Positions 1 through 64,000 of a stretch of DNA of 64,000 nt are shown here, one piece after another. The stretch covers positions 1-64,000 of the forward strand of contig OX439049.1 in NCBI GenBank assembly GCA_949317995.1, read 5' to 3'. The stretch comes from Acholoe squamosa (lineage: Eukaryota > Annelida > Polychaeta > Phyllodocida > Polynoidae). Each line of letters begins with the position of its first letter. Within the stretch, counting starts at the first letter, position 1. Both the position numbers and the translations under genes were made by a program. The notes beneath the pieces were generated by a model that was not told the DNA's origin, ran no database searches, and saw only the letters and a list, made by a program, of their open reading frames with translations.

Positions 1-3000
1 CTAACCCTAACCCTAACCCTAACCCTAACCCTAACCCTAACCCTAACCCTAACCCTAACCCTAACCCTAACCCTAACCCTAACCCTAACCCTAACCCTAA
101 CCCTAACCCTAACCCTAACCCTAACCCTAACCCTAACCCTAACCCTAACCCTAACCCTAACCCTAACCCTAACCCTAACCCTAACCCTAACCCTAACCCT
201 AACCCTAACCCTAACCCTAACCCTAACCCTAACCCTAACCCTAACCCTAACCCTAACCCTAACCCTAACCCTAACCCTAACCCTAACCCTAACCCTAACC
301 CTAACCCTAACCCTAACCCTAACCCTAACCCTAACCCTAACCCTAACCCTAACCCTAACCCTAACCCTAACCCTAACCCTAACCCTAACCCTAACCCTAA
401 CCCTAACCCTAACCCTAACCCTAACCCTAACCCTAACCCTAACCCTAACCCTAACCCTAACCCTAACCCTAACCCTAACCCTAACCCTAACCCTAACCCT
501 AACCCTAACCCTAACCCTAACCCTAACCCTAACCCTAACCCTAACCCTAACCCTAACCCTAACCCTAACCCTAACCCTAACCCTAACCCTAACCCTAACC
601 CTAACCCTAACCCTAACCCTAACCCTAACCCTAACCCTAACCCTAACCCTAACCCTAACCCTAACCCTAACCCTAACCCTAACCCTAACCCTAACCCTAA
701 CCCTAACCCTAACCCTAACCCTAACCCTAACCCTAACCCTAACCCTAACCCTAACCCTAACCCTAACCCTAACCCTAACCCTAACCCTAACCCTAACCCT
801 AACCCTAACCCTAACCCTAACCCTAACCCTAACCCTAACCCTAACCCTAACCCTAACCCTAACCCTAACCCTAACCCTAACCCTAACCCTAACCCTAACC
901 CTAACCCTAACCCTAACCCTAACCCTAACCCTAACCCTAACCCTAACCCTAACCCTAACCCTAACCCTAACCCTAACCCTAACCCTAACCCTAACCCTAA
1001 CCCTAACCCTAACCCTAACCCTAACCCTAACCCTAACCCTAACCCTAACCCTAACCCTAACCCTAACCCTAACCCTAACCCTAACCCTAACCCTAACCCT
1101 AACCCTAACCCTAACCCTAACCCTAACCCTAACCCTAACCCTAACCCTAACCCTAACCCTAACCCTAACCCTAACCCTAACCCTAACCCTAACCCTAACC
1201 CTAACCCTAACCCTAACCCTAACCCTAACCCTAACCCTAACCCTAACCCTAACCCTAACCCTAACCCTAACCCTAACCCTAACCCTAACCCTAACCCTAA
1301 CCCTAACCCTAACCCTAACCCTAACCCTAACCCTAACCCTAACCCTAACCCTAACCCTAACCCTAACCCTAACCCTAACCCTAACCCTAACCCTAACCCT
1401 AACCCTAACCCTAACCCTAACCCTAACCCTAACCCTAACCCTAACCCTAACCCTAACCCTAACCCTAACCCTAACCCTAACCCTAACCCTAACCCTAACC
1501 CTAACCCTAACCCTAACCCTAACCCTAACCCTAACCCTAACCCTAACCCTAACCCTAACCCTAACCCTAACCCTAACCCTAACCCTAACCCTAACCCTAA
1601 CCCTAACCCTAACCCTAACCCTAACCCTAACCCTAACCCTAACCCTAACCCTAACCCTAACCCTAACCCTAACCCTAACCCTAACCCTAACCCTAACCCT
1701 AACCCTAACCCTAACCCTAACCCTAACCCTAACCCTAACCCTAACCCTAACCCTAACCCTAACCCTAACCCTAACCCTAACCCTAACCCTAACCCTAACC
1801 CTAACCCTAACCCTAACCCTAACCCTAACCCTAACCCTAACCCTAACCCTAACCCTAACCCTAACCCTAACCCTAACCCTAACCCTAACCCTAACCCTAA
1901 CCCTAACCCTAACCCTAACCCTAACCCTAACCCTAACCCTAACCCTAACCCTAACCCTAACCCTAACCCTAACCCTAACCCTAACCCTAACCCTAACCCT
2001 AACCCTAACCCTAACCCTAACCCTAACCCTAACCCTAACCCTAACCCTAACCCTAACCCTAACCCTAACCCTAACCCTAACCCTAACCCTAACCCTAACC
2101 CTAACCCTAACCCTAACCCTAACCCTAACCCTAACCCTAACCCTAACCCTAACCCTAACCCTAACCCTAACCCTAACCCTAACCCTAACCCTAACCCTAA
2201 CCCTAACCCTAACCCTAACCCTAACCCTAACCCTAACCCTAACCCTAACCCTAACCCTAACCCTAACCCTAACCCTAACCCTAACCCTAACCCTAACCCT
2301 AACCCTAACCCTAACCCTAACCCTAACCCTAACCCTAACCCTAACCCTAACCCTAACCCTAACCCTAACCCTAACCCTAACCCTAACCCTAACCCTAACC
2401 CTAACCCTAACCCTAACCCTAACCCTAACCCTAACCCTAACCCTAACCCTAACCCTAACCCTAACCCTAACCCTAACCCTAACCCTAACCCTAACCCTAA
2501 CCCTAACCCTAACCCTAACCCTAACCCTAACCCTAACCCTAACCCTAACCCTAACCCTAACCCTAACCCTAACCCTAACCCTAACCCTAACCCTAACCCT
2601 AACCCTAACCCTAACCCTAACCCTAACCCTAACCCTAACCCTAACCCTAACCCTAACCCTAACCCTAACCCTAACCCTAACCCTAACCCTAACCCTAACC
2701 CTAACCCTAACCCTAACCCTAACCCTAACCCTAACCCTAACCCTAACCCTAACCCTAACCCTAACCCTAACCCTAACCCTAACCCTAACCCTAACCCTAA
2801 CCCTAACCCTAACCCTAACCCTAACCCTAACCCTAACCCTAACCCTAACCCTAACCCTAACCCTAACCCTAACCCTAACCCTAACCCTAACCCTAACCCT
2901 AACCCTAACCCTAACCCTAACCCTAACCCTAACCCTAACCCTAACCCTAACCCTAACCCTAACCCTAACCCTAACCCTAACCCTAACCCTAACCCTAACC

Positions 3001-3800
3001 CTAACCCTAACCCTAACCCTAACCCTAACCCTAACCCTAACCCTAACCCTAACCCTAACCCTAACCCTAACCCTAACCCTAACCCTAACCCTAACCCTAA
3101 CCCTAACCCTAACCCTAACCCTAACCCTAACCCTAACCCTAACCCTAACCCTAACCCTAACCCTAACCCTAACCCTAACCCTAACCCTAACCCTAACCCT
3201 AACCCTAACCCTAACCCTAACCCTAACCCTAACCCTAACCCTAACCCTAACCCTAACCCTAACCCTAACCCTAACCCTAACCCTAACCCTAACCCTAACC
3301 CTAACCCTAACCCTAACCCTAACCCTAACCCTAACCCTAACCCTAACCCTAACCCTAACCCTAACCCTAACCCTAACCCTAACCCTAACCCTAACCCTAA
3401 CCCTAACCCTAACCCTAACCCTAACCCTAACCCTAACCCTAACCCTAACCCTAACCCTAACCCTAACCCTAACCCTAACCCTAACCCTAACCCTAACCCT
3501 AACCCTAACCCTAACCCTAACCCTAACCCTAACCCTAACCCTAACCCTAACCCTAACCCTAACCCTAACCCTAACCCTAACCCTAACCCTAACCCTAACC
3601 CTAACCCTAACCCTAACCCTAACCCTAACCCTAACCCTAACCCTAACCCTAACCCTAACCCTAACCCTAACCCTAACCCTAACCCTAACCCTAACCCTAA
3701 CCCTAACCCTAACCCTAACCCTAACCCTAACCCTAACCCTAACCCTAACCCTAACCCTAACCCTAACCCTAACCCTAACCCTAACCCTAACCCTAACCCT
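1..3800. repeat. Telomeric CCCTAA array
   Basis: About 633 uninterrupted copies of CCCTAA with no variant units, ending abruptly at ...ccctctcaacg. The C-rich strand reads 5'->3' inward from the first base, the orientation expected at the left end of a chromosome. The perfect homogeneity fits a functional telomere rather than an old interstitial array. TTAGGG telomeres are typical of vertebrates and many invertebrates but not of insects or crustaceans. Confidence 0.97.
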
Positions 3801-4214
3801 CTCAACGATGTACTTTATGACACTTCCTTATGTTTGTGTATGATTGACAGGCTTATTAACCAATCAAAATAAAGCTTATTAGTCTAATTTGCATATTAAC
3901 AATTCATTTCAGAATAAAAGAGTAATTTTGATTGCTAAAAACAACAGTTTTAAGGTAAATTTGACCTTAGCTGCATGTTGTTTGGCAGCTACATAGCCGG
4001 CTGAGCAACATGAGTCATCGCGTCCCCGTCCCTTTTGCCGCCCTTTCCTACCCGAACCTAGGTGCCTCGTCAAAGACCATTAACCCAGTTCCGGTCCGCC
4101 TGAAGGGGGAGGGGGGTGGTAGGACCCGTCATGGAAAGTTTTCCCTTATCGAAACACGTGGTGTGTTTTTCCCGCCCGACTGTTATAGATAAAAATGTTA
4201 GGGGTATTTCCCAG
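3801..4214. other. Telomere-element junction, no gene seen
   Basis: The sequence directly inside the telomere is AT-rich to about 3960, then GC-richer. The only reading frame (4010-4192) has no recognisable content and is probably spurious. A segment around 4160-4215 (cccgcccga...ttatagata...ggggtatttccc) recurs in rearranged form near 5040-5120, so this is repeat-derived DNA. No degenerate telomere units or recognisable host subtelomeric gene were seen. Confidence 0.5.
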
Positions 4215-4402
4215 GGTCCTGTAGTGAAATGTTCTATATGGCTAACACTGTAAGGTTATTGTCGCCCGGGCTGCTTTATTAATGGCGGTTCATTAACATG
4301 TTTTTACACAAAACTTTTACGCACATGCGCAGTCGCTTAGCCACTGGCGCACAATTCAATAGACTTCCCCATTGTACAGCCCTGCTTGTGTCATCGTGCC
4401 TT
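4215..4402 (+). repeat. Direct repeat copy A (matches 6190-6365)
   Basis: About 190 bp beginning near cctgtagtgaaatgttctat and continuing through a tract with cgcccgggctgctt and cacatgcgcagtc. It is closely repeated upstream of the HMG-like gene at 6405. In this copy the TATTTAA-like box of the other copy reads aattcaatag, so it has probably lost promoter function. It ends exactly where a Rep-gene relic begins, marking a rearrangement breakpoint. Confidence 0.8.
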
Positions 4403-4487
4403 TAAACTTGATATTTCTTACGCTGGGACGCCCAATAAAGCTTACTTCAGTTTCAGGGTATTTTTTTTGTTTGAACAATTCTACCAT
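4401..4487 (-). pseudogene. Rep-like gene relic (pre-helicase segment)
   Basis: The minus strand encodes a stretch with SFIGRP that lines up with the segment just before the Walker A motif in the Rep-like proteins at 58014, 60307 and 62930. The DNA also matches 61608-61690 (for example gggacg.ccaataaagctta). Nothing of the helicase core survives. It abuts direct repeat copy A on one side and lies about 160 bp from an iteron palindrome on its 5' side, the same arrangement as the intact Rep gene 60307-62271 and its palindrome. Confidence 0.8.
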
Positions 4488-4645
4488 TCTTAGTTACCTT
4501 ACAACGAGCCCCTAAAAAGGGCTAATATAGACCTCGTGAGTGGCTTAATTAGCATTCACCCGACCCAATTAAGCACTTACCAAAAAGAAGTACTTTAAAG
4601 TTGAGTTTGTTTCACTTTCCAAGTCTTCTGAAGTTAGGATTTATC

Positions 4646-4896
4646 TTTACCCCCCACGCTGCCCCTCCCCCTCTTGCAAACATGAATTGGGGGTCTTCCC
4701 ACTGTAGTGTTTGCGTTTGCGTTTGCGTTTGCGTTTGCGTTTGCGCTCGATAATTTATAAAATCCCTTTTATATATATATACCCCCCATATAAACTACTA
4801 GCCGCAAACGCAAACGCAAACGCAAACGCCAACACTACAGTGGGAAGACCCCTAATTCATGTTTGCAAGAGGGGGAGGGGCAGCGTCGGGGGTAAA
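4646..4896. repeat. Iteron palindrome P1 (TTTGCG hexamers)
   Basis: A large inverted repeat. The outer arms read ccccctcttgcaaacatgaa and its complement, then gtcttcccactgtagtg. Inside are about six TTTGCG units on the left (4710-4746) and four to five CGCAAA units on the right (4802-4830). The AT-rich centre of about 55 bp contains a run of TATATATATA. The layout resembles viral replication origins in which iterated protein-binding sites flank an AT-rich spacer. The same family occurs at 42986, 56920, 8870, 45375 and 62427. Confidence 0.9.
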
Positions 4897-5222
4897 AATG
4901 CTGTTGCTATGGTAACAGTGGTAAAAGGTCAGTGGGTGTAGTGACCATGGTAACCAAAGGCCCGCCTTATTTACAGTCAACTAAATTATGTTTTAGTACA
5001 TCGCTATCATCCTTGTAACATGGCAAAACATACTTAATGAAACAGTGTTATAGATAAGAAAGTCAGGGGTATTTCCCTGGGTCGCTTGGTACGCCCGGGG
5101 GTTTTCCCGCCCGGCTACTATAGAACCGCTTGAAAAGGGTTGTTATGTGGGTTTTTTTCAATGATTTCGTGTAATGTAGCATAGCTGTTTTCCCTTTTCA
5201 GTTTCATGTTCTTTTAGTTTTC
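4897..5222. other. Repeat flank and upstream region
   Basis: Non-coding. From 4897 to about 5020 it is the reverse complement of 42865-42985 and includes an RFX X-box-like site at 4903-4916 (gttgctatggtaac). The segment 5040-5120 shares pieces with 4160-4215. The last 100 bp form the upstream region of the gene at 5313. Confidence 0.6.
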
Positions 5223-5229
5223 CTATATA
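5223..5229 (+). promoter_or_regulatory. TATA box for the DUF5662-like gene
   Basis: A tatataa motif about 85 bases before the first ATG of the 5313 gene, a suitable distance for RNA polymerase II transcription. Confidence 0.6.
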
Positions 5230-5312
5230 ATCCCATTTCATTGTCATTCTGTTCCACACTTCTCAAGAAGTAGTTACACTGTTCAAATCAACGCGTTTAG
5301 GCTTTGTGCAAA

Positions 5313-5987
5313 ATGGCTGAAGCACCTACACTACCCGTTTTATTATCTCAGGAGGCTGTAAAAGCCTCTTCCAACCTGGTGGTGAAAAGTAACCTTTTTT
5401 GGGTTGTAGAAAAACTGCTCTCTTTAAAAACCCGGGAGGAGCGTGTGGAGTATATAAAAACTAAGAAGTACAGTGACTCTCTTTCTCCAGTTACCAAGGA
5501 TTTTTTGGACAGTGCAATGGAGTTGGAGCGTCAACATTTTTACTTCATGCACAAGTTACTACCGGTGATTGGCATAATTAAGCCAGAGGATAAACCCCAC
5601 GATTACTCCAAGGACGACTTATATAAACTGATCCTTTCCATTAAATGGACCTCGGGAATGAAACTCGGTGAAAAGTTCGATAAACTGTATGATGAGGAAG
5701 TGGAACGGCACTATAGAATGGAGGCACACCATCCAGAACATGAAAAGGTAACAAAAAAAGAGTGTAGTGAAGCAGACATAAAAGAAATGTCCGCTGACCG
5801 CTTAGGTCGCAATCTACAGTTTGGAATGACCGGCCGTGTAGACCATGCTACAATGAAAAAATTCCCTCCAAAATTCTGTGGCAAAAACAATGAAGCTAAA
5901 ACAGCTTTATACTGGAGGGAGGTGGCAAAACACGAAGCAGATGCTGTACGTGTTTTCAACTCTGTTTTCCGTTTTTCCACAAAATAA
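5313..5987 (+). CDS. DUF5662-like protein
   Basis: 224 residues from the first ATG, in the good context aaaATGg. The centre carries an HK...HDYSKDDLY...KFDKLYDEEVERH...HHPEH pattern followed by ADIKEMSADRLGR. This is the His/Asp-rich signature I associate with the DUF5662 family, an uncharacterised probable metal-binding family found in phages and large DNA viruses. A hydrolase role is plausible from the HD/HH residues but unproven. It has a TATA box upstream, sits closest of all genes to the telomere and appears intact. Family placement rests on motif memory only. Confidence 0.65.
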   Translation: MAEAPTLPVLLSQEAVKASSNLVVKSNLFWVVEKLLSLKTREERVEYIKTKKYSDSLSPVTKDFLDSAMELERQHFYFMHKLLPVIGIIKPEDKPHDYSKDDLYKLILSIKWTSGMKLGEKFDKLYDEEVERHYRMEAHHPEHEKVTKKECSEADIKEMSADRLGRNLQFGMTGRVDHATMKKFPPKFCGKNNEAKTALYWREVAKHEADAVRVFNSVFRFSTK

Positions 5988-6404
5988 TTGAACTTCTACT
6001 TATCAAAAAAACAATTAAGGTTATTACTGTAATCACTCCTGTAGTGAAATGTTCTATACGGCACATGGCTATTGTATTATTGACCAACGGGAGGCATCCC
6101 TGGCATAAACTGCGGAGTTGGGGGCTAAAGGTGTTAGTTATAGTGAAGTCGGGGTCTAATGGCGGCCCCCAGCTGATAATGGCTATGTCAGCTATATGGC
6201 TAACACTGTAAGGTTATTGTCGCCCGGGCTGCTTAATTAACGGCGGTTCATTAACATGTTTTTACACAAGAGTTTTGCGCACATGCGCAGTCCCTTAGTC
6301 ACTGGCGCACTATTTAATAGACCTCCCCATTGCACAGCCTTGTCTGTGTCATTGTGCCTTTGCCTGGCAACGGACTATTCACATAGTTTTCTTAAACAAC
6401 TGAA
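5988..6404 (+). promoter_or_regulatory. Promoter region with direct repeat copy B
   Basis: 6190-6365 repeats 4215-4402. Within it cgcactatttaatag (TATTTAAT, 6311-6318) lies about 90 bases before the ATG at 6405 and is the likely TATA element. A shorter copy of the first part (cctgtagtgaaatgttctat) is at about 6040. No gene is seen. Confidence 0.6.
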
Positions 6405-6869
6405 ATGGGTCGCAAAGTAAAGTGTACAAGCGGATATTGGCTGTTTATAACAGCCGGCAAAAGAGACGGATTTAACCAAAGTGTGTGTGACATAACTTGG
6501 CAAAAACTGCAAGAAGAAGAAAAGAAAGTTTGGAAAAATGTGGCGGCACTTAGAAAACAAGGACGTGAAGTAGATGAGCCGCTGTTGAAAGGAAATGTGT
6601 TGTCTTTGCTAATTGAGAGCAACACCGCCTATTTAACAGCTGTTACGAACAGTGCTCCTGTAGTAAATTTTGGTGGCGGGTTTGGCCCAGGACCAACTCG
6701 TTGCCTTAATAAGAAGCCGACCAGTTACTTTAACAGCTTATGTGAAAGCACGTATACACAATGCAAAATTGACAATGGTGACAACGAAGTGGAGTTAGAG
6801 GAGTACATACAAGCAGTAGAGGATAGTGTGGGGAAAAACTATTGGCTAACAGGAAAAACGGATTACTAG
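6405..6869 (+). CDS. Small protein with HMG-box-like N-terminus
   Basis: 154 residues. Residues about 9-55 read like a divergent HMG box: SGYWLFI near the start, then ITWQKLQEEEKKVWKNVAAL, which parallels the 'W..L...EK..Y...A' second and third helices of HMG proteins. The rest has no recognised domain; it contains a glycine-rich stretch (NFGGGFGPGP) and an acidic segment. If the resemblance is real it would be a DNA-bending or transcription protein in the nucleus. It has its own TATA-like promoter within a duplicated segment. The reading frame is intact. Confidence 0.55.
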   Translation: MGRKVKCTSGYWLFITAGKRDGFNQSVCDITWQKLQEEEKKVWKNVAALRKQGREVDEPLLKGNVLSLLIESNTAYLTAVTNSAPVVNFGGGFGPGPTRCLNKKPTSYFNSLCESTYTQCKIDNGDNEVELEEYIQAVEDSVGKNYWLTGKTDY

Positions 6870-7219
6870 TCCCACCTATTCTCTACTGCTCGAACAATTG
6901 ACATGGGAGTTTTAAACCAACTGACCCTGACTATGTTGGCGTAAAACTAACTAAACTTTTACATTTTTGGTGGTTGACATGTTTCATAGTGCTATGATAT
7001 GTAGTGCTAAGACCTTTATCTTATTGTCGCCAAGTGTGTTGCTTAGCCAGAGAGGTTTATTTACATAAAATCCCCTTCCTGTATCAACCGGGTCAGTGCC
7101 GGGCGTGTTATCTGATACATTCAAGCGAAACTCACCCACTCCCACAGCCGTTTCTTTGTTTATCGGTACACTTCCATAGTCTGTCTGTGCCTGCTGAAGG
7201 AGTTAGCCTGGATACTAAT
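6870..7219. other. Intergenic, nothing recognised
   Basis: 350 bp between two same-strand genes. The reading frame of the next gene stays open back to 7004 but has no ATG before 7220, so this is treated as untranslated leader. No repeat or motif stands out. Confidence 0.5.
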
Positions 7220-7792
7220 ATGGACCAATATTCTTTTAAAACCTTTGAACTTTTGTACTCAAAGAAGACGGATTGTGAAGACACGGAGAGCGTAGTCTCT
7301 GATATCGATGATGTTTACGACATAAAACTCAGGCATCTTATGGTACGTGATATGAGATTCGATGGTATTATGGATCGATTGAATTGTCTGTTGAAGCACG
7401 AGGACAAAAACCAGGAACACTTCAGGCAAATAGCTGGTCAGTGGCTAAAGTTATTGACTATAAATGCCACACTCTTCAAGAGACAATTTTATTTTGAATT
7501 TACTAAAGGAGAGCCGGAGCCAGTCGAGTGTAAGGATTACTATACAGAATACCTACTGGCCCTTTATGAAAAGACGCCTGGAGAGAAGTCTTTTCAAGTC
7601 ATCCAAAAGCTGGCGGATATATGGAGAGACATTCAGCTGATCAACGCAAAACTACCTACCAAACTTCATTTCAGCGCACGGATTGCAACCACAGTTGAAA
7701 TGACATTTATGTACCGATCGCTTGTGGTTTCACCTATTAATTTGATTCTTTTAGCTGCTCCACCACCCAATCCGCCGTTTCAAATCATTTAG
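7220..7792 (+). CDS. Unknown protein, 190 residues
   Basis: Not recognised. The open frame extends upstream to 7004, but the first ATG is at 7220, giving 190 residues. There is an acidic N-terminal part (DCEDTESVVSDIDDVYD), a helical middle and a hydrophobic, proline-rich end (LILLAAPPPNPPF). No signal peptide is visible. An AATAAA polyadenylation signal lies at 8182-8187. It sits among small putative host-interaction genes (HMG-like, Bcl-2-like), so a similar accessory role is possible but is inference. Confidence 0.6.
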   Translation: MDQYSFKTFELLYSKKTDCEDTESVVSDIDDVYDIKLRHLMVRDMRFDGIMDRLNCLLKHEDKNQEHFRQIAGQWLKLLTINATLFKRQFYFEFTKGEPEPVECKDYYTEYLLALYEKTPGEKSFQVIQKLADIWRDIQLINAKLPTKLHFSARIATTVEMTFMYRSLVVSPINLILLAAPPPNPPFQII

Positions 7793-8737
7793 GATTTCTG
7801 TTTAAGGCTACAGTTGTTTCTCTCCGTAATTCAGTATACTATGTACATGGTAGTATATTCAGTGTTGTCTATGTAGTAACAGGTATTATGATTAGCTGTT
7901 GTAGTGAAGATCAAACATTGTTGATCACAGGTTAATGAAAGTAGCAAATAACATGCATGTAAACTGTTACCCTTTGTACAGTATGGAGTGCACATTGAAT
8001 GTACTGAAAAGTTTAGCTGAATACTCATCATTGTAGATGTAAGACTGCTTAAGGCTACAGAAAAAATGAAGGTTTGCATTTGGGTTAAGGGTGCACTAAT
8101 TGTTATCTTTATGTGCAATGCAGTTCTTAACACCGGTTTCATAGTCATTAGAGGCTTGTGCAGCTACGGCTAGGTTAGAAAAATAAAGTAGAGACGTTGA
8201 AAAGCATTTGTTTCTTTTTCTGTCCATTAACTATACCGGATTTTTTAAAGTCGATTAATTATTACAACATCAAATGAAAAAGGAAGCGCAGGGGAGTTAC
8301 TAACGACACTGAATTAGGTAGGGTGTGTGTGTGTCACTTTTGGACAACGATACATACGTACATACTAGTATAGGGTGAGGGTAGAACTTAACAATTCTTA
8401 GAATGAATGTTAGTACAAGTGAAACTATTAGACTACATCAACTTTCATTTAGCTTACAACAGAACAGAAATGGGAACTGAAGAGAAGCATGCATTTATAC
8501 ATTACCATTTTTAAGATAGGTGTCTACTACTGAACTCCCCCACGCTTCCAATTGTATTGGGACGCAGTTTATCTTATATATTCATGTCTTTTGCAAGAAC
8601 CACAGATGTGGTGTTTAAGGAAAATAAATAAAAAAAACCAGGTTAATTGCAAAATGACAACGTGAGCCCTCAGGTAGAAAATAAAACTGCATATCAGTTA
8701 GGTAATTTAGCTAACTCTTAACTATCGATTTGTATTA
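7793..8737. other. Non-coding spacer
   Basis: No supported gene; a minus-strand frame at 7831-8148 is low-quality and probably chance. Contains AATAAA at 8182-8187. No dispersed repeats were recognised until the Rep relic at 8738. Confidence 0.5.
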
Positions 8738-8833
8738 TTAAATATCTATATGTAATTTTTTAGCAAGAGGTAGGTCATCATCGTTGTCATCGTTGTTTTC
8801 CTCCTCCTCCTTCTCCTCCTCCTCCTCCCACAT
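8738..8833 (-). pseudogene. Rep-like gene relic (acidic C-terminal tail)
   Basis: The minus strand encodes a run of Glu/Asp/Asn followed by DDDLPLAKKLHIDI and a TAA stop. This matches the C-terminal tails of the intact Rep-like proteins, which end LPLTKKLKIDI or LPLIKKLSLNI after an acidic run. Only the tail survives; the helicase core is missing. The relic lies directly beside palindrome P2, on the side expected if the rest of the gene between tail and palindrome was deleted. Confidence 0.85.
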
Positions 8834-8869
8834 GTTTTTCTTGCCTCCCACACGCTTTTAACTTTTTTT

Positions 8870-9081
8870 CTTGCAAACATCACATCGGGACTTTTCAACT
8901 TGGCCGGCATTGGCATTGGCATCGACATCGACATCGACATTGGTTTTTTAGTGGGACTTTTTATGTTAAAAGAAGTTTTAGAAATAGACTAACAGTGAAA
9001 AACCGATGTCGATGTCGATGTCGATGTCGATGCCAATGCCAATGCCGGCCAAGTTGAAGAGTCCCGATTTCATGTTTGCAA
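8870..9081. repeat. Iteron palindrome P2 (ATCGAC/GGCATT hexamers)
   Basis: Same architecture as P1 with different hexamers. The arms start ttgcaaacat / atgtttgcaa and contain tcgggac...ttggccgg and its complement. Iterons are GGCATT and ATCGAC at 8905-8940 on the left, with complementary copies at 9004-9047 on the right. The AT-rich centre of about 60 bp is not itself repeated elsewhere. The outer arm tgcaaacat and a ggggagggg tract are shared with the TTTGCG family, showing common descent. Confidence 0.9.
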
Positions 9082-9454
9082 AAGGGGAGGGGAAGCATCT
9101 GGGATTAAAATTTGGAAAAAATACTGCTTTGTACGGGTTGTAATTAAACAGTAAATGAAAACTACAGTACCCGTGTCTTTTACTGTTGTTTCACTGTCCC
9201 TTTTTTATGTAGACATAAAACATAAGATTCCCTACCCTTAGGACCTCACTTTGGTGTTAGTAAGTCACATGGTACTGGGTTAGGCAGCAGTGGGATGCAT
9301 GGCCATTTACATATACACCGACCAACACCCCATAACGGGTTCAAATGAGCATTAGGAACGAAACTGAAAAAAGGGGACCGCCTACCACTACAACATCATA
9401 CTTTTAAGGAGGTTAAAAAAACAATCATTGACGAGGCCGGATATATTTAAAGTC
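9082..9454. other. Intergenic, upstream of Bcl-2-like gene
   Basis: Non-coding; no repeat recognised. A TATATTTAA sequence lies at about 9442, too close to the ATG at 9455 to be a standard TATA box, so the promoter is not assigned. Confidence 0.4.
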
Positions 9455-9937
9455 ATGACGTCAACACCTTCAAGGGACATAGTGTTATACATTGCCGGAG
9501 AGCGATGTAAGCTGAAAAGGGGCTTAAAAAAAGCGGTGGACTACATTTTGGGCGAGCATGAATCGTCATGGAAAGTACAAATTAAGGAATTGCGTCTTCT
9601 AGGTAAATCTCTAGAGGCTACTTTTATTTTAGTTGCTAGAAAACTTTTTGCAGACAGCGTTTGTTCTTGGGGAAGAATTCTCACCTTATACGTGTTTGGA
9701 GGTTATTTGGCTAAAATGTATATGAAAGACGGTGTTGCAGTCAATATCGACAGGTTTGCAAAAGCAATGGATGTTGTAGTTCAACTGAAATGGGCTTTGT
9801 GGATGGAGGCAAATGGTTCACTAAAGAACTTGTTGGATTGCTTTTCAGAACCCATGAATAATGTGATTTGGAAAGCAGTAGTAACAACACTTGCTATTGG
9901 ATTTACCGCAATGGCTATTCAAGCAATTCTTTTTTGA
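9455..9937 (+). CDS. Bcl-2 family homologue
   Basis: 160 residues from the first ATG. A BH3-like stretch LRLLGKSLE lies at about 47-55. A clear BH1 motif (FADSVCSWGRILTLYVFGGYL) at about 65-85 keeps the W-G-R and F-G-G cores. BH2 (LWMEANGSLKNLLDCF) is at about 115-130. A hydrophobic C-terminal anchor is at about 138-159. The order and size are those of anti-apoptotic Bcl-2 proteins, which bind pro-death BH3 proteins at mitochondrial or ER membranes. Viral homologues that block apoptosis are well known in other herpesviruses. The gene is intact and single-exon, consistent with capture from a host transcript. It stands just upstream of the recombinase gene. Confidence 0.88.
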   Translation: MTSTPSRDIVLYIAGERCKLKRGLKKAVDYILGEHESSWKVQIKELRLLGKSLEATFILVARKLFADSVCSWGRILTLYVFGGYLAKMYMKDGVAVNIDRFAKAMDVVVQLKWALWMEANGSLKNLLDCFSEPMNNVIWKAVVTTLAIGFTAMAIQAILF

Positions 9938-10171
9938 AACTAGTAAACTCAGTGAGTCGATTTCTTAGCGTGATAGTGGGTGTGAGTGACATGTGTGGAC
10001 GGTAAAAGGAGGTCAAGGGAGTAAAGGGACGCGCTGAAAGAGGTTCGCCATTTTGAAATTGCACAAGGGAGGTTTGATGTCAGACAGAAGGAAAAACTAA
10101 AGTTACAGGCGTACTTTGGACCACTACACCTCAAAACAGTGTAGGAGTAGGTGAGTGAAAACACTGTGAAC
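9938..10171 (+). promoter_or_regulatory. Upstream region of recombinase gene
   Basis: Short intergenic segment. It contains aggtgagtg just before the recombinase ATG, which resembles a splice donor, but no matching acceptor was identified and the reading frame is continuous. Confidence 0.3.
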
Positions 10172-12985
10172 ATGAATAACGGCAGCAACAGCAACAGTAA
10201 CAACTATGTACCGCAAACTTCGACGTGTTTCACCATTGCCAGCATATTATCATCCACCCCTAGCAACAAGGATTACCGTGCAGAGGCCAGTGAAAATTTA
10301 CACAATGGAGGTGAAAGTGAGGACGATGAAGAGATTGTATCTGCTACTGCTACATCGTCCTGGTCTAAAAACAGTATAAATAACGATCAGGATGAGTCTT
10401 TACTTTACATAGGGTCTGTTGCTAATGGCACATTTTTGCCTTTAACTCAACACGACCCACGTGATGCCGGTGCCACAACCCCTTCTACTCTTTCCTGTTC
10501 TTCTCAAGATCTAGAAGAAGAGGCGATGAATGAAATGCTAAATGTTGATGTCAAGGAAACAGGCCAGGAAGAAAACCACGTTCATAAAACCGGTACTATA
10601 AGAGGGGCGTCTACTGAAAGAACTGTTGCTAAAAGCGATATTTCCACCACTATCACCATGACTCCTGCTGTAAGTACCATGTATCTTAGTGACGCCAAAA
10701 GTGATGCAGGTCACTCGCCCCACCATGGAGAGTCGGGGAGTACCGAGTGTTGCACCACTACTGTACCCATTGAACCCCCTAGCAGTCCCCAGGGAGACGT
10801 TAGTTTACCGCCACCGGAGAGTAAAACCCCACAAAAGAAGGTCACATGTGCCTACTGTGGCGGGTCTGTTGTTCATCTTCCACGACATTTGCGAGGGTAC
10901 CATAACTACTCCATTGAAGCATCGAAGTTGTATGCCAAACAAGCCCGGTTTCATAGCGAGCTTAATCCAGTGAAATCAACTTCAGACTGTAAAATTAACT
11001 TACACTACTCCTGCGCCGTCGAAGGTTGTCATGCTGTTGTAAGACGGGTTAATCGCCACTTGATTCAAAAGCATCGTTTCCGCGTGGGAAGTGAACAATA
11101 TCAACGCTACCACGTCTTGTCTAAATCAGACAACAACAAAAGATATTTACCAAAAAGTAAGTCGGGCTCTAAAACCAAAGACGCAGCTAAAAATGATGAA
11201 GAAATGGAGGTGGAAGAAAATCTTGAAGAGTATGAAGAGGGAGAATGTGAAACCTCTGTAGAACGTGTCGGTGACCTAGTACATGGTTCTTTGTCCCATG
11301 AAAATTCTGATTACATCAGTGCACTGAACTCTTTTCTGAGTGACGAGATGAGAAATGAATTAAACAGATACAAAGAATACCTCATGGATTTCAGTGGTAG
11401 TTTGAAAACTCCAGATGTTGCTAGTCAAATGCAAAGGCAGGTTGGGGAAATCCTAAAGGTATTTGGTGAAGACTTTTTAGATGAAAACCTAACTGAGAAC
11501 CTAGAGAAACTAGAGCGCAATTTCATTAAAGTGATGTTGGCTAAGGGGAAAACAAAACCACTTCAGGCCAGTACGGTTAAAAACTACCTGTTAAGTTTGA
11601 ACAGCTTTGTGCAGTTTGCCAATTTGAAAAACAGAGACTACATGAGACATCGGGTGGTAGAAAGAATAGGGATACAAGTGGGCTTGTGGAACCGTTCCCT
11701 TGGAAAACTGATTGCAGAAAGATCCCACGTGACAAAACAGCAGCACCAAAGGGACACCATATCAGTGGACGAAGTGAATGAATATGTGAACGGAAGTCGT
11801 GCTAAGGAAGCCAAAGAAATCTTTAAGAAATTTAGCGACTCTTCTCTATGTGACATTGGCCCCACAACATACGACCACACGGTTTCCCGTAATTATCTTA
11901 TCATGTCGCTCATGTTAAGAAATGCAACAAGGGCCGGCCCAATCATTAATTTAACCATCGACAACGTGATGCAGGCAAAGGACAACGTGTATAACGGCAT
12001 TCATGTAATGAATATTTCGAAGCACAAGACAGAGTACACATACGGCCCAGCGCAGTTGTCCCTCAAGGAGGAAGATTTTGCTTTTTTACTAACATACATC
12101 AACAAGATTCGACCTGTGGGAGAAAACAAAAACCCGGCAAAAGACAATGTGGTGTTTTTATCATGGAAAGGTTTGGCATTAATGCAGTCACACATAGCTA
12201 ATATAGCCACCAGAGAGTTGAACGAGGTAAGGGGTTGTAAAAAACATGCAAGCTGTACATTGGTGCGCAAATCTACCGTCACCAGAATACTGCCGATGGG
12301 TGTGGGGTCTAAAAATGAACAGGACTTGGCACGTCTAATGAAACACTCTGAAGTAATGCAGAAAAGAGTGTACGATTTGAATAACACAGAGCGGGACATG
12401 GCCCGTATGGGTGATTTAGTGTCAAAAGCTCTCACGGGTAAACAGTTAACAGAGGTAGAGTTAACCGCAGGAGTATCAGCAAAATCCTGCTTGTCGACTC
12501 AAATTGAAAACAGTGCAAGTAATACCTTGCCTGTTACAAACACCAACATGTGTGACGCAACCCAAAGTGCCGTCAATAATACCGGCGAAATGTCCACTGC
12601 TCTTTTTACCACGCCTTGTAATTTTGAAGGTGGAGTTAAAAATGCAGTGAACCTGGACGAGGAATCAATGGCTGCTGAAGAAAACAATGAACTAAATACA
12701 AACAGCATGAACATGACAAAGAGGAAATTTGTGTCTACTGGAAAGGGTCGAAAAAAGTGGCCTCGGTCTCTTAAACAGAAAGTTATTAAACTGTTTAAAG
12801 ATGAAATTGCAGATAGATATGTAACCAACGACATTGTCAGGGACGTTTTGTCTAGAAATCCCAAAGTCTATGATGAAGCTTGTGATTTTTACCAGCTTCC
12901 AAAGGATATTACCCAAGATAAAATCTGTGTAAAAAGAATCTATGACTTGGTTCGATCAGTGTACCGTGAACCTTGTATTATGTAG
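10172..12985 (+). CDS. Zinc-finger tyrosine recombinase (integrase-like)
   Basis: 937 residues from the first ATG. A low-complexity acidic N-terminus is followed by two C2H2-like fingers at about 226-244 and 281-301. A helical core-binding region follows, then a catalytic domain: R587 in NATRAG, a Lys around 617-619, R699 in LVRKS, H725 in LMKHS and the presumed nucleophile Y734 in KRVYDL. The nine-residue His-Tyr spacing is that of lambda integrase; the usual first His of H-x-x-R is replaced by Thr. A basic C-terminal segment (about 860-937) may bind DNA. Such enzymes cut and rejoin DNA through a phosphotyrosine bond; here integration or genome resolution is likely. AATAAA follows at 13329-13334. 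Confidence 0.8.
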   Translation: MNNGSNSNSNNYVPQTSTCFTIASILSSTPSNKDYRAEASENLHNGGESEDDEEIVSATATSSWSKNSINNDQDESLLYIGSVANGTFLPLTQHDPRDAGATTPSTLSCSSQDLEEEAMNEMLNVDVKETGQEENHVHKTGTIRGASTERTVAKSDISTTITMTPAVSTMYLSDAKSDAGHSPHHGESGSTECCTTTVPIEPPSSPQGDVSLPPPESKTPQKKVTCAYCGGSVVHLPRHLRGYHNYSIEASKLYAKQARFHSELNPVKSTSDCKINLHYSCAVEGCHAVVRRVNRHLIQKHRFRVGSEQYQRYHVLSKSDNNKRYLPKSKSGSKTKDAAKNDEEMEVEENLEEYEEGECETSVERVGDLVHGSLSHENSDYISALNSFLSDEMRNELNRYKEYLMDFSGSLKTPDVASQMQRQVGEILKVFGEDFLDENLTENLEKLERNFIKVMLAKGKTKPLQASTVKNYLLSLNSFVQFANLKNRDYMRHRVVERIGIQVGLWNRSLGKLIAERSHVTKQQHQRDTISVDEVNEYVNGSRAKEAKEIFKKFSDSSLCDIGPTTYDHTVSRNYLIMSLMLRNATRAGPIINLTIDNVMQAKDNVYNGIHVMNISKHKTEYTYGPAQLSLKEEDFAFLLTYINKIRPVGENKNPAKDNVVFLSWKGLALMQSHIANIATRELNEVRGCKKHASCTLVRKSTVTRILPMGVGSKNEQDLARLMKHSEVMQKRVYDLNNTERDMARMGDLVSKALTGKQLTEVELTAGVSAKSCLSTQIENSASNTLPVTNTNMCDATQSAVNNTGEMSTALFTTPCNFEGGVKNAVNLDEESMAAEENNELNTNSMNMTKRKFVSTGKGRKKWPRSLKQKVIKLFKDEIADRYVTNDIVRDVLSRNPKVYDEACDFYQLPKDITQDKICVKRIYDLVRSVYREPCIM

Positions 12986-13413
12986 TTAAGGTACAGCTGT
13001 TTAATGACCATTTTAAACTTGGTCTACTTAGTGTAGCAACAGGAAATGTACTTATCCATTTATTCCCCATACTACCAATCCCCTCTTGCAAACCTAATGT
13101 TGGCTGTTTCTTCTTCCCCAAGTAAGCCATTTGTGTTTATGTTATTCTACCGATAAATCAAAAACGGATTGTGGGTAACAGGGTATATTAAATCGTGCCG
13201 ATGCATTTCAAGTAAAATGTCAATGTTGTTTTATTTGCAGCATATAAAATGTATACTAGTTTTGTTAGTGTTATGTAATGTAAAATATCAATATGTTTAA
13301 TGTGGTTCTTTTGAAGTATGATGTGCAAAATAAAAAAAAGCTTTTCTTAAATCGTTGTACATTTTTATTTGCATGTGCTGTTATTAGTGTTTTTGTCAAA
13401 CACACTTGATCTA
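12986..13413. terminator. Convergent 3' region with opposed poly(A) signals
   Basis: Non-coding gap between the recombinase and the minus-strand gene. AATAAA at 13329-13334 serves the plus strand and TTTATT at 13364-13369 (AATAAA on the minus strand) serves the opposing gene, so the two transcripts end within about 40 bases of each other. A short cccctcttgcaaac at about 13080 recalls the palindrome arms but is isolated. Confidence 0.6.
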
Positions 13414-13998
13414 TCATAAGTAAAATAAACCCCAGTAAATATTTATTTTTTGTTTTCTTTTAAATGGTTGAATGGTGCGTGCTGTAAAGGAAGCACCGTT
13501 ATCTTGAAAACGTACATCGGTTACAATATAATCTTTTATCGCCCCTATGTAATTAGATGGAAAGGATAATAACAAGTGCTTTTGTCGTGTAAAATCGTCT
13601 ACTTGAATCCAATGTGGTTGAACAAAAACATGACTTTGAGAATGTAAAACATCCTTCCACAAACCATCAGTGTATGAAGCAGTAATGTCATACGCCACGG
13701 CAAAGTGACGATGACTCTGTCTTACACGCAACGAAGCTCTCCAAAAGTTAAAATGGGCATTTGATAACAAAGTCAATGCTGCAATTTTGCCTTTTGTCAG
13801 ACTGTCCACGGGTACAAACAGCCCGTTTACATGTTGCAGTTTTCTTTTAACATCCAACACGTACAGTTGTTTCTTATCCTTTTCATATAAATCATATGGG
13901 GATACGTGTTGAAAAGCTGGCACGGCATTGGGTCTAGACGCCCACCAATCACCTGACTGGATAGCGATCCTGTCCTTTATAACTGTGTTCTCATTCAT
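13414..13998 (-). CDS. Unknown protein, 194 residues
   Basis: Not recognised. An intact frame starts at an ATG and reads with normal composition: many aromatic and His residues (GDWWASRPNAVPAFQHVSPY near the start, SHVFVQPHWIQVDD in the middle), no signal peptide and no membrane segment. It is divergent from the primase gene across a 127 bp shared upstream region and convergent with the recombinase. A compact globular viral protein is likely; no function can be assigned. Confidence 0.65.
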   Translation of the reverse strand: MNENTVIKDRIAIQSGDWWASRPNAVPAFQHVSPYDLYEKDKKQLYVLDVKRKLQHVNGLFVPVDSLTKGKIAALTLLSNAHFNFWRASLRVRQSHRHFAVAYDITASYTDGLWKDVLHSQSHVFVQPHWIQVDDFTRQKHLLLSFPSNYIGAIKDYIVTDVRFQDNGASFTARTIQPFKRKQKINIYWGLFYL

Positions 13999-14125
13999 GA
14001 TTGGCCAACAGCAGGATTCAGTAATATATTAGTGAAATAAACACGGTCACCCTGTCTGTGCTGTAAAAACCGTTTGGATACACCACTTTCTGAAATACCA
14101 AATCACCCTTTTAAGTTAAAAAACA

Positions 14126-14716
14126 ATGCCTCTTTCACATGAAGTAATTTTTGGTAGGGCGTGTTTTGCTTGTGAACAGGGATCAATACTCACAAGTAAA
14201 CCAGATTTATTTCTGAAGCAAATCGAAAATGTTGAGTGTACTCTACAGGAGGAGTACTTTTTGTACGTACCAGACATTTGCACCCTAGACTATATTCATG
14301 AATGGAGTCGGTCTTGTAATGCACAAGATGGAGTTACAGGGATTATTGTTTTAGAGCGCATCACAAAAGAACAAAAATGTGCCACTCTCGCAATTCCTTG
14401 TGGTTTGGCATTGTTTACATGCCCAAAGGACGAAAGAGACATTATTTTACACAGTGCCAAATTTAGTAATGCACATTTAGTTAAAGGTCACATTAAACTG
14501 TTGTGGTTTTCAGTGTTACATATAATAAAACTAAATACACTACTGGCACGTGAGGTGAACGAATTGTGTCATAGCTGGAACAATTTGTGGAATGTTTCCA
14601 TGGACGTTATACACAGAAGTAAAAGGAATACATTGTACCCACATGTTCTACCACAAAAAACTTTTTACGAGAACATGGCCGTACTTCAAAATGTTTTTTT
14701 CAGAATGGAGCACTAA
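14126..14716 (+). pseudogene. N-terminal part of the split primase
   Basis: 196 codons from a good ATG (aacaATGcc). The frame ends shortly after a T7 run at 14694-14700, overlapping the next frame by 125 bases. The following frame carries the primase domains but begins at an internal Met. Added together the two frames give about 1,075 residues, close to the size of herpesvirus UL52 primases (roughly 1,000-1,100). The simplest reading is one gene broken by a one-base shift in a homopolymer, either a real mutation, a programmed frameshift or an assembly error. Alone, this part has no recognised motif. Confidence 0.7.
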
Positions 14717-17354
14717 GGTTAGGTCGGTTCAAGCTGAGTCTTTGTGGTCTAAAGACAATAACAGTTTACCGAGAAATATAAGTGCGTTAGAGCACATGTT
14801 TCTTTCCTTCCATGTTCTTTTGCGGTGGCATAGAGACCGTCATGTCGATCCGTTTACAATGTTAAGACATATTATGAAAAACATAAAAGTAACACAGGAA
14901 TATAGAACGAACGACAAGCAACTAGGTGAGACCCTAGAAGGTGGACTGAAATTTGATCCACGGTACCACGGAATGATGGCAAGACTAACAGGGTGTTATG
15001 GTGATTTACGCAATCAACTAACTGCTGCTTATAAAAAGCTCTGTAATATAATGTTTGACAATGGAGTCATTGTATATAAAGAACTAACAGTTCCAATGCA
15101 ATCAAGACGTACAGTATTTAAAGTTGTTCCATTGTATACTGGCCATGTCACTGAAAAGTTTATTGAAAATTCGATTGCCTCTGTACCTTTGTCTGTTTTT
15201 GACACTTTCGCTATACAAAAATGGTGCAAAAGTAGAAAAACTGATTTGCTAGAACACACTCTCAATCCAAATGTAGTTTTCCAATCAGTTTATAAAGATG
15301 TAAGACCCGTATTCGATGGAAACAACAAAACCTTCCTGCGGCTGTATGGCAATTGTGAGGATCTTTTACAGATCATAAATAAAAAAGAGCCTTTATATTA
15401 CACTTTTCAGAACTTGGGCACGTTAGAGCATGGACGGCCAGAAACACCAGCTTTGCCTTTAATTGGATTGACGAAAGCCACCATTCCTCGATCTAGATCA
15501 CCCTTTCATTTAAGTGGTAAATCAGTGACTAAAATTAGGTTAGTGGAGGCAGGAGAACATTGTACACCCATATGGGCAAGACCCACAGAAAATGGCGGCA
15601 TGAACTTTATGCGAATTGTTCCCGCCTTAAAGAAACCCTGCCAAACTAAACAAAAAATGTCTTCTGTGGCTTCAATGCAGGACTTAATAACAAAAAACAT
15701 GTATCCATTTAAAGAAAACAAATTGGTTTCAGGAACCACTAACGAGTATTTACAGAGCGGTCTTCACTGGTCTAGTTTTGTGGCTGACATTGACCTTAAG
15801 CTTGCCGGTAAAGACGTACCTGTTCCGGACATTAATGCCTTGAGTAAAGATGTGGTTGCCGCTTTTGATGCTATGTTTCAATCAATTTTTCCAGGTCAGA
15901 AAATAAGAAAACATCTAGTCTTTTGTTCGACCCGCGACAGTGATACCATAAAAATTGGATTGCACCACCATGCACTGTTACCAACCGGTCTCGTATTTAC
16001 ATCTTCTGCATGTCGAGATTTAGCCGGTATGTTGGAAACCATTCGCCATGCCTATCCCAATACTTTAGGAATTGAAACATGGGAAGACGAGCCTGCATAT
16101 GATTTAAGCGTGTATCCCATTCCAACAAAAGCTGGTGATCCTGTAGGCCACTGCCTAAGAGGTCCTTCACAAGTTAAGCATGATGGCACACGTCAATTAA
16201 AGTGTGTTTTAAATACAAGCGACACGCCTCTTAAAATAGATGACATACTGGTTCATGGGCCTCAGTATACTACCCGGGAAGATGGGGGGAAAGTAATTTT
16301 TGGTCGCGTTGTTAAAAATTTTGAAGGAGTGCAACACCTTAAAGACGTGGCTTTTTTTAAGGATTATGAAGCTAAGGTGATGACAAAAAATATGAATCAC
16401 GTTTGCTTTAAAAATGTGAACGATATTGCCAGGGAAATCAATAAAAGAAGTTACATATTTCCAGAAGGAAAAAACCCGGTTCCTTTATTGTTGGAAATTC
16501 TCAACAGTTTATGGAAGCAAACTAACAGTGGCAAATTTCTTTTGGTTCAACACCTTAAAACAAAAGAAGGAAGAAATGGCAAAAGATATGATAGTACATT
16601 CATTAATAATGTGGACAGGTTCTCCAGGTTCGTCTACAACAATGCAGAAAAAACCATAAATCTTGTCATAAACAATGATGCAAATTGTAGCATGCCTTTA
16701 TGTATTCGATATCCACATAACACACGTTCCGGTAAAGGGGTTCAAGTAACTGTGAATTACTCCTCTAAAATGATAAAGTTTGTGCTGTTTATGTCCAAGT
16801 GCTTTAAAGCCAGATGTCAGGCTAACTTTGATTTAAACTTCTTTTTACCAAACATAGTTTTACCAATGCCTAACATCTTTATTAGTACCCCTGTGCTCAA
16901 AGGCTGTGATAAAATGTGTGCTACATTCTGTGGATCAAAAGTAAGGGTTATACAACTGAATCCATGTTTTTCTTCAGAGCAATATCCATTTACAAACATG
17001 TACGAGGATGAAAAGATAGAAGATGCGTCTCTCAGTGAGGTTGCTCAGTTTGAAAAAATAGAAATAGCTCACGAGGGAGAGGGAGTTAACAAGTACTTAC
17101 AAAACAAAAGTCTAGAAGACACTGTTCGCTGTCTGTACATGTTTGTACCAAATAGCATACTGGCATTTTGTTTGATAGATAGCATGTATGTAGTTTGTTT
17201 CTCGAGACCTCGTCCTGCTATAAATACAAGCCAAAAAAGTACTGACTATGTTATAGTGTCGATGAACCCTGTCTTTATATATCAATACCTTAATAAGAAA
17301 AATGTTATAAGTCAAACAATTTTAAACGAACTAAAAATGTTAATGGTCGATTAA
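14592..17354 (+). CDS. UL52-like DNA primase (main part)
   Basis: 920 residues; the true start is probably in the upstream frame (see 14126). It has the archaeo-eukaryotic primase motifs: catalytic ADIDLKL (D399, D401), the H-rich second motif KIGLHHHALLP (about 454-464) and a third acidic motif YDLSVY (D504), followed by LRGPSQVKH. The C-terminus has a CHCC zinc site, C704-x4-H709-x27-C737-x4-C742, almost the same spacing as in herpes simplex UL52. It would synthesise RNA primers at the replication fork with a helicase partner. AATAAA lies at 17400-17405. Placement in the herpes primase family is fairly secure; integrity of this copy is doubtful. Confidence 0.82.
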   Translation: MFPWTLYTEVKGIHCTHMFYHKKLFTRTWPYFKMFFSEWSTKVRSVQAESLWSKDNNSLPRNISALEHMFLSFHVLLRWHRDRHVDPFTMLRHIMKNIKVTQEYRTNDKQLGETLEGGLKFDPRYHGMMARLTGCYGDLRNQLTAAYKKLCNIMFDNGVIVYKELTVPMQSRRTVFKVVPLYTGHVTEKFIENSIASVPLSVFDTFAIQKWCKSRKTDLLEHTLNPNVVFQSVYKDVRPVFDGNNKTFLRLYGNCEDLLQIINKKEPLYYTFQNLGTLEHGRPETPALPLIGLTKATIPRSRSPFHLSGKSVTKIRLVEAGEHCTPIWARPTENGGMNFMRIVPALKKPCQTKQKMSSVASMQDLITKNMYPFKENKLVSGTTNEYLQSGLHWSSFVADIDLKLAGKDVPVPDINALSKDVVAAFDAMFQSIFPGQKIRKHLVFCSTRDSDTIKIGLHHHALLPTGLVFTSSACRDLAGMLETIRHAYPNTLGIETWEDEPAYDLSVYPIPTKAGDPVGHCLRGPSQVKHDGTRQLKCVLNTSDTPLKIDDILVHGPQYTTREDGGKVIFGRVVKNFEGVQHLKDVAFFKDYEAKVMTKNMNHVCFKNVNDIAREINKRSYIFPEGKNPVPLLLEILNSLWKQTNSGKFLLVQHLKTKEGRNGKRYDSTFINNVDRFSRFVYNNAEKTINLVINNDANCSMPLCIRYPHNTRSGKGVQVTVNYSSKMIKFVLFMSKCFKARCQANFDLNFFLPNIVLPMPNIFISTPVLKGCDKMCATFCGSKVRVIQLNPCFSSEQYPFTNMYEDEKIEDASLSEVAQFEKIEIAHEGEGVNKYLQNKSLEDTVRCLYMFVPNSILAFCLIDSMYVVCFSRPRPAINTSQKSTDYVIVSMNPVFIYQYLNKKNVISQTILNELKMLMVD

Positions 17355-17501
17355 ACTAACCGTAACATCTAACAGGCTTTTTATAAGTAAATTGTGACAA
17401 ATAAAAAAATAAAATGATATTAGAGATTGTAATTTTTTTGTGCATAAACCATAAAACCTTTTTAACGTCGCTATTTGCAGTAAGACAGCTGAACCAAAAC
17501 C

Positions 17502-19649
17502 ATGTATTTTGTGTTCCGTCAATGCAAAATATTATCTTTTGCACTTAATTGGTTTTTAATAATAGGCTTTTTACATACCAACTGTCTATGTAACAAGATT
17601 CTTAGCATGCCTTCTGAATACAGTCGTGTAAATTGGGGTGTGGTTTTCACTAAGGTGGGCACCGTATTAAACGGTGTAACAAAGTATCGTCATACTTTTG
17701 CTCTTCCTATTCCTAACATGGATTACAAACCTTTAAACTCCATTAACTGCTCTGCACACACGCACGACATGGCACACTGCAATGCAATAAACGAGCTTTC
17801 TACGGTGGTCAGCAACGGTTATAAAAAAGAGTTTGGGCTCATGAAAGAAAGCATAAACAATGTTCTGTCTGCCATTGGTAGGGTGGAAGAAAACAGCTCA
17901 AGAGGCCGCAAAAGAAGAAGCACATACGATACTCAAACGTCTGCACCACATCTGTCGCCAAATTTTTGCAACAACAGTAAAGTGGTAGGGTCTGATACCG
18001 GCGGCGGCCTTTTGGCTACTATGGGCAGGATCGGAAGTGACCTACTTGGCACTCCAAACTGGGGCGATGTTAAATTAATGGACAAACATATGTGTGAACT
18101 TGCAGATACTGTTCATATGAACACGGAGGAAATAGTTCGTTCCGAGGAGACTTTGTCCTCCTTGTCTCACATGATAGACGGTGAAAATAAAGCCTTACAA
18201 AGCGGCCTTCGCAACATAAATAAGCGCATTAATGAAACTGATGCGGCTCTTAAAAGATTGGGTCGAAGAATGACAAATGACTTAAACAGTATCATAACAA
18301 AGGTGTCATCTCTTGCTACTGCTCAGGCAGCCACCCTAACTCTTTTAGGCAACTTGGAACATTACAGAATGGTAACTAATCGTTATCTAAAGTATAGCCG
18401 GGACTGGGTTTTAGGTATCAATAGACTTTTAGAAGGTTACATTCCACCTAGACTTATACAAACCACCGACATTCAAAAAGTCCTGAGGCATGTTAATAAT
18501 GTAGAGTTACCAAGACATCCCCAGTTAAGGTTAGTTTATCCAGATCCATCATTTTATTACAAGATTAGATCGACAGCTTACACCCGTTCTCAAAACTACC
18601 TTTTCATCACTCTGACCATACCGTTAAAATCAGTAGGTGGAATCTTAGGTGTGTACCGTGTAGACAAAACGTATATTGCAACAGCTGAGCATCACAAGGC
18701 GTCTACACGAATAGCTAACCTGCCGGATTTTTTTGCAGTGACTCCAAATGCACGTTACTATACTGAATTGTCTCTTGCACACTATACTTCTTGTCGGGGT
18801 GAGGAAATTAAAGTTTGCTCCACAGAAAGAGGATTACAGGATACAAATCATTTAACATGTGGAGCAGCACTTTTTTATGACGACAAAAGAGCTATAGCAA
18901 AGCACTGTGATGTACGCGTTGAACTAACAGATCAACCTACTGAAGTAATACGGTTAGAAAGTACAAGGTATCTAGTTCATTCTTATAATGCTGGACCAGA
19001 CACACCTTGGGTAGTACACTGTCCCTATTTAAATGCATTGCCGGGAAATACGGCCACTGAACACCTTAGAACCACTACTTCATGCAACACGTGCATAGTT
19101 AAAGTTCCCTGCGGCTGCTCCTTAACAGGCATCGGCTTTTACATTCCCTACGAGTTTACCGGTTGCGATTTCAATGACCATTTAGGTTTTCCAGATATAA
19201 TCAAAGCCTTTCCTGTTAACTTGCATGTTATAACTTCTTTGTTCGATGAGGATGATATCAGACATATAAATGGAAGCTCGACCCATTCAGATCCATCCAC
19301 CACAAACCCCCTAATGTTATCAGATTTGTTCTTAAATGTTACTGAAAGCAATTGGGACGGGGTTGTGGAATCACATGAGAAGTATACTCAGGACTTTAAT
19401 CACATGATGGCACTCCACAAGAACAATTCAAAAATATATTCTGACAGGGCTACAGCATATTTAGAAAAAGCAGAGAACTTTAAAGACTTAGCCATGTCTC
19501 ACATAAAGGATTTGGAAAACACATTTGGCGGGACCTCATATAAAACATTTTTAAATCCTTCTTCGTTTATAACCGCAGCAACCCTTTTTTGGTGTATTGC
19601 CATTTCTTCATTTATAATGACCATATATACTTTTTGCACTAAACGCTAA
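17502..19649 (+). CDS. Envelope fusion-type glycoprotein 1 (F/Env-like)
   Basis: 715 residues. An N-terminal hydrophobic signal (about 1-31) is followed by a furin-type site RGRKRR at 134-139. A glycine-rich hydrophobic stretch (GGGLLATMGRIGSDLLGT, about 167-184) and a long heptad-rich helix come next, then a Cys-rich ectodomain and a C-terminal membrane anchor at about 689-711 with a very short tail. This order matches class I-like fusion proteins of the baculovirus F / errantivirus Env type. It shares extended similarity with the protein at 25516 (YYKI...Y motif; VPCGCSLTG...FTGCD). Many N-x-S/T sites are present. It would act on the surface of an enveloped particle; the family call is from pattern only. 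Confidence 0.7.
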   Translation: MYFVFRQCKILSFALNWFLIIGFLHTNCLCNKILSMPSEYSRVNWGVVFTKVGTVLNGVTKYRHTFALPIPNMDYKPLNSINCSAHTHDMAHCNAINELSTVVSNGYKKEFGLMKESINNVLSAIGRVEENSSRGRKRRSTYDTQTSAPHLSPNFCNNSKVVGSDTGGGLLATMGRIGSDLLGTPNWGDVKLMDKHMCELADTVHMNTEEIVRSEETLSSLSHMIDGENKALQSGLRNINKRINETDAALKRLGRRMTNDLNSIITKVSSLATAQAATLTLLGNLEHYRMVTNRYLKYSRDWVLGINRLLEGYIPPRLIQTTDIQKVLRHVNNVELPRHPQLRLVYPDPSFYYKIRSTAYTRSQNYLFITLTIPLKSVGGILGVYRVDKTYIATAEHHKASTRIANLPDFFAVTPNARYYTELSLAHYTSCRGEEIKVCSTERGLQDTNHLTCGAALFYDDKRAIAKHCDVRVELTDQPTEVIRLESTRYLVHSYNAGPDTPWVVHCPYLNALPGNTATEHLRTTTSCNTCIVKVPCGCSLTGIGFYIPYEFTGCDFNDHLGFPDIIKAFPVNLHVITSLFDEDDIRHINGSSTHSDPSTTNPLMLSDLFLNVTESNWDGVVESHEKYTQDFNHMMALHKNNSKIYSDRATAYLEKAENFKDLAMSHIKDLENTFGGTSYKTFLNPSSFITAATLFWCIAISSFIMTIYTFCTKR

Positions 19650-19833
19650 GTTATAAATTAAAATAACCTTTGTTTATGGTAAAGAAAAAAAAGTACTAAA
19701 CACACTTTTTTAACCTTCAATTGGATTGTCGTGGCATTATTTATTTGCCATAACCTGGTATTTATAATACCTTTCATATGCAGACTAACTCGTTTATAAA
19801 AAATGGCATATAGCGATATAACATTTTACCCTT
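19650..19833. other. Convergent 3' gap
   Basis: Short AT-rich gap between the glycoprotein gene and the minus-strand membrane protein. It contains AT-rich poly(A)-like sequences but no gene. Confidence 0.4.
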
Positions 19834-20688
19834 TCATAATATTATTTTCCACCGACCTCCTCGTACACCCTGCAAATATATGCCGATAAATATCCACCAC
19901 AGAATTAAAAAACCTCCCACCACATTAGTAATTTTATTAAAAAATCCCAAAAAGATTATTGGATTACATTCCCTAAATACTATTTTCTTTTTCTTTAACA
20001 AGACATTTAACATTCTAGGTATAAACAACATGGTGTAATCAAGCAAAGCTAAAACTACCACCATTGTCCAGGACAAAATGACAATAGCACTTGTTTGACA
20101 ACTAACAAGCAGTTTCCAAAAACGAACGGTGTAAAGAATACAATGGGCTGAAAGGGCAAAAAGCAAAATAAAGGAGAAAAACAAAACTGCCCCAGTCAAC
20201 AGACGTATTTTATAAGTTAACAACCCAGAGGGTTTAACTTGATTTGTGTTAGTCCTCTTAGTCGATTTGCTTTTATAAAAATGACGCATTGCTATGAGAA
20301 CAGCATACATAAAAAGGAAAATAAACATTCCAGTGCTGACTCCTGTAATGGTTGGTTTATGCATATCCTTAAATGAAATGATGTAGCCAGGCGGCTGTTC
20401 AGTTAAGTAAGTTGAATTTAAAGTGGATATGATCGTTAACCTTTTACAATCCATGCAGCACCTAAGCTCCCCGATACATTGTGTAACCACAAATGATTTA
20501 CATGAGCTCTTAAGTTTTTCAAGGGTTAAGTTTGTCTTTTCACCCGGTATGCAACCAGAAAATAATTTGCATATTCGACTGCTTTCATTGTAGTTATTCG
20601 ACAAATAAAGGTTTTGCCAAAAAAAGCCTAAGTACACAGTGACTATTCCTGCCGCAAGTAGGTGTACAAGCACAATTAACCGAAACAT
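19834..20688 (-). CDS. Multipass membrane protein
   Basis: 284 residues if started at the Met at 20688; the open frame continues to 20763 but would then overlap the divergent gene at 20740. About five hydrophobic segments are visible: near the N-terminus (LIVLVHLLAAGIVTVYLGFF), ITGVSTGMFIFLFMYAVLIA, the LLTGAVLFFSFILLF region, AIVILSWTMVVVLALL, and FLILWWIFIGIYL near the end. The loop between the first two is Cys-rich with N-glycosylation sites, so it probably faces outside. Herpes gM-type proteins are also multipass, but no specific match is seen. It lies among envelope genes, which suggests a virion or host-membrane role. Confidence 0.65.
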   Translation of the reverse strand: MFRLIVLVHLLAAGIVTVYLGFFWQNLYLSNNYNESSRICKLFSGCIPGEKTNLTLEKLKSSCKSFVVTQCIGELRCCMDCKRLTIISTLNSTYLTEQPPGYIISFKDMHKPTITGVSTGMFIFLFMYAVLIAMRHFYKSKSTKRTNTNQVKPSGLLTYKIRLLTGAVLFFSFILLFALSAHCILYTVRFWKLLVSCQTSAIVILSWTMVVVLALLDYTMLFIPRMLNVLLKKKKIVFRECNPIIFLGFFNKITNVVGGFLILWWIFIGIYLQGVRGGRWKIIL

Positions 20689-20739
20689 TATTTCCGGTAA
20701 TTTGAACGTAGTTAACAAAATTCCAAAAAGATCATCGAG

Positions 20740-22479
20740 ATGGAGGCTAACTGGGATAAACAATCAAATAGGTTATTTCAAAAAGTGCACATTTCTGAAA
20801 GATTTTTGCGGGGAGTAAAAAATGCACCTGAAGCACCCGCTCTATCAATAGAGCAAAGTCCAACCGTTGTTGCTTTAGCAGCATGTAACTTAGCTTATAA
20901 AATCGACACGGGAAATGAAAATAAAATGAGACAGTCCATGCTCCATTTAGTTGCAGACAGTGGAATCGGGGTTGATGTATGGTATATCGACTTTGCGAGT
21001 CTGCTAAATGTTTTGTAATCATTGCGAAATGTTGGAGAGCGATACACTGAATCTAGTCTTCCTCCCTCATCAGAATATCTTCACAAAACTTTAACGTCAG
21101 ATTGCACCCACTATTTTCTTCCGGATAAGTCCCTCCCCGTGAAAGGTAGCATAAAATATATGACAGAAACGGTTCAACCTTTGGGTGTTACTAATATAAA
21201 CAGTGAGAACATGATATATACTCCCAACATGCATAGGTTTCATACAACAGTATTAACAAAAGGCACCTGTAGAGGTAACACAGCCCTGGGAGATGAAGCT
21301 GTACCTTTTCGATTGCCTCACGATAATATATCTGGCATGAAAAAAATTAACTCACACTACAACCATGGCCACTTTGCAAAGCTTTATATGGTTGTTGGGC
21401 CAGACGATGAACTTCACTGTGGAGAACACGGTGACGTGGTTGTAGATAAACCACAAGCTAGCACTTCCACATACACAACTAGGAATGTAGAGGGCCATGA
21501 GGTTATTGACCAGTCATACACAGTAAGCTTTGTGTTTGCAGAGGCTGGGGAAACAGTCAAAAGTGTTATAGACAACGCCATAACTCGCTGTCGCACATAC
21601 ACCAACCTTAGCGATAATGCCTCCGTATACAGGGAGATGGCTGCCATTAGATTGGGTTACATGCCTGACTCAGGACAGTCAACGTTCTCTCAACTAACGG
21701 ATAAGTATAACCGACCAACAAGTATTGAACTTGAAAACTTTATAGTAGATCCAGCTCCCTACTGGACATATAGGGTGTTTGATTACACAATAAGGTTTGG
21801 AAACGATCGTGGGTGGTTAGTAGATGATAACATTGCACAAAACGACATTGATATGACTGGCAGCTATGATGCATTCGACAGCGTTAAAAGTAACAGCGGT
21901 AAACACTGGGATAACATAGGTCCTGGAAAAACAACAAATCCTCACACCTTGTCAAAAGTCAGCAAGCTTACACAAGACATTTCTAACAACATGAAATACG
22001 AGCACAAAAAGACATCTGAGAAAAATTCTTCAAATCTGTCAGGGTCAAAAAAACAAAACTGGAAAGACTACGAGGTACACTCCACTTTACCATACAATAC
22101 AGAGCTGAACGACCGTGATGACTTATCTGAAAACAGTTTCACAGATTTTATGGATTTAGATAAGCCGCTGCCAATAGGCCATGACAGTCAGCAAAATGTT
22201 TTATCCACTAACGGCGATCCCACTTCCGATGACGACATGAAAAATCAATCACATCACAGTGGCGACTTCACTGACACAAAAAAGGCGGCACGGTATGCAT
22301 CTCTTAAAGAGTTTGATAACAAAGTAGTAAATACAAAAAATCAGGTATCACAGGAAGAGCTTATATTTACATCGTCCACTGCATCAAAGTCAGAAAAACA
22401 AAAAGACGCTTTAAAGCATAAAAAGGGGCAGCGATCTAAAAGAGTGCCAACGGGCATAGTTATAACGGAGAAACAATGA
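20740..22479 (+). pseudogene. Unknown gene interrupted by one in-frame stop
   Basis: A plus-strand frame from an ATG at 20740 (gagATGgag) is open for 92 codons, meets TAA at 21016-21018, and is open again in the same frame to 22479 (485 further codons without an ATG for the first part). The simplest view is a single gene of about 580 codons with a nonsense mutation, or a readthrough signal or base error. The first two thirds look globular; the last third is charged and disordered (Ser/Asp/Lys-rich), as in scaffold-like or tegument-like proteins. No family is recognised. Its end overlaps the next gene by ATGA. Confidence 0.7.
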
Positions 22480-23243
22480 AGTTTTTGCAAAAATGGCACA
22501 AAAAAGTATGGAACATTGGAATTTCAAACCAGGCTCTGTTTAAAAACAAACGTAGGCAAGTAATCAACAGATCTAAAATAAAAAGAATGTCTACAGACAT
22601 CCATCAGGTATACCCCGTGTACAATAAAAGCCTAAGAGAACTCATGCTACCCAGTGTTTATCAAATTATTTTAATGCCTACGATGTGCAAGCAAAATCTG
22701 TCCAAAACTCCAAGTGCTGACCTAAAAAGTAAACTATTGCCCAGTTACAAAATTACAGACGAACCAACAAACAGTTTTGTTCAAAGTCACATAAATCCTT
22801 CTGTATCTGGCTATGATGTCGACCCTAACATGCAGTATGCATTACAAGCCATTTTTAACAGCCCTGAATGGCGTACAGTTCTATATTACATGGTCACTTT
22901 AAATGTTCCCGATTCCCAAACAATAGTACGCATACGCGATAAACGGTTGAAGGAAGTCATTGTAGAAAAAAGAGGAAAATATAACACGAAGCGGTCAGTA
23001 AACTTGGGACAACAAGTTTATAACATGGTTGAATCACTTAGAAATACAGAAAGAAAAGTGCCCGCCGATTTACAATCTATACAAAATGCCACAATAAGTG
23101 TTTACTTAGAAAACAGTGGTACGCTAGATTTTGTGATCCAACTTAAAACAACTATACCGACTGTGCGCGATGTCAATGAAATGAAAGATCAATACATTAA
23201 ATCGTTGCACAATATAACATGTCATAAATTCGTTGCCGGCTAA
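22476..23243 (+). CDS. Unknown protein, 255 residues
   Basis: Not recognised. Begins ATGA, overlapping the stop of the preceding frame by four bases, which suggests coupled expression or at least close packing of the two genes. It has a basic N-terminus (about 1-38, many Lys/Arg) followed by an apparently globular region with no membrane segment. The context, between the broken gene and the envelope genes, suggests a structural or assembly role but this is inference. Confidence 0.65.
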   Translation: MKFLQKWHKKVWNIGISNQALFKNKRRQVINRSKIKRMSTDIHQVYPVYNKSLRELMLPSVYQIILMPTMCKQNLSKTPSADLKSKLLPSYKITDEPTNSFVQSHINPSVSGYDVDPNMQYALQAIFNSPEWRTVLYYMVTLNVPDSQTIVRIRDKRLKEVIVEKRGKYNTKRSVNLGQQVYNMVESLRNTERKVPADLQSIQNATISVYLENSGTLDFVIQLKTTIPTVRDVNEMKDQYIKSLHNITCHKFVAG

Positions 23244-23569
23244 TAGAAAATTAGATTTAACCTTTAACATGAAAATATGCTGTCGTAATAACCCGCAATC
23301 TATCTACTCTTTTATCAGAGTGACATATCCAGTTCCCACGATCAACAATGGAAGCAGGCGTTACTTTAAAATGGTTAATCTTAAGAATTAATGGAGGTGC
23401 GATAAGGTACTTCCTTGAATCAATTTGTTACTCATCGGGCAAACAACAAAAACCTTGTTTTGGTATGGACGGGGATTACCCTCCTTTCCCATTGTGCAAA
23501 GCCCTATGTTAAGACAAACACAACAGGGCTTTGGAGGCAGTTCTCATAGGCTTTTGTGTCTGTCGGTCG
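23244..23569. other. Intergenic, nothing recognised
   Basis: About 325 bp before the second glycoprotein gene. A possible weak frame upstream of the ATG (from a TTG at 23531) is treated as leader. No repeat family member was seen. Confidence 0.45.
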
Positions 23570-25360
23570 ATGCCTGAATTGAACATCATGCTGCTTGCAA
23601 TATTTCTCCTTATTGGAGGTTGTGGTGCATCCCTGTTACTGTCTAACGGAGTATACGTACGAGAGACGGAAAACGCACGTGAAATTGGATCAACATGGAC
23701 ATTTTTAATTTCGCTGGGCTATCCATATTTGAAAGATGACTCTGGTGACATTTTTTTAATCAGCCAAACGATAGAGCACTTCAAAAATCAAAAGGAGTTC
23801 AAAGACAGATATATATGGTACCGCTCACGTCTCAGTAGAGTTCTGTATGCTAGACCTCCACGGTGGTATCCAAATCCTTTAGACAGTGTTTCATTTAAAG
23901 TACAACAATACCTACAGGAAATCGAATCGGTGAAACGAGAACAGGATACCCATGTTCATTTTAATGAAAAATGTATGACTGTGGTCAATGCTACAAGACG
24001 GATTAAACGTTTCTCCCAGCGCACAATAAATTTGGATGGGCACATGCCTATGAACTCAATTAGATCAACAATCACTGAATTGACCTCCGTCATGTATTTA
24101 AACAACAGCGACACTGCTAAAAGGCTTCTTCACAATATTCAAATAGCTATTGGCGAACTGGAATATAGTCGCACGTTACAAAAACACATGGAACTTTTTT
24201 ATGAAATGTTTTATCGGCAGCTCAGCAACACATTTTTGTCACCTGCTATTCTTTGGCCGGAAGTATTAAACCATGTTCTGAATGAACAGTTGTTACGGTT
24301 CAGAACAAGTAAACTGCATTTGGGCTGGTATTACAACAACTTAAAGGTGCGTTTCATCGGAAGGGCGTACGGGGAGTACATATACGCCTTGGAAGTACCA
24401 ACGTTTACAGCCCAGGAATTAAAGACATATTCACTTTTTGCTGTACCTGTGTACACTGGCAATACACGTCTTTGGAGGCAAGTTAAAAATATTCCAAACA
24501 AGGTAGCTTTTATTGTTAACACTGACGTGATATTTGATAGAAATTCATGTTATGGTGAAAAACCGGAAGTGTGCGCAGTACCTGACTTTTACAAAAAAAA
24601 CTACTGCATTTTAGGTATGATATTAGGACAAAGGGAATATTTAGTGTATTGTACAATAAAACTTGTAACTTTAAACCCCAAAACCGTGTTTAAAGTAACA
24701 CAAAAGGGGTGTTGCGCTATTATATCTGGAGATGCATTTTTAAACTTTAACAAAACCTGCTCAAAAGGTCATGTATTCATGTCCATTGCAATTAACAACA
24801 CCGTAACTATCACATCATTACCTCCCAATTGCTATGTGGAAACTGATTCTTTTGTGGTAAAAAGTCTTTGTGAGTCAAAAATTATTAGCTCTGAAGAACA
24901 TTGTGCAGAAACAGACACGGCCCTGTCACTTAATGTAACGCTAAAGCCTAATGGGTATACAGCAAACCCAACAATTGATGAGTGGGAAAAAACGGTGTCT
25001 CTGCAGGCTTTTATAACAATAACAGGTACGCTATTAGCAATCTTTGTCGTTGTTTTATTTTCATGTACACTGTGTCATTGCATTAGAAGCACTTCTAAAA
25101 GTATAAGACGTAGTAATTTTAGCAATGTAAGAAATCCTACTGGCATATTTGCCGGTTCTCCCCCTCCTGCTCCTTGTTTTTCCCCTCCACCTTCTGTTCC
25201 TCCTCCTCCCCGTCCTCCTTTTGAGGTAAATATTATGGAATTACAACCAGTAACTCTGGGTGCATATAACATAACAAGTGTTGCTTCTGGTTCGTCAGAG
25301 TTAAAGCATGTATATGAACCCGGTGACGTAGACAGGGATGGTTATTTAACACCTATATGA
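23570..25360 (+). CDS. Envelope glycoprotein 2 with proline-rich tail
   Basis: 596 residues from the first ATG. A signal peptide is present (LLAIFLLIGGCGASLLL). A basic furin-like site RRIKR at about 143-147 is followed by a long helical region, a Cys-rich ectodomain with several N-x-S/T sites, a membrane anchor (ITITGTLLAIFVVVLFSCTL, about 494-513) and a long cytoplasmic tail. The tail carries CHC after the membrane and SPPPAP/PPPPRPPF proline runs that could recruit SH3 or WW proteins. The layout resembles the other two F/Env-like proteins but sequence similarity is weaker, so it may be a diverged paralogue. AATAAA lies at 25456-25461. Confidence 0.65.
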   Translation: MPELNIMLLAIFLLIGGCGASLLLSNGVYVRETENAREIGSTWTFLISLGYPYLKDDSGDIFLISQTIEHFKNQKEFKDRYIWYRSRLSRVLYARPPRWYPNPLDSVSFKVQQYLQEIESVKREQDTHVHFNEKCMTVVNATRRIKRFSQRTINLDGHMPMNSIRSTITELTSVMYLNNSDTAKRLLHNIQIAIGELEYSRTLQKHMELFYEMFYRQLSNTFLSPAILWPEVLNHVLNEQLLRFRTSKLHLGWYYNNLKVRFIGRAYGEYIYALEVPTFTAQELKTYSLFAVPVYTGNTRLWRQVKNIPNKVAFIVNTDVIFDRNSCYGEKPEVCAVPDFYKKNYCILGMILGQREYLVYCTIKLVTLNPKTVFKVTQKGCCAIISGDAFLNFNKTCSKGHVFMSIAINNTVTITSLPPNCYVETDSFVVKSLCESKIISSEEHCAETDTALSLNVTLKPNGYTANPTIDEWEKTVSLQAFITITGTLLAIFVVVLFSCTLCHCIRSTSKSIRRSNFSNVRNPTGIFAGSPPPAPCFSPPPSVPPPPRPPFEVNIMELQPVTLGAYNITSVASGSSELKHVYEPGDVDRDGYLTPI

Positions 25361-25515
25361 ACTTTCCAGCATTATTTTTTCATGTCTCTTTTAACACATT
25401 ATACATAATCCTGTTTAAATATATTTATTAAAGTATTTTTACTCACGGATGGTGAAATAAAACCTCAAGATAAAAAAAGGGGTCAGGTTTTATTTTTTTA
25501 AATTATGTAACAAAC

Positions 25516-27894
25516 ATGTCTCTTGTAGGCATTAAATTAACTGCCTTTTTTTTGCATTTATGGTTATGGATCATTCAACCATGCAGCGGGATAAACCAGC
25601 CAGACTACAGATTAACAATACTTAAGCCGGGATACGGTGTAAATTTCAATCGAGTGGATCACATTGTGGCAGACGGGGGTGCATCATATTACACTCACAC
25701 ATGGGCTTTGGCCTGGCCAAATATCAAATACGAAGTTGTTCCCAATTTTTCATGTACCCAGGCATCAAAGTGGGGCGAAATTTGCCTGGCCGTTCAAAGA
25801 TATATAACAGAAACAAACCTATATGCATATGAGACATTGTTACATACACAACGGCTTCTTGACGAGTGTAAGGTTATAGTTCCCCCCGTCAGCAACAGTT
25901 CTCTCTTTTGGCAACAAAAACATGCAATCTTCCATGTAAGTAAGCAGCATGACAATAAATCTAGAACTAAAAGGACTACAAAAGATAATATTGATGCAAA
26001 CCTTCCTTTATGGCTGAAACCTAACAATTTAGACAAAATAGTCGACAATCTTCTACCTACACGTAAAATGGGACAAGCGTTTGCAGACCTGTTTAACGTC
26101 CCTGGCCCTAGGGCTCTAAGACAATTAAAAGAACATCTTCGTAATTTAGGATCGGCCGAGTATGAAAACATCAAGGGAATAAACCAGTTTAATCATGATA
26201 TTGCCTCATTTTCTCAGGTTGCACGTGAGGAAATAGATAATCTTGTAGCTTCCTTAAATCGTTCCAATCATATGCTTAAAAATACCAAACAAAACATGCA
26301 GTATTCCTATTCTGTAATTGGAAACAGAGAAAACCGGTTAAAAAAAAAGTTAAATTTCCTCAATTACATAACCCTTGAAATGGTCTCCAAAGTCATTCCT
26401 TATGTGAGTGACACCTATAGAGCATTATCGCAACAGGAAACCATAGTGGAAGAATGGTTAAAAGGCTTAATTGAGTTAACGAGCGGGTTTATTTCCCCTC
26501 TTTTAATTTCAGAGCAAGATGTAAAAAATGTCCTGCAACACATAACGGAGGTTGTACTGCAAAAGCCAATGTTTTCTGACTTTCAACTACCCTCGCACGA
26601 TGTCAGTTATTATTACAAACTGAAAAAAGTAGCTTACACACACATTTTTAACCATGGGAACAACAACAAAAAAGGTAGCACACTGTACATTAGTCTTAGC
26701 ATACCACTATATCGTGTGAGTGGTGTAATGCCAGTTTACCGCATTGACACATACCCTGTGCCAACCACTGCAGGCACCACACAGTCCCGCTCACCTAGTG
26801 GTCGATTGGGCTATACTTTGCTCAAAAACCTGCCTGCTTTTATTGCAGTAAACTTTAACTTGGAAACATACATGGAGTTAACAGAAAACCTTTTTCTTTC
26901 ATGCGGCGGTCGTCCAAATGCACGAGTCTGTTCTGCAGGAATGCCCTCCTTAAAAAAAAAGCGCAGCGGTAATACATCCTGTGCCTTTGCCTTGTTTATT
27001 GAAGACAAGGAACAAATATTAAAAACATGTGACTTTCGCTATGTTAATACTGATCAATGGAAACCTTTGGGTTCGGCGGTACAGTTAACTGCAGACTCAA
27101 CTTTCCTCATGCATGCATCTCAACATTATCCAACAGGTGACCGTTGGATAATGTCATGTCCCATGTCTACCAAAAACACACAGCCGCCAGTTAATGTGTG
27201 CAACATGTGTAGAATCACCGTTCCGTGTCAATGCACGCTGACAGGAAGAGATTTTCTTTTACCCGCACGCTATACTGGATGCGATGTCATAAAAACCAGT
27301 GAGAGCACAAAGGTAAATTACATGCATCATGTAAACAGTGTTATGATACAAAGTCTGTTCCCTAAGTCCGATCAAGCCAAGTATATGTCGTATCGCAGTT
27401 TCAGCCAACGTACAAGTCCGCCATTTCGGCAACCGGACATTAAGTTTCATGTTCCTGACAATGTGGAAAAGTATATTTCCATTGCAAACAAGTTTTCAGC
27501 TGATTTAAAAAAAACATTGAAAGCCCAAAAAAAGAATTCAACATTATTCCTCTCTAAAGTGGATGCGGCAGAGAAAAAAGCACTTGATTTCAGTGATCAA
27601 ACAGTGGACAGGGCAGGTAACATTGGCAAGGCATTTTCAGATTTTTTCAATGGTATTTTTGGGGGAAATTTTGGAATTATTTTATCTATAGTTTTTTCTC
27701 CTTTAGGGTTGGTATCAATAGCCTTTATATTGTCAACCTTTCAATTTCTACCCGTCGTTATAACAAACATCTATATACGAACAAGAACAGCAAAAGCTAA
27801 ACAAACATATTCAATGGTCGTACTATCCGACAGTGTTAAATGTAACAAAACCAGGAAGGAGGTAGAAAACGGTTGTGTTTACTATACATTGTAA
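25516..27894 (+). CDS. Envelope fusion-type glycoprotein 3 (paralogue of 1)
   Basis: 792 residues. Signal peptide within the first 25 (FFLHLWLWIIQPCSG); furin-like RTKR at 150-153; a following region containing KMGQAFADLFNVPG and heptad-rich helix; then an ectodomain that aligns with glycoprotein 1 over the YYYKLKK...YTHI, IPLYRVSGVMPVYRID and VPCQCTLTG...YTGCD blocks. A hydrophobic anchor at about 713-750 is followed by a 40-residue tail with tyrosines. The pair probably arose by gene duplication and now flanks glycoprotein 2. Role: membrane fusion or attachment in an enveloped virus, inferred from architecture. Confidence 0.7.
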   Translation: MSLVGIKLTAFFLHLWLWIIQPCSGINQPDYRLTILKPGYGVNFNRVDHIVADGGASYYTHTWALAWPNIKYEVVPNFSCTQASKWGEICLAVQRYITETNLYAYETLLHTQRLLDECKVIVPPVSNSSLFWQQKHAIFHVSKQHDNKSRTKRTTKDNIDANLPLWLKPNNLDKIVDNLLPTRKMGQAFADLFNVPGPRALRQLKEHLRNLGSAEYENIKGINQFNHDIASFSQVAREEIDNLVASLNRSNHMLKNTKQNMQYSYSVIGNRENRLKKKLNFLNYITLEMVSKVIPYVSDTYRALSQQETIVEEWLKGLIELTSGFISPLLISEQDVKNVLQHITEVVLQKPMFSDFQLPSHDVSYYYKLKKVAYTHIFNHGNNNKKGSTLYISLSIPLYRVSGVMPVYRIDTYPVPTTAGTTQSRSPSGRLGYTLLKNLPAFIAVNFNLETYMELTENLFLSCGGRPNARVCSAGMPSLKKKRSGNTSCAFALFIEDKEQILKTCDFRYVNTDQWKPLGSAVQLTADSTFLMHASQHYPTGDRWIMSCPMSTKNTQPPVNVCNMCRITVPCQCTLTGRDFLLPARYTGCDVIKTSESTKVNYMHHVNSVMIQSLFPKSDQAKYMSYRSFSQRTSPPFRQPDIKFHVPDNVEKYISIANKFSADLKKTLKAQKKNSTLFLSKVDAAEKKALDFSDQTVDRAGNIGKAFSDFFNGIFGGNFGIILSIVFSPLGLVSIAFILSTFQFLPVVITNIYIRTRTAKAKQTYSMVVLSDSVKCNKTRKEVENGCVYYTL

Positions 27895-28139
27895 CTTTAT
27901 TTCTTAACAGAAAATTAATAATCGCTACACATAATGAAAGTATAATATTATAATAATTATGTTTATTACGTCCACAGGTTACACTTAATGTTATTCCCAA
28001 CTAACTATATCATTACAGTTTCTTTTATCGTTATACTGTTTTATAAAATAACCGATAATTAAATAAACGGTTTTACATAAATTAACACACAAACCTCACT
28101 ACTATATTTAATCAAAACACAAATCCATCATTAATGTTA
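27895..28139. terminator. AT-rich convergent 3' region
   Basis: Gap between two converging genes, very AT-rich, with AATAAA at 28064-28069 on the plus strand. No gene is seen. Confidence 0.45.
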
Positions 28140-31100
28140 TTACAGGTCATTATCATCGTCATCATCATCATCATCATCGTCATCGTCATCATCACTGTCT
28201 AACCAAATGTTGTCGCACAACGACCCGTTAATCATAGCGGGGTTAAATTCAAACCCATCAAGCTGTTTGGAAGCATCAAAGCATCCCCTCAAAGCAGTAC
28301 AAATATGTGGCAAAAGCATCGTTTTAAATAATTTACCTTCTTTCTCATCTACACGATGAGCTTTTAAGCAACTTTCATAAACCTGTTCCTCTGAACATTC
28401 TTCGGGCGTAGTCGGAAGCCATGGTTTATAGTAGCTAACCAAACCTGGCATAATGGTCGACAAGTTCTTTAAAGCATAGGAAATGAAAGCATCTAAAGAG
28501 CGACTTTCTATTTCTAAACTAATAGCATGCACTGTTTTCTCCAAAACACGGTTGTTAACTTTAACAAGTGGTATGCAGGCTACATGGTTGTGCTGTCCTC
28601 CACTGCATGTCTTTACAACTGCATGCAAAACAGGAGCAACACTAGAAGTAATGCTCCCTCCTCCCCTGGCAGTAGTGTACACTGTCGAATTTCCATGGGT
28701 GGATGTGTAGCTGGACATGTTCATTAGCATCATAATTTGTGATGCCTGTGGACGCTTGACATCAGTCGAGGATGTAAACTTCTTCCCATTGTCCCCAAAA
28801 TAGGAAGTAATGGTTGGCTTGAGTCTTTCTTGTTTACTTTCAGCCTTTCGCACATTTATGTTACAGTCATCTGAACCTACAAATAACCTTAAGGAGGCAG
28901 CTACAATTGATAAGAGAGCATGGTTGTCACGTTCAAGATCGGAAACACCAAGCTTTACCTCAGTTGCAGGAGAATACAATTCTGATGCTAACATTAATAC
29001 GTATAGACCAGAGGCCAGTGTCACATCGTTCTTTGCTACCGTTTCAAAAATTCGAGCCACACTCTTATATGTAATTACACTATTAGCTAAAGCATTAAAT
29101 GTCTTATCAAAAATATCTTTTTCAACGTCTACATATTCTGAAAGTATTTCCACCACTCTTTTCATGTTGTTTAAAGACTGCAACAGCGCATTTCTGACCA
29201 TTAGGAAAAATTCATGCATAACCAGGTTGTTATCGCCCCCGAGTGTTGGACTTTTCCTTGATGAAATGTAGTGACTGACAATTTTTATAAGGTCGTTTTT
29301 CTTTGTTATGTCCATGAACTGTGGGGTGCCCACACGTGTAAATTTTAAGTTTTCATCTCTTAAAATGGTAGCCAACTCCTCGGGTGATCTAGGAGTGTCA
29401 ACAAGTGAAAAACCTGAAGAGCTAGTGTTAAGTAAGTTTTGGGGAACAAATATGCCTTCGAGGCCATTTCCGTAGTAATCAGTCTCGTCATCAACAGCCT
29501 CCATGGTGGTTACGGCACTGCTCTCCTTGTAGGCAAACTCTGTTGCATCTAGTGCAATTTTTAATTTCATTGGCAGGTAGACAGAATAGTTCACAGTAAC
29601 ATCGGTAGCTGGTTTTTCACTTACCCTCATTGTTAACTGCTCAGTACCCGTGCCAAAGGTAGGTACATGAATTTTAGCTGTTCCTTCTATAAGTTCTGCA
29701 TAAGGACCACTTGAATCTGCCAGTTGTGCCTTTACATTATCCTCTTTAGGTTGTAGTTCAGATGCTAAAATGCATGATCTGGACTCAAGTGTGTGCCGGA
29801 TTATTTCATAACAGGAGAGCATGCTAGAGCGGTTGTTTAAAGAATCACCTCCATGAAGGTCAATCCATGAAAGAAATTCCTTTTTTGTTCTTTTAGTGTT
29901 ATGGACTATTTGTGAATAGTCTGTGTCAAGTTCCTCCGGTGTCATATCAAGCAACTCTGCAACAGTTGTGTGGACTTTTGAAATAAAAACCGGTATGCGT
30001 TTTAAAAAGGATGTCATAATCCTCGCTAGTATGCTGTTAGAATCATCATTTCCTAGGATTTTGTCATCTTGAGGATTGCATCCAAATAAGATCTTGTTCA
30101 CTGCCAACATGAATTGAGCTTTCTTCACGGCGGGATTTTTTTTCCATTTTTTTATAATACGGGCAAACGGTAAACTAAAATGTTTTGTTTTCACATTTTG
30201 TGGGATGGACTCGTCACATGTCACCTTGTACAGTAACGACCGGACAAAATCATTCATTTTATGATTGCTGTTAAAATCCTTTAATTTGTTATCGTCACAT
30301 ATCTTCACTCTTTTGTTTTTAGGCTCGCCGCTTACTTTACAGTACATGGTGCTGGTGTCATATTGCATTTCCCCTTTTTTGCCTAGCATATTCCCATTTT
30401 TTTGGCAGTTTTCATCGTTGTCGTCGTCTTCATCGTGGTCTGTTTCCCAACCTGTGTTATGGTTATATGCCTTTGAGTGTCCCGCCTTGCTTGCCGGAGG
30501 TATGCTAACGTAATCAGTGTTTAAAACTTTTGCTTGTCTTAACATCACTGGTGTAGGATCGGCCTTCATTAACGGAATCAAAGGTTTTGCATCTGTTAAC
30601 AATACAGTTTTTAAACGCTCATTACAGTCATTCACGGTGCCGGTAACAGATGCTCTTAAATCCCGCGGCTCAACAGTATTGTTGCCCTGTCCGTCAGACC
30701 TTACCCATAAATATTGTTTGTCAAACAAGAAAGCACCTTTTAAATCTGCTTCCAACATTTGTGTTTCCGGTTCAGACAGGGTAACCTCTCTCTTCATTTT
30801 CGCTTTGACATTTTTTACCAGCCAAGACAAATGCTTCCCTTCTTGATAGGTGGACAAAAGGTCCTTATTTTCACCAGGAATTATAGGGTCCTGAGGGTCT
30901 TTATTCTCATTTTCTACCATGTTAGTGCCCTCAGATAGACCATCCTTCCCTGCTATGTCACTTTGGTTTGGTTTCTTTTGTCCTTTAAATCCATTTACAC
31001 GACCTTGATGACGAATGGCAATTTTTCCAAAGTGACCTGAAGAACTGCGAGTTTCATTTACAGTAAAATTATGCACGGTTTTATAGCTTGTTTTTTCTTT

Positions 31101-33002
31101 GTTGTATTTCAAGTCGGTCATGTCTTGTAGTCCATTGTAGTGTGACAGAACGTCTGCCAAAGCTGAGGAACCTTCGTTTTTAAGTACCCCATATGCTTTG
31201 TACAAAAGAAAGCATAAACAGTGCATCCCATCACGTTGATAAAAGGGAATAAACCCACAAGTCTCACATGTGTAAGTTACTTCTTCCTCTGGAACCACCG
31301 TCGTCCTCATTACTTTAAGGCAGCTGGGATATGGACAGCCCTTAATCTTAGAATCCAAGCACACTTTGCCTTTTCCCCCAACAATGTGTAGTGCATTCAT
31401 AAGAAACATTCTCTTGAACGCCATTGGGTCATAGTGAAATTTCGAAAAAATGTGTTGCATGACACTAAAATTGCCTTTTACGATATTTCGTCCACAAACA
31501 GCTTTCAATTTAGAATTCTTAGGGGTGGTATTTATTTCTGTGTCAGTCACGTTTCCAGATCCGGAGGTATTTTCTTGGCGCCATTCTGCTGCATTGTGAA
31601 ACATGTCGACGTTAAGTATATCATCTTTGTAGCTTAAAAGTTTAATCAATTGAAAAGGCGCCAAGCACATAACTTCTCTGCCAATGTTATCTTTAGTGTT
31701 TTCTTCTTCATTTTTATTTTCTTTCACGCCACGGATGTTTTCCACAATGTATTGGGATAACGGTTTAGGCCAAGGCAGTGAAGTTTTTAGCAATTCACCG
31801 TCTGGCTTATCTGTCCTGTAATACATGAGCGACACTGGACTGTAACCGCTTTTTAGTGCTGCCAAACACAAGTGGGTAAGATGGTCTGCCGCTTTTATAC
31901 CCGAAACCGGTTTTTGTTTTTCCCTGAGGTACATTTGAGATATTAAGTTTAAGCGTGATATAAGGGGACAACTTTCACTCAGGTTTTCTTTGCTAGGATC
32001 TTTAACAGGTGTTACATGTTCAGACAATACTGCAGACGCAAGTCCACTAGCAAGAAACAGTAAAGGTGGCAGCATAGTACACTCTGCTGGTGTACAAGCC
32101 ATAGTTTTTACCACACTGTTAAATTTTTCCAGGAGATTGTCTTTAATATACATACCATCGCCATACAACTGAGGCACAGCGTTTGGTTTCAACAAAACAT
32201 TGTTATTTCTAAGAAGCCAACGACAGTGTACTTGCGTGGGAAAAAGCCGTTCGTTGTCAACCTTTAACATTGTTTTTTGGGGCATGACATGTAATCCGCA
32301 GTCTTTGTATCTATAGTGATCTTTTTCCGAACTTAAAACAAAGAGAGAGTAGTCAATCGCCGCTTTGGGATGGCATGTCATGTACAGGACATGGTCTTTT
32401 CTGTCGCTGACGTCTATTTCACTGAAAAAGATCTCAAACAACTTATCTGCATGACGCGGATGAAGCGATTCCACCGACGTAGCATCTAAACCATGAGCAC
32501 CTGCAGAGGTGGCATATTTCATGTTATCCCCTTCGATTTTTTTTTCCCTCAAAGCATCTGCTAAAGATTTTATAATGTGATCGTACTCATGCACACCTTC
32601 AATAAGCTCTTCTGATTTATCCACGTGGTGTGCACCACTGAGAATTATCACTTTTTGCATAAATCGGGTGCCCAAACTAAGATCCACACCATCGGTGTTA
32701 TCGTCGGAAAGTTCTATATTAACTGGAAAAAGAGGTGTAATATATCCGGGTGTCATGTACTTAAGCAGGCCAGATCCTACATTGCGGCCCGGCCCAAAAC
32801 TCACTAGCTCGTAGTTCAAACTGTCCTCCGGTGTTACATTTTTAAACACGTCCTTGTGAGCTGCAATCAACAGTCCGTCATATGGTTGTATGGTAAATTC
32901 CTTTGAAAAATGAGTGGTTATTGCAGTTGAAACTGCTTGTAACCTCTTTTGGTCTCCACTAAGTCCGTTGATGTTGGTTTTAACTGAACACTGTTGCGCC
33001 AT
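28140..33002 (-). CDS. Large zinc-finger, acidic-tail protein (candidate ssDNA-binding protein)
   Basis: 1,620 residues from the first ATG, the largest gene in the window. At about residues 545-605 it has a Cys cluster (CPYPSC...CETCGF...HCLC) that could bind zinc. Two acidic low-complexity stretches occur; the last is a run of about 15 Asp before NDL at the C-terminus. No helicase or nucleotide-binding motif was found. Herpesvirus major DNA-binding proteins are large nuclear proteins with an internal Cys/His zinc site, and a primase and helicase are present nearby, so a single-strand DNA-binding role is my best guess; a capsid or tegument protein is possible. Divergent from the 33224 gene. 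Confidence 0.55.
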   Translation of the reverse strand: MAQQCSVKTNINGLSGDQKRLQAVSTAITTHFSKEFTIQPYDGLLIAAHKDVFKNVTPEDSLNYELVSFGPGRNVGSGLLKYMTPGYITPLFPVNIELSDDNTDGVDLSLGTRFMQKVIILSGAHHVDKSEELIEGVHEYDHIIKSLADALREKKIEGDNMKYATSAGAHGLDATSVESLHPRHADKLFEIFFSEIDVSDRKDHVLYMTCHPKAAIDYSLFVLSSEKDHYRYKDCGLHVMPQKTMLKVDNERLFPTQVHCRWLLRNNNVLLKPNAVPQLYGDGMYIKDNLLEKFNSVVKTMACTPAECTMLPPLLFLASGLASAVLSEHVTPVKDPSKENLSESCPLISRLNLISQMYLREKQKPVSGIKAADHLTHLCLAALKSGYSPVSLMYYRTDKPDGELLKTSLPWPKPLSQYIVENIRGVKENKNEEENTKDNIGREVMCLAPFQLIKLLSYKDDILNVDMFHNAAEWRQENTSGSGNVTDTEINTTPKNSKLKAVCGRNIVKGNFSVMQHIFSKFHYDPMAFKRMFLMNALHIVGGKGKVCLDSKIKGCPYPSCLKVMRTTVVPEEEVTYTCETCGFIPFYQRDGMHCLCFLLYKAYGVLKNEGSSALADVLSHYNGLQDMTDLKYNKEKTSYKTVHNFTVNETRSSSGHFGKIAIRHQGRVNGFKGQKKPNQSDIAGKDGLSEGTNMVENENKDPQDPIIPGENKDLLSTYQEGKHLSWLVKNVKAKMKREVTLSEPETQMLEADLKGAFLFDKQYLWVRSDGQGNNTVEPRDLRASVTGTVNDCNERLKTVLLTDAKPLIPLMKADPTPVMLRQAKVLNTDYVSIPPASKAGHSKAYNHNTGWETDHDEDDDNDENCQKNGNMLGKKGEMQYDTSTMYCKVSGEPKNKRVKICDDNKLKDFNSNHKMNDFVRSLLYKVTCDESIPQNVKTKHFSLPFARIIKKWKKNPAVKKAQFMLAVNKILFGCNPQDDKILGNDDSNSILARIMTSFLKRIPVFISKVHTTVAELLDMTPEELDTDYSQIVHNTKRTKKEFLSWIDLHGGDSLNNRSSMLSCYEIIRHTLESRSCILASELQPKEDNVKAQLADSSGPYAELIEGTAKIHVPTFGTGTEQLTMRVSEKPATDVTVNYSVYLPMKLKIALDATEFAYKESSAVTTMEAVDDETDYYGNGLEGIFVPQNLLNTSSSGFSLVDTPRSPEELATILRDENLKFTRVGTPQFMDITKKNDLIKIVSHYISSRKSPTLGGDNNLVMHEFFLMVRNALLQSLNNMKRVVEILSEYVDVEKDIFDKTFNALANSVITYKSVARIFETVAKNDVTLASGLYVLMLASELYSPATEVKLGVSDLERDNHALLSIVAASLRLFVGSDDCNINVRKAESKQERLKPTITSYFGDNGKKFTSSTDVKRPQASQIMMLMNMSSYTSTHGNSTVYTTARGGGSITSSVAPVLHAVVKTCSGGQHNHVACIPLVKVNNRVLEKTVHAISLEIESRSLDAFISYALKNLSTIMPGLVSYYKPWLPTTPEECSEEQVYESCLKAHRVDEKEGKLFKTMLLPHICTALRGCFDASKQLDGFEFNPAMINGSLCDNIWLDSDDDDDDDDDDDDDDNDL

Positions 33003-33223
33003 AATGGTAAAGGTATATTTTGTGCAGTACACAATCTTAGTATTTCAACACGTACAGAACTGATGTTCGCTCTCTCAAAAACTGAAACAGTGTGTCATCC
33101 TCCTAAGGCATCTTTTTCTCTTATATAGGCACCTGCCTCCTGGGTTAAAAAACCCCGCCCACCCACGTTTACACCTTTGGAACACCGCCATCTATATGGT
33201 TGCAGTAACAAACTTCAAATAAG
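33003..33223. promoter_or_regulatory. Divergent promoter region
   Basis: 221 bp between two diverging large genes. ttatata at 33121-33127 reads TATATAA on the minus strand, about 120 bases before the 33002 start. No clear TATA box was identified for the plus-strand gene at 33224. Confidence 0.5.
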
Positions 33224-35437
33224 ATGGATGATTTCGAGCGCTGCGTAGCGTATATAGTTTCCACAGGCAACGGATTTATTACAAAGGAAAAATCATGTCT
33301 TACAGTTAGCACAAACGAAAGTAAACTAAAACATTTCTTAAATTCAAACCACGCATATCTTTTGTTACATAGTAACAAAAATGAAATTGTAACATGGGGT
33401 GTGGAGGTTAATAACGTTTCAGATCTCGCACCTCCTCTTCAGGAATACAAACGCACATGTGACTTACTTTACGGGTTTATGTCATTAACAACCCAACTTT
33501 CCCCTAACGTGTTACAGTTAGATCAGTGGCCTTCTTTAATTAAGGAAAAATGTCTGCCTGCAACGGTTAAGAAACGTCTCCCAGACGGTGATTTAGAAGG
33601 CAGTGACGATGAAAACAACAGCCACATACCAAATAAAATCATAAAGGATATGCAAGACAATGAAGCAAAAACAAAAGTACAACTTTCAAAACCCAAAAAA
33701 ACTAAAATGGAGTACCGTTTTAAGCCTCAAAGAAATTTAATAGACGGTTTCATAACACAATACCAGGAAATTATAGAAAACCTTGCACCTAAGACTGATT
33801 CACATGCTGTTTTGCAATGGGGTATAACGGAAGCCATACTAGAAAAATCCCTTAATCCATTTAGATGCTTACCTTTATTACCTTTTGAAATAACTCCTAA
33901 CGAATGGCTGCACAGTGAAGTTAAGGGCAAAAGTATACAGGACATGGCAGAGGCCGTGTTAAACCAAGAAACATGTTTAGTGGGCAAAGTTTTATATAAA
34001 AATGCAAAAAGTGGTTGCGTGGTTGCAAAATCAAATTCTATGCCTTGGCCAACAGTGCATTTAACTGACATTGAACGTGAACGTCCTGAAAAAGAAAGAC
34101 CAGACGTTTTTTTACTTGCTTTGTTTTTTTATTTGTATGCTGGAGGTAAAATGAACGGCTTAAAAGTCACCGACGCTCATTGTTTGCACATTTGCCTTTC
34201 AGATGCTGTTCAAGCAGCGCTAAATCAAGAAAAAAATCAAAAAGACGCTCTTAACCGGTACAAAGAGACACTGGTGGAAATTACAAATGGGCGCACAAAT
34301 CATGAAGTCCTAGACTCGTTTAAAAGCATATCGGACATGGCCAATTGCGTTGATGTCTGTTCCAAAACATTAAAGTATGACATACCAACAACATACACCC
34401 ATCCCGGTACTGGAAAGGTCATTAAGCTCGCTCATACAAAAGCACCGGACGGTAGTAGCAAAGTGGTAGCGCGTTGGACAAATATTGTAGTTAATCCACC
34501 GTCAGCTAACTATTTGACAAGTTCAAATATTCGCAATGCGCTATCATTGTCGTCAGTGAAAGAAAACAAACTAGTGGATGTTGCAGGGATAAAGGCACTG
34601 TGTACTGAAAGCGGGGTGTCTCTGTCAGAAGCCATTCTTGCCTTTGCAGACAGATCACTGGATACACACGCGTTGCTTTCTACAGTACCTTCGGATCCTT
34701 ACACATGGGGTATTTTTGTAGAAAACGACACGAAGTTAGATTTAATTGCCAACACAGCCTTTATTGAAACATTAAAAGTTCAAATGGCATGTGCCAATTA
34801 CATGTTGGTCGGTACCATGCCTATAACAAATGATAAAAAGTTAACTCCCTGTAGCATAGTTTACGGTGATATGAAATTCCATTTAGTAACTGCTAGACCC
34901 ACTTTATCCGACACAGCTTTCTTGAAGTCTTTAAACACAAACGCTCATTTACGATTGTTACTCGATGTAAAAGAACCCCTCGTGAGCAATTTGCTCGATA
35001 TCGATATGACTAAATCCGACTTCCTTCTCTCGGCATCTAAGGGCCAGCTAAAAAAATACTTACCCCAAACCGATTTCTTACAATCTAAGCACGACACGAG
35101 GTTGCATGAAACCCTCCATGACTTATTTAAAAAAGGTGAATGGAAACACATGAAATGTAAAGAAAACCTTTATTTAACTTTGTATTCCGCCGCACAGCTG
35201 TCTGGCACTTTAGAAAGGGACGTCACAGATTTTTTCAATGAAAACAAAAACACGACATTAAACATTCCATTTTACTTTGTTAGAGGTTCATTGTTTCCCT
35301 TTTATTTTATACATGCCTATCAACCAAACAAACACACGGTGTATAAAATAAATGAAGATGACTTAAATGTCATTCAAAAATGCAGTGACCTAACAAACAT
35401 GATAACCAGTTACAATGCTCCGGCCCTTCTAGAATAG
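33224..35437 (+). CDS. Unknown protein, 737 residues
   Basis: Not recognised. It starts ATGGATGAT after aag. The first 120 residues look globular, followed by a charged linker (about 125-170, Lys/Asp-rich) and a long globular region to the end. There is no signal, membrane segment or clear catalytic motif. Its position, between the large zinc-finger protein and a 245-residue protein on the same strand, would suit a capsid-assembly, packaging or tegument gene in a herpes-like genome, but nothing in the sequence proves that. The frame is intact. Confidence 0.65.
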   Translation: MDDFERCVAYIVSTGNGFITKEKSCLTVSTNESKLKHFLNSNHAYLLLHSNKNEIVTWGVEVNNVSDLAPPLQEYKRTCDLLYGFMSLTTQLSPNVLQLDQWPSLIKEKCLPATVKKRLPDGDLEGSDDENNSHIPNKIIKDMQDNEAKTKVQLSKPKKTKMEYRFKPQRNLIDGFITQYQEIIENLAPKTDSHAVLQWGITEAILEKSLNPFRCLPLLPFEITPNEWLHSEVKGKSIQDMAEAVLNQETCLVGKVLYKNAKSGCVVAKSNSMPWPTVHLTDIERERPEKERPDVFLLALFFYLYAGGKMNGLKVTDAHCLHICLSDAVQAALNQEKNQKDALNRYKETLVEITNGRTNHEVLDSFKSISDMANCVDVCSKTLKYDIPTTYTHPGTGKVIKLAHTKAPDGSSKVVARWTNIVVNPPSANYLTSSNIRNALSLSSVKENKLVDVAGIKALCTESGVSLSEAILAFADRSLDTHALLSTVPSDPYTWGIFVENDTKLDLIANTAFIETLKVQMACANYMLVGTMPITNDKKLTPCSIVYGDMKFHLVTARPTLSDTAFLKSLNTNAHLRLLLDVKEPLVSNLLDIDMTKSDFLLSASKGQLKKYLPQTDFLQSKHDTRLHETLHDLFKKGEWKHMKCKENLYLTLYSAAQLSGTLERDVTDFFNENKNTTLNIPFYFVRGSLFPFYFIHAYQPNKHTVYKINEDDLNVIQKCSDLTNMITSYNAPALLE

Positions 35438-35557
35438 TTTTGCAGTTTATTAAAAAAAGTTAAAAATAACTTACATATCATCGCGGCTACATATTACAAT
35501 ATCATCATACCTAAAGATTTGGCAATAGGTATTCTAGACTACGAAATTGGGGAAAGG

Positions 35558-36295
35558 ATGCTTACTCAGTTAATAGAAGTAAAACTCCTCTCCCTTCTTA
35601 AGCCTAACACTACAAGGCAAACTATGAACATCGTCGAACATTTAACTGAAGTCTGTCCGTCATCCTCTATGGAACCACTTGATTTACAAAATGAATGCGT
35701 TCTATTCATTAATGGTACTAAACTATGCAAACCTACGCTTTACATATATAAAGGTACAGAAGCATCTACGGTTTTAATAAACAGTTTATTTAATGTGTGG
35801 CTAGGTGCAACCTCAAACAATGCAGGTTTTTTGCTCCTGCCATCAAGTAAAACACACGATTTAAAAATGGAAACAGACTTTGTAACAATGCCACCCCATT
35901 GCCTTACATTAGTAGCCACGGATGCAATACAGGAGTTTACGCCATTGCTACCTGTAAAAATCTATGGTAGCGTCGCTAAAAATTCCACTTCGCCCCCCGT
36001 ACTTCAAACTTTACTTTTGCATTGGTTAAACAATATTGACTCTTTAAACCCATGTGATATTTCCTACATAATAACCCAACACGCTTTAGCTGTTTTACAG
36101 TTTGGTTCACCACACGACGCACGTGTTTTCAATCCTTCTTACACCGGTTTAAACAAGTTAACTAATTCACTTCCTGACCACATTTCAAATTCACTTTTAA
36201 ACCACCTTGTACTCGGATCAAATGACAGGTATGGCTCTGTTAAGGTAACAAATGATCGATTCGCTACACTGTTTAACAATAAAAGCTTCTTGTAA
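35558..36295 (+). CDS. Unknown protein, 245 residues
   Basis: Not recognised. The frame is open from a TTG at 35519, but the first ATG is at 35558. It is rich in Leu, Ser, Thr and Asn, without signal peptide or membrane helix, and ends LFNNKSFL. It lies downstream of the 737-residue gene on the same strand with a short gap and converges with the Rep-like gene, whose stop lies only 6 bases away. Size would allow a small capsid or triplex-type protein; this is speculation. Confidence 0.6.
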   Translation: MLTQLIEVKLLSLLKPNTTRQTMNIVEHLTEVCPSSSMEPLDLQNECVLFINGTKLCKPTLYIYKGTEASTVLINSLFNVWLGATSNNAGFLLLPSSKTHDLKMETDFVTMPPHCLTLVATDAIQEFTPLLPVKIYGSVAKNSTSPPVLQTLLLHWLNNIDSLNPCDISYIITQHALAVLQFGSPHDARVFNPSYTGLNKLTNSLPDHISNSLLNHLVLGSNDRYGSVKVTNDRFATLFNNKSFL

Positions 36296-36300
36296 CTACA

Positions 36301-37728
36301 TCACTCACTGATTTTAAGGTTAATGGCTTCCACTTCTGTAGGTAAATTTGGCATCTTTAACTCGCGGGACATTTCCATCTCAACAAGTTCATTTAACACC
36401 TTTGTTTGAGCGCTGCATTGCATTTGAAAAAATTCCCTCCACGACAAATGGCTGTTGTCTGGAAATGGTCCAAGGCAGTCCTCCAACATTTTCATAAAGT
36501 GTTCGTTTTTCTCTGTGTGACCAATACCTGCAATGTTTCCAAGCATGGCTTCAAACTTCTCTTTGGCTCTCATAACAAAAACAGTGTTGTTTGCCACAGT
36601 GTTAAATACGGAAGACTGCTGGCAGCTGGCCACAGTGTCAGCATACAATCTTTCAATTTCATGGCCAAAATCTCCCACCGTCCACTGCATGGCAATCTTG
36701 CAAGAACTCCTGTCCGTTTCAGCAGAACCGTGCAGACAAGCAATGTTAAATCGTTCCTCAAGGGAGAGCATGCTGTGTTCTGGCATCAAATGCCTTCCGC
36801 TCACCCTATCAAATTTGCCAAATAATTCCCAAATGGAGAACTGGGACAAAACAATCAGCTGAACGTCTTTCCTAGGAGTGTAGTATGTCCCGTTGTAATA
36901 CACAGGCAAACCCTCTCCGCTGGTTAGGGCCATAATTTGATTTAAGTCCACGTTTGCCAATGTAGGTAGGTCAAAAATTAGAAACTGTGCAGAAGACGGC
37001 GGTGGAAAAAGACAATCAGTTACATAGTGAGCATTGAATTTCTCCACAATATCACTAAAGACGTGTGATCTCTCAAGCGACACTTGTTTTGCCTCAACGG
37101 GAGACTTGTGCTTGGAATAAACGTAGTAGTGCCGTTTTTTAACGGTGGTGTTGTTAGGATATCCAGTTATAGTAACGTCCTTTAATTGCAGTCTTCCAGT
37201 GCCATAATAGCTATACCAATCCTGACGCATCTTATCATGTCCAAAGATCAAATTGTATGGCCCGTTCAAATCGGCAAAATGTCCAACCGGTGGTAAATCC
37301 TGAGGAACGGTCTCTTTAATCTTTAACACGGTAGCAGGACAGTTTGCGATAAGAAGAATCCAAGAGTCGTTGAAACGATTTCCCAACCTAAATAATATAC
37401 GGTCGGGATCGAATCCGTTTTTAAACTCTTGCTGTATCAAGTGTTCCGGCTTTGTTACCACTCCCTTCGATACATGTCCCTTAGGCATCCATCTTAAGTT
37501 CAAGTCGTCCTTTAATGACTGCATGCCGTGTGGTAGGTGTATCATGTCACCTTTTGTTCCTTTTTGTTTTGCAGACAACATTAACTCTCCCGTGTAGAAT
37601 AGAATGGCATCCTGTATGCTCTTTTTGGTGCAATATTTCTTAAGTCTTTCGAGAAAGGTAGGATGTTGAACGTCATTATAATGAAGCTTAACCCAAAGGT
37701 TTTTCCTCTTGATTGTATACAAAGCCAT
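36301..37728 (-). CDS. Diverged Rep/SF3-helicase-like protein (ATP site lost)
   Basis: 475 residues. It aligns with the Rep-like proteins at 58014, 60307 and 62930 over the helicase region: KKRHYYVYSK, then AQFLIFDLP in place of AQFLIFEEV (Walker B), then RKDVQLIVLSQFSIWELFGKF for the motif C block and SLEERFNIACLHGS. The GFGKTHA Walker A of the paralogues is replaced by HKSPVEAKQVS, so ATP binding is probably lost. It also lacks the acidic LPLxKKLxIDI tail. The frame is intact, which suggests a retained non-catalytic role rather than decay. A TATAAAA box on the minus strand is at 37781-37787. Confidence 0.75.
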   Translation of the reverse strand: MALYTIKRKNLWVKLHYNDVQHPTFLERLKKYCTKKSIQDAILFYTGELMLSAKQKGTKGDMIHLPHGMQSLKDDLNLRWMPKGHVSKGVVTKPEHLIQQEFKNGFDPDRILFRLGNRFNDSWILLIANCPATVLKIKETVPQDLPPVGHFADLNGPYNLIFGHDKMRQDWYSYYGTGRLQLKDVTITGYPNNTTVKKRHYYVYSKHKSPVEAKQVSLERSHVFSDIVEKFNAHYVTDCLFPPPSSAQFLIFDLPTLANVDLNQIMALTSGEGLPVYYNGTYYTPRKDVQLIVLSQFSIWELFGKFDRVSGRHLMPEHSMLSLEERFNIACLHGSAETDRSSCKIAMQWTVGDFGHEIERLYADTVASCQQSSVFNTVANNTVFVMRAKEKFEAMLGNIAGIGHTEKNEHFMKMLEDCLGPFPDNSHLSWREFFQMQCSAQTKVLNELVEMEMSRELKMPNLPTEVEAINLKISE

Positions 37729-37780
37729 GTTTCCTACGTGAGATGCACTGAAGTGAGTACCGCAGACACCTTTTGGGGAT

Positions 37781-37787
37781 TTTTATA
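37781..37787 (-). promoter_or_regulatory. TATA box for the diverged Rep-like gene
   Basis: ttttata on the plus strand reads TATAAAA on the minus strand, 53 bases upstream of the ATG at 37728. Confidence 0.6.
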
Positions 37788-37960
37788 CTCTGGCTGGACT
37801 ACCACCCCTCACCTTACACCCTCTCCTTACTTCAGCTACCAGATACACCCACCCTCCCCCGTAAGCACTCAGTGTAGCCTGTATTTTCACTCATTTGGTC
37901 CTAATCTAAAGAACTGAAAAGAAATACATTCACAAAACAATGGTGAAGTTAAAGCCCTTT

Positions 37961-38375
37961 ATTCCTGGGTGGCGCCACACACTTTTATTTTTGCAACACC
38001 TCCGGTCATTTGTCCTTTTAACCTAACAGAGGCTTACACATGAGACAGTAACATGGAAAAAATAAGTGAAAGAAAGCAACTTGCACTCGACACCGCGGAA
38101 AGGTCAAGGACAATTGAACCTCATTTTGGATAAGGCGTGTGAACGCTGTAACATGCAAAACACTTGATTTCAATAGGATACACTTTACACAGGCGACCAT
38201 GGTCGTGTTTGGACCCCTGGTGTCATAGCATAGAAGTACCCACACTTTCTTCCCAGGTGGCGCCACTTACGCTTTACTAAGCCACGATCACTCGGGGAAC
38301 AACTGAAAGTGAATTTACTTGTCACTGTGAAGTGTGAGACTAAAAAAATGAGTGAAAGAAAGCAACTGGCAGTCA
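37961..38375. repeat. Tandem duplication of a 5' region, about 290 bp
   Basis: ggtggcgccac at 37969 recurs at 38259, and gtgaaagaaagcaact at about 38065 recurs at about 38351, a constant offset of 286-290. The second copy includes the start codon of the 38348 gene (ATGAGTGAAAG); the first copy reads ATAAGTGAAAG and is followed by no long frame. It is therefore a duplicated promoter and 5' end, the first copy dead. Confidence 0.7.
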
Positions 38376-39235
38376 AGAGTACAAACTGGCCTATCATCGT
38401 TCAACCTGATTTTAAACAAAAACAAGCTTTAAACACCTGTCAAATACAAGAGCACTGGAAAAAATTAACCAGGCACAAATGGATCGAATCTTGCCGGGGC
38501 CTGTACGATGAAGTCGAACATAAAGGCAGGGTGGTAGTGTCTTTTGGTATGTGGGAAAAAGAACTTTTGGAATATTTCCTCCTGTCACCCCATTCATGGC
38601 TGGAATGGAAACAGTTTCCTTCGACCGACTGTAAAAATATCGTACCCGATTACATTGCGAGAATGAAACGCCTTCCTGAACTTAAGCAAAAGTGCAAAAA
38701 ACTGGAAAAAACTCTGTGTTTTTTAAAAGGTGGGTTGAACAACATGGACATGCACTACAGACAAGATTTCAACGAGTTAGCACATGTTCCCTGCCATCTT
38801 CAACAAAGCCTGGATAGCATAGGAAATGGTGCAATGTATCCTCTTCCCTTCTTTTCTTCTCACTACAAGTGGAATCTTTATAGCGCAGGATGGATTACAC
38901 GTGAAAAGATAAGATGCTACCTGGCTCAACGGGAAGCCAAAAGAGTGTTAAAAAAATTCAAGTTCGGGGAAGGGTTTAATCTCCAAGGTGCATGTGTTAC
39001 CGTCATAAGAAACCATGAATTAAAACGTGTTAATAAAGACACGGGCACTTTATTTTCTTTGGCTGTAGACAACCTATTAATTCCCAGACTCTTAATGGAC
39101 ATGATAGATCCTGTAGTGGTGCCACGTTTCACCTCAGCTAGCTGTCCCATGTATAAACTTTTGGCAAGCTTTGCCAAGGGACAATGGCTGAACACTCCAC
39201 TGCGTTTCAAGTCATGCGCTGCTTTTTGTTATTAA
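38348..39235 (+). CDS. Unknown protein, 295 residues
   Basis: Not recognised. Starts at ATGAGTGAAAG; a GTG further upstream extends the frame but no other ATG exists. A short Lys/Leu-rich coiled-coil segment (LPELKQKCKKLEKTLCFLK) occurs near residue 115. The C-terminal half has several Cys and aromatic residues and ends CAAFCY. No signal or membrane segment. The 5' end is duplicated just upstream (37961-38110). AATAAA lies at 39326-39331. Confidence 0.6.
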   Translation: MSERKQLAVKSTNWPIIVQPDFKQKQALNTCQIQEHWKKLTRHKWIESCRGLYDEVEHKGRVVVSFGMWEKELLEYFLLSPHSWLEWKQFPSTDCKNIVPDYIARMKRLPELKQKCKKLEKTLCFLKGGLNNMDMHYRQDFNELAHVPCHLQQSLDSIGNGAMYPLPFFSSHYKWNLYSAGWITREKIRCYLAQREAKRVLKKFKFGEGFNLQGACVTVIRNHELKRVNKDTGTLFSLAVDNLLIPRLLMDMIDPVVVPRFTSASCPMYKLLASFAKGQWLNTPLRFKSCAAFCY

Positions 39236-39503
39236 TATAAAGGTTCACACAGTTTTAAGCTGAGAAAAAAATGCTTATCCTCGCAACTATTCAACCACAA
39301 AAATTCAATCCCCACTCGCTTTGTTAATAAAAATACCAAAAAAGCTAAACATGTAAAACAATGCCTTTTTCGTGTTTATATGCTGTTTAATAGTATATTT
39401 TCCTCAGAACAAAACTGTAGGTTAGTTACCTCTGCATAAGGAAATGCTCGTATGTAAATTTAAAATACAAAAACAGGAGTTCACATAACTGTCATGATTT
39501 TTT
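39236..39503. other. Convergent 3' gap
   Basis: AT-rich gap between the 38348 gene and the first Tribbles-like gene, with AATAAA at 39326-39331. The piece around 39375 (tgctgtttaatagta) recurs near 40500 upstream of the other Tribbles copy, a trace of the tandem duplication that made the pair. Confidence 0.5.
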
Positions 39504-40445
39504 TCAACGGTTACAGTACCGAGGAACAACTTGGTCCCCTCTCCGTCCCACCGGCGGTTTATCTTTACTCGAAGAGGGAACCTTTTGATCTCTACTTCCA
39601 CCATATCTTTGAATGTTTTCTACCCAATGAAACCAAGGGTGTAGAAGGATTTCTGTAACTGCTAAGCGTGTCTTTGGATCTTTGGACAACAAACATTTTA
39701 CCAAACAGCAAGCCTGCGAACTAAGTCCATCCGGTAAATTATATTCACACATTCTTATCTTTCGAATCATTTTGTTTACATCTCTGGCAGGAAAAGGATA
39801 AGAACCCGTTAGAAGACAATACAAAATCACTCCCAACTGCCACACAGTTCCTGCTCTCGGACAAAATGCATCTTCGTTGAAATACTCCGGAAACATGTAA
39901 CGGGCTGGAATCCGTCCCTGAATCGCAGCAGAGGTTTTCACTAATCCATCCCTTTTTATTAAGCGACCTAGCACTTCCAGCTTTATTTGAGTTCGTGCAC
40001 CTTTAATTAAAATACAGCTGGCCGTGCCAAGATGTCTAGGGACAATGTCATTTCGGTCAAGAGCACACACTGCCAAAACAATTTGACGGAAAATACGTGC
40101 AGCGTCGGCTTCCTCTAATCCACATCCTCTTTCCGTAATGAGACTATATAAAGTAGTGTTGTATTTCTGCGTGAAAACTAAGACACAGTTATCTTTTTTT
40201 ACGATTTCTTCTATATCGATCACATGCTCCTTTACATTTTGCCATTGTTCTATAAGAAAGACGTTGTTTCTAAGAGGTAATGCTCTGCAACTATATTCCT
40301 TTCCCGTCTCAATGTTAACACAGTTAAATTCTTTGTAAATGCCTATTATGTTGTGATTTAATTTCGTCAGCAAGTAATTCCCTATTTGGTTCCCCACAGG
40401 AGGTGCATATGCATTTATGTGTTCATCACACAATTCAAAAGACAT
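39504..40445 (-). CDS. Tribbles-like pseudokinase A
   Basis: 313 residues. An N-lobe (IGNYLLTKL...YKEF...TGKEYSCRALPL) and C-lobe (GTVWQLGVILYCLLTGSYPF, then KDPKTRL...ILLHPWF) are readable. Catalytic residues are degraded as in Tribbles proteins: the HRD loop reads PRHLG and the DFG position reads VLG. The C-terminal tail holds DQVVP, matching the Tribbles COP1-binding motif, after the HPWF region linked to MEK binding. Cellular Tribbles proteins are scaffolds that bring substrates to the COP1 ubiquitin ligase and modulate MAPK signalling; a virus copy could redirect that. It is a tandem paralogue of the gene at 40572 and intact. Confidence 0.85.
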   Translation of the reverse strand: MSFELCDEHINAYAPPVGNQIGNYLLTKLNHNIIGIYKEFNCVNIETGKEYSCRALPLRNNVFLIEQWQNVKEHVIDIEEIVKKDNCVLVFTQKYNTTLYSLITERGCGLEEADAARIFRQIVLAVCALDRNDIVPRHLGTASCILIKGARTQIKLEVLGRLIKRDGLVKTSAAIQGRIPARYMFPEYFNEDAFCPRAGTVWQLGVILYCLLTGSYPFPARDVNKMIRKIRMCEYNLPDGLSSQACCLVKCLLSKDPKTRLAVTEILLHPWFHWVENIQRYGGSRDQKVPSSSKDKPPVGRRGDQVVPRYCNR

Positions 40446-40571
40446 GACGACCGTTCACCAACACTCAAATGTTCAAGATACACTTACTGTCTATGTTTAC
40501 ATGCTGTTTAATAGTACATTTCCTTCTATAGCAAAAACACTCCTATAACTTAAAGACAGTTTACATGAGTG

Positions 40572-41510
40572 TCATGACTTCTGATACCAAGGAACAACTT
40601 GGTCCCCTTCCTGTTCCACAGACGGTTTATTTTTACTCAAGGAGGAAACCTTTTTATCTCCTTTTTCTCCGTATCGTTGTTGGTTTTCCACCCAATTAAA
40701 CCAAGGATGCAGGAGAATATCTGTAACAGCTAAGCGTCTTTCTGGATCTTTGTGCAGCAAGCATTTTATTAAACAACGAGCCTGGGAACTTAGTCCATTT
40801 GGTATAGTGTATTTGCACAGTTTTATTTTTTGAAACAGCTTTTCTGTTTCTCGGGCAACAAAGGGATAAGTTCCCGTTAAGATGCAATATAAGATCACTC
40901 CCAAATGCCAAACACTTCCTGCTATTGGAGAAAACGAGCCTTTGCCCAAATACTCAGGAAAGACGTAGCAAAGTAACATACGTCTCTGTAATGCAGGGGT
41001 GTCGACGCTTAATTGACCACCTTCCAGTAAGTGTCCTAGGAGGTTTAGCTTTATTTCAGTTTGTGCATCGTTTGTAATAACACATTTGGTCAAAGCAAGA
41101 TTCCAAGGCACCATCCCGTTCTCATTAAGAGCACACACGGCCACAACGATCTGACAAAAAACACGGGCAGCATCAGCCTCCTTCAATCCAGATTTTTTCT
41201 CACGAAGAAAACTATGTAGAGTAGTGCTGTATTTCGGCACAAAAATTAAAGCACAGTTATGTCTTTTTACGATTTCAATGTCGATCATGTGCTCCTTTAC
41301 ATTTTGCCATTGTTCTGTGAATACCACATTGTTTGCAATGGGTAAAGCTTTGCACTGATATTCCTTTCCTGTGTTTATGTTAAAACAGTCGAATTCTTTG
41401 TAAGTCCCTTGTACAGTGACATTTAGTTTAGTCAGCACGTAATCCCCGATTTGTTCACCCACAGGAGGTGCACATATGTCTGTCTCTTCAGCACCTGGTT
41501 CCGTAGACAT
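40572..41510 (-). CDS. Tribbles-like pseudokinase B
   Basis: 312 residues from the ATG at 41510; a longer frame exists only with a TTG start. It is close to copy A throughout: IGDYVLTKL, TGKEYQCKALP (here the Lys equivalent to the kinase ATP-binding Lys is retained, whereas copy A has Arg), PWNLALTKC in place of HRD, LLGHLL in place of DFG, GSVWHLGVILYCILTGTYPF, and ILLHPWFNWVENQQRYG. The tail has DQVVP followed by WYQKS. Retention of the COP1-type motif in both copies implies selection on that interaction. Divergent from the BIR gene at 41747 over a 236 bp shared upstream region. Confidence 0.85.
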   Translation of the reverse strand: MSTEPGAEETDICAPPVGEQIGDYVLTKLNVTVQGTYKEFDCFNINTGKEYQCKALPIANNVVFTEQWQNVKEHMIDIEIVKRHNCALIFVPKYSTTLHSFLREKKSGLKEADAARVFCQIVVAVCALNENGMVPWNLALTKCVITNDAQTEIKLNLLGHLLEGGQLSVDTPALQRRMLLCYVFPEYLGKGSFSPIAGSVWHLGVILYCILTGTYPFVARETEKLFQKIKLCKYTIPNGLSSQARCLIKCLLHKDPERRLAVTDILLHPWFNWVENQQRYGEKGDKKVSSLSKNKPSVEQEGDQVVPWYQKS

Positions 41511-41746
41511 GATGGCTATGATGCACAAACACTGTTTAAGTGCTGTTTAGCTACCTTACTCCTCGAGCTTCAACACAGCACTGTCCCACAACACACCATG
41601 CGTTTGTGTCCCCTGCATGGGGAAGTGTCCGTATGGAGGTCAGGGACCACAGACCCTCTGCACATATAGTCTTTTGAGAAAGAGGTGCTCCTTTATAACT
41701 GATCGACATAACAGTAAAGCTACACTTAAATTTCAAGTCATACACG
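41511..41746. promoter_or_regulatory. Divergent promoter region, Tribbles B / BIR
   Basis: Shared 5' region. catatagtc (about 41661) and tttataact (about 41692) are TATA-like on the plus strand, ahead of the BIR gene. No clear minus-strand TATA was assigned. Confidence 0.4.
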
Positions 41747-42205
41747 ATGGCCCGGATCGACAAATTCAAGGATTTAATCTCAAGGCTAAAAACCTTCAAA
41801 GCAGAACAATGGAGGACACATAATTCGAAGGAGTTCACAGAAAAAGTTGCAATAAGTGGATTTTTTCAAACTAAAAACGATTACGAGATACAGTGTTACC
41901 AATGTGGAACTCTTGTACATACATATATTGAATTCAACAAGTACGACACAGCATGCTGGGAACATTTCATGCAAGCTCCTTTCTGTCCCTTGGCCGAGGC
42001 AGCCATAGATATGTCACGTCATCAAAAGCTGGGTTTTAAAAGGTTAATCACCCGTTTCAACAACCTACAGGAAGAAGTATACAGATTAAAGCTTAGCCGG
42101 CCAGTGTGTGCAAAAGGAGAAAAGTACAAGGACGAGGAGAAGGAAGAGGAGGAGGAGGAGGAGGAAATAATAGAAATACCGATGGCGTGTGCAGCTAAAA
42201 AGTAA
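41747..42205 (+). CDS. BIR-domain (IAP-like) protein 1
   Basis: 152 residues with one baculoviral IAP repeat: LKTFKAEQW near the start, ISGFFQTKNDYEIQCYQCG, then CWEHFMQAPFCPLAEA, giving the C-x2-C...H-x6-C zinc ligands. There is no RING finger. A helical segment and a Glu-rich tail (EEEEEEE) follow. Single-BIR proteins can block caspases or act like survivin in cell division; an anti-apoptotic role beside Bcl-2 is the likely one here. It is paralogous to the gene at 59697. AATAAA lies at 42235-42240. BIR proteins are a recurrent feature of mollusc herpesviruses. Confidence 0.88.
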   Translation: MARIDKFKDLISRLKTFKAEQWRTHNSKEFTEKVAISGFFQTKNDYEIQCYQCGTLVHTYIEFNKYDTACWEHFMQAPFCPLAEAAIDMSRHQKLGFKRLITRFNNLQEEVYRLKLSRPVCAKGEKYKDEEKEEEEEEEEIIEIPMACAAKK

Positions 42206-42483
42206 ACTTAAAAAACAACATTTCAATTATGAACAATAAAACATCATCTTAAACTCATTCCTGTTTGTTTAGTGGTTTATAACATACATATGCTATACGG
42301 TTGGTTCACATAGACCAGGCTATTGCTCTATATGCATACAAGATCAATGTACAGTAAATATGCAATATACTACACGCTGTTCAACATCATTTCTATTACA
42401 CATAGTATAATACCGTTTTTGAGAAAGCTTTAACATTGGTCCCTATGGAAAGAAGGTCAAATATTTGGCAAAACAGGCTGATT

Positions 42484-42539
42484 TACCATCGGGCAGCAAA
42501 AACAAAGTATAGTACATGTGTTCCGCTGCCCGATGGTAG
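42484..42539. repeat. Hairpin H1 (accatcgggcagc stem)
   Basis: taccatcgggcagc pairs with gctgcccgatggta across a loop of about 28 bp. Compared with the related hairpin at 50053, T-A pairs are replaced by C-G on both arms (covariation). Confidence 0.8.
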
Positions 42540-42985
42540 ATATCAAAAGACTTAAAAGTGAAACAAATGGAACTTTAAAGTACTTACCGGTTAAGTGCTT
42601 AAACACCAACCCGCCTGTTCCCACGGGCTTTTTTAGCCCACTTAAAAGGGTCTATATCTCCTTTTTCCTGTCCCCTCAGGATGTGTGTGGTGCACATATC
42701 CGCGGGCACTGACACATTCCTCTGTTAAATTATCAACCTGTGAAGCACGGGATAGCCACTTAGTGCCGCTAAAGTGTTGTAAAACACAAATCAATTAATC
42801 AAAACCGCCTGTTCCCATAGACTTTAGTGTTAAAACTGCTTTCTATAGGATAACTGTCCTATGTTATAAGGATGATAGCAGTGTACTAAAACATAATTTA
42901 GTTGACTGTAAATAAGGCGGCCCTTTGGTTACCATGGTCACTGCACCCACTGACCTTTTACCACTGTTACCATAGCAACAGCATT

Positions 42986-43235
42986 TTTACCCCCCGCGCT
43001 GCCCCTCCCCCTCTTGCAAACATGAATTGGGGGTCTTCCCACTGTAGTGTTGGCGTTTGCGTTTGCGTTTGCGTTTGCGTTTGCGGGTAGTAATTTATAT
43101 GGGGTATATATATATAAAAGGGATTTTATAAATTATCGAGCGCAAACGCAAACGCAAACGCAAACGCCAACACTACAGTGGGAAGACCCCCAATTCATGT
43201 TTGCAAGAGGGGGAGGGGCAGCGTGGGGGGTAAAG
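42986..43235. repeat. Iteron palindrome P5 (TTTGCG), centre inverted
   Basis: Same arms and hexamers as P1 and P3, with about six TTTGCG units on the left and five CGCAAA on the right. The AT-rich centre (ttatatggggtatatatata...aaattatcgag) is in the opposite orientation to P1 and P3. The left flank carries an X-box-like site at 42966-42979 (gttaccatagcaac), the right flank ends in cagggttagggttac. Confidence 0.9.
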
Positions 43236-43634
43236 ATAAATGCTATTGTACAATTAAAACGGGTGTAAGGGTGTAATACAGGGTTAGGGTTACACTTTCC
43301 CGTCCCCTGGAGTGTGTGTACTGACACATTGATTTATGAATTTTTTTAATGTAGTTCTCGCCGTGAAGATGAAAATGGCATAAAAACAGTTACACATTTA
43401 ATAATTACACTTTATTCAAATGTACAGTGAATGTAAATTATAATGTAGCCACTGACACATTGATCTATGAAATGCAAACACCGACACATTCATTTATAAA
43501 ATTGTGTAATGTAGTTCTCACCGTGAATATAACCTCGGGTATAGAAATGGCGTAGCTTAATAACCATGCCAACCACCATCATGTTACTTTAAAAACTCAA
43601 CAGGGAATATATCTCCACTTTCCCGTCCCCTCAA

Positions 43635-43635
<1 letters not shown>

Positions 43636-43672
<37 letters not shown>
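43636..43672. repeat. GT microsatellite
   Basis: A tgtgtg run of roughly 17 units at the recurrent GT-rich site of the 160 bp repeat; other expansions are at about 44598 and 47985, while most copies have only three to five units. Confidence 0.8.
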
Positions 43673-43792
43673 CGACACATTCATCTATGAAATTGTGTAA
43701 TGTAGTTCTTGCCGTGAATATGACCTTAGGTATATAAATGGTGTAACTTAACAAATTACTTGGGAAACCCCAAAATCCCCATAAACATAGCC

Positions 43793-43847
43793 TAACACAG
43801 GGTAGCGGGACACTTATGCTTTGTTTTGTTCCGCTACCCTGTGTTGA
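43793..43847. repeat. Hairpin H2 (cacagggtagcgg stem)
   Basis: taacacagggtagcgg pairs with ccgctaccctgtgttg. It is followed by the conserved tail ttggctgttttgcc...ccatagggaccaatgtt. Confidence 0.85.
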
Positions 43848-44184
43848 TTTTGGCTGTTTTGCCAAATATTTGACCTACTTTCCATAGGGACCAATGTTAA
43901 AGCACTCCCCAAAACGACATCACCCTATGTAGAGTGAAAGAAATATAAACCATGAAAGAGTTATATCGCATATTCACAGTGCTAAAGTTGCTTGAAGTAA
44001 AATAATTCTGGTTGTCATGGTTACACAAACACTCTTTCTGATTGGTTAAGCTAAAGTTTAAGTAGGACAGTGCTGGTTGCCATGGTGATGAAGTTATTAC
44101 ATGCTTTACCTACACATGCATGTTGTTCAAGGTTAGCCAAGTGCAAATTACTGGGAACAACCCAAAACCCCCATAGACACAGCC

Positions 44185-44239
44185 TAACACAGGGCAGCGG
44201 AACACTTATACTACAATTTGTTCCGCTGCCCTGTGTTGA
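44185..44239. repeat. Hairpin H3 (cacagggcagcgg stem)
   Basis: Same element as H2 with a paired change: cagggCagcgg opposite ccgctGccctg, so base pairing is preserved. Confidence 0.85.
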
Positions 44240-45374
44240 ATTTGGCTGTTTTGCCCAATATTTAACCTACTTTCCATAGGAACCAATGTTAAAGCACTCC
44301 CCAAAACAACATCACCCTATGTAAAGTAAAAGAAATGTAAACCATGAAAGAGTATGTCACGTATTCACAGTGTACTTGGGTTGTGCTATGTTGGTTGGAG
44401 TAAATTAATGTTGGTTGTAATGGTGAGGGCCTTATGTTCACTGACACATTGATCTATGAAATTGTGTAATGTAGTTCTCTCACCGTGAATATGACCTTAG
44501 GTATATAAATGGTGTAGCTTAATAACCATGCCAACCACCGTCATGTTACTTTTAAAACTCAACAGGGAATATATCTCCACTTTCCCGTCCCCTCAAATGT
44601 GTGTGTGTGTGTGTGTGCCAACGCATTAATCTATAAAATCATGTAGCTCTCATTTTGCCAAATATGTCACCTACTTTCCATAGGGACCAATGTTAAAGGG
44701 ATATAGTTAAGCAGAGAATGAACAGGATAAGTTTACGAATGTAATTACGAGCTGGAGTATCGTGTGACACAGTTACCAGAGTTTGGGGTGGGGGCAGCAA
44801 ATGGGACCTGTCTAACCTGTCAGCACCTCCGGGGTCAAGGGTCAAACCAGACATTGAAACTGTTAGAATTAAAATTTGAGGATCAAAACAAACAACTGTC
44901 ATCTCTTTATATGCAATATACTAGCATGACACTTTCTTCATTTTATATGAGTCATTAGTATATTGGTCGATGCATTGAAATGTGTGAAAATGGCATGTTC
45001 ATTTATGTTCTATAAAGAGTAATTTAGCTATTACTAGACACCCTTTCTCCTAAGCCTCACATCCACAGTGTACACAGATATGTGAGGCTGTCACTGGGTA
45101 ATCAATCAGATTTGCTCACCCTGTGGTTCTGGCGGTGGTGTACAACCAAACTGAGCATGAGTATATCCCTTTAAAGCACTCCCCAAAATTACATCACCCT
45201 ATCTAGAGTAAAAGAAATACAGACCATAAAGAGTATGTCACATATTTACAGTGCTGAAGTTGGTTGGAGTAAATTAATGTTGGTTGTCATGGTTACACAG
45301 ACACTCTTTCTGATTGGTTAAGCTAAACTTTAAGTAGGACAGTGCTGGTTGCCATGGTGATAAAGTTATTCCTC

Positions 45375-45580
45375 CTGCAAACATGACATTGGGACTCTTC
45401 AACTTGGCTGGTCCTGGTCCTGGTCCTGGTCCTGGTCCTGGTCCTGATTTTTTCATACAGTTTCTATTGTAAAATCTTATTTTAAGTAAAAGAGTCTATG
45501 TAAATATCAGGACCAGGACCAGGACCAGGACCAGGACCAGGACCAGCCAAGTGGAAAAGCCCCGATGTCATGTTTGCAGA
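45375..45580. repeat. Iteron palindrome P6 (TCCTGG hexamers)
   Basis: Arms ctgcaaacatgacattggga and complement, then acttggctgg. About six TCCTGG units at 45409-45446 and six CAGGAC units at 45509-45546 flank an AT-rich centre of about 60 bp. No Rep gene or relic was recognised near it. The architecture is the same as P1-P5 but the hexamer is unrelated. Confidence 0.9.
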
Positions 45581-45661
45581 CTTAATTTATGTATATAGGG
45601 CAGCTTGACCTACATCCGGGCATTTTTGCTGCTTAACTTATAAGTATACCTGTACAGGAAT

Positions 45662-46350
45662 ATATCTCCACTTTCCCGTCCCCTCAATTGTGTGTGTGTG
45701 CCGACGCATCAATCTATGAAATTTTTTAATGTAGTTCTTGCCGTGAATATAACCTTAGGTATATAAATGGTGTAACTTAATAACCATGGCAACCAGCATT
45801 ATCTTACTTCAAGTAGCTTAACACATACACACGCACACATACTTTAATTGGTCAAGCTGCATTATGGTACCCCCAAAAGAACACCAAAAGCACCTTATTT
45901 GGTTACCTTACTACACAATTAGCCTAACACAGGGTAGCGGAACACTTATACTACAACTTGTTCCGCTACCCTGTGTTGAATTTGGCTGTTTTGCCAGATA
46001 TTTGACCTACTTTCCATAGGGACCAATGTTAAAGCACTCCCCAAAATGACATCACCCTATGTAAAGTAAAAGAAATATAGACCATGAAAGAGTATATCGC
46101 ATATTCACAGTGCTGAAGTTGCTTGGAGTAAAATAATTCTGGTTGTCATGGTTACACAAACACTCTTTCCGATTGGTCAAGCTAAACTTTAAGTAGGACA
46201 GTGCTGGTTGCCATGGTGATGAAGTTATTACATGCTTTACCTACACATTCATGTTGTTCAAGGTTTATTAAGTACATGGAACTTTCCGGAACCTTTTATA
46301 AGATTTACCAAAACCTTCCACACATAGTGTGTTGCTATTGTGTGGTGGGC
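45662..46350. repeat. Segmental duplication copy 1
   Basis: About 690 bp repeated at 47160-47848 with a constant offset of 1,498 and very few differences (for example aaaatgacatc versus aaaacgacatc), and again at about 48480-49165 with more differences. It contains one hairpin H and parts of the 160 bp repeat. Confidence 0.85.
45925..45979. repeat. Hairpin H4
   Basis: Stem cacagggtagcggaaca / tgttccgctaccctgtg inside segmental duplication copy 1. Confidence 0.85.
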
Positions 46351-46379
46351 TATTTGTATTGAGCAGCTAAGTATATGCA

Positions 46380-47300
46380 ACGTGATTTAGGCACCTCCAC
46401 ATTGATCTATGAAATTGTGTAGTTCTCGCACATGAATATGACCTCAGGTTTAGAAATGGCGTAGCTTAAAAAAAAAAAAAAAAAAAACCATGGCAACCAG
46501 CATTATCTTACTTCAAACTCAACAGGGTCTGTTTCTCCTGTTTTTTTGTCCCTTGTGTGTGTGCACTGACGCATCGATTTATGAAATCATGTAGTTCTCG
46601 CCGTGAATGTGACCTTAGGTATAGAAATTGCCTAAATTAATAACCATGGCAACAAACATTATTTCACTTTGAGCAGCTGAGTATGTGCAACGTGATTTAG
46701 GCACCTCCACATTGATCTATGAAATCATGTAATGTAGTTCTCGCACATGAATATGACCTCAGGTATAGAAATGGCGTAGCTTAAAAAACCATGGCAACCA
46801 GCATTATCTTACTTTAAAAACTCAACAGGGAATATATCTCCACTTTCCAGTCCCCTCAAATGTGTTTGTGTACCGACGCATTGATCTATAAAATTGTGTA
46901 GTTCTCGCCATGAATATAACCTCGGGAATAGAAATGGCGTAGCTTAAAAAACCATGCCAACCACCGTGATGTAACTTTAAAAACTCAACAGGGAATATAT
47001 CTCCACTTTCCCGTCCCCTCAAATGTGTGTGTGTACCGACGCATCGATTTATGAAATTGTGTAGTTCTCGCCGTGAATATGACCTCAGGTATATAAATGG
47101 CGTAGCTTAAAAAACCATGCCAACCACCATCATGTTACTTTAAAAACTCAACAGGAAATATATCTCCACTTTCCCGTCCCCTCAAATGTGTGTGTGTGCC
47201 GACGCATCAATCTATGAAATTTTTTAATGTAGTTCTTGCCGTGAATATAACCTTAGGTATATAAATGGTGTAACTTAATAACCATGGCAACCAGCATTAT
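46380..47300. repeat. Tandem block of the ~160 bp repeat
   Basis: Successive copies of ctcaacaggg..atatctcc at about 46820, 46986 and 47148 give spacings of 166 and 162 bp. A poly(A) run of about 20 is present near 46468. Confidence 0.8.
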
Positions 47301-47848
47301 CTTACTTCAAGTAGCTTAACACATACACACGCACACATACTTTAATTGGTCAAGCTGCATTATGGTACCCCCAAAAGAACACCAAAAGCACCTTATTTGG
47401 TTACCTTACTACACAATTAGCCTAACACAGGGTAGCGGAACACTTATACTACAACTTGTTCCGCTACCCTGTGTTGAATTTGGCTGTTTTGCCAGATATT
47501 TGACCTACTTTCCATAGGGACCAATGTTAAAGCACTCCCCAAAACGACATCACCCTATGTAAAGTAAAAGAAATATAGACCATGAAAGAGTATATCGCAT
47601 ATTCACAGTGCTGAAGTTGCTTGGAGTAAAATAATTCTGGTTGTCATGGTTACACAAACACTCTTTCCGATTGGTCAAGCTAAACTTTAAGTAGGACAGT
47701 GCTGGTTGCCATGGTGATGAAGTTATTACATGCTTTACCTACACATTCATGTTGTTCAAGGTTTATTAAGTACATGGAACTTTCCGGAACCTTTTATAAG
47801 ATTTACCAAAACCTTCCACACATAGTGTGTTGCTATTGTGTGGTGGCC
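47160..47848. repeat. Segmental duplication copy 2
   Basis: Nearly identical to 45662-46350. The near-identity implies a recent duplication or gene conversion. Confidence 0.85.
47423..47477. repeat. Hairpin H5
   Basis: Same stem as H4, inside segmental duplication copy 2. Confidence 0.85.
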
Positions 47849-47984
47849 TATGAAATAATGTAGTTCTCGCCGTGAATATGACCTTAGGTATATAAATGGC
47901 GTAGCTTAAAAAACCATGCCAACCACCGTCATTTTACTTTAAATACTCAACAGGGAATATATCTCCACGTTCCCGTCCCCTCAA

Positions 47985-48022
<38 letters not shown>

Positions 48023-48479
48023 CGCCGCATTGATCTATGAAATTGTGTAATGTAGTTCTCGCCGTGGATATGACCTTAGGTATAGAAATGGCGTAGCTTA
48101 ATAACCATGCCAACCAGCATTATCTTACTTTAAAAACTCAACAGGGAATATATCTCCACTTTCCAGTCCCCTCAAATGTGTTTGTGTACTGACGCATTAA
48201 TCTATGAAATCATGTAGTTCTCACCGTGAATGTGACCTCAGGTATATAAATGGCGTAGCTTAATAACCATGCCAACCAGCATTATCTTACTCTAAAAACT
48301 CAACAGGGAATACATCTTCACTTTCCCGTCCCCTCAAAAGTGTGTGTGTACCGACGCATCGATCTATGAAATCGTGTAGTTCTCGCCGTGAATATGACCT
48401 CAGGTATATAAATGGCGTAGCTTAAAAACCATGCCAACCACCATCATGTTACTTTAAAAACTCAACAGAAAATATATCT

Positions 48480-49165
48480 CCACTTTCCCGTCCCCTCAAA
48501 TGTGTGTGTGTGCCGACGCATCGATCTATGAAATTTTTTAATGTAGTTCTTGCCGTGAATATAACCTTAGGTATATAAATGGTGTAACTTAATAACCATG
48601 GCAACCAGCATTATCTTACTTCAAGTAGCTTAACACGTACACACGCACACATACTTTAATTGGTCAAGCTGCATTATGGTACCCGCAAAAGAACCCCAAA
48701 AGCACCCTATTTGGTTACCTTACTACACAATTAGCCTAACACAGGGTAGCGGAACACTTATACTACAACTTGTTCCGCTACCCTGTGTTGAATTTGGCTG
48801 TTTTGCCAGATATTTGACCTACTTTCCATAGGGACCAATGTTAAAGCACTCCCCAAAACGACATCACCCTATGTAAAGTAAAAGAAATATAGACCATGAA
48901 AGAGTATATCGCATATTCACAGTGCTGAAGTTGCTTGGAGTAAAATAATTCTGGTTGTCATGGTTACACAAACACTCTTTCTGATTGGTCAAGCTAAACT
49001 TTAAGTAGGACAGTGCTGGTTGCCATGGTGATGAAGTTATCCTAGGCAGCCTAACACTACTTTGGTATGGTTTCAGTGAAAGTTTATTAAGTACATGGAA
49101 CTTTCCGGAACCTTTTATAAGATTTACCAGAACCTTCTACACATAGTGTGTTGCTATTGTGCGGT
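48480..49165. repeat. Segmental duplication copy 3
   Basis: Third copy, offset about 1,314 from copy 2, with scattered substitutions and a different junction near 49040 (cctaggcagcctaacac inserted before gtttattaagtacatgg). Confidence 0.75.
48737..48791. repeat. Hairpin H6
   Basis: Same stem as H4, inside segmental duplication copy 3. Confidence 0.85.
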
Positions 49166-49199
49166 GGGCTATTTGTATTAAGCAGCTAAGTATGTGCAA

Positions 49200-49915
49200 C
49201 GTGATCTAGGCACCTCCACACCTCCACATTGATCTATGAAATTGTGTAGTTCTCGCCATAAATATGACCTCAGGTATATAAATGGTGTAGCTTAATAACC
49301 ATGCAAACCACCGTCATGTTACTTTAAAAACTCAACAGGGAATATATCTCCACTTTCCCGTCCCCTCAAATGTGTGTGTACCGACGCATTAATCTATGAA
49401 ATCATGTAGTTTTCGCCATGAATATGACCTCAGGTATAGAAATGGCGTAGCTTAATAACCATGGCAACCAGCATTATGTTACTTTAAAAACTCAACAGGG
49501 AATGTATTTCCACTTTTCCGTCCCCTCAAATGTGTGTGTGTACCGATGCATTGATCTATGAACTCGTGTAATGTAGTTCTCGCCGTGAATATGACCTCGG
49601 GAATAAAAAATGGCGTACCTTAATAACCATGGCAACCAGCATTATCTTACTTTGTGTACCGACACATTGATCTATGAAATCATGTAGTTCTCGCCGTGGA
49701 TATGACCTTACGTATAGAAATGGTGTAACTTAATAACCATGGCAACCAACATTATTTCACTTTGAGCAGCTGAGTATATGCAACGTGATTTAGGCACCTC
49801 CACATCGATCTATGAAATTGTGTAATGTAGTTCTCGCCGTGAATATGACCTCAGGTATATAAATGGCGTAACTTAATAACCATGGCAACCAGCAATATCT
49901 TACTTCAAGTAGCTT
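49200..49915. repeat. Second block of the ~160 bp repeat
   Basis: Further copies of the 160 bp unit, several truncated, each with atgacctca.gtatataaatgg and accatg.caacca. Confidence 0.75.
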
Positions 49916-50052
49916 AACACGTTGAATATGCGATATACCACACACTGTTCTACATTATTTCTACTACACATAGTATGATACCGTTTTTTGAGAGAGCTTT
50001 AATAGTGGTCCCTATGGAAAGTAGGTCAAATATCTGGGAAAACAGGCCAATT

Positions 50053-50107
50053 TACCATCGGGTAGCGGAACAAAGTACAGTACATCTGTTCCGCTACCCG
50101 ATGGTAG
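50053..50107. repeat. Hairpin H7 (accatcgggtagcgg stem)
   Basis: taccatcgggtagcggaaca pairs with tgttccgctacccgatggta. This is the second subfamily, shared with H1. Confidence 0.85.
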
Positions 50108-50370
50108 ATTTTAAAAGACTTAAAAGTGAAACAAATTGAACTTTAAAGTACTTTGTGGTTAAGTGCTTAAACACCTATATTAGGTGGTGTGTTGCTACCC
50201 GATGGTAAGCAGGTTCCAATGCAAAATGTAAGAAGTGAAACAGATTACGTCTATTTGGTAAACTTTGCTAAACTTATATTCACCTACACACATACTAGTC
50301 TTAGTTAACAAGTTTATTCCACTAATTAAACAGATATGCTACTTAATAGCTGGTAAAACAAACTAATTTA

Positions 50371-50550
50371 CCATTGAGTAGTAGGACAAGTTATAGTTTA
50401 AGTGTCCCGCTACTTAATGGTAGGCTTTTCTTAAAAGACCTTTAATATTGAAGTCTATTGGGAAGGTGGGTTAAAGATATTGTAGAATAGGCCAATTTAC
50501 CATCCTTTAGTAATACACCTTATATAAAGTGTGTTGCTACTGGATGGTAA
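50371..50550. repeat. Two degenerate hairpins
   Basis: taccattgagtagtagg / tcccgctacttaatggta (50371-50424) and taccatcctttagtaatac / gtgttgctactggatggta (50498-50549). The stems are imperfect but recognisably the same family, apparently decaying. Confidence 0.65.
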
Positions 50551-50643
50551 GCTTCATTTATAGTAAAGTGAATGGCTTAGTACTATAACGTACAACATTA
50601 ATTCACAAACAAACATAAAATAATTATTTTTTAAAGTTGTTTG

Positions 50644-53600
50644 TTAATTAGTGTCACTGTCACATAGTTCGAGCTCGTCGATGTTTTCATCGCTTAAACA
50701 TGCATCTTCTTCTACTAATTCTAGCTTGTCACTGTTTTTCTCAGTGAACAATGTATCTTGATCTGATTGCTGTTCTTCAGCGGCTACATTATCAAACAGA
50801 GGTTTTGCCAAAGGCGGTTCATTCTCTTTAGAGGATAAAACTTTTTGTCTTTTGTTTCCTTCCCACACCGCCACTGTAAACCCAGTCGGCTGTCCGCTCG
50901 AGTCTTTGGTTGTGTACATTGAAAACTTGTCGTAAGTTCTCTTGTTGGTTGACCTGTAGTTGTTCGAAAGATGCCTGGGTGGAAAACCAGTAACAAACTG
51001 TGAAAATTCTAAATCATTGTACAACATCGATAGCATCTTACGGTTTATTCTCAAGTCCCTCTTTATACCCCTCGTTTTCTTGGGATCGACTGGATCTACA
51101 AACACGTGCACTGGCTTAATGTAGCTATCTGTGTCTGGGTCGTACTGAGAAAATGCAACTGTCAGAGCTTCACGGACAGATATGGCACAATAAGTGCGAT
51201 CTGAAGCCATGGTGCGATGGAGACGGTACTGTGTGGAGTGGTGATCGTTTAGGCATTTAAGGGCCTTGTCTACTTTCATGAGGCGATCTCCTTTTGCTGC
51301 GAGGGCTTCATCTTCCTTTTGAAAGTCTCGACCAAACCCGTTTGTTCTGACTGCATACTTCAAAGTTTTATCAAGTATGCATCTCACTCGTGCCGTCAGT
51401 TGTATCATGTCGGCTAGAGGCGGGGTTCCACGTTTAACATCAATGAACAAATAAACTTCATCGAATTCATCTAGAATGGATACCCCAGCTCCTAAAACAT
51501 TAGTCGAAATTGCACATGTTGAAGTTTCAGCCCATCTCTTGATCGCCTCTGGCTTATCCACGTCGGTCGGGGTCATAGATGTTAAAACGCACACGTTGGG
51601 AACTAGGTTCTCCAGTCCCAGTCTTTTAAATGTCGCAACCACGGCACACTTTATTGAAATGGCCGTAATAGTAGAGGAAGCATAAACAACTACTCTTTTG
51701 TTTTTCTTGTAAACGGAATTTAACATTTCGTACATTAAATCGTCATATGATGGAAACTCTTCAAGGCGTGAAAACACAGAAGGAATTGGCTTTAGGCTGT
51801 CTTGTACCACAACAATGTCCACGGGATCCATCTGCAGCGAAACCTTTCTTTGTTCGGGATGATAACGAGGCTTACCGTCCTTTACAACACAAACTTTTTT
51901 ACTTAGCCATTTTCTCCACTCCTTAATACTTGTTGGTCCTTCTCCTTTAACTTTGGGAAGAAGCTGTGGCATTTTAGTTTTATCAATATCATTCAACAAA
52001 TCTTCTAAAGCGTCCGGCCATTCCCACATGGCAGTGTAGGCCTCTACCAGCTGTGGGGTCATTGCAGCTTCGATTAAAAACACTGTGCGAGCTTTTCGCA
52101 TGCGACGTATGAGTTCAGTAACCACAATCACATCCTTTTCTACATCGATTTGAGTGTAGCATCCTTTTTGTACTCTCTTTGTCCATTCGATAAACATGTT
52201 ACCTACACACATGGCCAGCTCGTCCAATATGAGAACGTCATGCTCCTCAGGAAGACATGTAATGGAGTTAACACAGGCACTAGCAAACAAGCCATGCTTA
52301 TCAGAAGTTGTCATCAATTTGCTCTGTTCTCCTGCCTGTTGAAGCAACTTGTCCTTCGAGTTGTGAAAATAGGCTTTTGTAGTAAACGCTACTTGATTTC
52401 TACCCGTGGGATGCATTTTCTCCACAGCGTCAGCTGTATTTTTCACAAGTAACATTCTCGGTGCTAAATAGCCTACGTTTTTAGCCGTACCCCTTCGCAA
52501 TTGATCTGCTGCAAATTCCAATATGGCGTTCGTTTTGCCAACACCCATCCGTCCAGTAATACGTATGAGCCTTCTCCTTTCGTTGTGAGTGCCGGCAAAT
52601 TTATTGTCTTTTTGACACATGGTCTGCACAAATTTTCGTAAATTTGTCCCCGTTTCAAGAACCATCCATCCATTACATTTGGCAGGAAAGTTAAAAGGCA
52701 CATTGTTACATTCATCGTTTAAAGCAGTTTTAAGGTCACCTGCACGCTGATCGATAACTGTACATTTGAGTTGCTGTCTCAGGTATTCAATGGCGTATGC
52801 ACAGCAAGTCTTGTCTTTTGAGATGCCCTTTGCCCCATCGACCACGGCTTTTCTCTTCTCTTTGTTCTTAAAATCAGTCCACTCATACAGATACTCGTCC
52901 TCTAGTTCTTTCGAAGTGCAAAGTGAAGCAAGGACGGGCAAAAAGGCATCATGAAAGTCTATCTTTCTCAAACCCTTTGCGTCTAGTGCATCAGTTATAT
53001 CCCGGTCAGATTTTATAACAAGCGGTTCCTTTTTTTCAGACCCAGTATATTTAACTTTGTGAACAAGGTTCTTTTTAGTTTTAACCATATCAACCGTCCA
53101 CTTTTGTCCACTGTACACTCGAAGTTCACCCGGTATCTTTAATTTGTCTATAAATTCCGTGTCGACAGTTACGTCCACTTTCCATCCTCCTTGCAGCTCT
53201 GTGTCTGCAGGTGATGTATTACTGCTGCTCAGCTTTTTCTCCAAAGTTAATGGCACGCGCAGGTCACCTTTGTCCGACAGTTTACTTTGTCCCAGCATCC
53301 TAAAGTTACGGTTAGTGGTGTAAACTTTAGTGTCTATGTCAGTGACTTCTTCCCCTCTTTTATTAATGTAAGTAACATCATCACCATGCTTCCTTTTAAA
53401 CCACTCCACAAACCCATACATGAACCTTTTCATGTCGGTTTTTACCCTTTTAAAAATGGCATCAGGGAAAATAACATGGTAACTATGTTTTACACCTTCT
53501 CTGTGAGAGCTAGCAACCACTACACGGTCAAAAAATGACTTGTATTGAGCAAACTCTCGCATTCCTTTAACTATAACATCCAATCGAATAGAACCGCAGT

Positions 53601-53871
53601 CCCAAGGTCTCTCCAAGTCCAAGTACAATCTAGTTGGAATGTTGTCTTTTAGTATCTCGTATAAATGCATATCTTTGTTGGTAAAAAATGCCATATGTCC
53701 CTCTCTGGTGCACTCATGACGAAAGGAAGTGTTTTGACACCGAATGACAGGAAAATCTTTTGCTCCAGAAGACGGATACAGGTCAGCTGCATATGCTAAG
53801 CCCAACTTAGATTTCAGGGCTCTATCCTGTCTTCTATAGCGCTCGAGTATAGTTAACTTACAGGTATTCAT
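50644..53871 (-). CDS. Primase-helicase fusion (AEP primase + UL9-type SF2 helicase)
   Basis: 1,075 residues from the first ATG. The N-terminal part has primase-type motifs: RLYLDLE (D85, E87), KHSYHVIFP (His at about 132) and DIDTKVYTTNRNFRMLG (Asp about 180, basic residues after). A helicase follows: Walker A GRMGVGKT at about 440-447, DELA at about 550-553 as the Walker B/DExx motif, VVVYASSTITA and STNVLGAGVSI for later motifs, and TARVRC for motif VI. This resembles herpesvirus origin-binding helicases (UL9 / Herpes_ori_bp) fused to an archaeo-eukaryotic primase. It would open origins and unwind or prime DNA. The C-terminus is acidic. It is a second primase in addition to the UL52-like gene. 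Confidence 0.82.
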   Translation of the reverse strand: MNTCKLTILERYRRQDRALKSKLGLAYAADLYPSSGAKDFPVIRCQNTSFRHECTREGHMAFFTNKDMHLYEILKDNIPTRLYLDLERPWDCGSIRLDVIVKGMREFAQYKSFFDRVVVASSHREGVKHSYHVIFPDAIFKRVKTDMKRFMYGFVEWFKRKHGDDVTYINKRGEEVTDIDTKVYTTNRNFRMLGQSKLSDKGDLRVPLTLEKKLSSSNTSPADTELQGGWKVDVTVDTEFIDKLKIPGELRVYSGQKWTVDMVKTKKNLVHKVKYTGSEKKEPLVIKSDRDITDALDAKGLRKIDFHDAFLPVLASLCTSKELEDEYLYEWTDFKNKEKRKAVVDGAKGISKDKTCCAYAIEYLRQQLKCTVIDQRAGDLKTALNDECNNVPFNFPAKCNGWMVLETGTNLRKFVQTMCQKDNKFAGTHNERRRLIRITGRMGVGKTNAILEFAADQLRRGTAKNVGYLAPRMLLVKNTADAVEKMHPTGRNQVAFTTKAYFHNSKDKLLQQAGEQSKLMTTSDKHGLFASACVNSITCLPEEHDVLILDELAMCVGNMFIEWTKRVQKGCYTQIDVEKDVIVVTELIRRMRKARTVFLIEAAMTPQLVEAYTAMWEWPDALEDLLNDIDKTKMPQLLPKVKGEGPTSIKEWRKWLSKKVCVVKDGKPRYHPEQRKVSLQMDPVDIVVVQDSLKPIPSVFSRLEEFPSYDDLMYEMLNSVYKKNKRVVVYASSTITAISIKCAVVATFKRLGLENLVPNVCVLTSMTPTDVDKPEAIKRWAETSTCAISTNVLGAGVSILDEFDEVYLFIDVKRGTPPLADMIQLTARVRCILDKTLKYAVRTNGFGRDFQKEDEALAAKGDRLMKVDKALKCLNDHHSTQYRLHRTMASDRTYCAISVREALTVAFSQYDPDTDSYIKPVHVFVDPVDPKKTRGIKRDLRINRKMLSMLYNDLEFSQFVTGFPPRHLSNNYRSTNKRTYDKFSMYTTKDSSGQPTGFTVAVWEGNKRQKVLSSKENEPPLAKPLFDNVAAEEQQSDQDTLFTEKNSDKLELVEEDACLSDENIDELELCDSDTN

Positions 53872-53932
53872 TTTTGATGTTGTTCTTATGCAAGCAGGTT
53901 GCAAACTGAAGTAGCCTGGTTTATTCCCAGCC

Positions 53933-53940
53933 TATTTATA
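53933..53940 (-). promoter_or_regulatory. TATA box for the primase-helicase gene
   Basis: tatttata on the plus strand reads TATAAATA on the minus strand, about 62 bases before the ATG at 53871. Confidence 0.6.
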
Positions 53941-54467
53941 TTCAGTGTCCAGTAAACAAGGGGTGGTGTTTAACATTTAGGTTCTAGAAAGTTCAAGGTC
54001 CATAAAGAACTACATTCGGGATGAACCCACAAAAAAAATAGCCCAGCACAGTATAGAGGGACATGTATACTTTATTTCGTCCCTTTACCCTGAGTTAAAA
54101 TTGGCTGTTTTGCTTTATTTTCAACCCACCTCCCTATAAGGACCTATGGTAAACTACTCTTAAAAACAAAATTTCTTAATGTAAAGTATATAATAATGGG
54201 AAAGGATAAAAGGTATGTTGCATATTCACTGTGCATGTTTTTTTAAAAAGCTACATTTCCATAAACTAAAAATGTAATATGGTTTATAAAATTTGTTATG
54301 GTTATACTTATAATACAAAATAATAACATTTAATAAACAATGATTAAAAATGTATTCACTTATTTCTTAAAATATCAAAGCAGGGGCATAAACAAAGGTT
54401 TTTATCTAGCAAACTCATAAAACACTGGAAAAGCACCTTATTTGGTTACCTTACTACACAATTAGCC

Positions 54468-54522
54468 TAACACAGGGTAGCGGAACACTTATACTACAAC
54501 TTGTTCCGCTACCCTGTGTTGA
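54468..54522. repeat. Hairpin H8
   Basis: Stem cacagggtagcggaaca / tgttccgctaccctgtg, identical to H4-H6. Confidence 0.85.
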
Positions 54523-55692
54523 ATTTGGCTGTTTTGCCCAATATTTGACCTACTTTTCATAGGGACCAATGTTAAAGCACTCCCCAAAACGACATCACCC
54601 TATGTAGAGTAAAAGAAATATAGACCATGAAAGAGTATGTCGCATATTCACAGTGCTGAAGTTAGTTGGAGTAAGTTAACGTTGGTTGTCATGGTGATGG
54701 CCTTATATTCCCTGACACATTGATCTATGAAATTGTGTAATGTAGTTCTCTCACCGTAAATATAGAAATGGGGTAAAACAGTTCAATATTTAACAATCAC
54801 ACTTTTATTTGAATGTACAGTGAATGTGCAATATAATGCAAACACTAACACGTTGGTCTATGAAATTGTGAAATGTAGTTCTCGCCGTGAATATGACCTC
54901 AGGTATAGAAATTGCATAAATTAATAACCGTGGCAACTAGCAGTGATTTACTTTGACTGACTTGACACACCTAAATACATGGTTGCAGTGAAAGTTTATT
55001 AACTGCATACTATCTAGCATGGAACCTTCTGGCACCTCTTTTAAGATTTACCAGAACCTTTTACACATAGTGTGTTGCTACCATGTGGTAGGCTATTTCT
55101 ATGGTAAATGTAAAGTTTTTCTGGTAAACTCAACAGGGTATGTTTCTTTCTTTTTTGTCCACTTAAATGTGCGTTTGCACTGACACATTAATCTATGAAA
55201 TTATGTAATGTTGTTCTCGTCGTGAATATGACCCCAGGTATAAAAATGGTATAAAAATGGCGTAACTTAAAAACAATGCCAACTAGCATCATATCATTTC
55301 AACAACTCTACAGGGTAGATATTTTTACTTTCCCGTCCCCTGGAGTGTGTACTGACACATTGATTTATGAATGTTTTTAATGTAGTTCTTGCCGTGAAGA
55401 TGAAAATGGCATAAAACAGTTACACATTTAACAATTACACTTTTATTCAAATGTACAGTGAATGTAAATTATAATGTAGCCACTGACACATTGATCTATG
55501 AAATGCAGACACCGACACGTTCATCTATAAAATTGTGTAATGTAGTTTTCACCGTGAATATGACCTCAGGTATAGAAATGTATATCGCATATTCACTGTA
55601 CTGAGTTGCTTGGAGTAAAGGTTTGTGGTTACCATGGTTACACACACACGTACTGTGATTGGCTAAGATGCTTTCTAAGTAAGACAGTGCCT

Positions 55693-55706
55693 GTTGCCAT
55701 GGTAAC
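55693..55706. promoter_or_regulatory. RFX X-box-like palindrome
   Basis: gttgccatggtaac differs by one base from the palindrome GTTGCCATGGCAAC, an established RFX-family binding site. It lies about 115 bases upstream of the ATG at 55819 and may regulate that gene. Confidence 0.5.
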
Positions 55707-55818
55707 ACACAGTGATTAGTACTGTGTAACTTTGTGATACCCAGTGAATGAACACGAATGGAGCAAGCAGCCACAGGAACACTATAAAACGGACCGCAAG
55801 AGGACAGCAAAGGCAAAA

Positions 55819-56271
55819 ATGTATTCGAATACAGAGAACCAAGGCAAACTACCTACTAAACCATCAAACTACAACATTCCAGTGGAGGAGAAAACGCACG
55901 TGGCCGTTTTGATCGAGCCTTTGGATACCTGTAAGGACAAGGACGATCTCGGACAAGAACTAGAGGATTACTATTTGAAATCCTGCGTGGCTCGAAACGA
56001 TCTCAAACAAGAACAAGAGGATTTTTTTTTGAAACCCACCGACAAGGCTCGAAACCATCTCGGGCAAAATTCCAACTTAGATATCGATTGTAACGACAAA
56101 TCCTTTGGGCACAAGTGTCTTCATCAGATTCTGCGTGCGTGTCTACGTAAGCCGCAAAGGACAAAGGAGGAAAAGTGTACGCTCGCCTTAGCATTTGCTA
56201 TAATTAATGTAGTTTTAATTTTGCATATTTTGGCTGACACATTTATTCGTAAGCCAGCCAAACACCCATAG
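55819..56271 (+). CDS. Small tail-anchored membrane protein
   Basis: 150 residues from the first ATG; a GTG at 55744 would add 25. A charged N-terminal domain contains three imperfect internal repeats of the pattern D-L-x-Q-E-x-E-D-(Y/F)-(Y/F)-L-K (KDDLGQELEDYYLK, RNDLKQEQEDFFLK, then a degenerate RNHLGQN). A Cys-rich segment follows, then one hydrophobic helix (LALAFAIINVVLILHILA) near the C-terminus. This suggests a cytosolic domain anchored by its tail. No family is recognised. The region is bounded by repeats on both sides, so it may be a young or accessory gene. Confidence 0.6.
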   Translation: MYSNTENQGKLPTKPSNYNIPVEEKTHVAVLIEPLDTCKDKDDLGQELEDYYLKSCVARNDLKQEQEDFFLKPTDKARNHLGQNSNLDIDCNDKSFGHKCLHQILRACLRKPQRTKEEKCTLALAFAIINVVLILHILADTFIRKPAKHP

Positions 56272-56529
56272 GACTTGAACATGAATTGTCATAACACCTT
56301 TTGCAAGCTTTTCACATGTAGCAAAAGGACAGTGGATAATACTTTCAAATTAATGGTTTTACTTTCTTACATACTCACCTTCATACGTGTGATAGTCATG
56401 GTGTGCAGGTTAAACGGTTGGTTGTATTGGCAGTGACGTCACACCCTACACAGTGATCGGTCTAGCTGCACCGTATAGACTCACTAAGGATATACCCCAC
56501 AGTGAAAACCCCAAGAACAGACAGTGAAT
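56272..56529. other. Intergenic, nothing recognised
   Basis: Gap between two small membrane-protein genes; contains no hairpin or palindrome unit. gtatagactc near 56474 is a weak TATA-like candidate for the next gene. Confidence 0.4.
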
Positions 56530-56880
56530 ATGACCAATTCAAGTGAACCCATACGAAATTTATATATGGAAAGAAAATTGAACTTCAATCGCAATCTTAA
56601 TACGGTTAATGGCAAGAGAGGCGAAAGGCTTTTATTTGTGGACTTAAACACTATCGAAGGTGAACTGTTGCTCATTGGAATGGACATTCTTTTCCTGTTC
56701 AGTTTACTCGTGTCTCGTTTTTTCGATTTGAGGATAAATTTTCGTATTGTCAATCGCGAGTGTGGCCATAGGATATTATATGTGGAGGAAAATACTTTGA
56801 GGGGTGAAGTGTTACTTTTTGTCATGGATGACTTTATTATTTGTAATCTGCTCATACTTTTATTTTTTCATTTACTGTAG
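56530..56880 (+). CDS. Small membrane protein with internal duplication
   Basis: 116 residues from ATG 56530. Two halves repeat each other: GERLLFVDLNTIEGELLLIG followed by the hydrophobic LFLFSLLVSRFF, and HRILYVEENTLRGEVLLFV followed by the hydrophobic FIICNLLILLFFHLL. Each half is a short beta-like segment plus a membrane helix. No signal peptide is needed. It ends 40 bases before palindrome P3. An overlapping minus-strand frame exists, but the internal repeat in this frame supports this one. Function unknown. Confidence 0.5.
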   Translation: MTNSSEPIRNLYMERKLNFNRNLNTVNGKRGERLLFVDLNTIEGELLLIGMDILFLFSLLVSRFFDLRINFRIVNRECGHRILYVEENTLRGEVLLFVMDDFIICNLLILLFFHLL

Positions 56881-56919
56881 ACAAGGTTACACCCGTTTCA
56901 ATTGTAAAACAGCATTTAT

Positions 56920-57164
56920 TTTTACCCCCCACGCTGCCCCTCCCCCTTTTGCAAACATGAATTGGGGGTCTTCCCACTGTAGTGTTGGCGTTTGCGTTTG
57001 CGTTTGCGTTTGCGCTCGATAATTTATAAAATTCCTTTTATATATATATACCCCATATAAATTACTAGCCGCAAACGCAAACGCAAACGCAAACGCAAAC
57101 ACTACAGTGGGAAGACCCCCAATTCATGTTTGCAAGAGGGGTAGGGGGAGCGTGGGGGGTAAAG
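56920..57164. repeat. Iteron palindrome P3 (TTTGCG hexamers)
   Basis: About five TTTGCG units on the left and five to six CGCAAA on the right; AT-rich centre in the same orientation as P1. The left flank (ttacacccgtttcaattgta) matches the right flank of P5 inverted. An X-box-like cttgccatggtaac is at 57170-57183. Confidence 0.9.
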
Positions 57165-58013
57165 ATGCTCTTGCCATGGTAACAGTGTCTGAAATGTATT
57201 GTTTGTGTAGTAAATAAAATGCTTAAAAAACAAAGATGGTGCATTTACTGTTGTTTTCCTTTTTCATTTACTGTAAATAAGGCCTACAATATGTATTTAT
57301 GTGATGCGCTAATTCAAAATAACACACATCGACAATAGTATATAACAAATAAGACGATTTTATATATAAACAGCAACGGGCTGGCTGCGAACACAATGAA
57401 AGAAACAGATGCCGGCCATTGCACAGACCGGCCACCTAGAGGGGGCGGGGAGAACCAAACCTAACAGAGGCTCCCCCTGGAGAAAAGAGCGGACACCAAT
57501 AGTAGCAGCAGTACTGTTTCAGGCAATACACACACGCATGGGGGTGCTCACATAAACACTAAAGGGTATTTGTACCCCGTTGTTTTTTTTGCCCAGCTCG
57601 CAGTGTACCAAGTCAGTTTGGTTTGCCATACACAATGGGTATAATTTTATGTTCGACTATAGAAAATAGCCTTTCACCATGGAAAGAAAGAGGACTATAA
57701 TTTATTTTGGTTTTTTTCCCTCCTGCCCCAGGCTGCCCTGTGGTAAATCAGTCTGTTTCGACTGTTTATTTCAAACGGTGGAATAAACAGAGAGTATAAT
57801 AAGAGCATTTCGTATGTATTACATAAAAATTTTTATGGTGAACAATAACAAGTATGGTTACTTAACAGGGTTTTTTTTATTTTGCAACACGGCTTCGAAT
57901 CAATACATTAATACATCACTAGATTTTCAAACTAACGTCGGTTATAATACCTTAAAGGTAATGCTGACACTATGGATTAACGTCTTAGTCTTTCAGACGG
58001 TTTCAAAACACCT
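57165..58013. other. Non-coding spacer
   Basis: No supported gene; the plus-strand frame 57814-58221 overlaps the 3' end of the Rep-like gene and is a shadow. It contains a GC-rich patch (ggccacctagagggggcgggg, about 57430) and polypyrimidine tracts. Nothing else recognised. Confidence 0.5.
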
Positions 58014-59492
58014 TCAAATGTTTAAGGACAGCTTTTTAATCAGAGGAAGGTCGTCGTCGTTGTCCTGGGGTTGCCTCATGCGCTTTTTTGCGTCCTTTAA
58101 CTCCGGATGGTTTTTTAAGCCCCAAAGTTCTCTCCATGTTTCTTCAAAGCCTGCCATTTTGTTTTCTTCCTTTCGCCCCCGCTCGTACCCCGCGTCATAT
58201 ATTTTTTCACCTTCGCTGTAAGTGATCGACAGGGGGCGTTTATTGGGAACGTATGTGCCGTGGGTTTTTTGCAGTTCTGTTTCCACCAGCTTATTTACAG
58301 CATCCTTTAGGTGCTGGCCTCTTTTTCTAAAGTTGAAGTCCGAATAAACATGAGTCAGGAAATCTTCCCAGGTGATGTTCATAGAAGGCACTGTCTCCCC
58401 ACAACACTCGTTCAACAAGTTCACAAAGGCTTTCCTACTGGTTTTCGCGAATTGTTCGTGTTTGTATTTGGCACTCAGCAACTTCCTGGCCTTTTCCACA
58501 TGAAACAAGAGAGCCTCTATTTTGCTACGCGAGGTGTGAACGTACCTGCATAAGCCGTTCTTCGTTATTCGAGAGAAAAGACTGCGTATTTCGCTTTTCA
58601 GTTGCTCGTCCGTCCAATCGACGAGTAGCATGGCGTCCCTTTTATCGTCCTCCACCGAGCCGTCCAGACGTATGATTTCAAACCGTTCCTCGAGTTGTTC
58701 GATGTTACAAGGAGACATGTAGCGTGCCTTCTCTTTTTTGTTCCAACTTCCATACGTCTCGTAGATGGAAACGCTGGACAGCATAACCACCTGCACGTCG
58801 GATCGCGGTACGAAGCTTTCCCCCTCGCTTTTGCAGTTGCCCGTGAAGCCTTGAGCACATTTGCTCGTCAGTGCTTTTAACTGAGACAACTCCAACTTGT
58901 TTGTGGGACCTACTTCCTCAAAGATGAGAAACTGGGCGTTTCTAGGTACGGAAAGCCAGTTGTCCTTGTCGTTGACGAAGTGTACATTGAACGAGTCTTT
59001 GAATTTCTCCATGGCATGTGTTTTACCAAAGTTGGGTTTTTTCGAATAGATGTAGTAGTGCTTACGCTTGACGTCTGTCTTGTCGGGCCGTCCGACAAAG
59101 CTCACTTTAGTTTCAGCATATCTTTTTGTCGGAACACACACCCCGTCCTTGTTACTTTTCCACTCCTCGAAGACAACGGTGTGCTCAGCTGTTAAATCCG
59201 GGTTCAGGTTGGTGTGGCGACTTATTCTCTCCAACAAGTCTTTGCTTTTTCCGATTTCCATTACATTTTCAACAGAGATAACACCCTCTTTCACGAGTTG
59301 AAGAGTAGGAACGTTAACTATCTTTTGACTATCGTACCTGTTTTTTTGTTTGTCCACATAGTTTTTCATTACGGTCTTAAGGGCGGCGTCTTCCAACATT
59401 TTGCCGCTCTTGAAGTACTTGTCCATGAATGCTTTGGACCTGCTCTGAGTTTCTACACTGTCGAGGTACTGCTTTGACTGTGACATGGCCAT
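58014..59492 (-). CDS. Rep-like protein with SF3-type helicase (copy 2)
   Basis: 492 residues from the ATG at 59492. The helicase core is KHYYIYSKKPNFGKTHAMEKF (Walker A, xFGKTHA), then DNWLSVPRNAQFLIFEEVG (Walker B), a TSK/FTGNCKSEGESF block, and RSDVQVVMLSS (motif C). This order fits the small SF3 helicases of Rep proteins in CRESS-DNA viruses and parvoviruses. No HUH endonuclease motif was seen. The tail DDDLPLIKKLSLNI is shared with the paralogues and may be a nuclear signal. Compared with the 654-residue copy it lacks about 85 N-terminal residues. It is divergent from a BIR gene; likely role, DNA unwinding at an origin. Confidence 0.78.
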   Translation of the reverse strand: MAMSQSKQYLDSVETQSRSKAFMDKYFKSGKMLEDAALKTVMKNYVDKQKNRYDSQKIVNVPTLQLVKEGVISVENVMEIGKSKDLLERISRHTNLNPDLTAEHTVVFEEWKSNKDGVCVPTKRYAETKVSFVGRPDKTDVKRKHYYIYSKKPNFGKTHAMEKFKDSFNVHFVNDKDNWLSVPRNAQFLIFEEVGPTNKLELSQLKALTSKCAQGFTGNCKSEGESFVPRSDVQVVMLSSVSIYETYGSWNKKEKARYMSPCNIEQLEERFEIIRLDGSVEDDKRDAMLLVDWTDEQLKSEIRSLFSRITKNGLCRYVHTSRSKIEALLFHVEKARKLLSAKYKHEQFAKTSRKAFVNLLNECCGETVPSMNITWEDFLTHVYSDFNFRKRGQHLKDAVNKLVETELQKTHGTYVPNKRPLSITYSEGEKIYDAGYERGRKEENKMAGFEETWRELWGLKNHPELKDAKKRMRQPQDNDDDLPLIKKLSLNI

Positions 59493-59696
59493 ATCTGTAC
59501 ACTTTTTCACTGAAGACCAGACGAAAAATGGCAGGGGAAGCCGTGAAGCGAGGTTGTTTCCTGCCCCTCCCTCCCACCTGCAACCTTTACACCACCCTTC
59601 TTCTTTCCTATTGGTCGAGCCACCTTATTTATAGCAAGGACAACAGCAAGGAGAAAACACATTGTAACTAGAGGAAGCCCGATCACCTAGTGCATA
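59493..59696. promoter_or_regulatory. Divergent promoter, Rep-like copy 2 / BIR 2
   Basis: tatttata (59626-59633) reads as a TATA-like box on both strands, 64 bases before the BIR ATG at 59697 and about 134 before the Rep ATG at 59492. An inverted CCAAT box (attgg, about 59610) is adjacent. Confidence 0.55.
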
Positions 59697-60140
59697 ATGG
59701 TTAAATACGCAAAGTTCAATAAATTATCTGTGAGACTAAGAACCTTTGCTGTAGAAACATGGACTAAACCATTGCCGCTCACAGAACAACTTGCAGTCAA
59801 TGGATTTTTTTTCCTCGGAGGTGCAGACGTGGTACAGTGTTACCAATGTGGAATAGTTTTACACACATGGAAAGACAACGATGACGTTGCTGTTGAACAT
59901 TTTAAACACTCCCCCTCGTGTTCCTTAGCTTTTGCAGCCATGAACTTGTCTTCACAACATCAAGCCTTGTTGACAAAGATAATCGGCCAATTAAATTCCT
60001 TACAGAACGAGTTGAAAATTTTAAAACTGAAGGAAGTTAAACTGGCATTTAAAGAGGACGACTACGAGGACATAGTAGACAAACCGATGGCTCGTACACT
60101 TAAAAACAGACTGCCTAACGATACATGTGACGATGTTTAA
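59697..60140 (+). CDS. BIR-domain (IAP-like) protein 2
   Basis: 147 residues with one BIR: LRTFAVETW, AVNGFFFLGGADVVQCYQCG, then VAVEHFKHSPSCSLAFAAM, giving C-x2-C and H-x6-C zinc ligands, and a helical segment after it. No RING. It lacks the Glu-rich tail of the copy at 41747 but shares the same length and domain position, so the two are paralogues. Probable role: inhibition of host cell death. AATAAA is at 60159-60164. Intact. Confidence 0.88.
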   Translation: MVKYAKFNKLSVRLRTFAVETWTKPLPLTEQLAVNGFFFLGGADVVQCYQCGIVLHTWKDNDDVAVEHFKHSPSCSLAFAAMNLSSQHQALLTKIIGQLNSLQNELKILKLKEVKLAFKEDDYEDIVDKPMARTLKNRLPNDTCDDV

Positions 60141-60306
60141 TAGACAAACCGTAGAACAAATAAAACATCATCTGAAATTAATTTATTTGTTTTATTTCGT
60201 TTTTCAAGCATGTTGTTTGGTTAAATAATGTAGTATTGGTTGCCATGATGATGACCTTACGTACACTTTAATCAGTAGAGCTAAACTATGGTACTGTTTC
60301 AGGAGG
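60141..60306. terminator. Convergent 3' gap
   Basis: Short gap holding AATAAA at 60159-60164 for the BIR gene. A small piece of dispersed-repeat sequence (ggttgccatgatgatg) occurs at about 60238. Confidence 0.5.
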
Positions 60307-62271
60307 TCAAATGTCTATTTTTAGCTTTTTAGTAAGAGGTAAATCATCATCATCATCATCGTCATCATCATCGTTGTCACTCTCACTGCTTTCCGCGGTC
60401 TCATTGTGGCATATTGTTTTTGTTGTTGTAGCTTTATGCATCGGCTCGAATATAATAGTCCTGAACAAATCCTTGTACCTAGCAATTTCCTGGTCGTCGA
60501 TAGAGTGCACCCGCATGCACCTTTTCATGTCTTCAGGGTGATTTGCATATATGGTTCCTGCAAGCTTTTTAACATCTTTGGGTCTCTTTGCGACATGTTC
60601 TAGAATTCCAGAAAGGGATTTGCTCTCGAAGAACTCGGGGATGTGAAAGCATGCTCGAAGCTTTTCCCAAGCCCTTTTGGTTGTTGTTACCTTATCTGTT
60701 CCTTTGGTACTTTCTTTGCATGCAAATTCGCACAACCTTTGTACTTCTGAATAGGTAACTAGCTTTTCTGTTTTATGTGAGGACAGTCCATGGCTTTCGT
60801 AGGAAAACAGACTGCGCTGTTTAAGGTCTTCTGTTTCAACAAGGTTCTCAATGGCCTTTTCTAACCATCGCCCTCGTTTTTGCACGTTTTTAATGGAATA
60901 AAGGCCTTCCACAATTTCTTCCCATTTTACGTTTAAGCTGGGTATTGCTGTTCCACAGCAACAAACTAGCATGTCTATAAAAGCCTCTCTTGTACACTCT
61001 GCAGGTTGAGTAGTTTTATACCTAACATCAAACAGACATTTGGCTTTTTCAATTTGGGCAAAAAGGGCCATAATTTTCCCTTGATTAGTACGGCGTTTGT
61101 TTAAGACCCATTTTATTGTCGTAAACATTAGTCGTATCTCATCTTTAAATTCCCCCTCCGTCCAATCTGTCGGAAGCATGCAGGCCTTTTTGTCCTCATT
61201 TATACAGCCATCTAGCCTTACAATTTCAAATCGTCGTTCCAGCTGTTGGACCACTTCCTTAGATATTACTCTTCGTTGTAGTTTTGCATTCCAACTTCCA
61301 TATACATCAAAAATAGAGTTATTTGAAAGCATTATAACCTGAACGTCAGACCTTGGCTCAAAACTTTCACCGTGGCTTTTGCAGTTTCCTCTGAATCCTA
61401 AAGCCGACTTACTCGTGAGTATTTTTAGCTGGGAAAACTCCAACTTGTTTGAAGGGCTTACCTCCTCAAAGATTAAAAATTGTGCTTTTCTTGGTATAGA
61501 AATCCAGTTGTTAGAATCGTTGACAAAATGTGCATTAAATGACTCTCTAAATTCTTCCATCGCATGGGTTTTACCAAAGCCGGGTGTTTTAGAATAAATG
61601 TAGTAGTGTTTGAACTTAACATCTGTTATATTGGGACGTCCAATAAAGCTTATTTTAGTTTTAGGGTACATATTTGTTCGAACAGATAGAGTTTTATCAG
61701 TTTCTGATGGTTTCCACTGTTCAAAGACAACTGTATATTCACCTTTTAAATCCGGTTTTAATTCAGTATGGCGACTTATTCTTTCTATAAGGTTTTTGCT
61801 GTTTTCAATTTGAACTGCCTTTTCAATGGAAACTGTACCTTGTTTTATAAGTTGGGTAGTAGGCACGTTAGCTATTATTTCATTTCTGAATTTGTTTTTT
61901 TGCCTTTCTATGTAGTCGTAAACCATAGTTTTTATCGCAGCATCTTCAAACATCTTTCCTACTCTGTAGATTATTTTGTTCGAGTCATAGTCATTTTGAA
62001 AGTACTCCTGCATAAACTTTTCCGGCAAGGGCATAGTACTTAAATTTCTAACAGGTACATGTTTTATATCTAATTGGCGTTTTAACGTATCCATTCCAGA
62101 GTTTAGTTGAATTAGCTTATTTGAAATCATTAATAAATGTCCCTCTTTTGTCATGGCAACATTTTGTATGTCTCTTTTTGTTGTGAAATCTTTTAGTTTA
62201 TCCCAAAAGTGTGCCTCTTTCAGGTCAGCTGGATTTAAGGAGACCAAAAGTTTTCTGCTTGCTACCTTCAT
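60307..62271 (-). CDS. Rep-like protein with SF3-type helicase (copy 3, longest)
   Basis: 654 residues, the fullest family member. An N-terminal region of about 200 residues without a recognised nuclease motif is followed by SFIGRP and KHYYIYSKTPGFGKTHAME (Walker A), AQFLIFEEV (Walker B), RSDVQVIMLSNNSI (motif C with the SN pair typical of SF3) and LERRFEIVRLDG. A C-terminal region absent from copy 2 (about 480-620) is followed by a run of Asp and LPLTKKLKIDI, a likely nuclear signal. Palindrome P4 lies about 160 bases upstream of its start, making this the best Rep-origin pair in the window. The family could derive from a captured Rep of a small DNA virus. Confidence 0.8.
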   Translation of the reverse strand: MKVASRKLLVSLNPADLKEAHFWDKLKDFTTKRDIQNVAMTKEGHLLMISNKLIQLNSGMDTLKRQLDIKHVPVRNLSTMPLPEKFMQEYFQNDYDSNKIIYRVGKMFEDAAIKTMVYDYIERQKNKFRNEIIANVPTTQLIKQGTVSIEKAVQIENSKNLIERISRHTELKPDLKGEYTVVFEQWKPSETDKTLSVRTNMYPKTKISFIGRPNITDVKFKHYYIYSKTPGFGKTHAMEEFRESFNAHFVNDSNNWISIPRKAQFLIFEEVSPSNKLEFSQLKILTSKSALGFRGNCKSHGESFEPRSDVQVIMLSNNSIFDVYGSWNAKLQRRVISKEVVQQLERRFEIVRLDGCINEDKKACMLPTDWTEGEFKDEIRLMFTTIKWVLNKRRTNQGKIMALFAQIEKAKCLFDVRYKTTQPAECTREAFIDMLVCCCGTAIPSLNVKWEEIVEGLYSIKNVQKRGRWLEKAIENLVETEDLKQRSLFSYESHGLSSHKTEKLVTYSEVQRLCEFACKESTKGTDKVTTTKRAWEKLRACFHIPEFFESKSLSGILEHVAKRPKDVKKLAGTIYANHPEDMKRCMRVHSIDDQEIARYKDLFRTIIFEPMHKATTTKTICHNETAESSESDNDDDDDDDDDDLPLTKKLKIDI

Positions 62272-62426
62272 TGTAAACTAAGGTATATTCAACAAATAAT
62301 ATATCTGTCTACTGTAACGTCTTAAGAATTACTAATAAGTAATTTACTTGACGAAACAATATATACACACTACGTGTGATAGATTTCTTATTTTTACCTA
62401 TATGAAACAATAGCTTTGGTTTACTT
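62272..62426 (-). promoter_or_regulatory. 5' region of Rep-like copy 3
   Basis: AT-rich, with atatat stretches at about 62300 and 62360 that could serve as TATA elements on the minus strand; none is clearly placed. It separates the gene from palindrome P4. Confidence 0.35.
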
Positions 62427-62656
62427 ATCTTACCTGCCTCCCCCTCACATAAATCTTTGGTCCCTTCCTATGTACTACTTCTGCTTCTGCTTCTGCTTCT
62501 GCTTCTGCTACTGTTTTTTATATAGGGTTTTACTATTAAAACATATTTCTTGGGGATATGGATACCAGAAGCAGAAGCAGAAGCAGAAGCAGAAGCAGAA
62601 GCAGTACAAAGAAAGGGACCAAAGATTTATGTGAAGGGGAGGCACGTAGGGTAAAG
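62427..62656. repeat. Iteron palindrome P4 (TTCTGC hexamers)
   Basis: Outer arms cctccccctcacataaatct and complement, then ggtccctt and aagggacc. About five CTTCTG units (62478-62510) and six AGAAGC units (62572-62604) flank an AT-rich centre of about 60 bp. The arms differ from the ttgcaaacatg arms of the other palindromes except for the C-rich outer tract, so this is the most diverged member. Confidence 0.9.
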
Positions 62657-62929
62657 GTATAGGTTAAGTTACAATAACCAATACACAGGATAACCAACCC
62701 GTTATTTTATACGGTGATATGTTAAACTGTTTTACGCTATATTAACAGCTAATTTTATACTTACAAAAAGAACTATGTGAAAAAATTTTATTTATTACTT
62801 TAAACACACATTTACAGATCAAACCTAAAAACATGTTTTACATGCACGATGATTGCAAGAAATACCAATAATTTGTGTAATAACAAGCCTCATTTTATTG
62901 CGCTTTTGTTTTTATGCACACAATTAAAG
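62657..62929. other. AT-rich spacer
   Basis: About 270 bp between palindrome P4 and the 3' end of the last Rep-like gene. Very AT-rich (tttttatttattac..., about 62786); no gene or repeat unit seen. Confidence 0.5.
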
Positions 62930-64000
62930 TCAAATGTCTATTTTTAGCTTTTTAGTAAGAGGAAAATCGTCGTAGTCACTGTAGCTGCCGTCCTCGTTCT
63001 CATCGAAAAACAAATTGCGCTGTTTAGAGTCTTCTTTTTTAACCAGTTTCTTAATTGCATATTCAAACCATTGCCCTTTTTTTTGCACATTCTTTATGGA
63101 ATAGAGGCCTTTGATAATTTCTTCCCAAGTTAGTTTTAAGCAAGGTATTACTGTCCCACAGCAAGAAACGAGTATATCTATAAAAGCCTCTCTTGTACAC
63201 TCCGCAGGGTTTTCTCCCTTGTACCTAACTTCAAATAGACATTTAGCTCTTTCAATTTGGGCAGAAAGGGCCGTAATCTTTCCCTCATTTGTACGTCGTT
63301 TGTTTAAAACCTGTTCTATCTTGATAAACATCTCTCTTATTTCATCTTTAAATTCCTCCTCTGTCCAATTTTTTGGCAACAGACAAGCTTTTCTGTCCTC
63401 CTCCACAGACCCGTCTAGCCGCACTATTTCGAATCGTTGTTCCAGTTGCTGTGCATGATCTTTAGATATGAAATGTCTATGCAGTTTTGCATTCCATTCA
63501 GCATAGAGTTGATAAATGGGTACGTAGGAGAGCATTATAACTTGCACGTCAGGTCTCGGGGTAAAACTTTCACCGTCGGTCTTACAGTTACCTTTGAAAC
63601 TCATAGCGGATTTGCTTGTCAGTGCTTTCAGTTGGGAAAACTCCAGCTTGTTTGCAGGACCCACCTCGTCAAAAACTAGAAACTGAGCTTTCTGTGGCAC
63701 GGATATCCAGTTGTTTATGTCGTTGACCACGTGTGCATTATAAAGGTCCACAAAGTTTTCCATGGCGTGTGTTTTTCCAAAGCCGGGTTTCTTAGAGTAG
63801 ATGTAGTAATGCTTAAACTTGATTTTCTTTTGACCGGGTCTTCCCACTATGCTGACATTGGTTTTAGGATATGCATCTGTTGGGACGAATACAGTTTTGT
63901 CTGTTTTTGAAGGCTCCCATTCTTCAAAAGTAACTAACTGTTCACCCTGCAAGTCTGGATTTAGCTTGGTGTTTTCAGCTTCTTCTACAACTACCACTCC
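62930..64000 (-). CDS. Rep-like protein with SF3-type helicase (copy 4, partial at window end)
   Basis: The frame is open to the last base of the window, so the N-terminus is missing here. The visible 356 codons hold KHYYIYSKKPGFGKTHAME (Walker A), AQFLVFDEVG (Walker B), RPDVQVIMLSYVPI (motif C) and LEQRFEIVRLDGSVEED, and end SDYDDFPLTKKLKIDI. It is closest to copy 3 but, like copy 2, lacks its C-terminal insertion. The first visible residues (VVVVEEAENTKLNPD) diverge from the RISRHTELKPD of the paralogues, which may mark a local sequence change near the window edge. The acidic run is shorter than in copy 3. Confidence 0.78.
   Translation of the reverse strand, partial: GVVVVEEAENTKLNPDLQGEQLVTFEEWEPSKTDKTVFVPTDAYPKTNVSIVGRPGQKKIKFKHYYIYSKKPGFGKTHAMENFVDLYNAHVVNDINNWISVPQKAQFLVFDEVGPANKLEFSQLKALTSKSAMSFKGNCKTDGESFTPRPDVQVIMLSYVPIYQLYAEWNAKLHRHFISKDHAQQLEQRFEIVRLDGSVEEDRKACLLPKNWTEEEFKDEIREMFIKIEQVLNKRRTNEGKITALSAQIERAKCLFEVRYKGENPAECTREAFIDILVSCCGTVIPCLKLTWEEIIKGLYSIKNVQKKGQWFEYAIKKLVKKEDSKQRNLFFDENEDGSYSDYDDFPLTKKLKIDI

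What the first reader, a model, noticed from the sequence alone, without database searches (positions are those of the whole stretch)
4646..62656. Family of iteron palindromes with constant architecture but swapped hexamers
Six palindromes (4646, 8870, 42986, 45375, 56920, 62427) share arms, iterated hexamers on both sides and an AT-rich centre of 50-60 bp, yet use four hexamer types: TTTGCG, ATCGAC/GGCATT, TCCTGG and TTCTGC. Both arms of each palindrome always carry the same hexamer. This pattern suggests origins or recombination sites with diversified binding specificity, held symmetrical by conversion or selection. I do not know a described family like it.
Basis: seen in the sequence. Interest (0 to 1): 0.9.

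Follow-up and report, generated by a model that had tools for sequence, protein, structure and literature searches.

The report
Origin-like palindromes in telomeric herpesvirus DNA
Six long DNA palindromes near a chromosome end belong to a large family carried by herpesvirus-related DNA lying inside the telomere; they look like replication start sites whose repeated short sequences have been swapped between copies, nearly always with the same sequence on both sides.

Summary
Six palindromes lie at the stated places: outer arms, a tandem short-repeat array, a 53-63 b AT-rich centre, the complementary array. All 12 period-6 runs of the window lie in them; 60 shuffles gave none.

The carrier is herpesvirus-lineage DNA: the same chromosome end encodes a herpes capsid protein, a herpes terminase and a family-B polymerase, and telomere repeats lie on both sides.

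The window's GGTCCT palindrome sits where a near-identical chromosome end carries the 7-mer GGTCCGG on both arms around the same centre. Of 41 fetched palindromes with that centre, 40 carry one unit on both arms and one is mixed. Array lengths vary independently in the two arms, so arms are not continuously equalised. Palindromes also sit at junctions where five flank types are joined in four pairings, and recombinants between types exist.

Best reading: herpes-type replication origins with tandem initiator sites, diversified and exchanged as cassettes by recombination. Origin activity and protein binding are inferred, not shown; no structure prediction ran.

The parts
1..3798 (+). telomere repeat CTAACC at the chromosome end
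4643..4899 (.). palindrome p1, unit GTTTGC, 6.5 and 4.5 copies, flanks A|C
8871..9081 (.). palindrome p2, mixed array GGCATT to GACATC mirrored on both arms
42983..43237 (.). palindrome p3, unit GTTTGC, flanks C|B, centre inverted relative to p1
   Evidence: hairpin z -28.5
45375..45579 (.). palindrome p4, unit GGTCCT; the matching place on C4 carries GGTCCGG
56918..57166 (.). palindrome p5, unit GTTTGC, flanks B|E
62425..62654 (.). palindrome p6, unit CTTCTG, 154 b upstream of an SF3-like gene
60307..62271 (-). SF3-like helicase paralogue (candidate initiator); paralogues at 58014-59510, 62930-63997 and, divergent, 36301-37728, all on the minus strand
   Evidence: SF3 assignment rests on Walker-type motifs (recalled) and one DUF5906 match among 20 family members
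50644..53904 (-). primase-polymerase plus SF2 helicase protein (candidate initiator)
   Evidence: ResIII 24.7 bits, cut-off 22.5; human PrimPol 9e-5 by profile; PF02399 not matched
14592..17354 (+). UL52-like primase; an N-terminal piece lies in another frame at 14126-14716
   Evidence: Herpes_UL52 20.2 bits, just under the cut-off of 21; matched by 3 of 9 family members
10151..12985 (+). tyrosine recombinase-like protein with zinc-finger-like motifs
   Evidence: PF00589 21.8 bits, below the cut-off of 27.1; zinc-finger motifs seen by eye in the translation

Best explanation
The palindromes are replication origins, or origin-derived elements, of a herpesvirus-lineage DNA virus that lies inside the telomeres of its host in several near-identical copies. 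The AT-rich centre would be the unwinding element. The two mirror-image arrays would be multi-copy binding sites for a viral initiator, so that the same protein assembles on both sides, as herpes OBP does on Box 1 and Box 2. Shown: the architecture, the herpesvirus carrier, the telomeric setting of one end, the same unit on both arms, recombinants between palindrome types, and palindromes at recombination junctions. Inferred: origin activity, which protein binds (SF3-like paralogues or the primase-helicase), that whole cores move as cassettes, and that a need for matching sites on both arms keeps the unit symmetrical.
For: Inverted arrays around an AT-rich centre, in all six. Herpes capsid, terminase and family-B polymerase on the same chromosome end. 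Telomere repeats on both sides of the viral array. Same unit on both arms in 40 of 41 centre-4 palindromes, one mixed, none opposite. GGTCCT at the window's p4 against GGTCCGG at the matching C4 place, same centre. Recombinant copies. p6 is 154 b, and an ATGGCT palindrome on C7 about 110 b, upstream of SF3-like genes. Centres of p2, ATGGCT and p4 are related: 0 and 3 of 2000 shuffles reach the score for p2-ATGGCT and p2-p4.
Against: No binding or replication data. The UL9 family PF02399 is not matched by the primase-helicase or its 3 relatives. The centres of p1 and p6 are not convincingly related to the others, and ATGGCT-p4 alone is not either (264 of 2000). p4 and p5 are 3 kb or more from the nearest divergent ORF start in the list I tested. 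Six origin-like palindromes in 60 kb is many for a herpesvirus (HSV-1 has three origins, PMC12543377, passages). Copy number differs between arms.
Confidence: 0.58

Rival explanations
1. They are primarily recombination or segment-junction sites: inverted repeats through which viral segments are joined, inverted and concatenated, comparable with AAV double-D ITR junctions or herpes segment isomerisation (both recalled). The arrays would serve a nicking or terminal-resolution protein rather than an origin initiator.
For: Five flank types joined in four pairings in 29 GTTTGC palindromes; in B-E the centre occurs in both orientations. p1-p3 and p3-p5 bound segments whose two ends carry the same flank type. 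Tandem gene-poor A-D units have a palindrome at each junction.
Against: p2, p4, p6 and ATGGCT palindromes lie inside segments. Junctions could be a by-product of homology between many dispersed palindromes in subtelomeres, where ectopic exchange is common (recalled).
Confidence: 0.2
2. They are transcribed elements or promoters: long hairpin RNAs, or bidirectional regulatory regions in which mirrored changes are compensatory.
For: Strong hairpin, z = -28.5 for p3. At the ATGGCT locus all arm differences between C15 and C4 (8 substitutions and a 15-nt indel) are mirrored. Two types sit just upstream of SF3-like genes.
Against: No Rfam match at gathering thresholds in the window. Tandem identical short units are unusual for RNA stems (inference). 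p1, p3, p4 and p5 lie 405 b to 3.5 kb from the nearest divergent ORF start tested.
Confidence: 0.12
3. They are copies of a non-autonomous transposable element (MITE or foldback type) with internal tandem repeats.
For: Many copies: 234 and 231 matches of (GTTTGC)4G, 134 and 128 of a degenerate arm pattern against 2 and 1 in its control. A TA dinucleotide flanks the C-rich ends of GTTTGC copies (by eye).
Against: Flanks recur in a few types instead of being unrelated. Listed copies lie near contig ends. Whole-core and unit swaps at one place. No clear target-site duplication seen by eye; no systematic test and no empty site found in what I sampled.
Confidence: 0.08

Closest known systems
Herpes simplex OriS / OriL
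   Same: Initiator sites in inverted orientation around an AT-rich spacer; the carrier encodes herpes capsid, terminase and a family-B polymerase (PMC12543377, passages)
   Different: Tandem arrays of a 6- or 7-nt unit on each side, at least six units in one proviral family, many palindromes; no UL9-family match
AAV and other parvovirus terminal repeats (recalled)
   Same: Palindrome with tandem short Rep-binding units on both sides; SF3-type helicase genes nearby; two-sided junctions resemble double-D repeats
   Different: Large herpes-like carrier, palindromes also internal, no HUH nuclease motif seen by eye in the SF3-like proteins
Iterons of CRESS-DNA viruses such as geminiviruses (recalled)
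   Same: Iteron sequence diversifies while the origin layout stays
   Different: There mainly between species; here within one genome, on both arms, apparently exchanged by recombination
Telomere-integrated herpesviruses (AciHV-3, HHV-6, MDV)
   Same: Herpes-lineage DNA next to or within telomere repeats (PMC12031113, passages)
   Different: Copies of palindromes near many contig ends of one genome; a tyrosine recombinase-like gene is present
Telomere-inserting endogenous nimaviruses
   Same: Large viral DNA in telomere repeats with a tyrosine recombinase that typically carries a C2H2 domain (PMC10871703, passages)
   Different: Different virus lineage; 'palindrom' does not occur in the text of that paper

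Membership tests
Herpesvirus lineage (carrier) | Herpes-type major capsid protein | tested here: met
   L012:1287-4904, PF03122 26.4 bits, cut-off 25, matched stretch only residues 831-906; PDB herpes capsid entries E 0.006 and weaker. The whole-genome family search found nothing, nor in its 14 controls
Herpesvirus lineage (carrier) | Herpes terminase | tested here: met
   L010:1412-2953, PF02499 37.6 bits, cut-off 22.8; tripartite terminase subunit 3, E 2.3e-9
Herpesvirus lineage (carrier) | Family-B polymerase and UL52-type primase | tested here: inconclusive
   Polymerase 81.3 bits, cut-off 23, but its best PDB matches are cellular pol delta, herpes polymerases weaker. UL52 20.2 bits, just under the cut-off of 21
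Telomere-integrated virus | Telomere repeats on both sides of the viral array | tested here: met
   C15:1-3798 and C15:129,069-129,278, same orientation; one chromosome end examined
Herpes-type replication origin | Inverted short sites around an AT-rich spacer | tested here: met
   All six in the window; 57 in all sequence held, gap 45-63 b
Herpes-type replication origin | UL9-family origin-binding protein gene | tested here: not met
   PF02399 not matched by the primase-helicase or its 3 relatives. Other held ORFs of 150 aa or more were only partly scanned
Herpes-type replication origin | Initiator binds the arrays; replication starts at the centre | not testable with these tools
   needs protein-DNA and nascent-strand experiments
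Parvovirus-type terminal repeat | Rep protein with HUH nuclease plus SF3 helicase | tested here: inconclusive
   SF3 assignment by motif and one DUF5906 hit among 20 members; no HUH motif by eye; structure prediction never ran
Parvovirus-type terminal repeat | Lies at replicon ends | tested here: inconclusive
   GTTTGC copies lie at segment junctions, other types lie inside segments
Non-autonomous transposable element | Insertion at unrelated sites with target duplication | tested here: inconclusive
   Flanks recur in five types in 29 copies; duplications judged only by eye

The most novel reading that the evidence does not exclude
One herpesvirus lineage carries several mutually distinct origin classes, each read by its own initiator (the expanded SF3-like paralogues beside them) and exchangeable as a cassette. 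Origin identity would then be a modular, fast-changing trait, and the tandem ~4 kb units without long ORFs but with three palindromes would be origin-bearing satellites that ride on the virus.
Probability: 0.25. Interest if true: 0.9.

Novelty: new variant of a known kind. Interest (0 to 1): 0.77.

Why it matters
Iteron specificity is usually compared between virus species. Here the same place, with the same centre and near-identical flanks, carries different units on different chromosome ends. So exchange of origin-like sequence can be followed inside one genome, and the pairing of initiator and site becomes directly testable with purified proteins. It also shows herpesvirus-lineage DNA together with a tyrosine recombinase-like gene inside telomeric repeat, with related palindromes near many contig ends of one host.

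Tried and rejected
Transposable element: weakened by recurring flanks and by listed copies lying near contig ends, not excluded. Assembly artefact: unlikely, because matching palindromes recur on C1, C3, C4, C6, C7, C9, C11 and C14. The C15/C4 copy-number change of p6 as evidence for mirrored evolution: dropped after four more alleles showed independent arm lengths. Homology of all AT centres: only p2, ATGGCT and p4 are supported, through p2. RNA family: none in Rfam at gathering thresholds. Viral contigs: scans with the primase, SF3 and primase-helicase gave no relatives; a GTTTGC pattern gave 6 contigs that I did not follow up. Herpes_MCP whole-genome family search: nothing, but nothing in the 14 controls either, so uninformative. 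A script meant to pair arms paired none of 40 loci (its printed sequences were read by eye) and another stopped on an error, redone. PDB searches with single sequences or profiles of the primase and the SF3 family gave no meaningful match.

Ten literature searches, on palindromes with hexamer iterons, subtelomeric herpes-like proviruses, nimaviruses and ostreid herpesvirus origins, listed no paper whose title or abstract start describes such a palindrome family. The library holds open-licence papers only. Three papers were seen as passages (PMC10871703, PMC12543377, PMC12031113), the rest as listings.
Full report
WHAT IS THERE. The window is the first 64 kb of contig C15 (66.3 Mb) of a 1.48 Gb genome in 63 contigs. 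It opens with 3798 b of CTAACC telomere repeat. All six palindromes are real. Each reads outer arm, tandem array, AT-rich centre (53-63 b, 72-81% A+T), reverse-complement array, mirrored outer arm. All 12 period-6 runs of the window lie in them, and none appears in 60 shuffles. p3 folds as a hairpin 28.5 s.d. more stable than shuffles.

THE CARRIER. In the window I find a tyrosine recombinase-like protein (PF00589, below cut-off), a UL52-like primase (just below cut-off), two related membrane proteins of which one weakly matches Baculo_F (below cut-off), two kinases (above cut-off; 59% identical), a primase-polymerase/SF2-helicase protein and four SF3-like paralogues. The SF3 label rests on motifs I recognise and on one DUF5906 match among 20 family members. 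The continuation of the same chromosome end, read in separate 10 kb pieces, encodes a herpes major capsid protein (26.4 bits, cut-off 25), a herpes terminase C-terminus (37.6, cut-off 22.8) and a family-B DNA polymerase (81.3, cut-off 23). PDB sequence matches are tripartite terminase subunit 3 (2.3e-9), herpes-type capsid proteins (0.006 at best) and, for the polymerase, cellular pol delta first with herpes polymerases weaker. I scanned 20 ORFs beyond the window; 3 gave matches of this kind. A second CTAACC tract in the same orientation lies at C15:129,069-129,278. So about 125 kb containing herpesvirus-lineage genes lies between telomeric tracts. The start of C4 is a collinear copy: the long matching blocks are 96.6-99.7% identical, with a 14.5 kb insertion in C4 and much divergence in the tandem-repeat block.

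GENOME-WIDE. (GTTTGC)4G has 234 forward and 231 reverse matches. The tool's control is the same repeat in another phase and says nothing. All 100 listed places (of 465) are within 176 kb of a contig end (lengths). A degenerate arm pattern has 134 and 128 matches against 2 and 1 in the control; the listed places on contigs of known length lie within about 300 kb of an end, and four contigs with listed places (C10, C21, C38, C40) have lengths I do not know (lengths).

UNITS CHANGE ON BOTH ARMS. I fetched 40 places with p2/p4-type arms from the list. With four already held, 44 were examined. Three lack the p4 centre and were set aside. Of the other 41, 30 have GGTCCGG on both arms, 10 have GGTCCT on both, one has both units on one side and GGTCCGG on the other, none has opposite types. 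These are not independent: many are duplicates of one another on different chromosome ends. The window's p4 is GGTCCT, but the matching C4 place is GGTCCGG with the same centre and near-identical flanks. Its right inner arm carries TTCCACTTGG, otherwise seen with GGTCCT copies. That fits import of a core from such a copy. L082 and L083 join a p4-type flank and core to the flank of the p2 locus, and L025:9000-9360 joins a GTTTGC-type outer arm to a p4 core. At the ATGGCT palindrome beyond the window, C15 and C4 arms differ by 8 substitutions and a 15-nt indel, identical on both arms, while the flanks differ by 6 substitutions in 476 b on one side and 0 in 483 b on the other, small indels apart.

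WHAT DOES NOT FIT A SIMPLE CONVERSION STORY. Copy number varies independently in the two arms. Six p6 alleles (left, right) are (5.8, 6.8), (4.8, 5.8), (4.8, 7.8), (6.8, 4.8), (6.8, 4.8), (4.8, 6.8). ATGGCT palindromes on C7, C9 and C14 lack a short stretch in one arm only. p1 and p3 differ between C15 and C4 in one array only. GTTTGC inner arms are mirrored at 950 of 980 positions in 28 palindromes; one of 29 could not be scored, and L032 and L041 account for 25 of the 30 misses (23 and 22 of 35 in an ungapped count). So arms are similar but not constantly equalised. Exchange of whole cores, plus a need for the same site on both sides, explains the data better than routine hairpin copying; how the exactly mirrored ATGGCT arms arose is open.

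JUNCTIONS. In 29 GTTTGC palindromes the outer sequences fall into five types joined as B-C 14, A-D 6, A-C 5, B-E 4; two of the four B-E have the centre reversed relative to the flanks. An earlier, stricter classifier left two copies unclassified. Several are duplicated chromosome ends, so the events are fewer than the counts. A-D units repeat in tandem: palindromes 4.64 kb apart on C4 and 3.8-4.4 kb on C1. The part of a unit on L025 has no ORF over 103 aa and the part on L026 no open stretch over 85 codons. Homology of C7, C9, C11 and C14 to C4 breaks about 35 b before the ATGGCT palindrome of C4.

MECHANISM. Herpes OriS has OBP boxes in inverted orientation around an AT-rich spacer that may bend and melt (PMC12543377, passages). 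The palindromes fit that plan with multi-copy sites. Candidate readers are the SF3-like paralogues and the primase-helicase. p6 lies 154 b upstream of one SF3-like gene, and an ATGGCT palindrome about 110 b upstream of another on C7. PF02399, the UL9 family, was not matched. Binding and origin activity are not shown. Telomeric integration has precedent in AciHV-3, HHV-6 and MDV (PMC12031113, passages) and in nimaviruses with a telomere-associated tyrosine recombinase (PMC10871703, passages).

VERDICT. A real, large family. I file it as a new variant of a known kind: herpes-type inverted-site origins with tandem, exchangeable units. Whether each unit has its own initiator is the open and testable question.

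Noticed in passing
C15:129,069-129,278 (L013): Interstitial CTAACC tracts in the same orientation as the terminal telomere, followed by a satellite-like repeat block; the viral array lies between the two.
   Followed up: partly
window 43.5-55.7 kb; C4 about 54-77 kb: Blocks of tandem ~160 b repeats, different between the C15 and C4 copies.
   Followed up: no
C4:86.7-91.4 kb (L025, L026); C1:127.005-127.014 Mb: Tandem units of about 4 kb without long ORFs, with GTTTGC, GGTCCGG and GGTCCT palindromes: possible satellite of the virus.
   Followed up: partly
window 14126-17354; C4 copy L018:129-3353: The primase reading frame is in two pieces in the window; the C4 copy has an uninterrupted ORF of 1075 codons there.
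   Followed up: no
C4:15.7-30.2 kb: About 14.5 kb present in C4 and absent at the matching place of C15; it holds ORFs of up to 801 aa, two of which (801 and 663 aa) had no Pfam match.
   Followed up: partly
window 39504-41528: Tandem pair of protein kinase genes, 59% identical proteins.
   Followed up: no
window 17502-19649 and 25516-27894: Two related membrane-protein-like ORFs (27% identity), one with a weak Baculo_F match below the cut-off.
   Followed up: partly
window 42966 and 55693: RFX X-box-like sites (motif recalled), 2 against 0.13 expected from shuffles; the first lies beside a GTTTGC palindrome.
   Followed up: no
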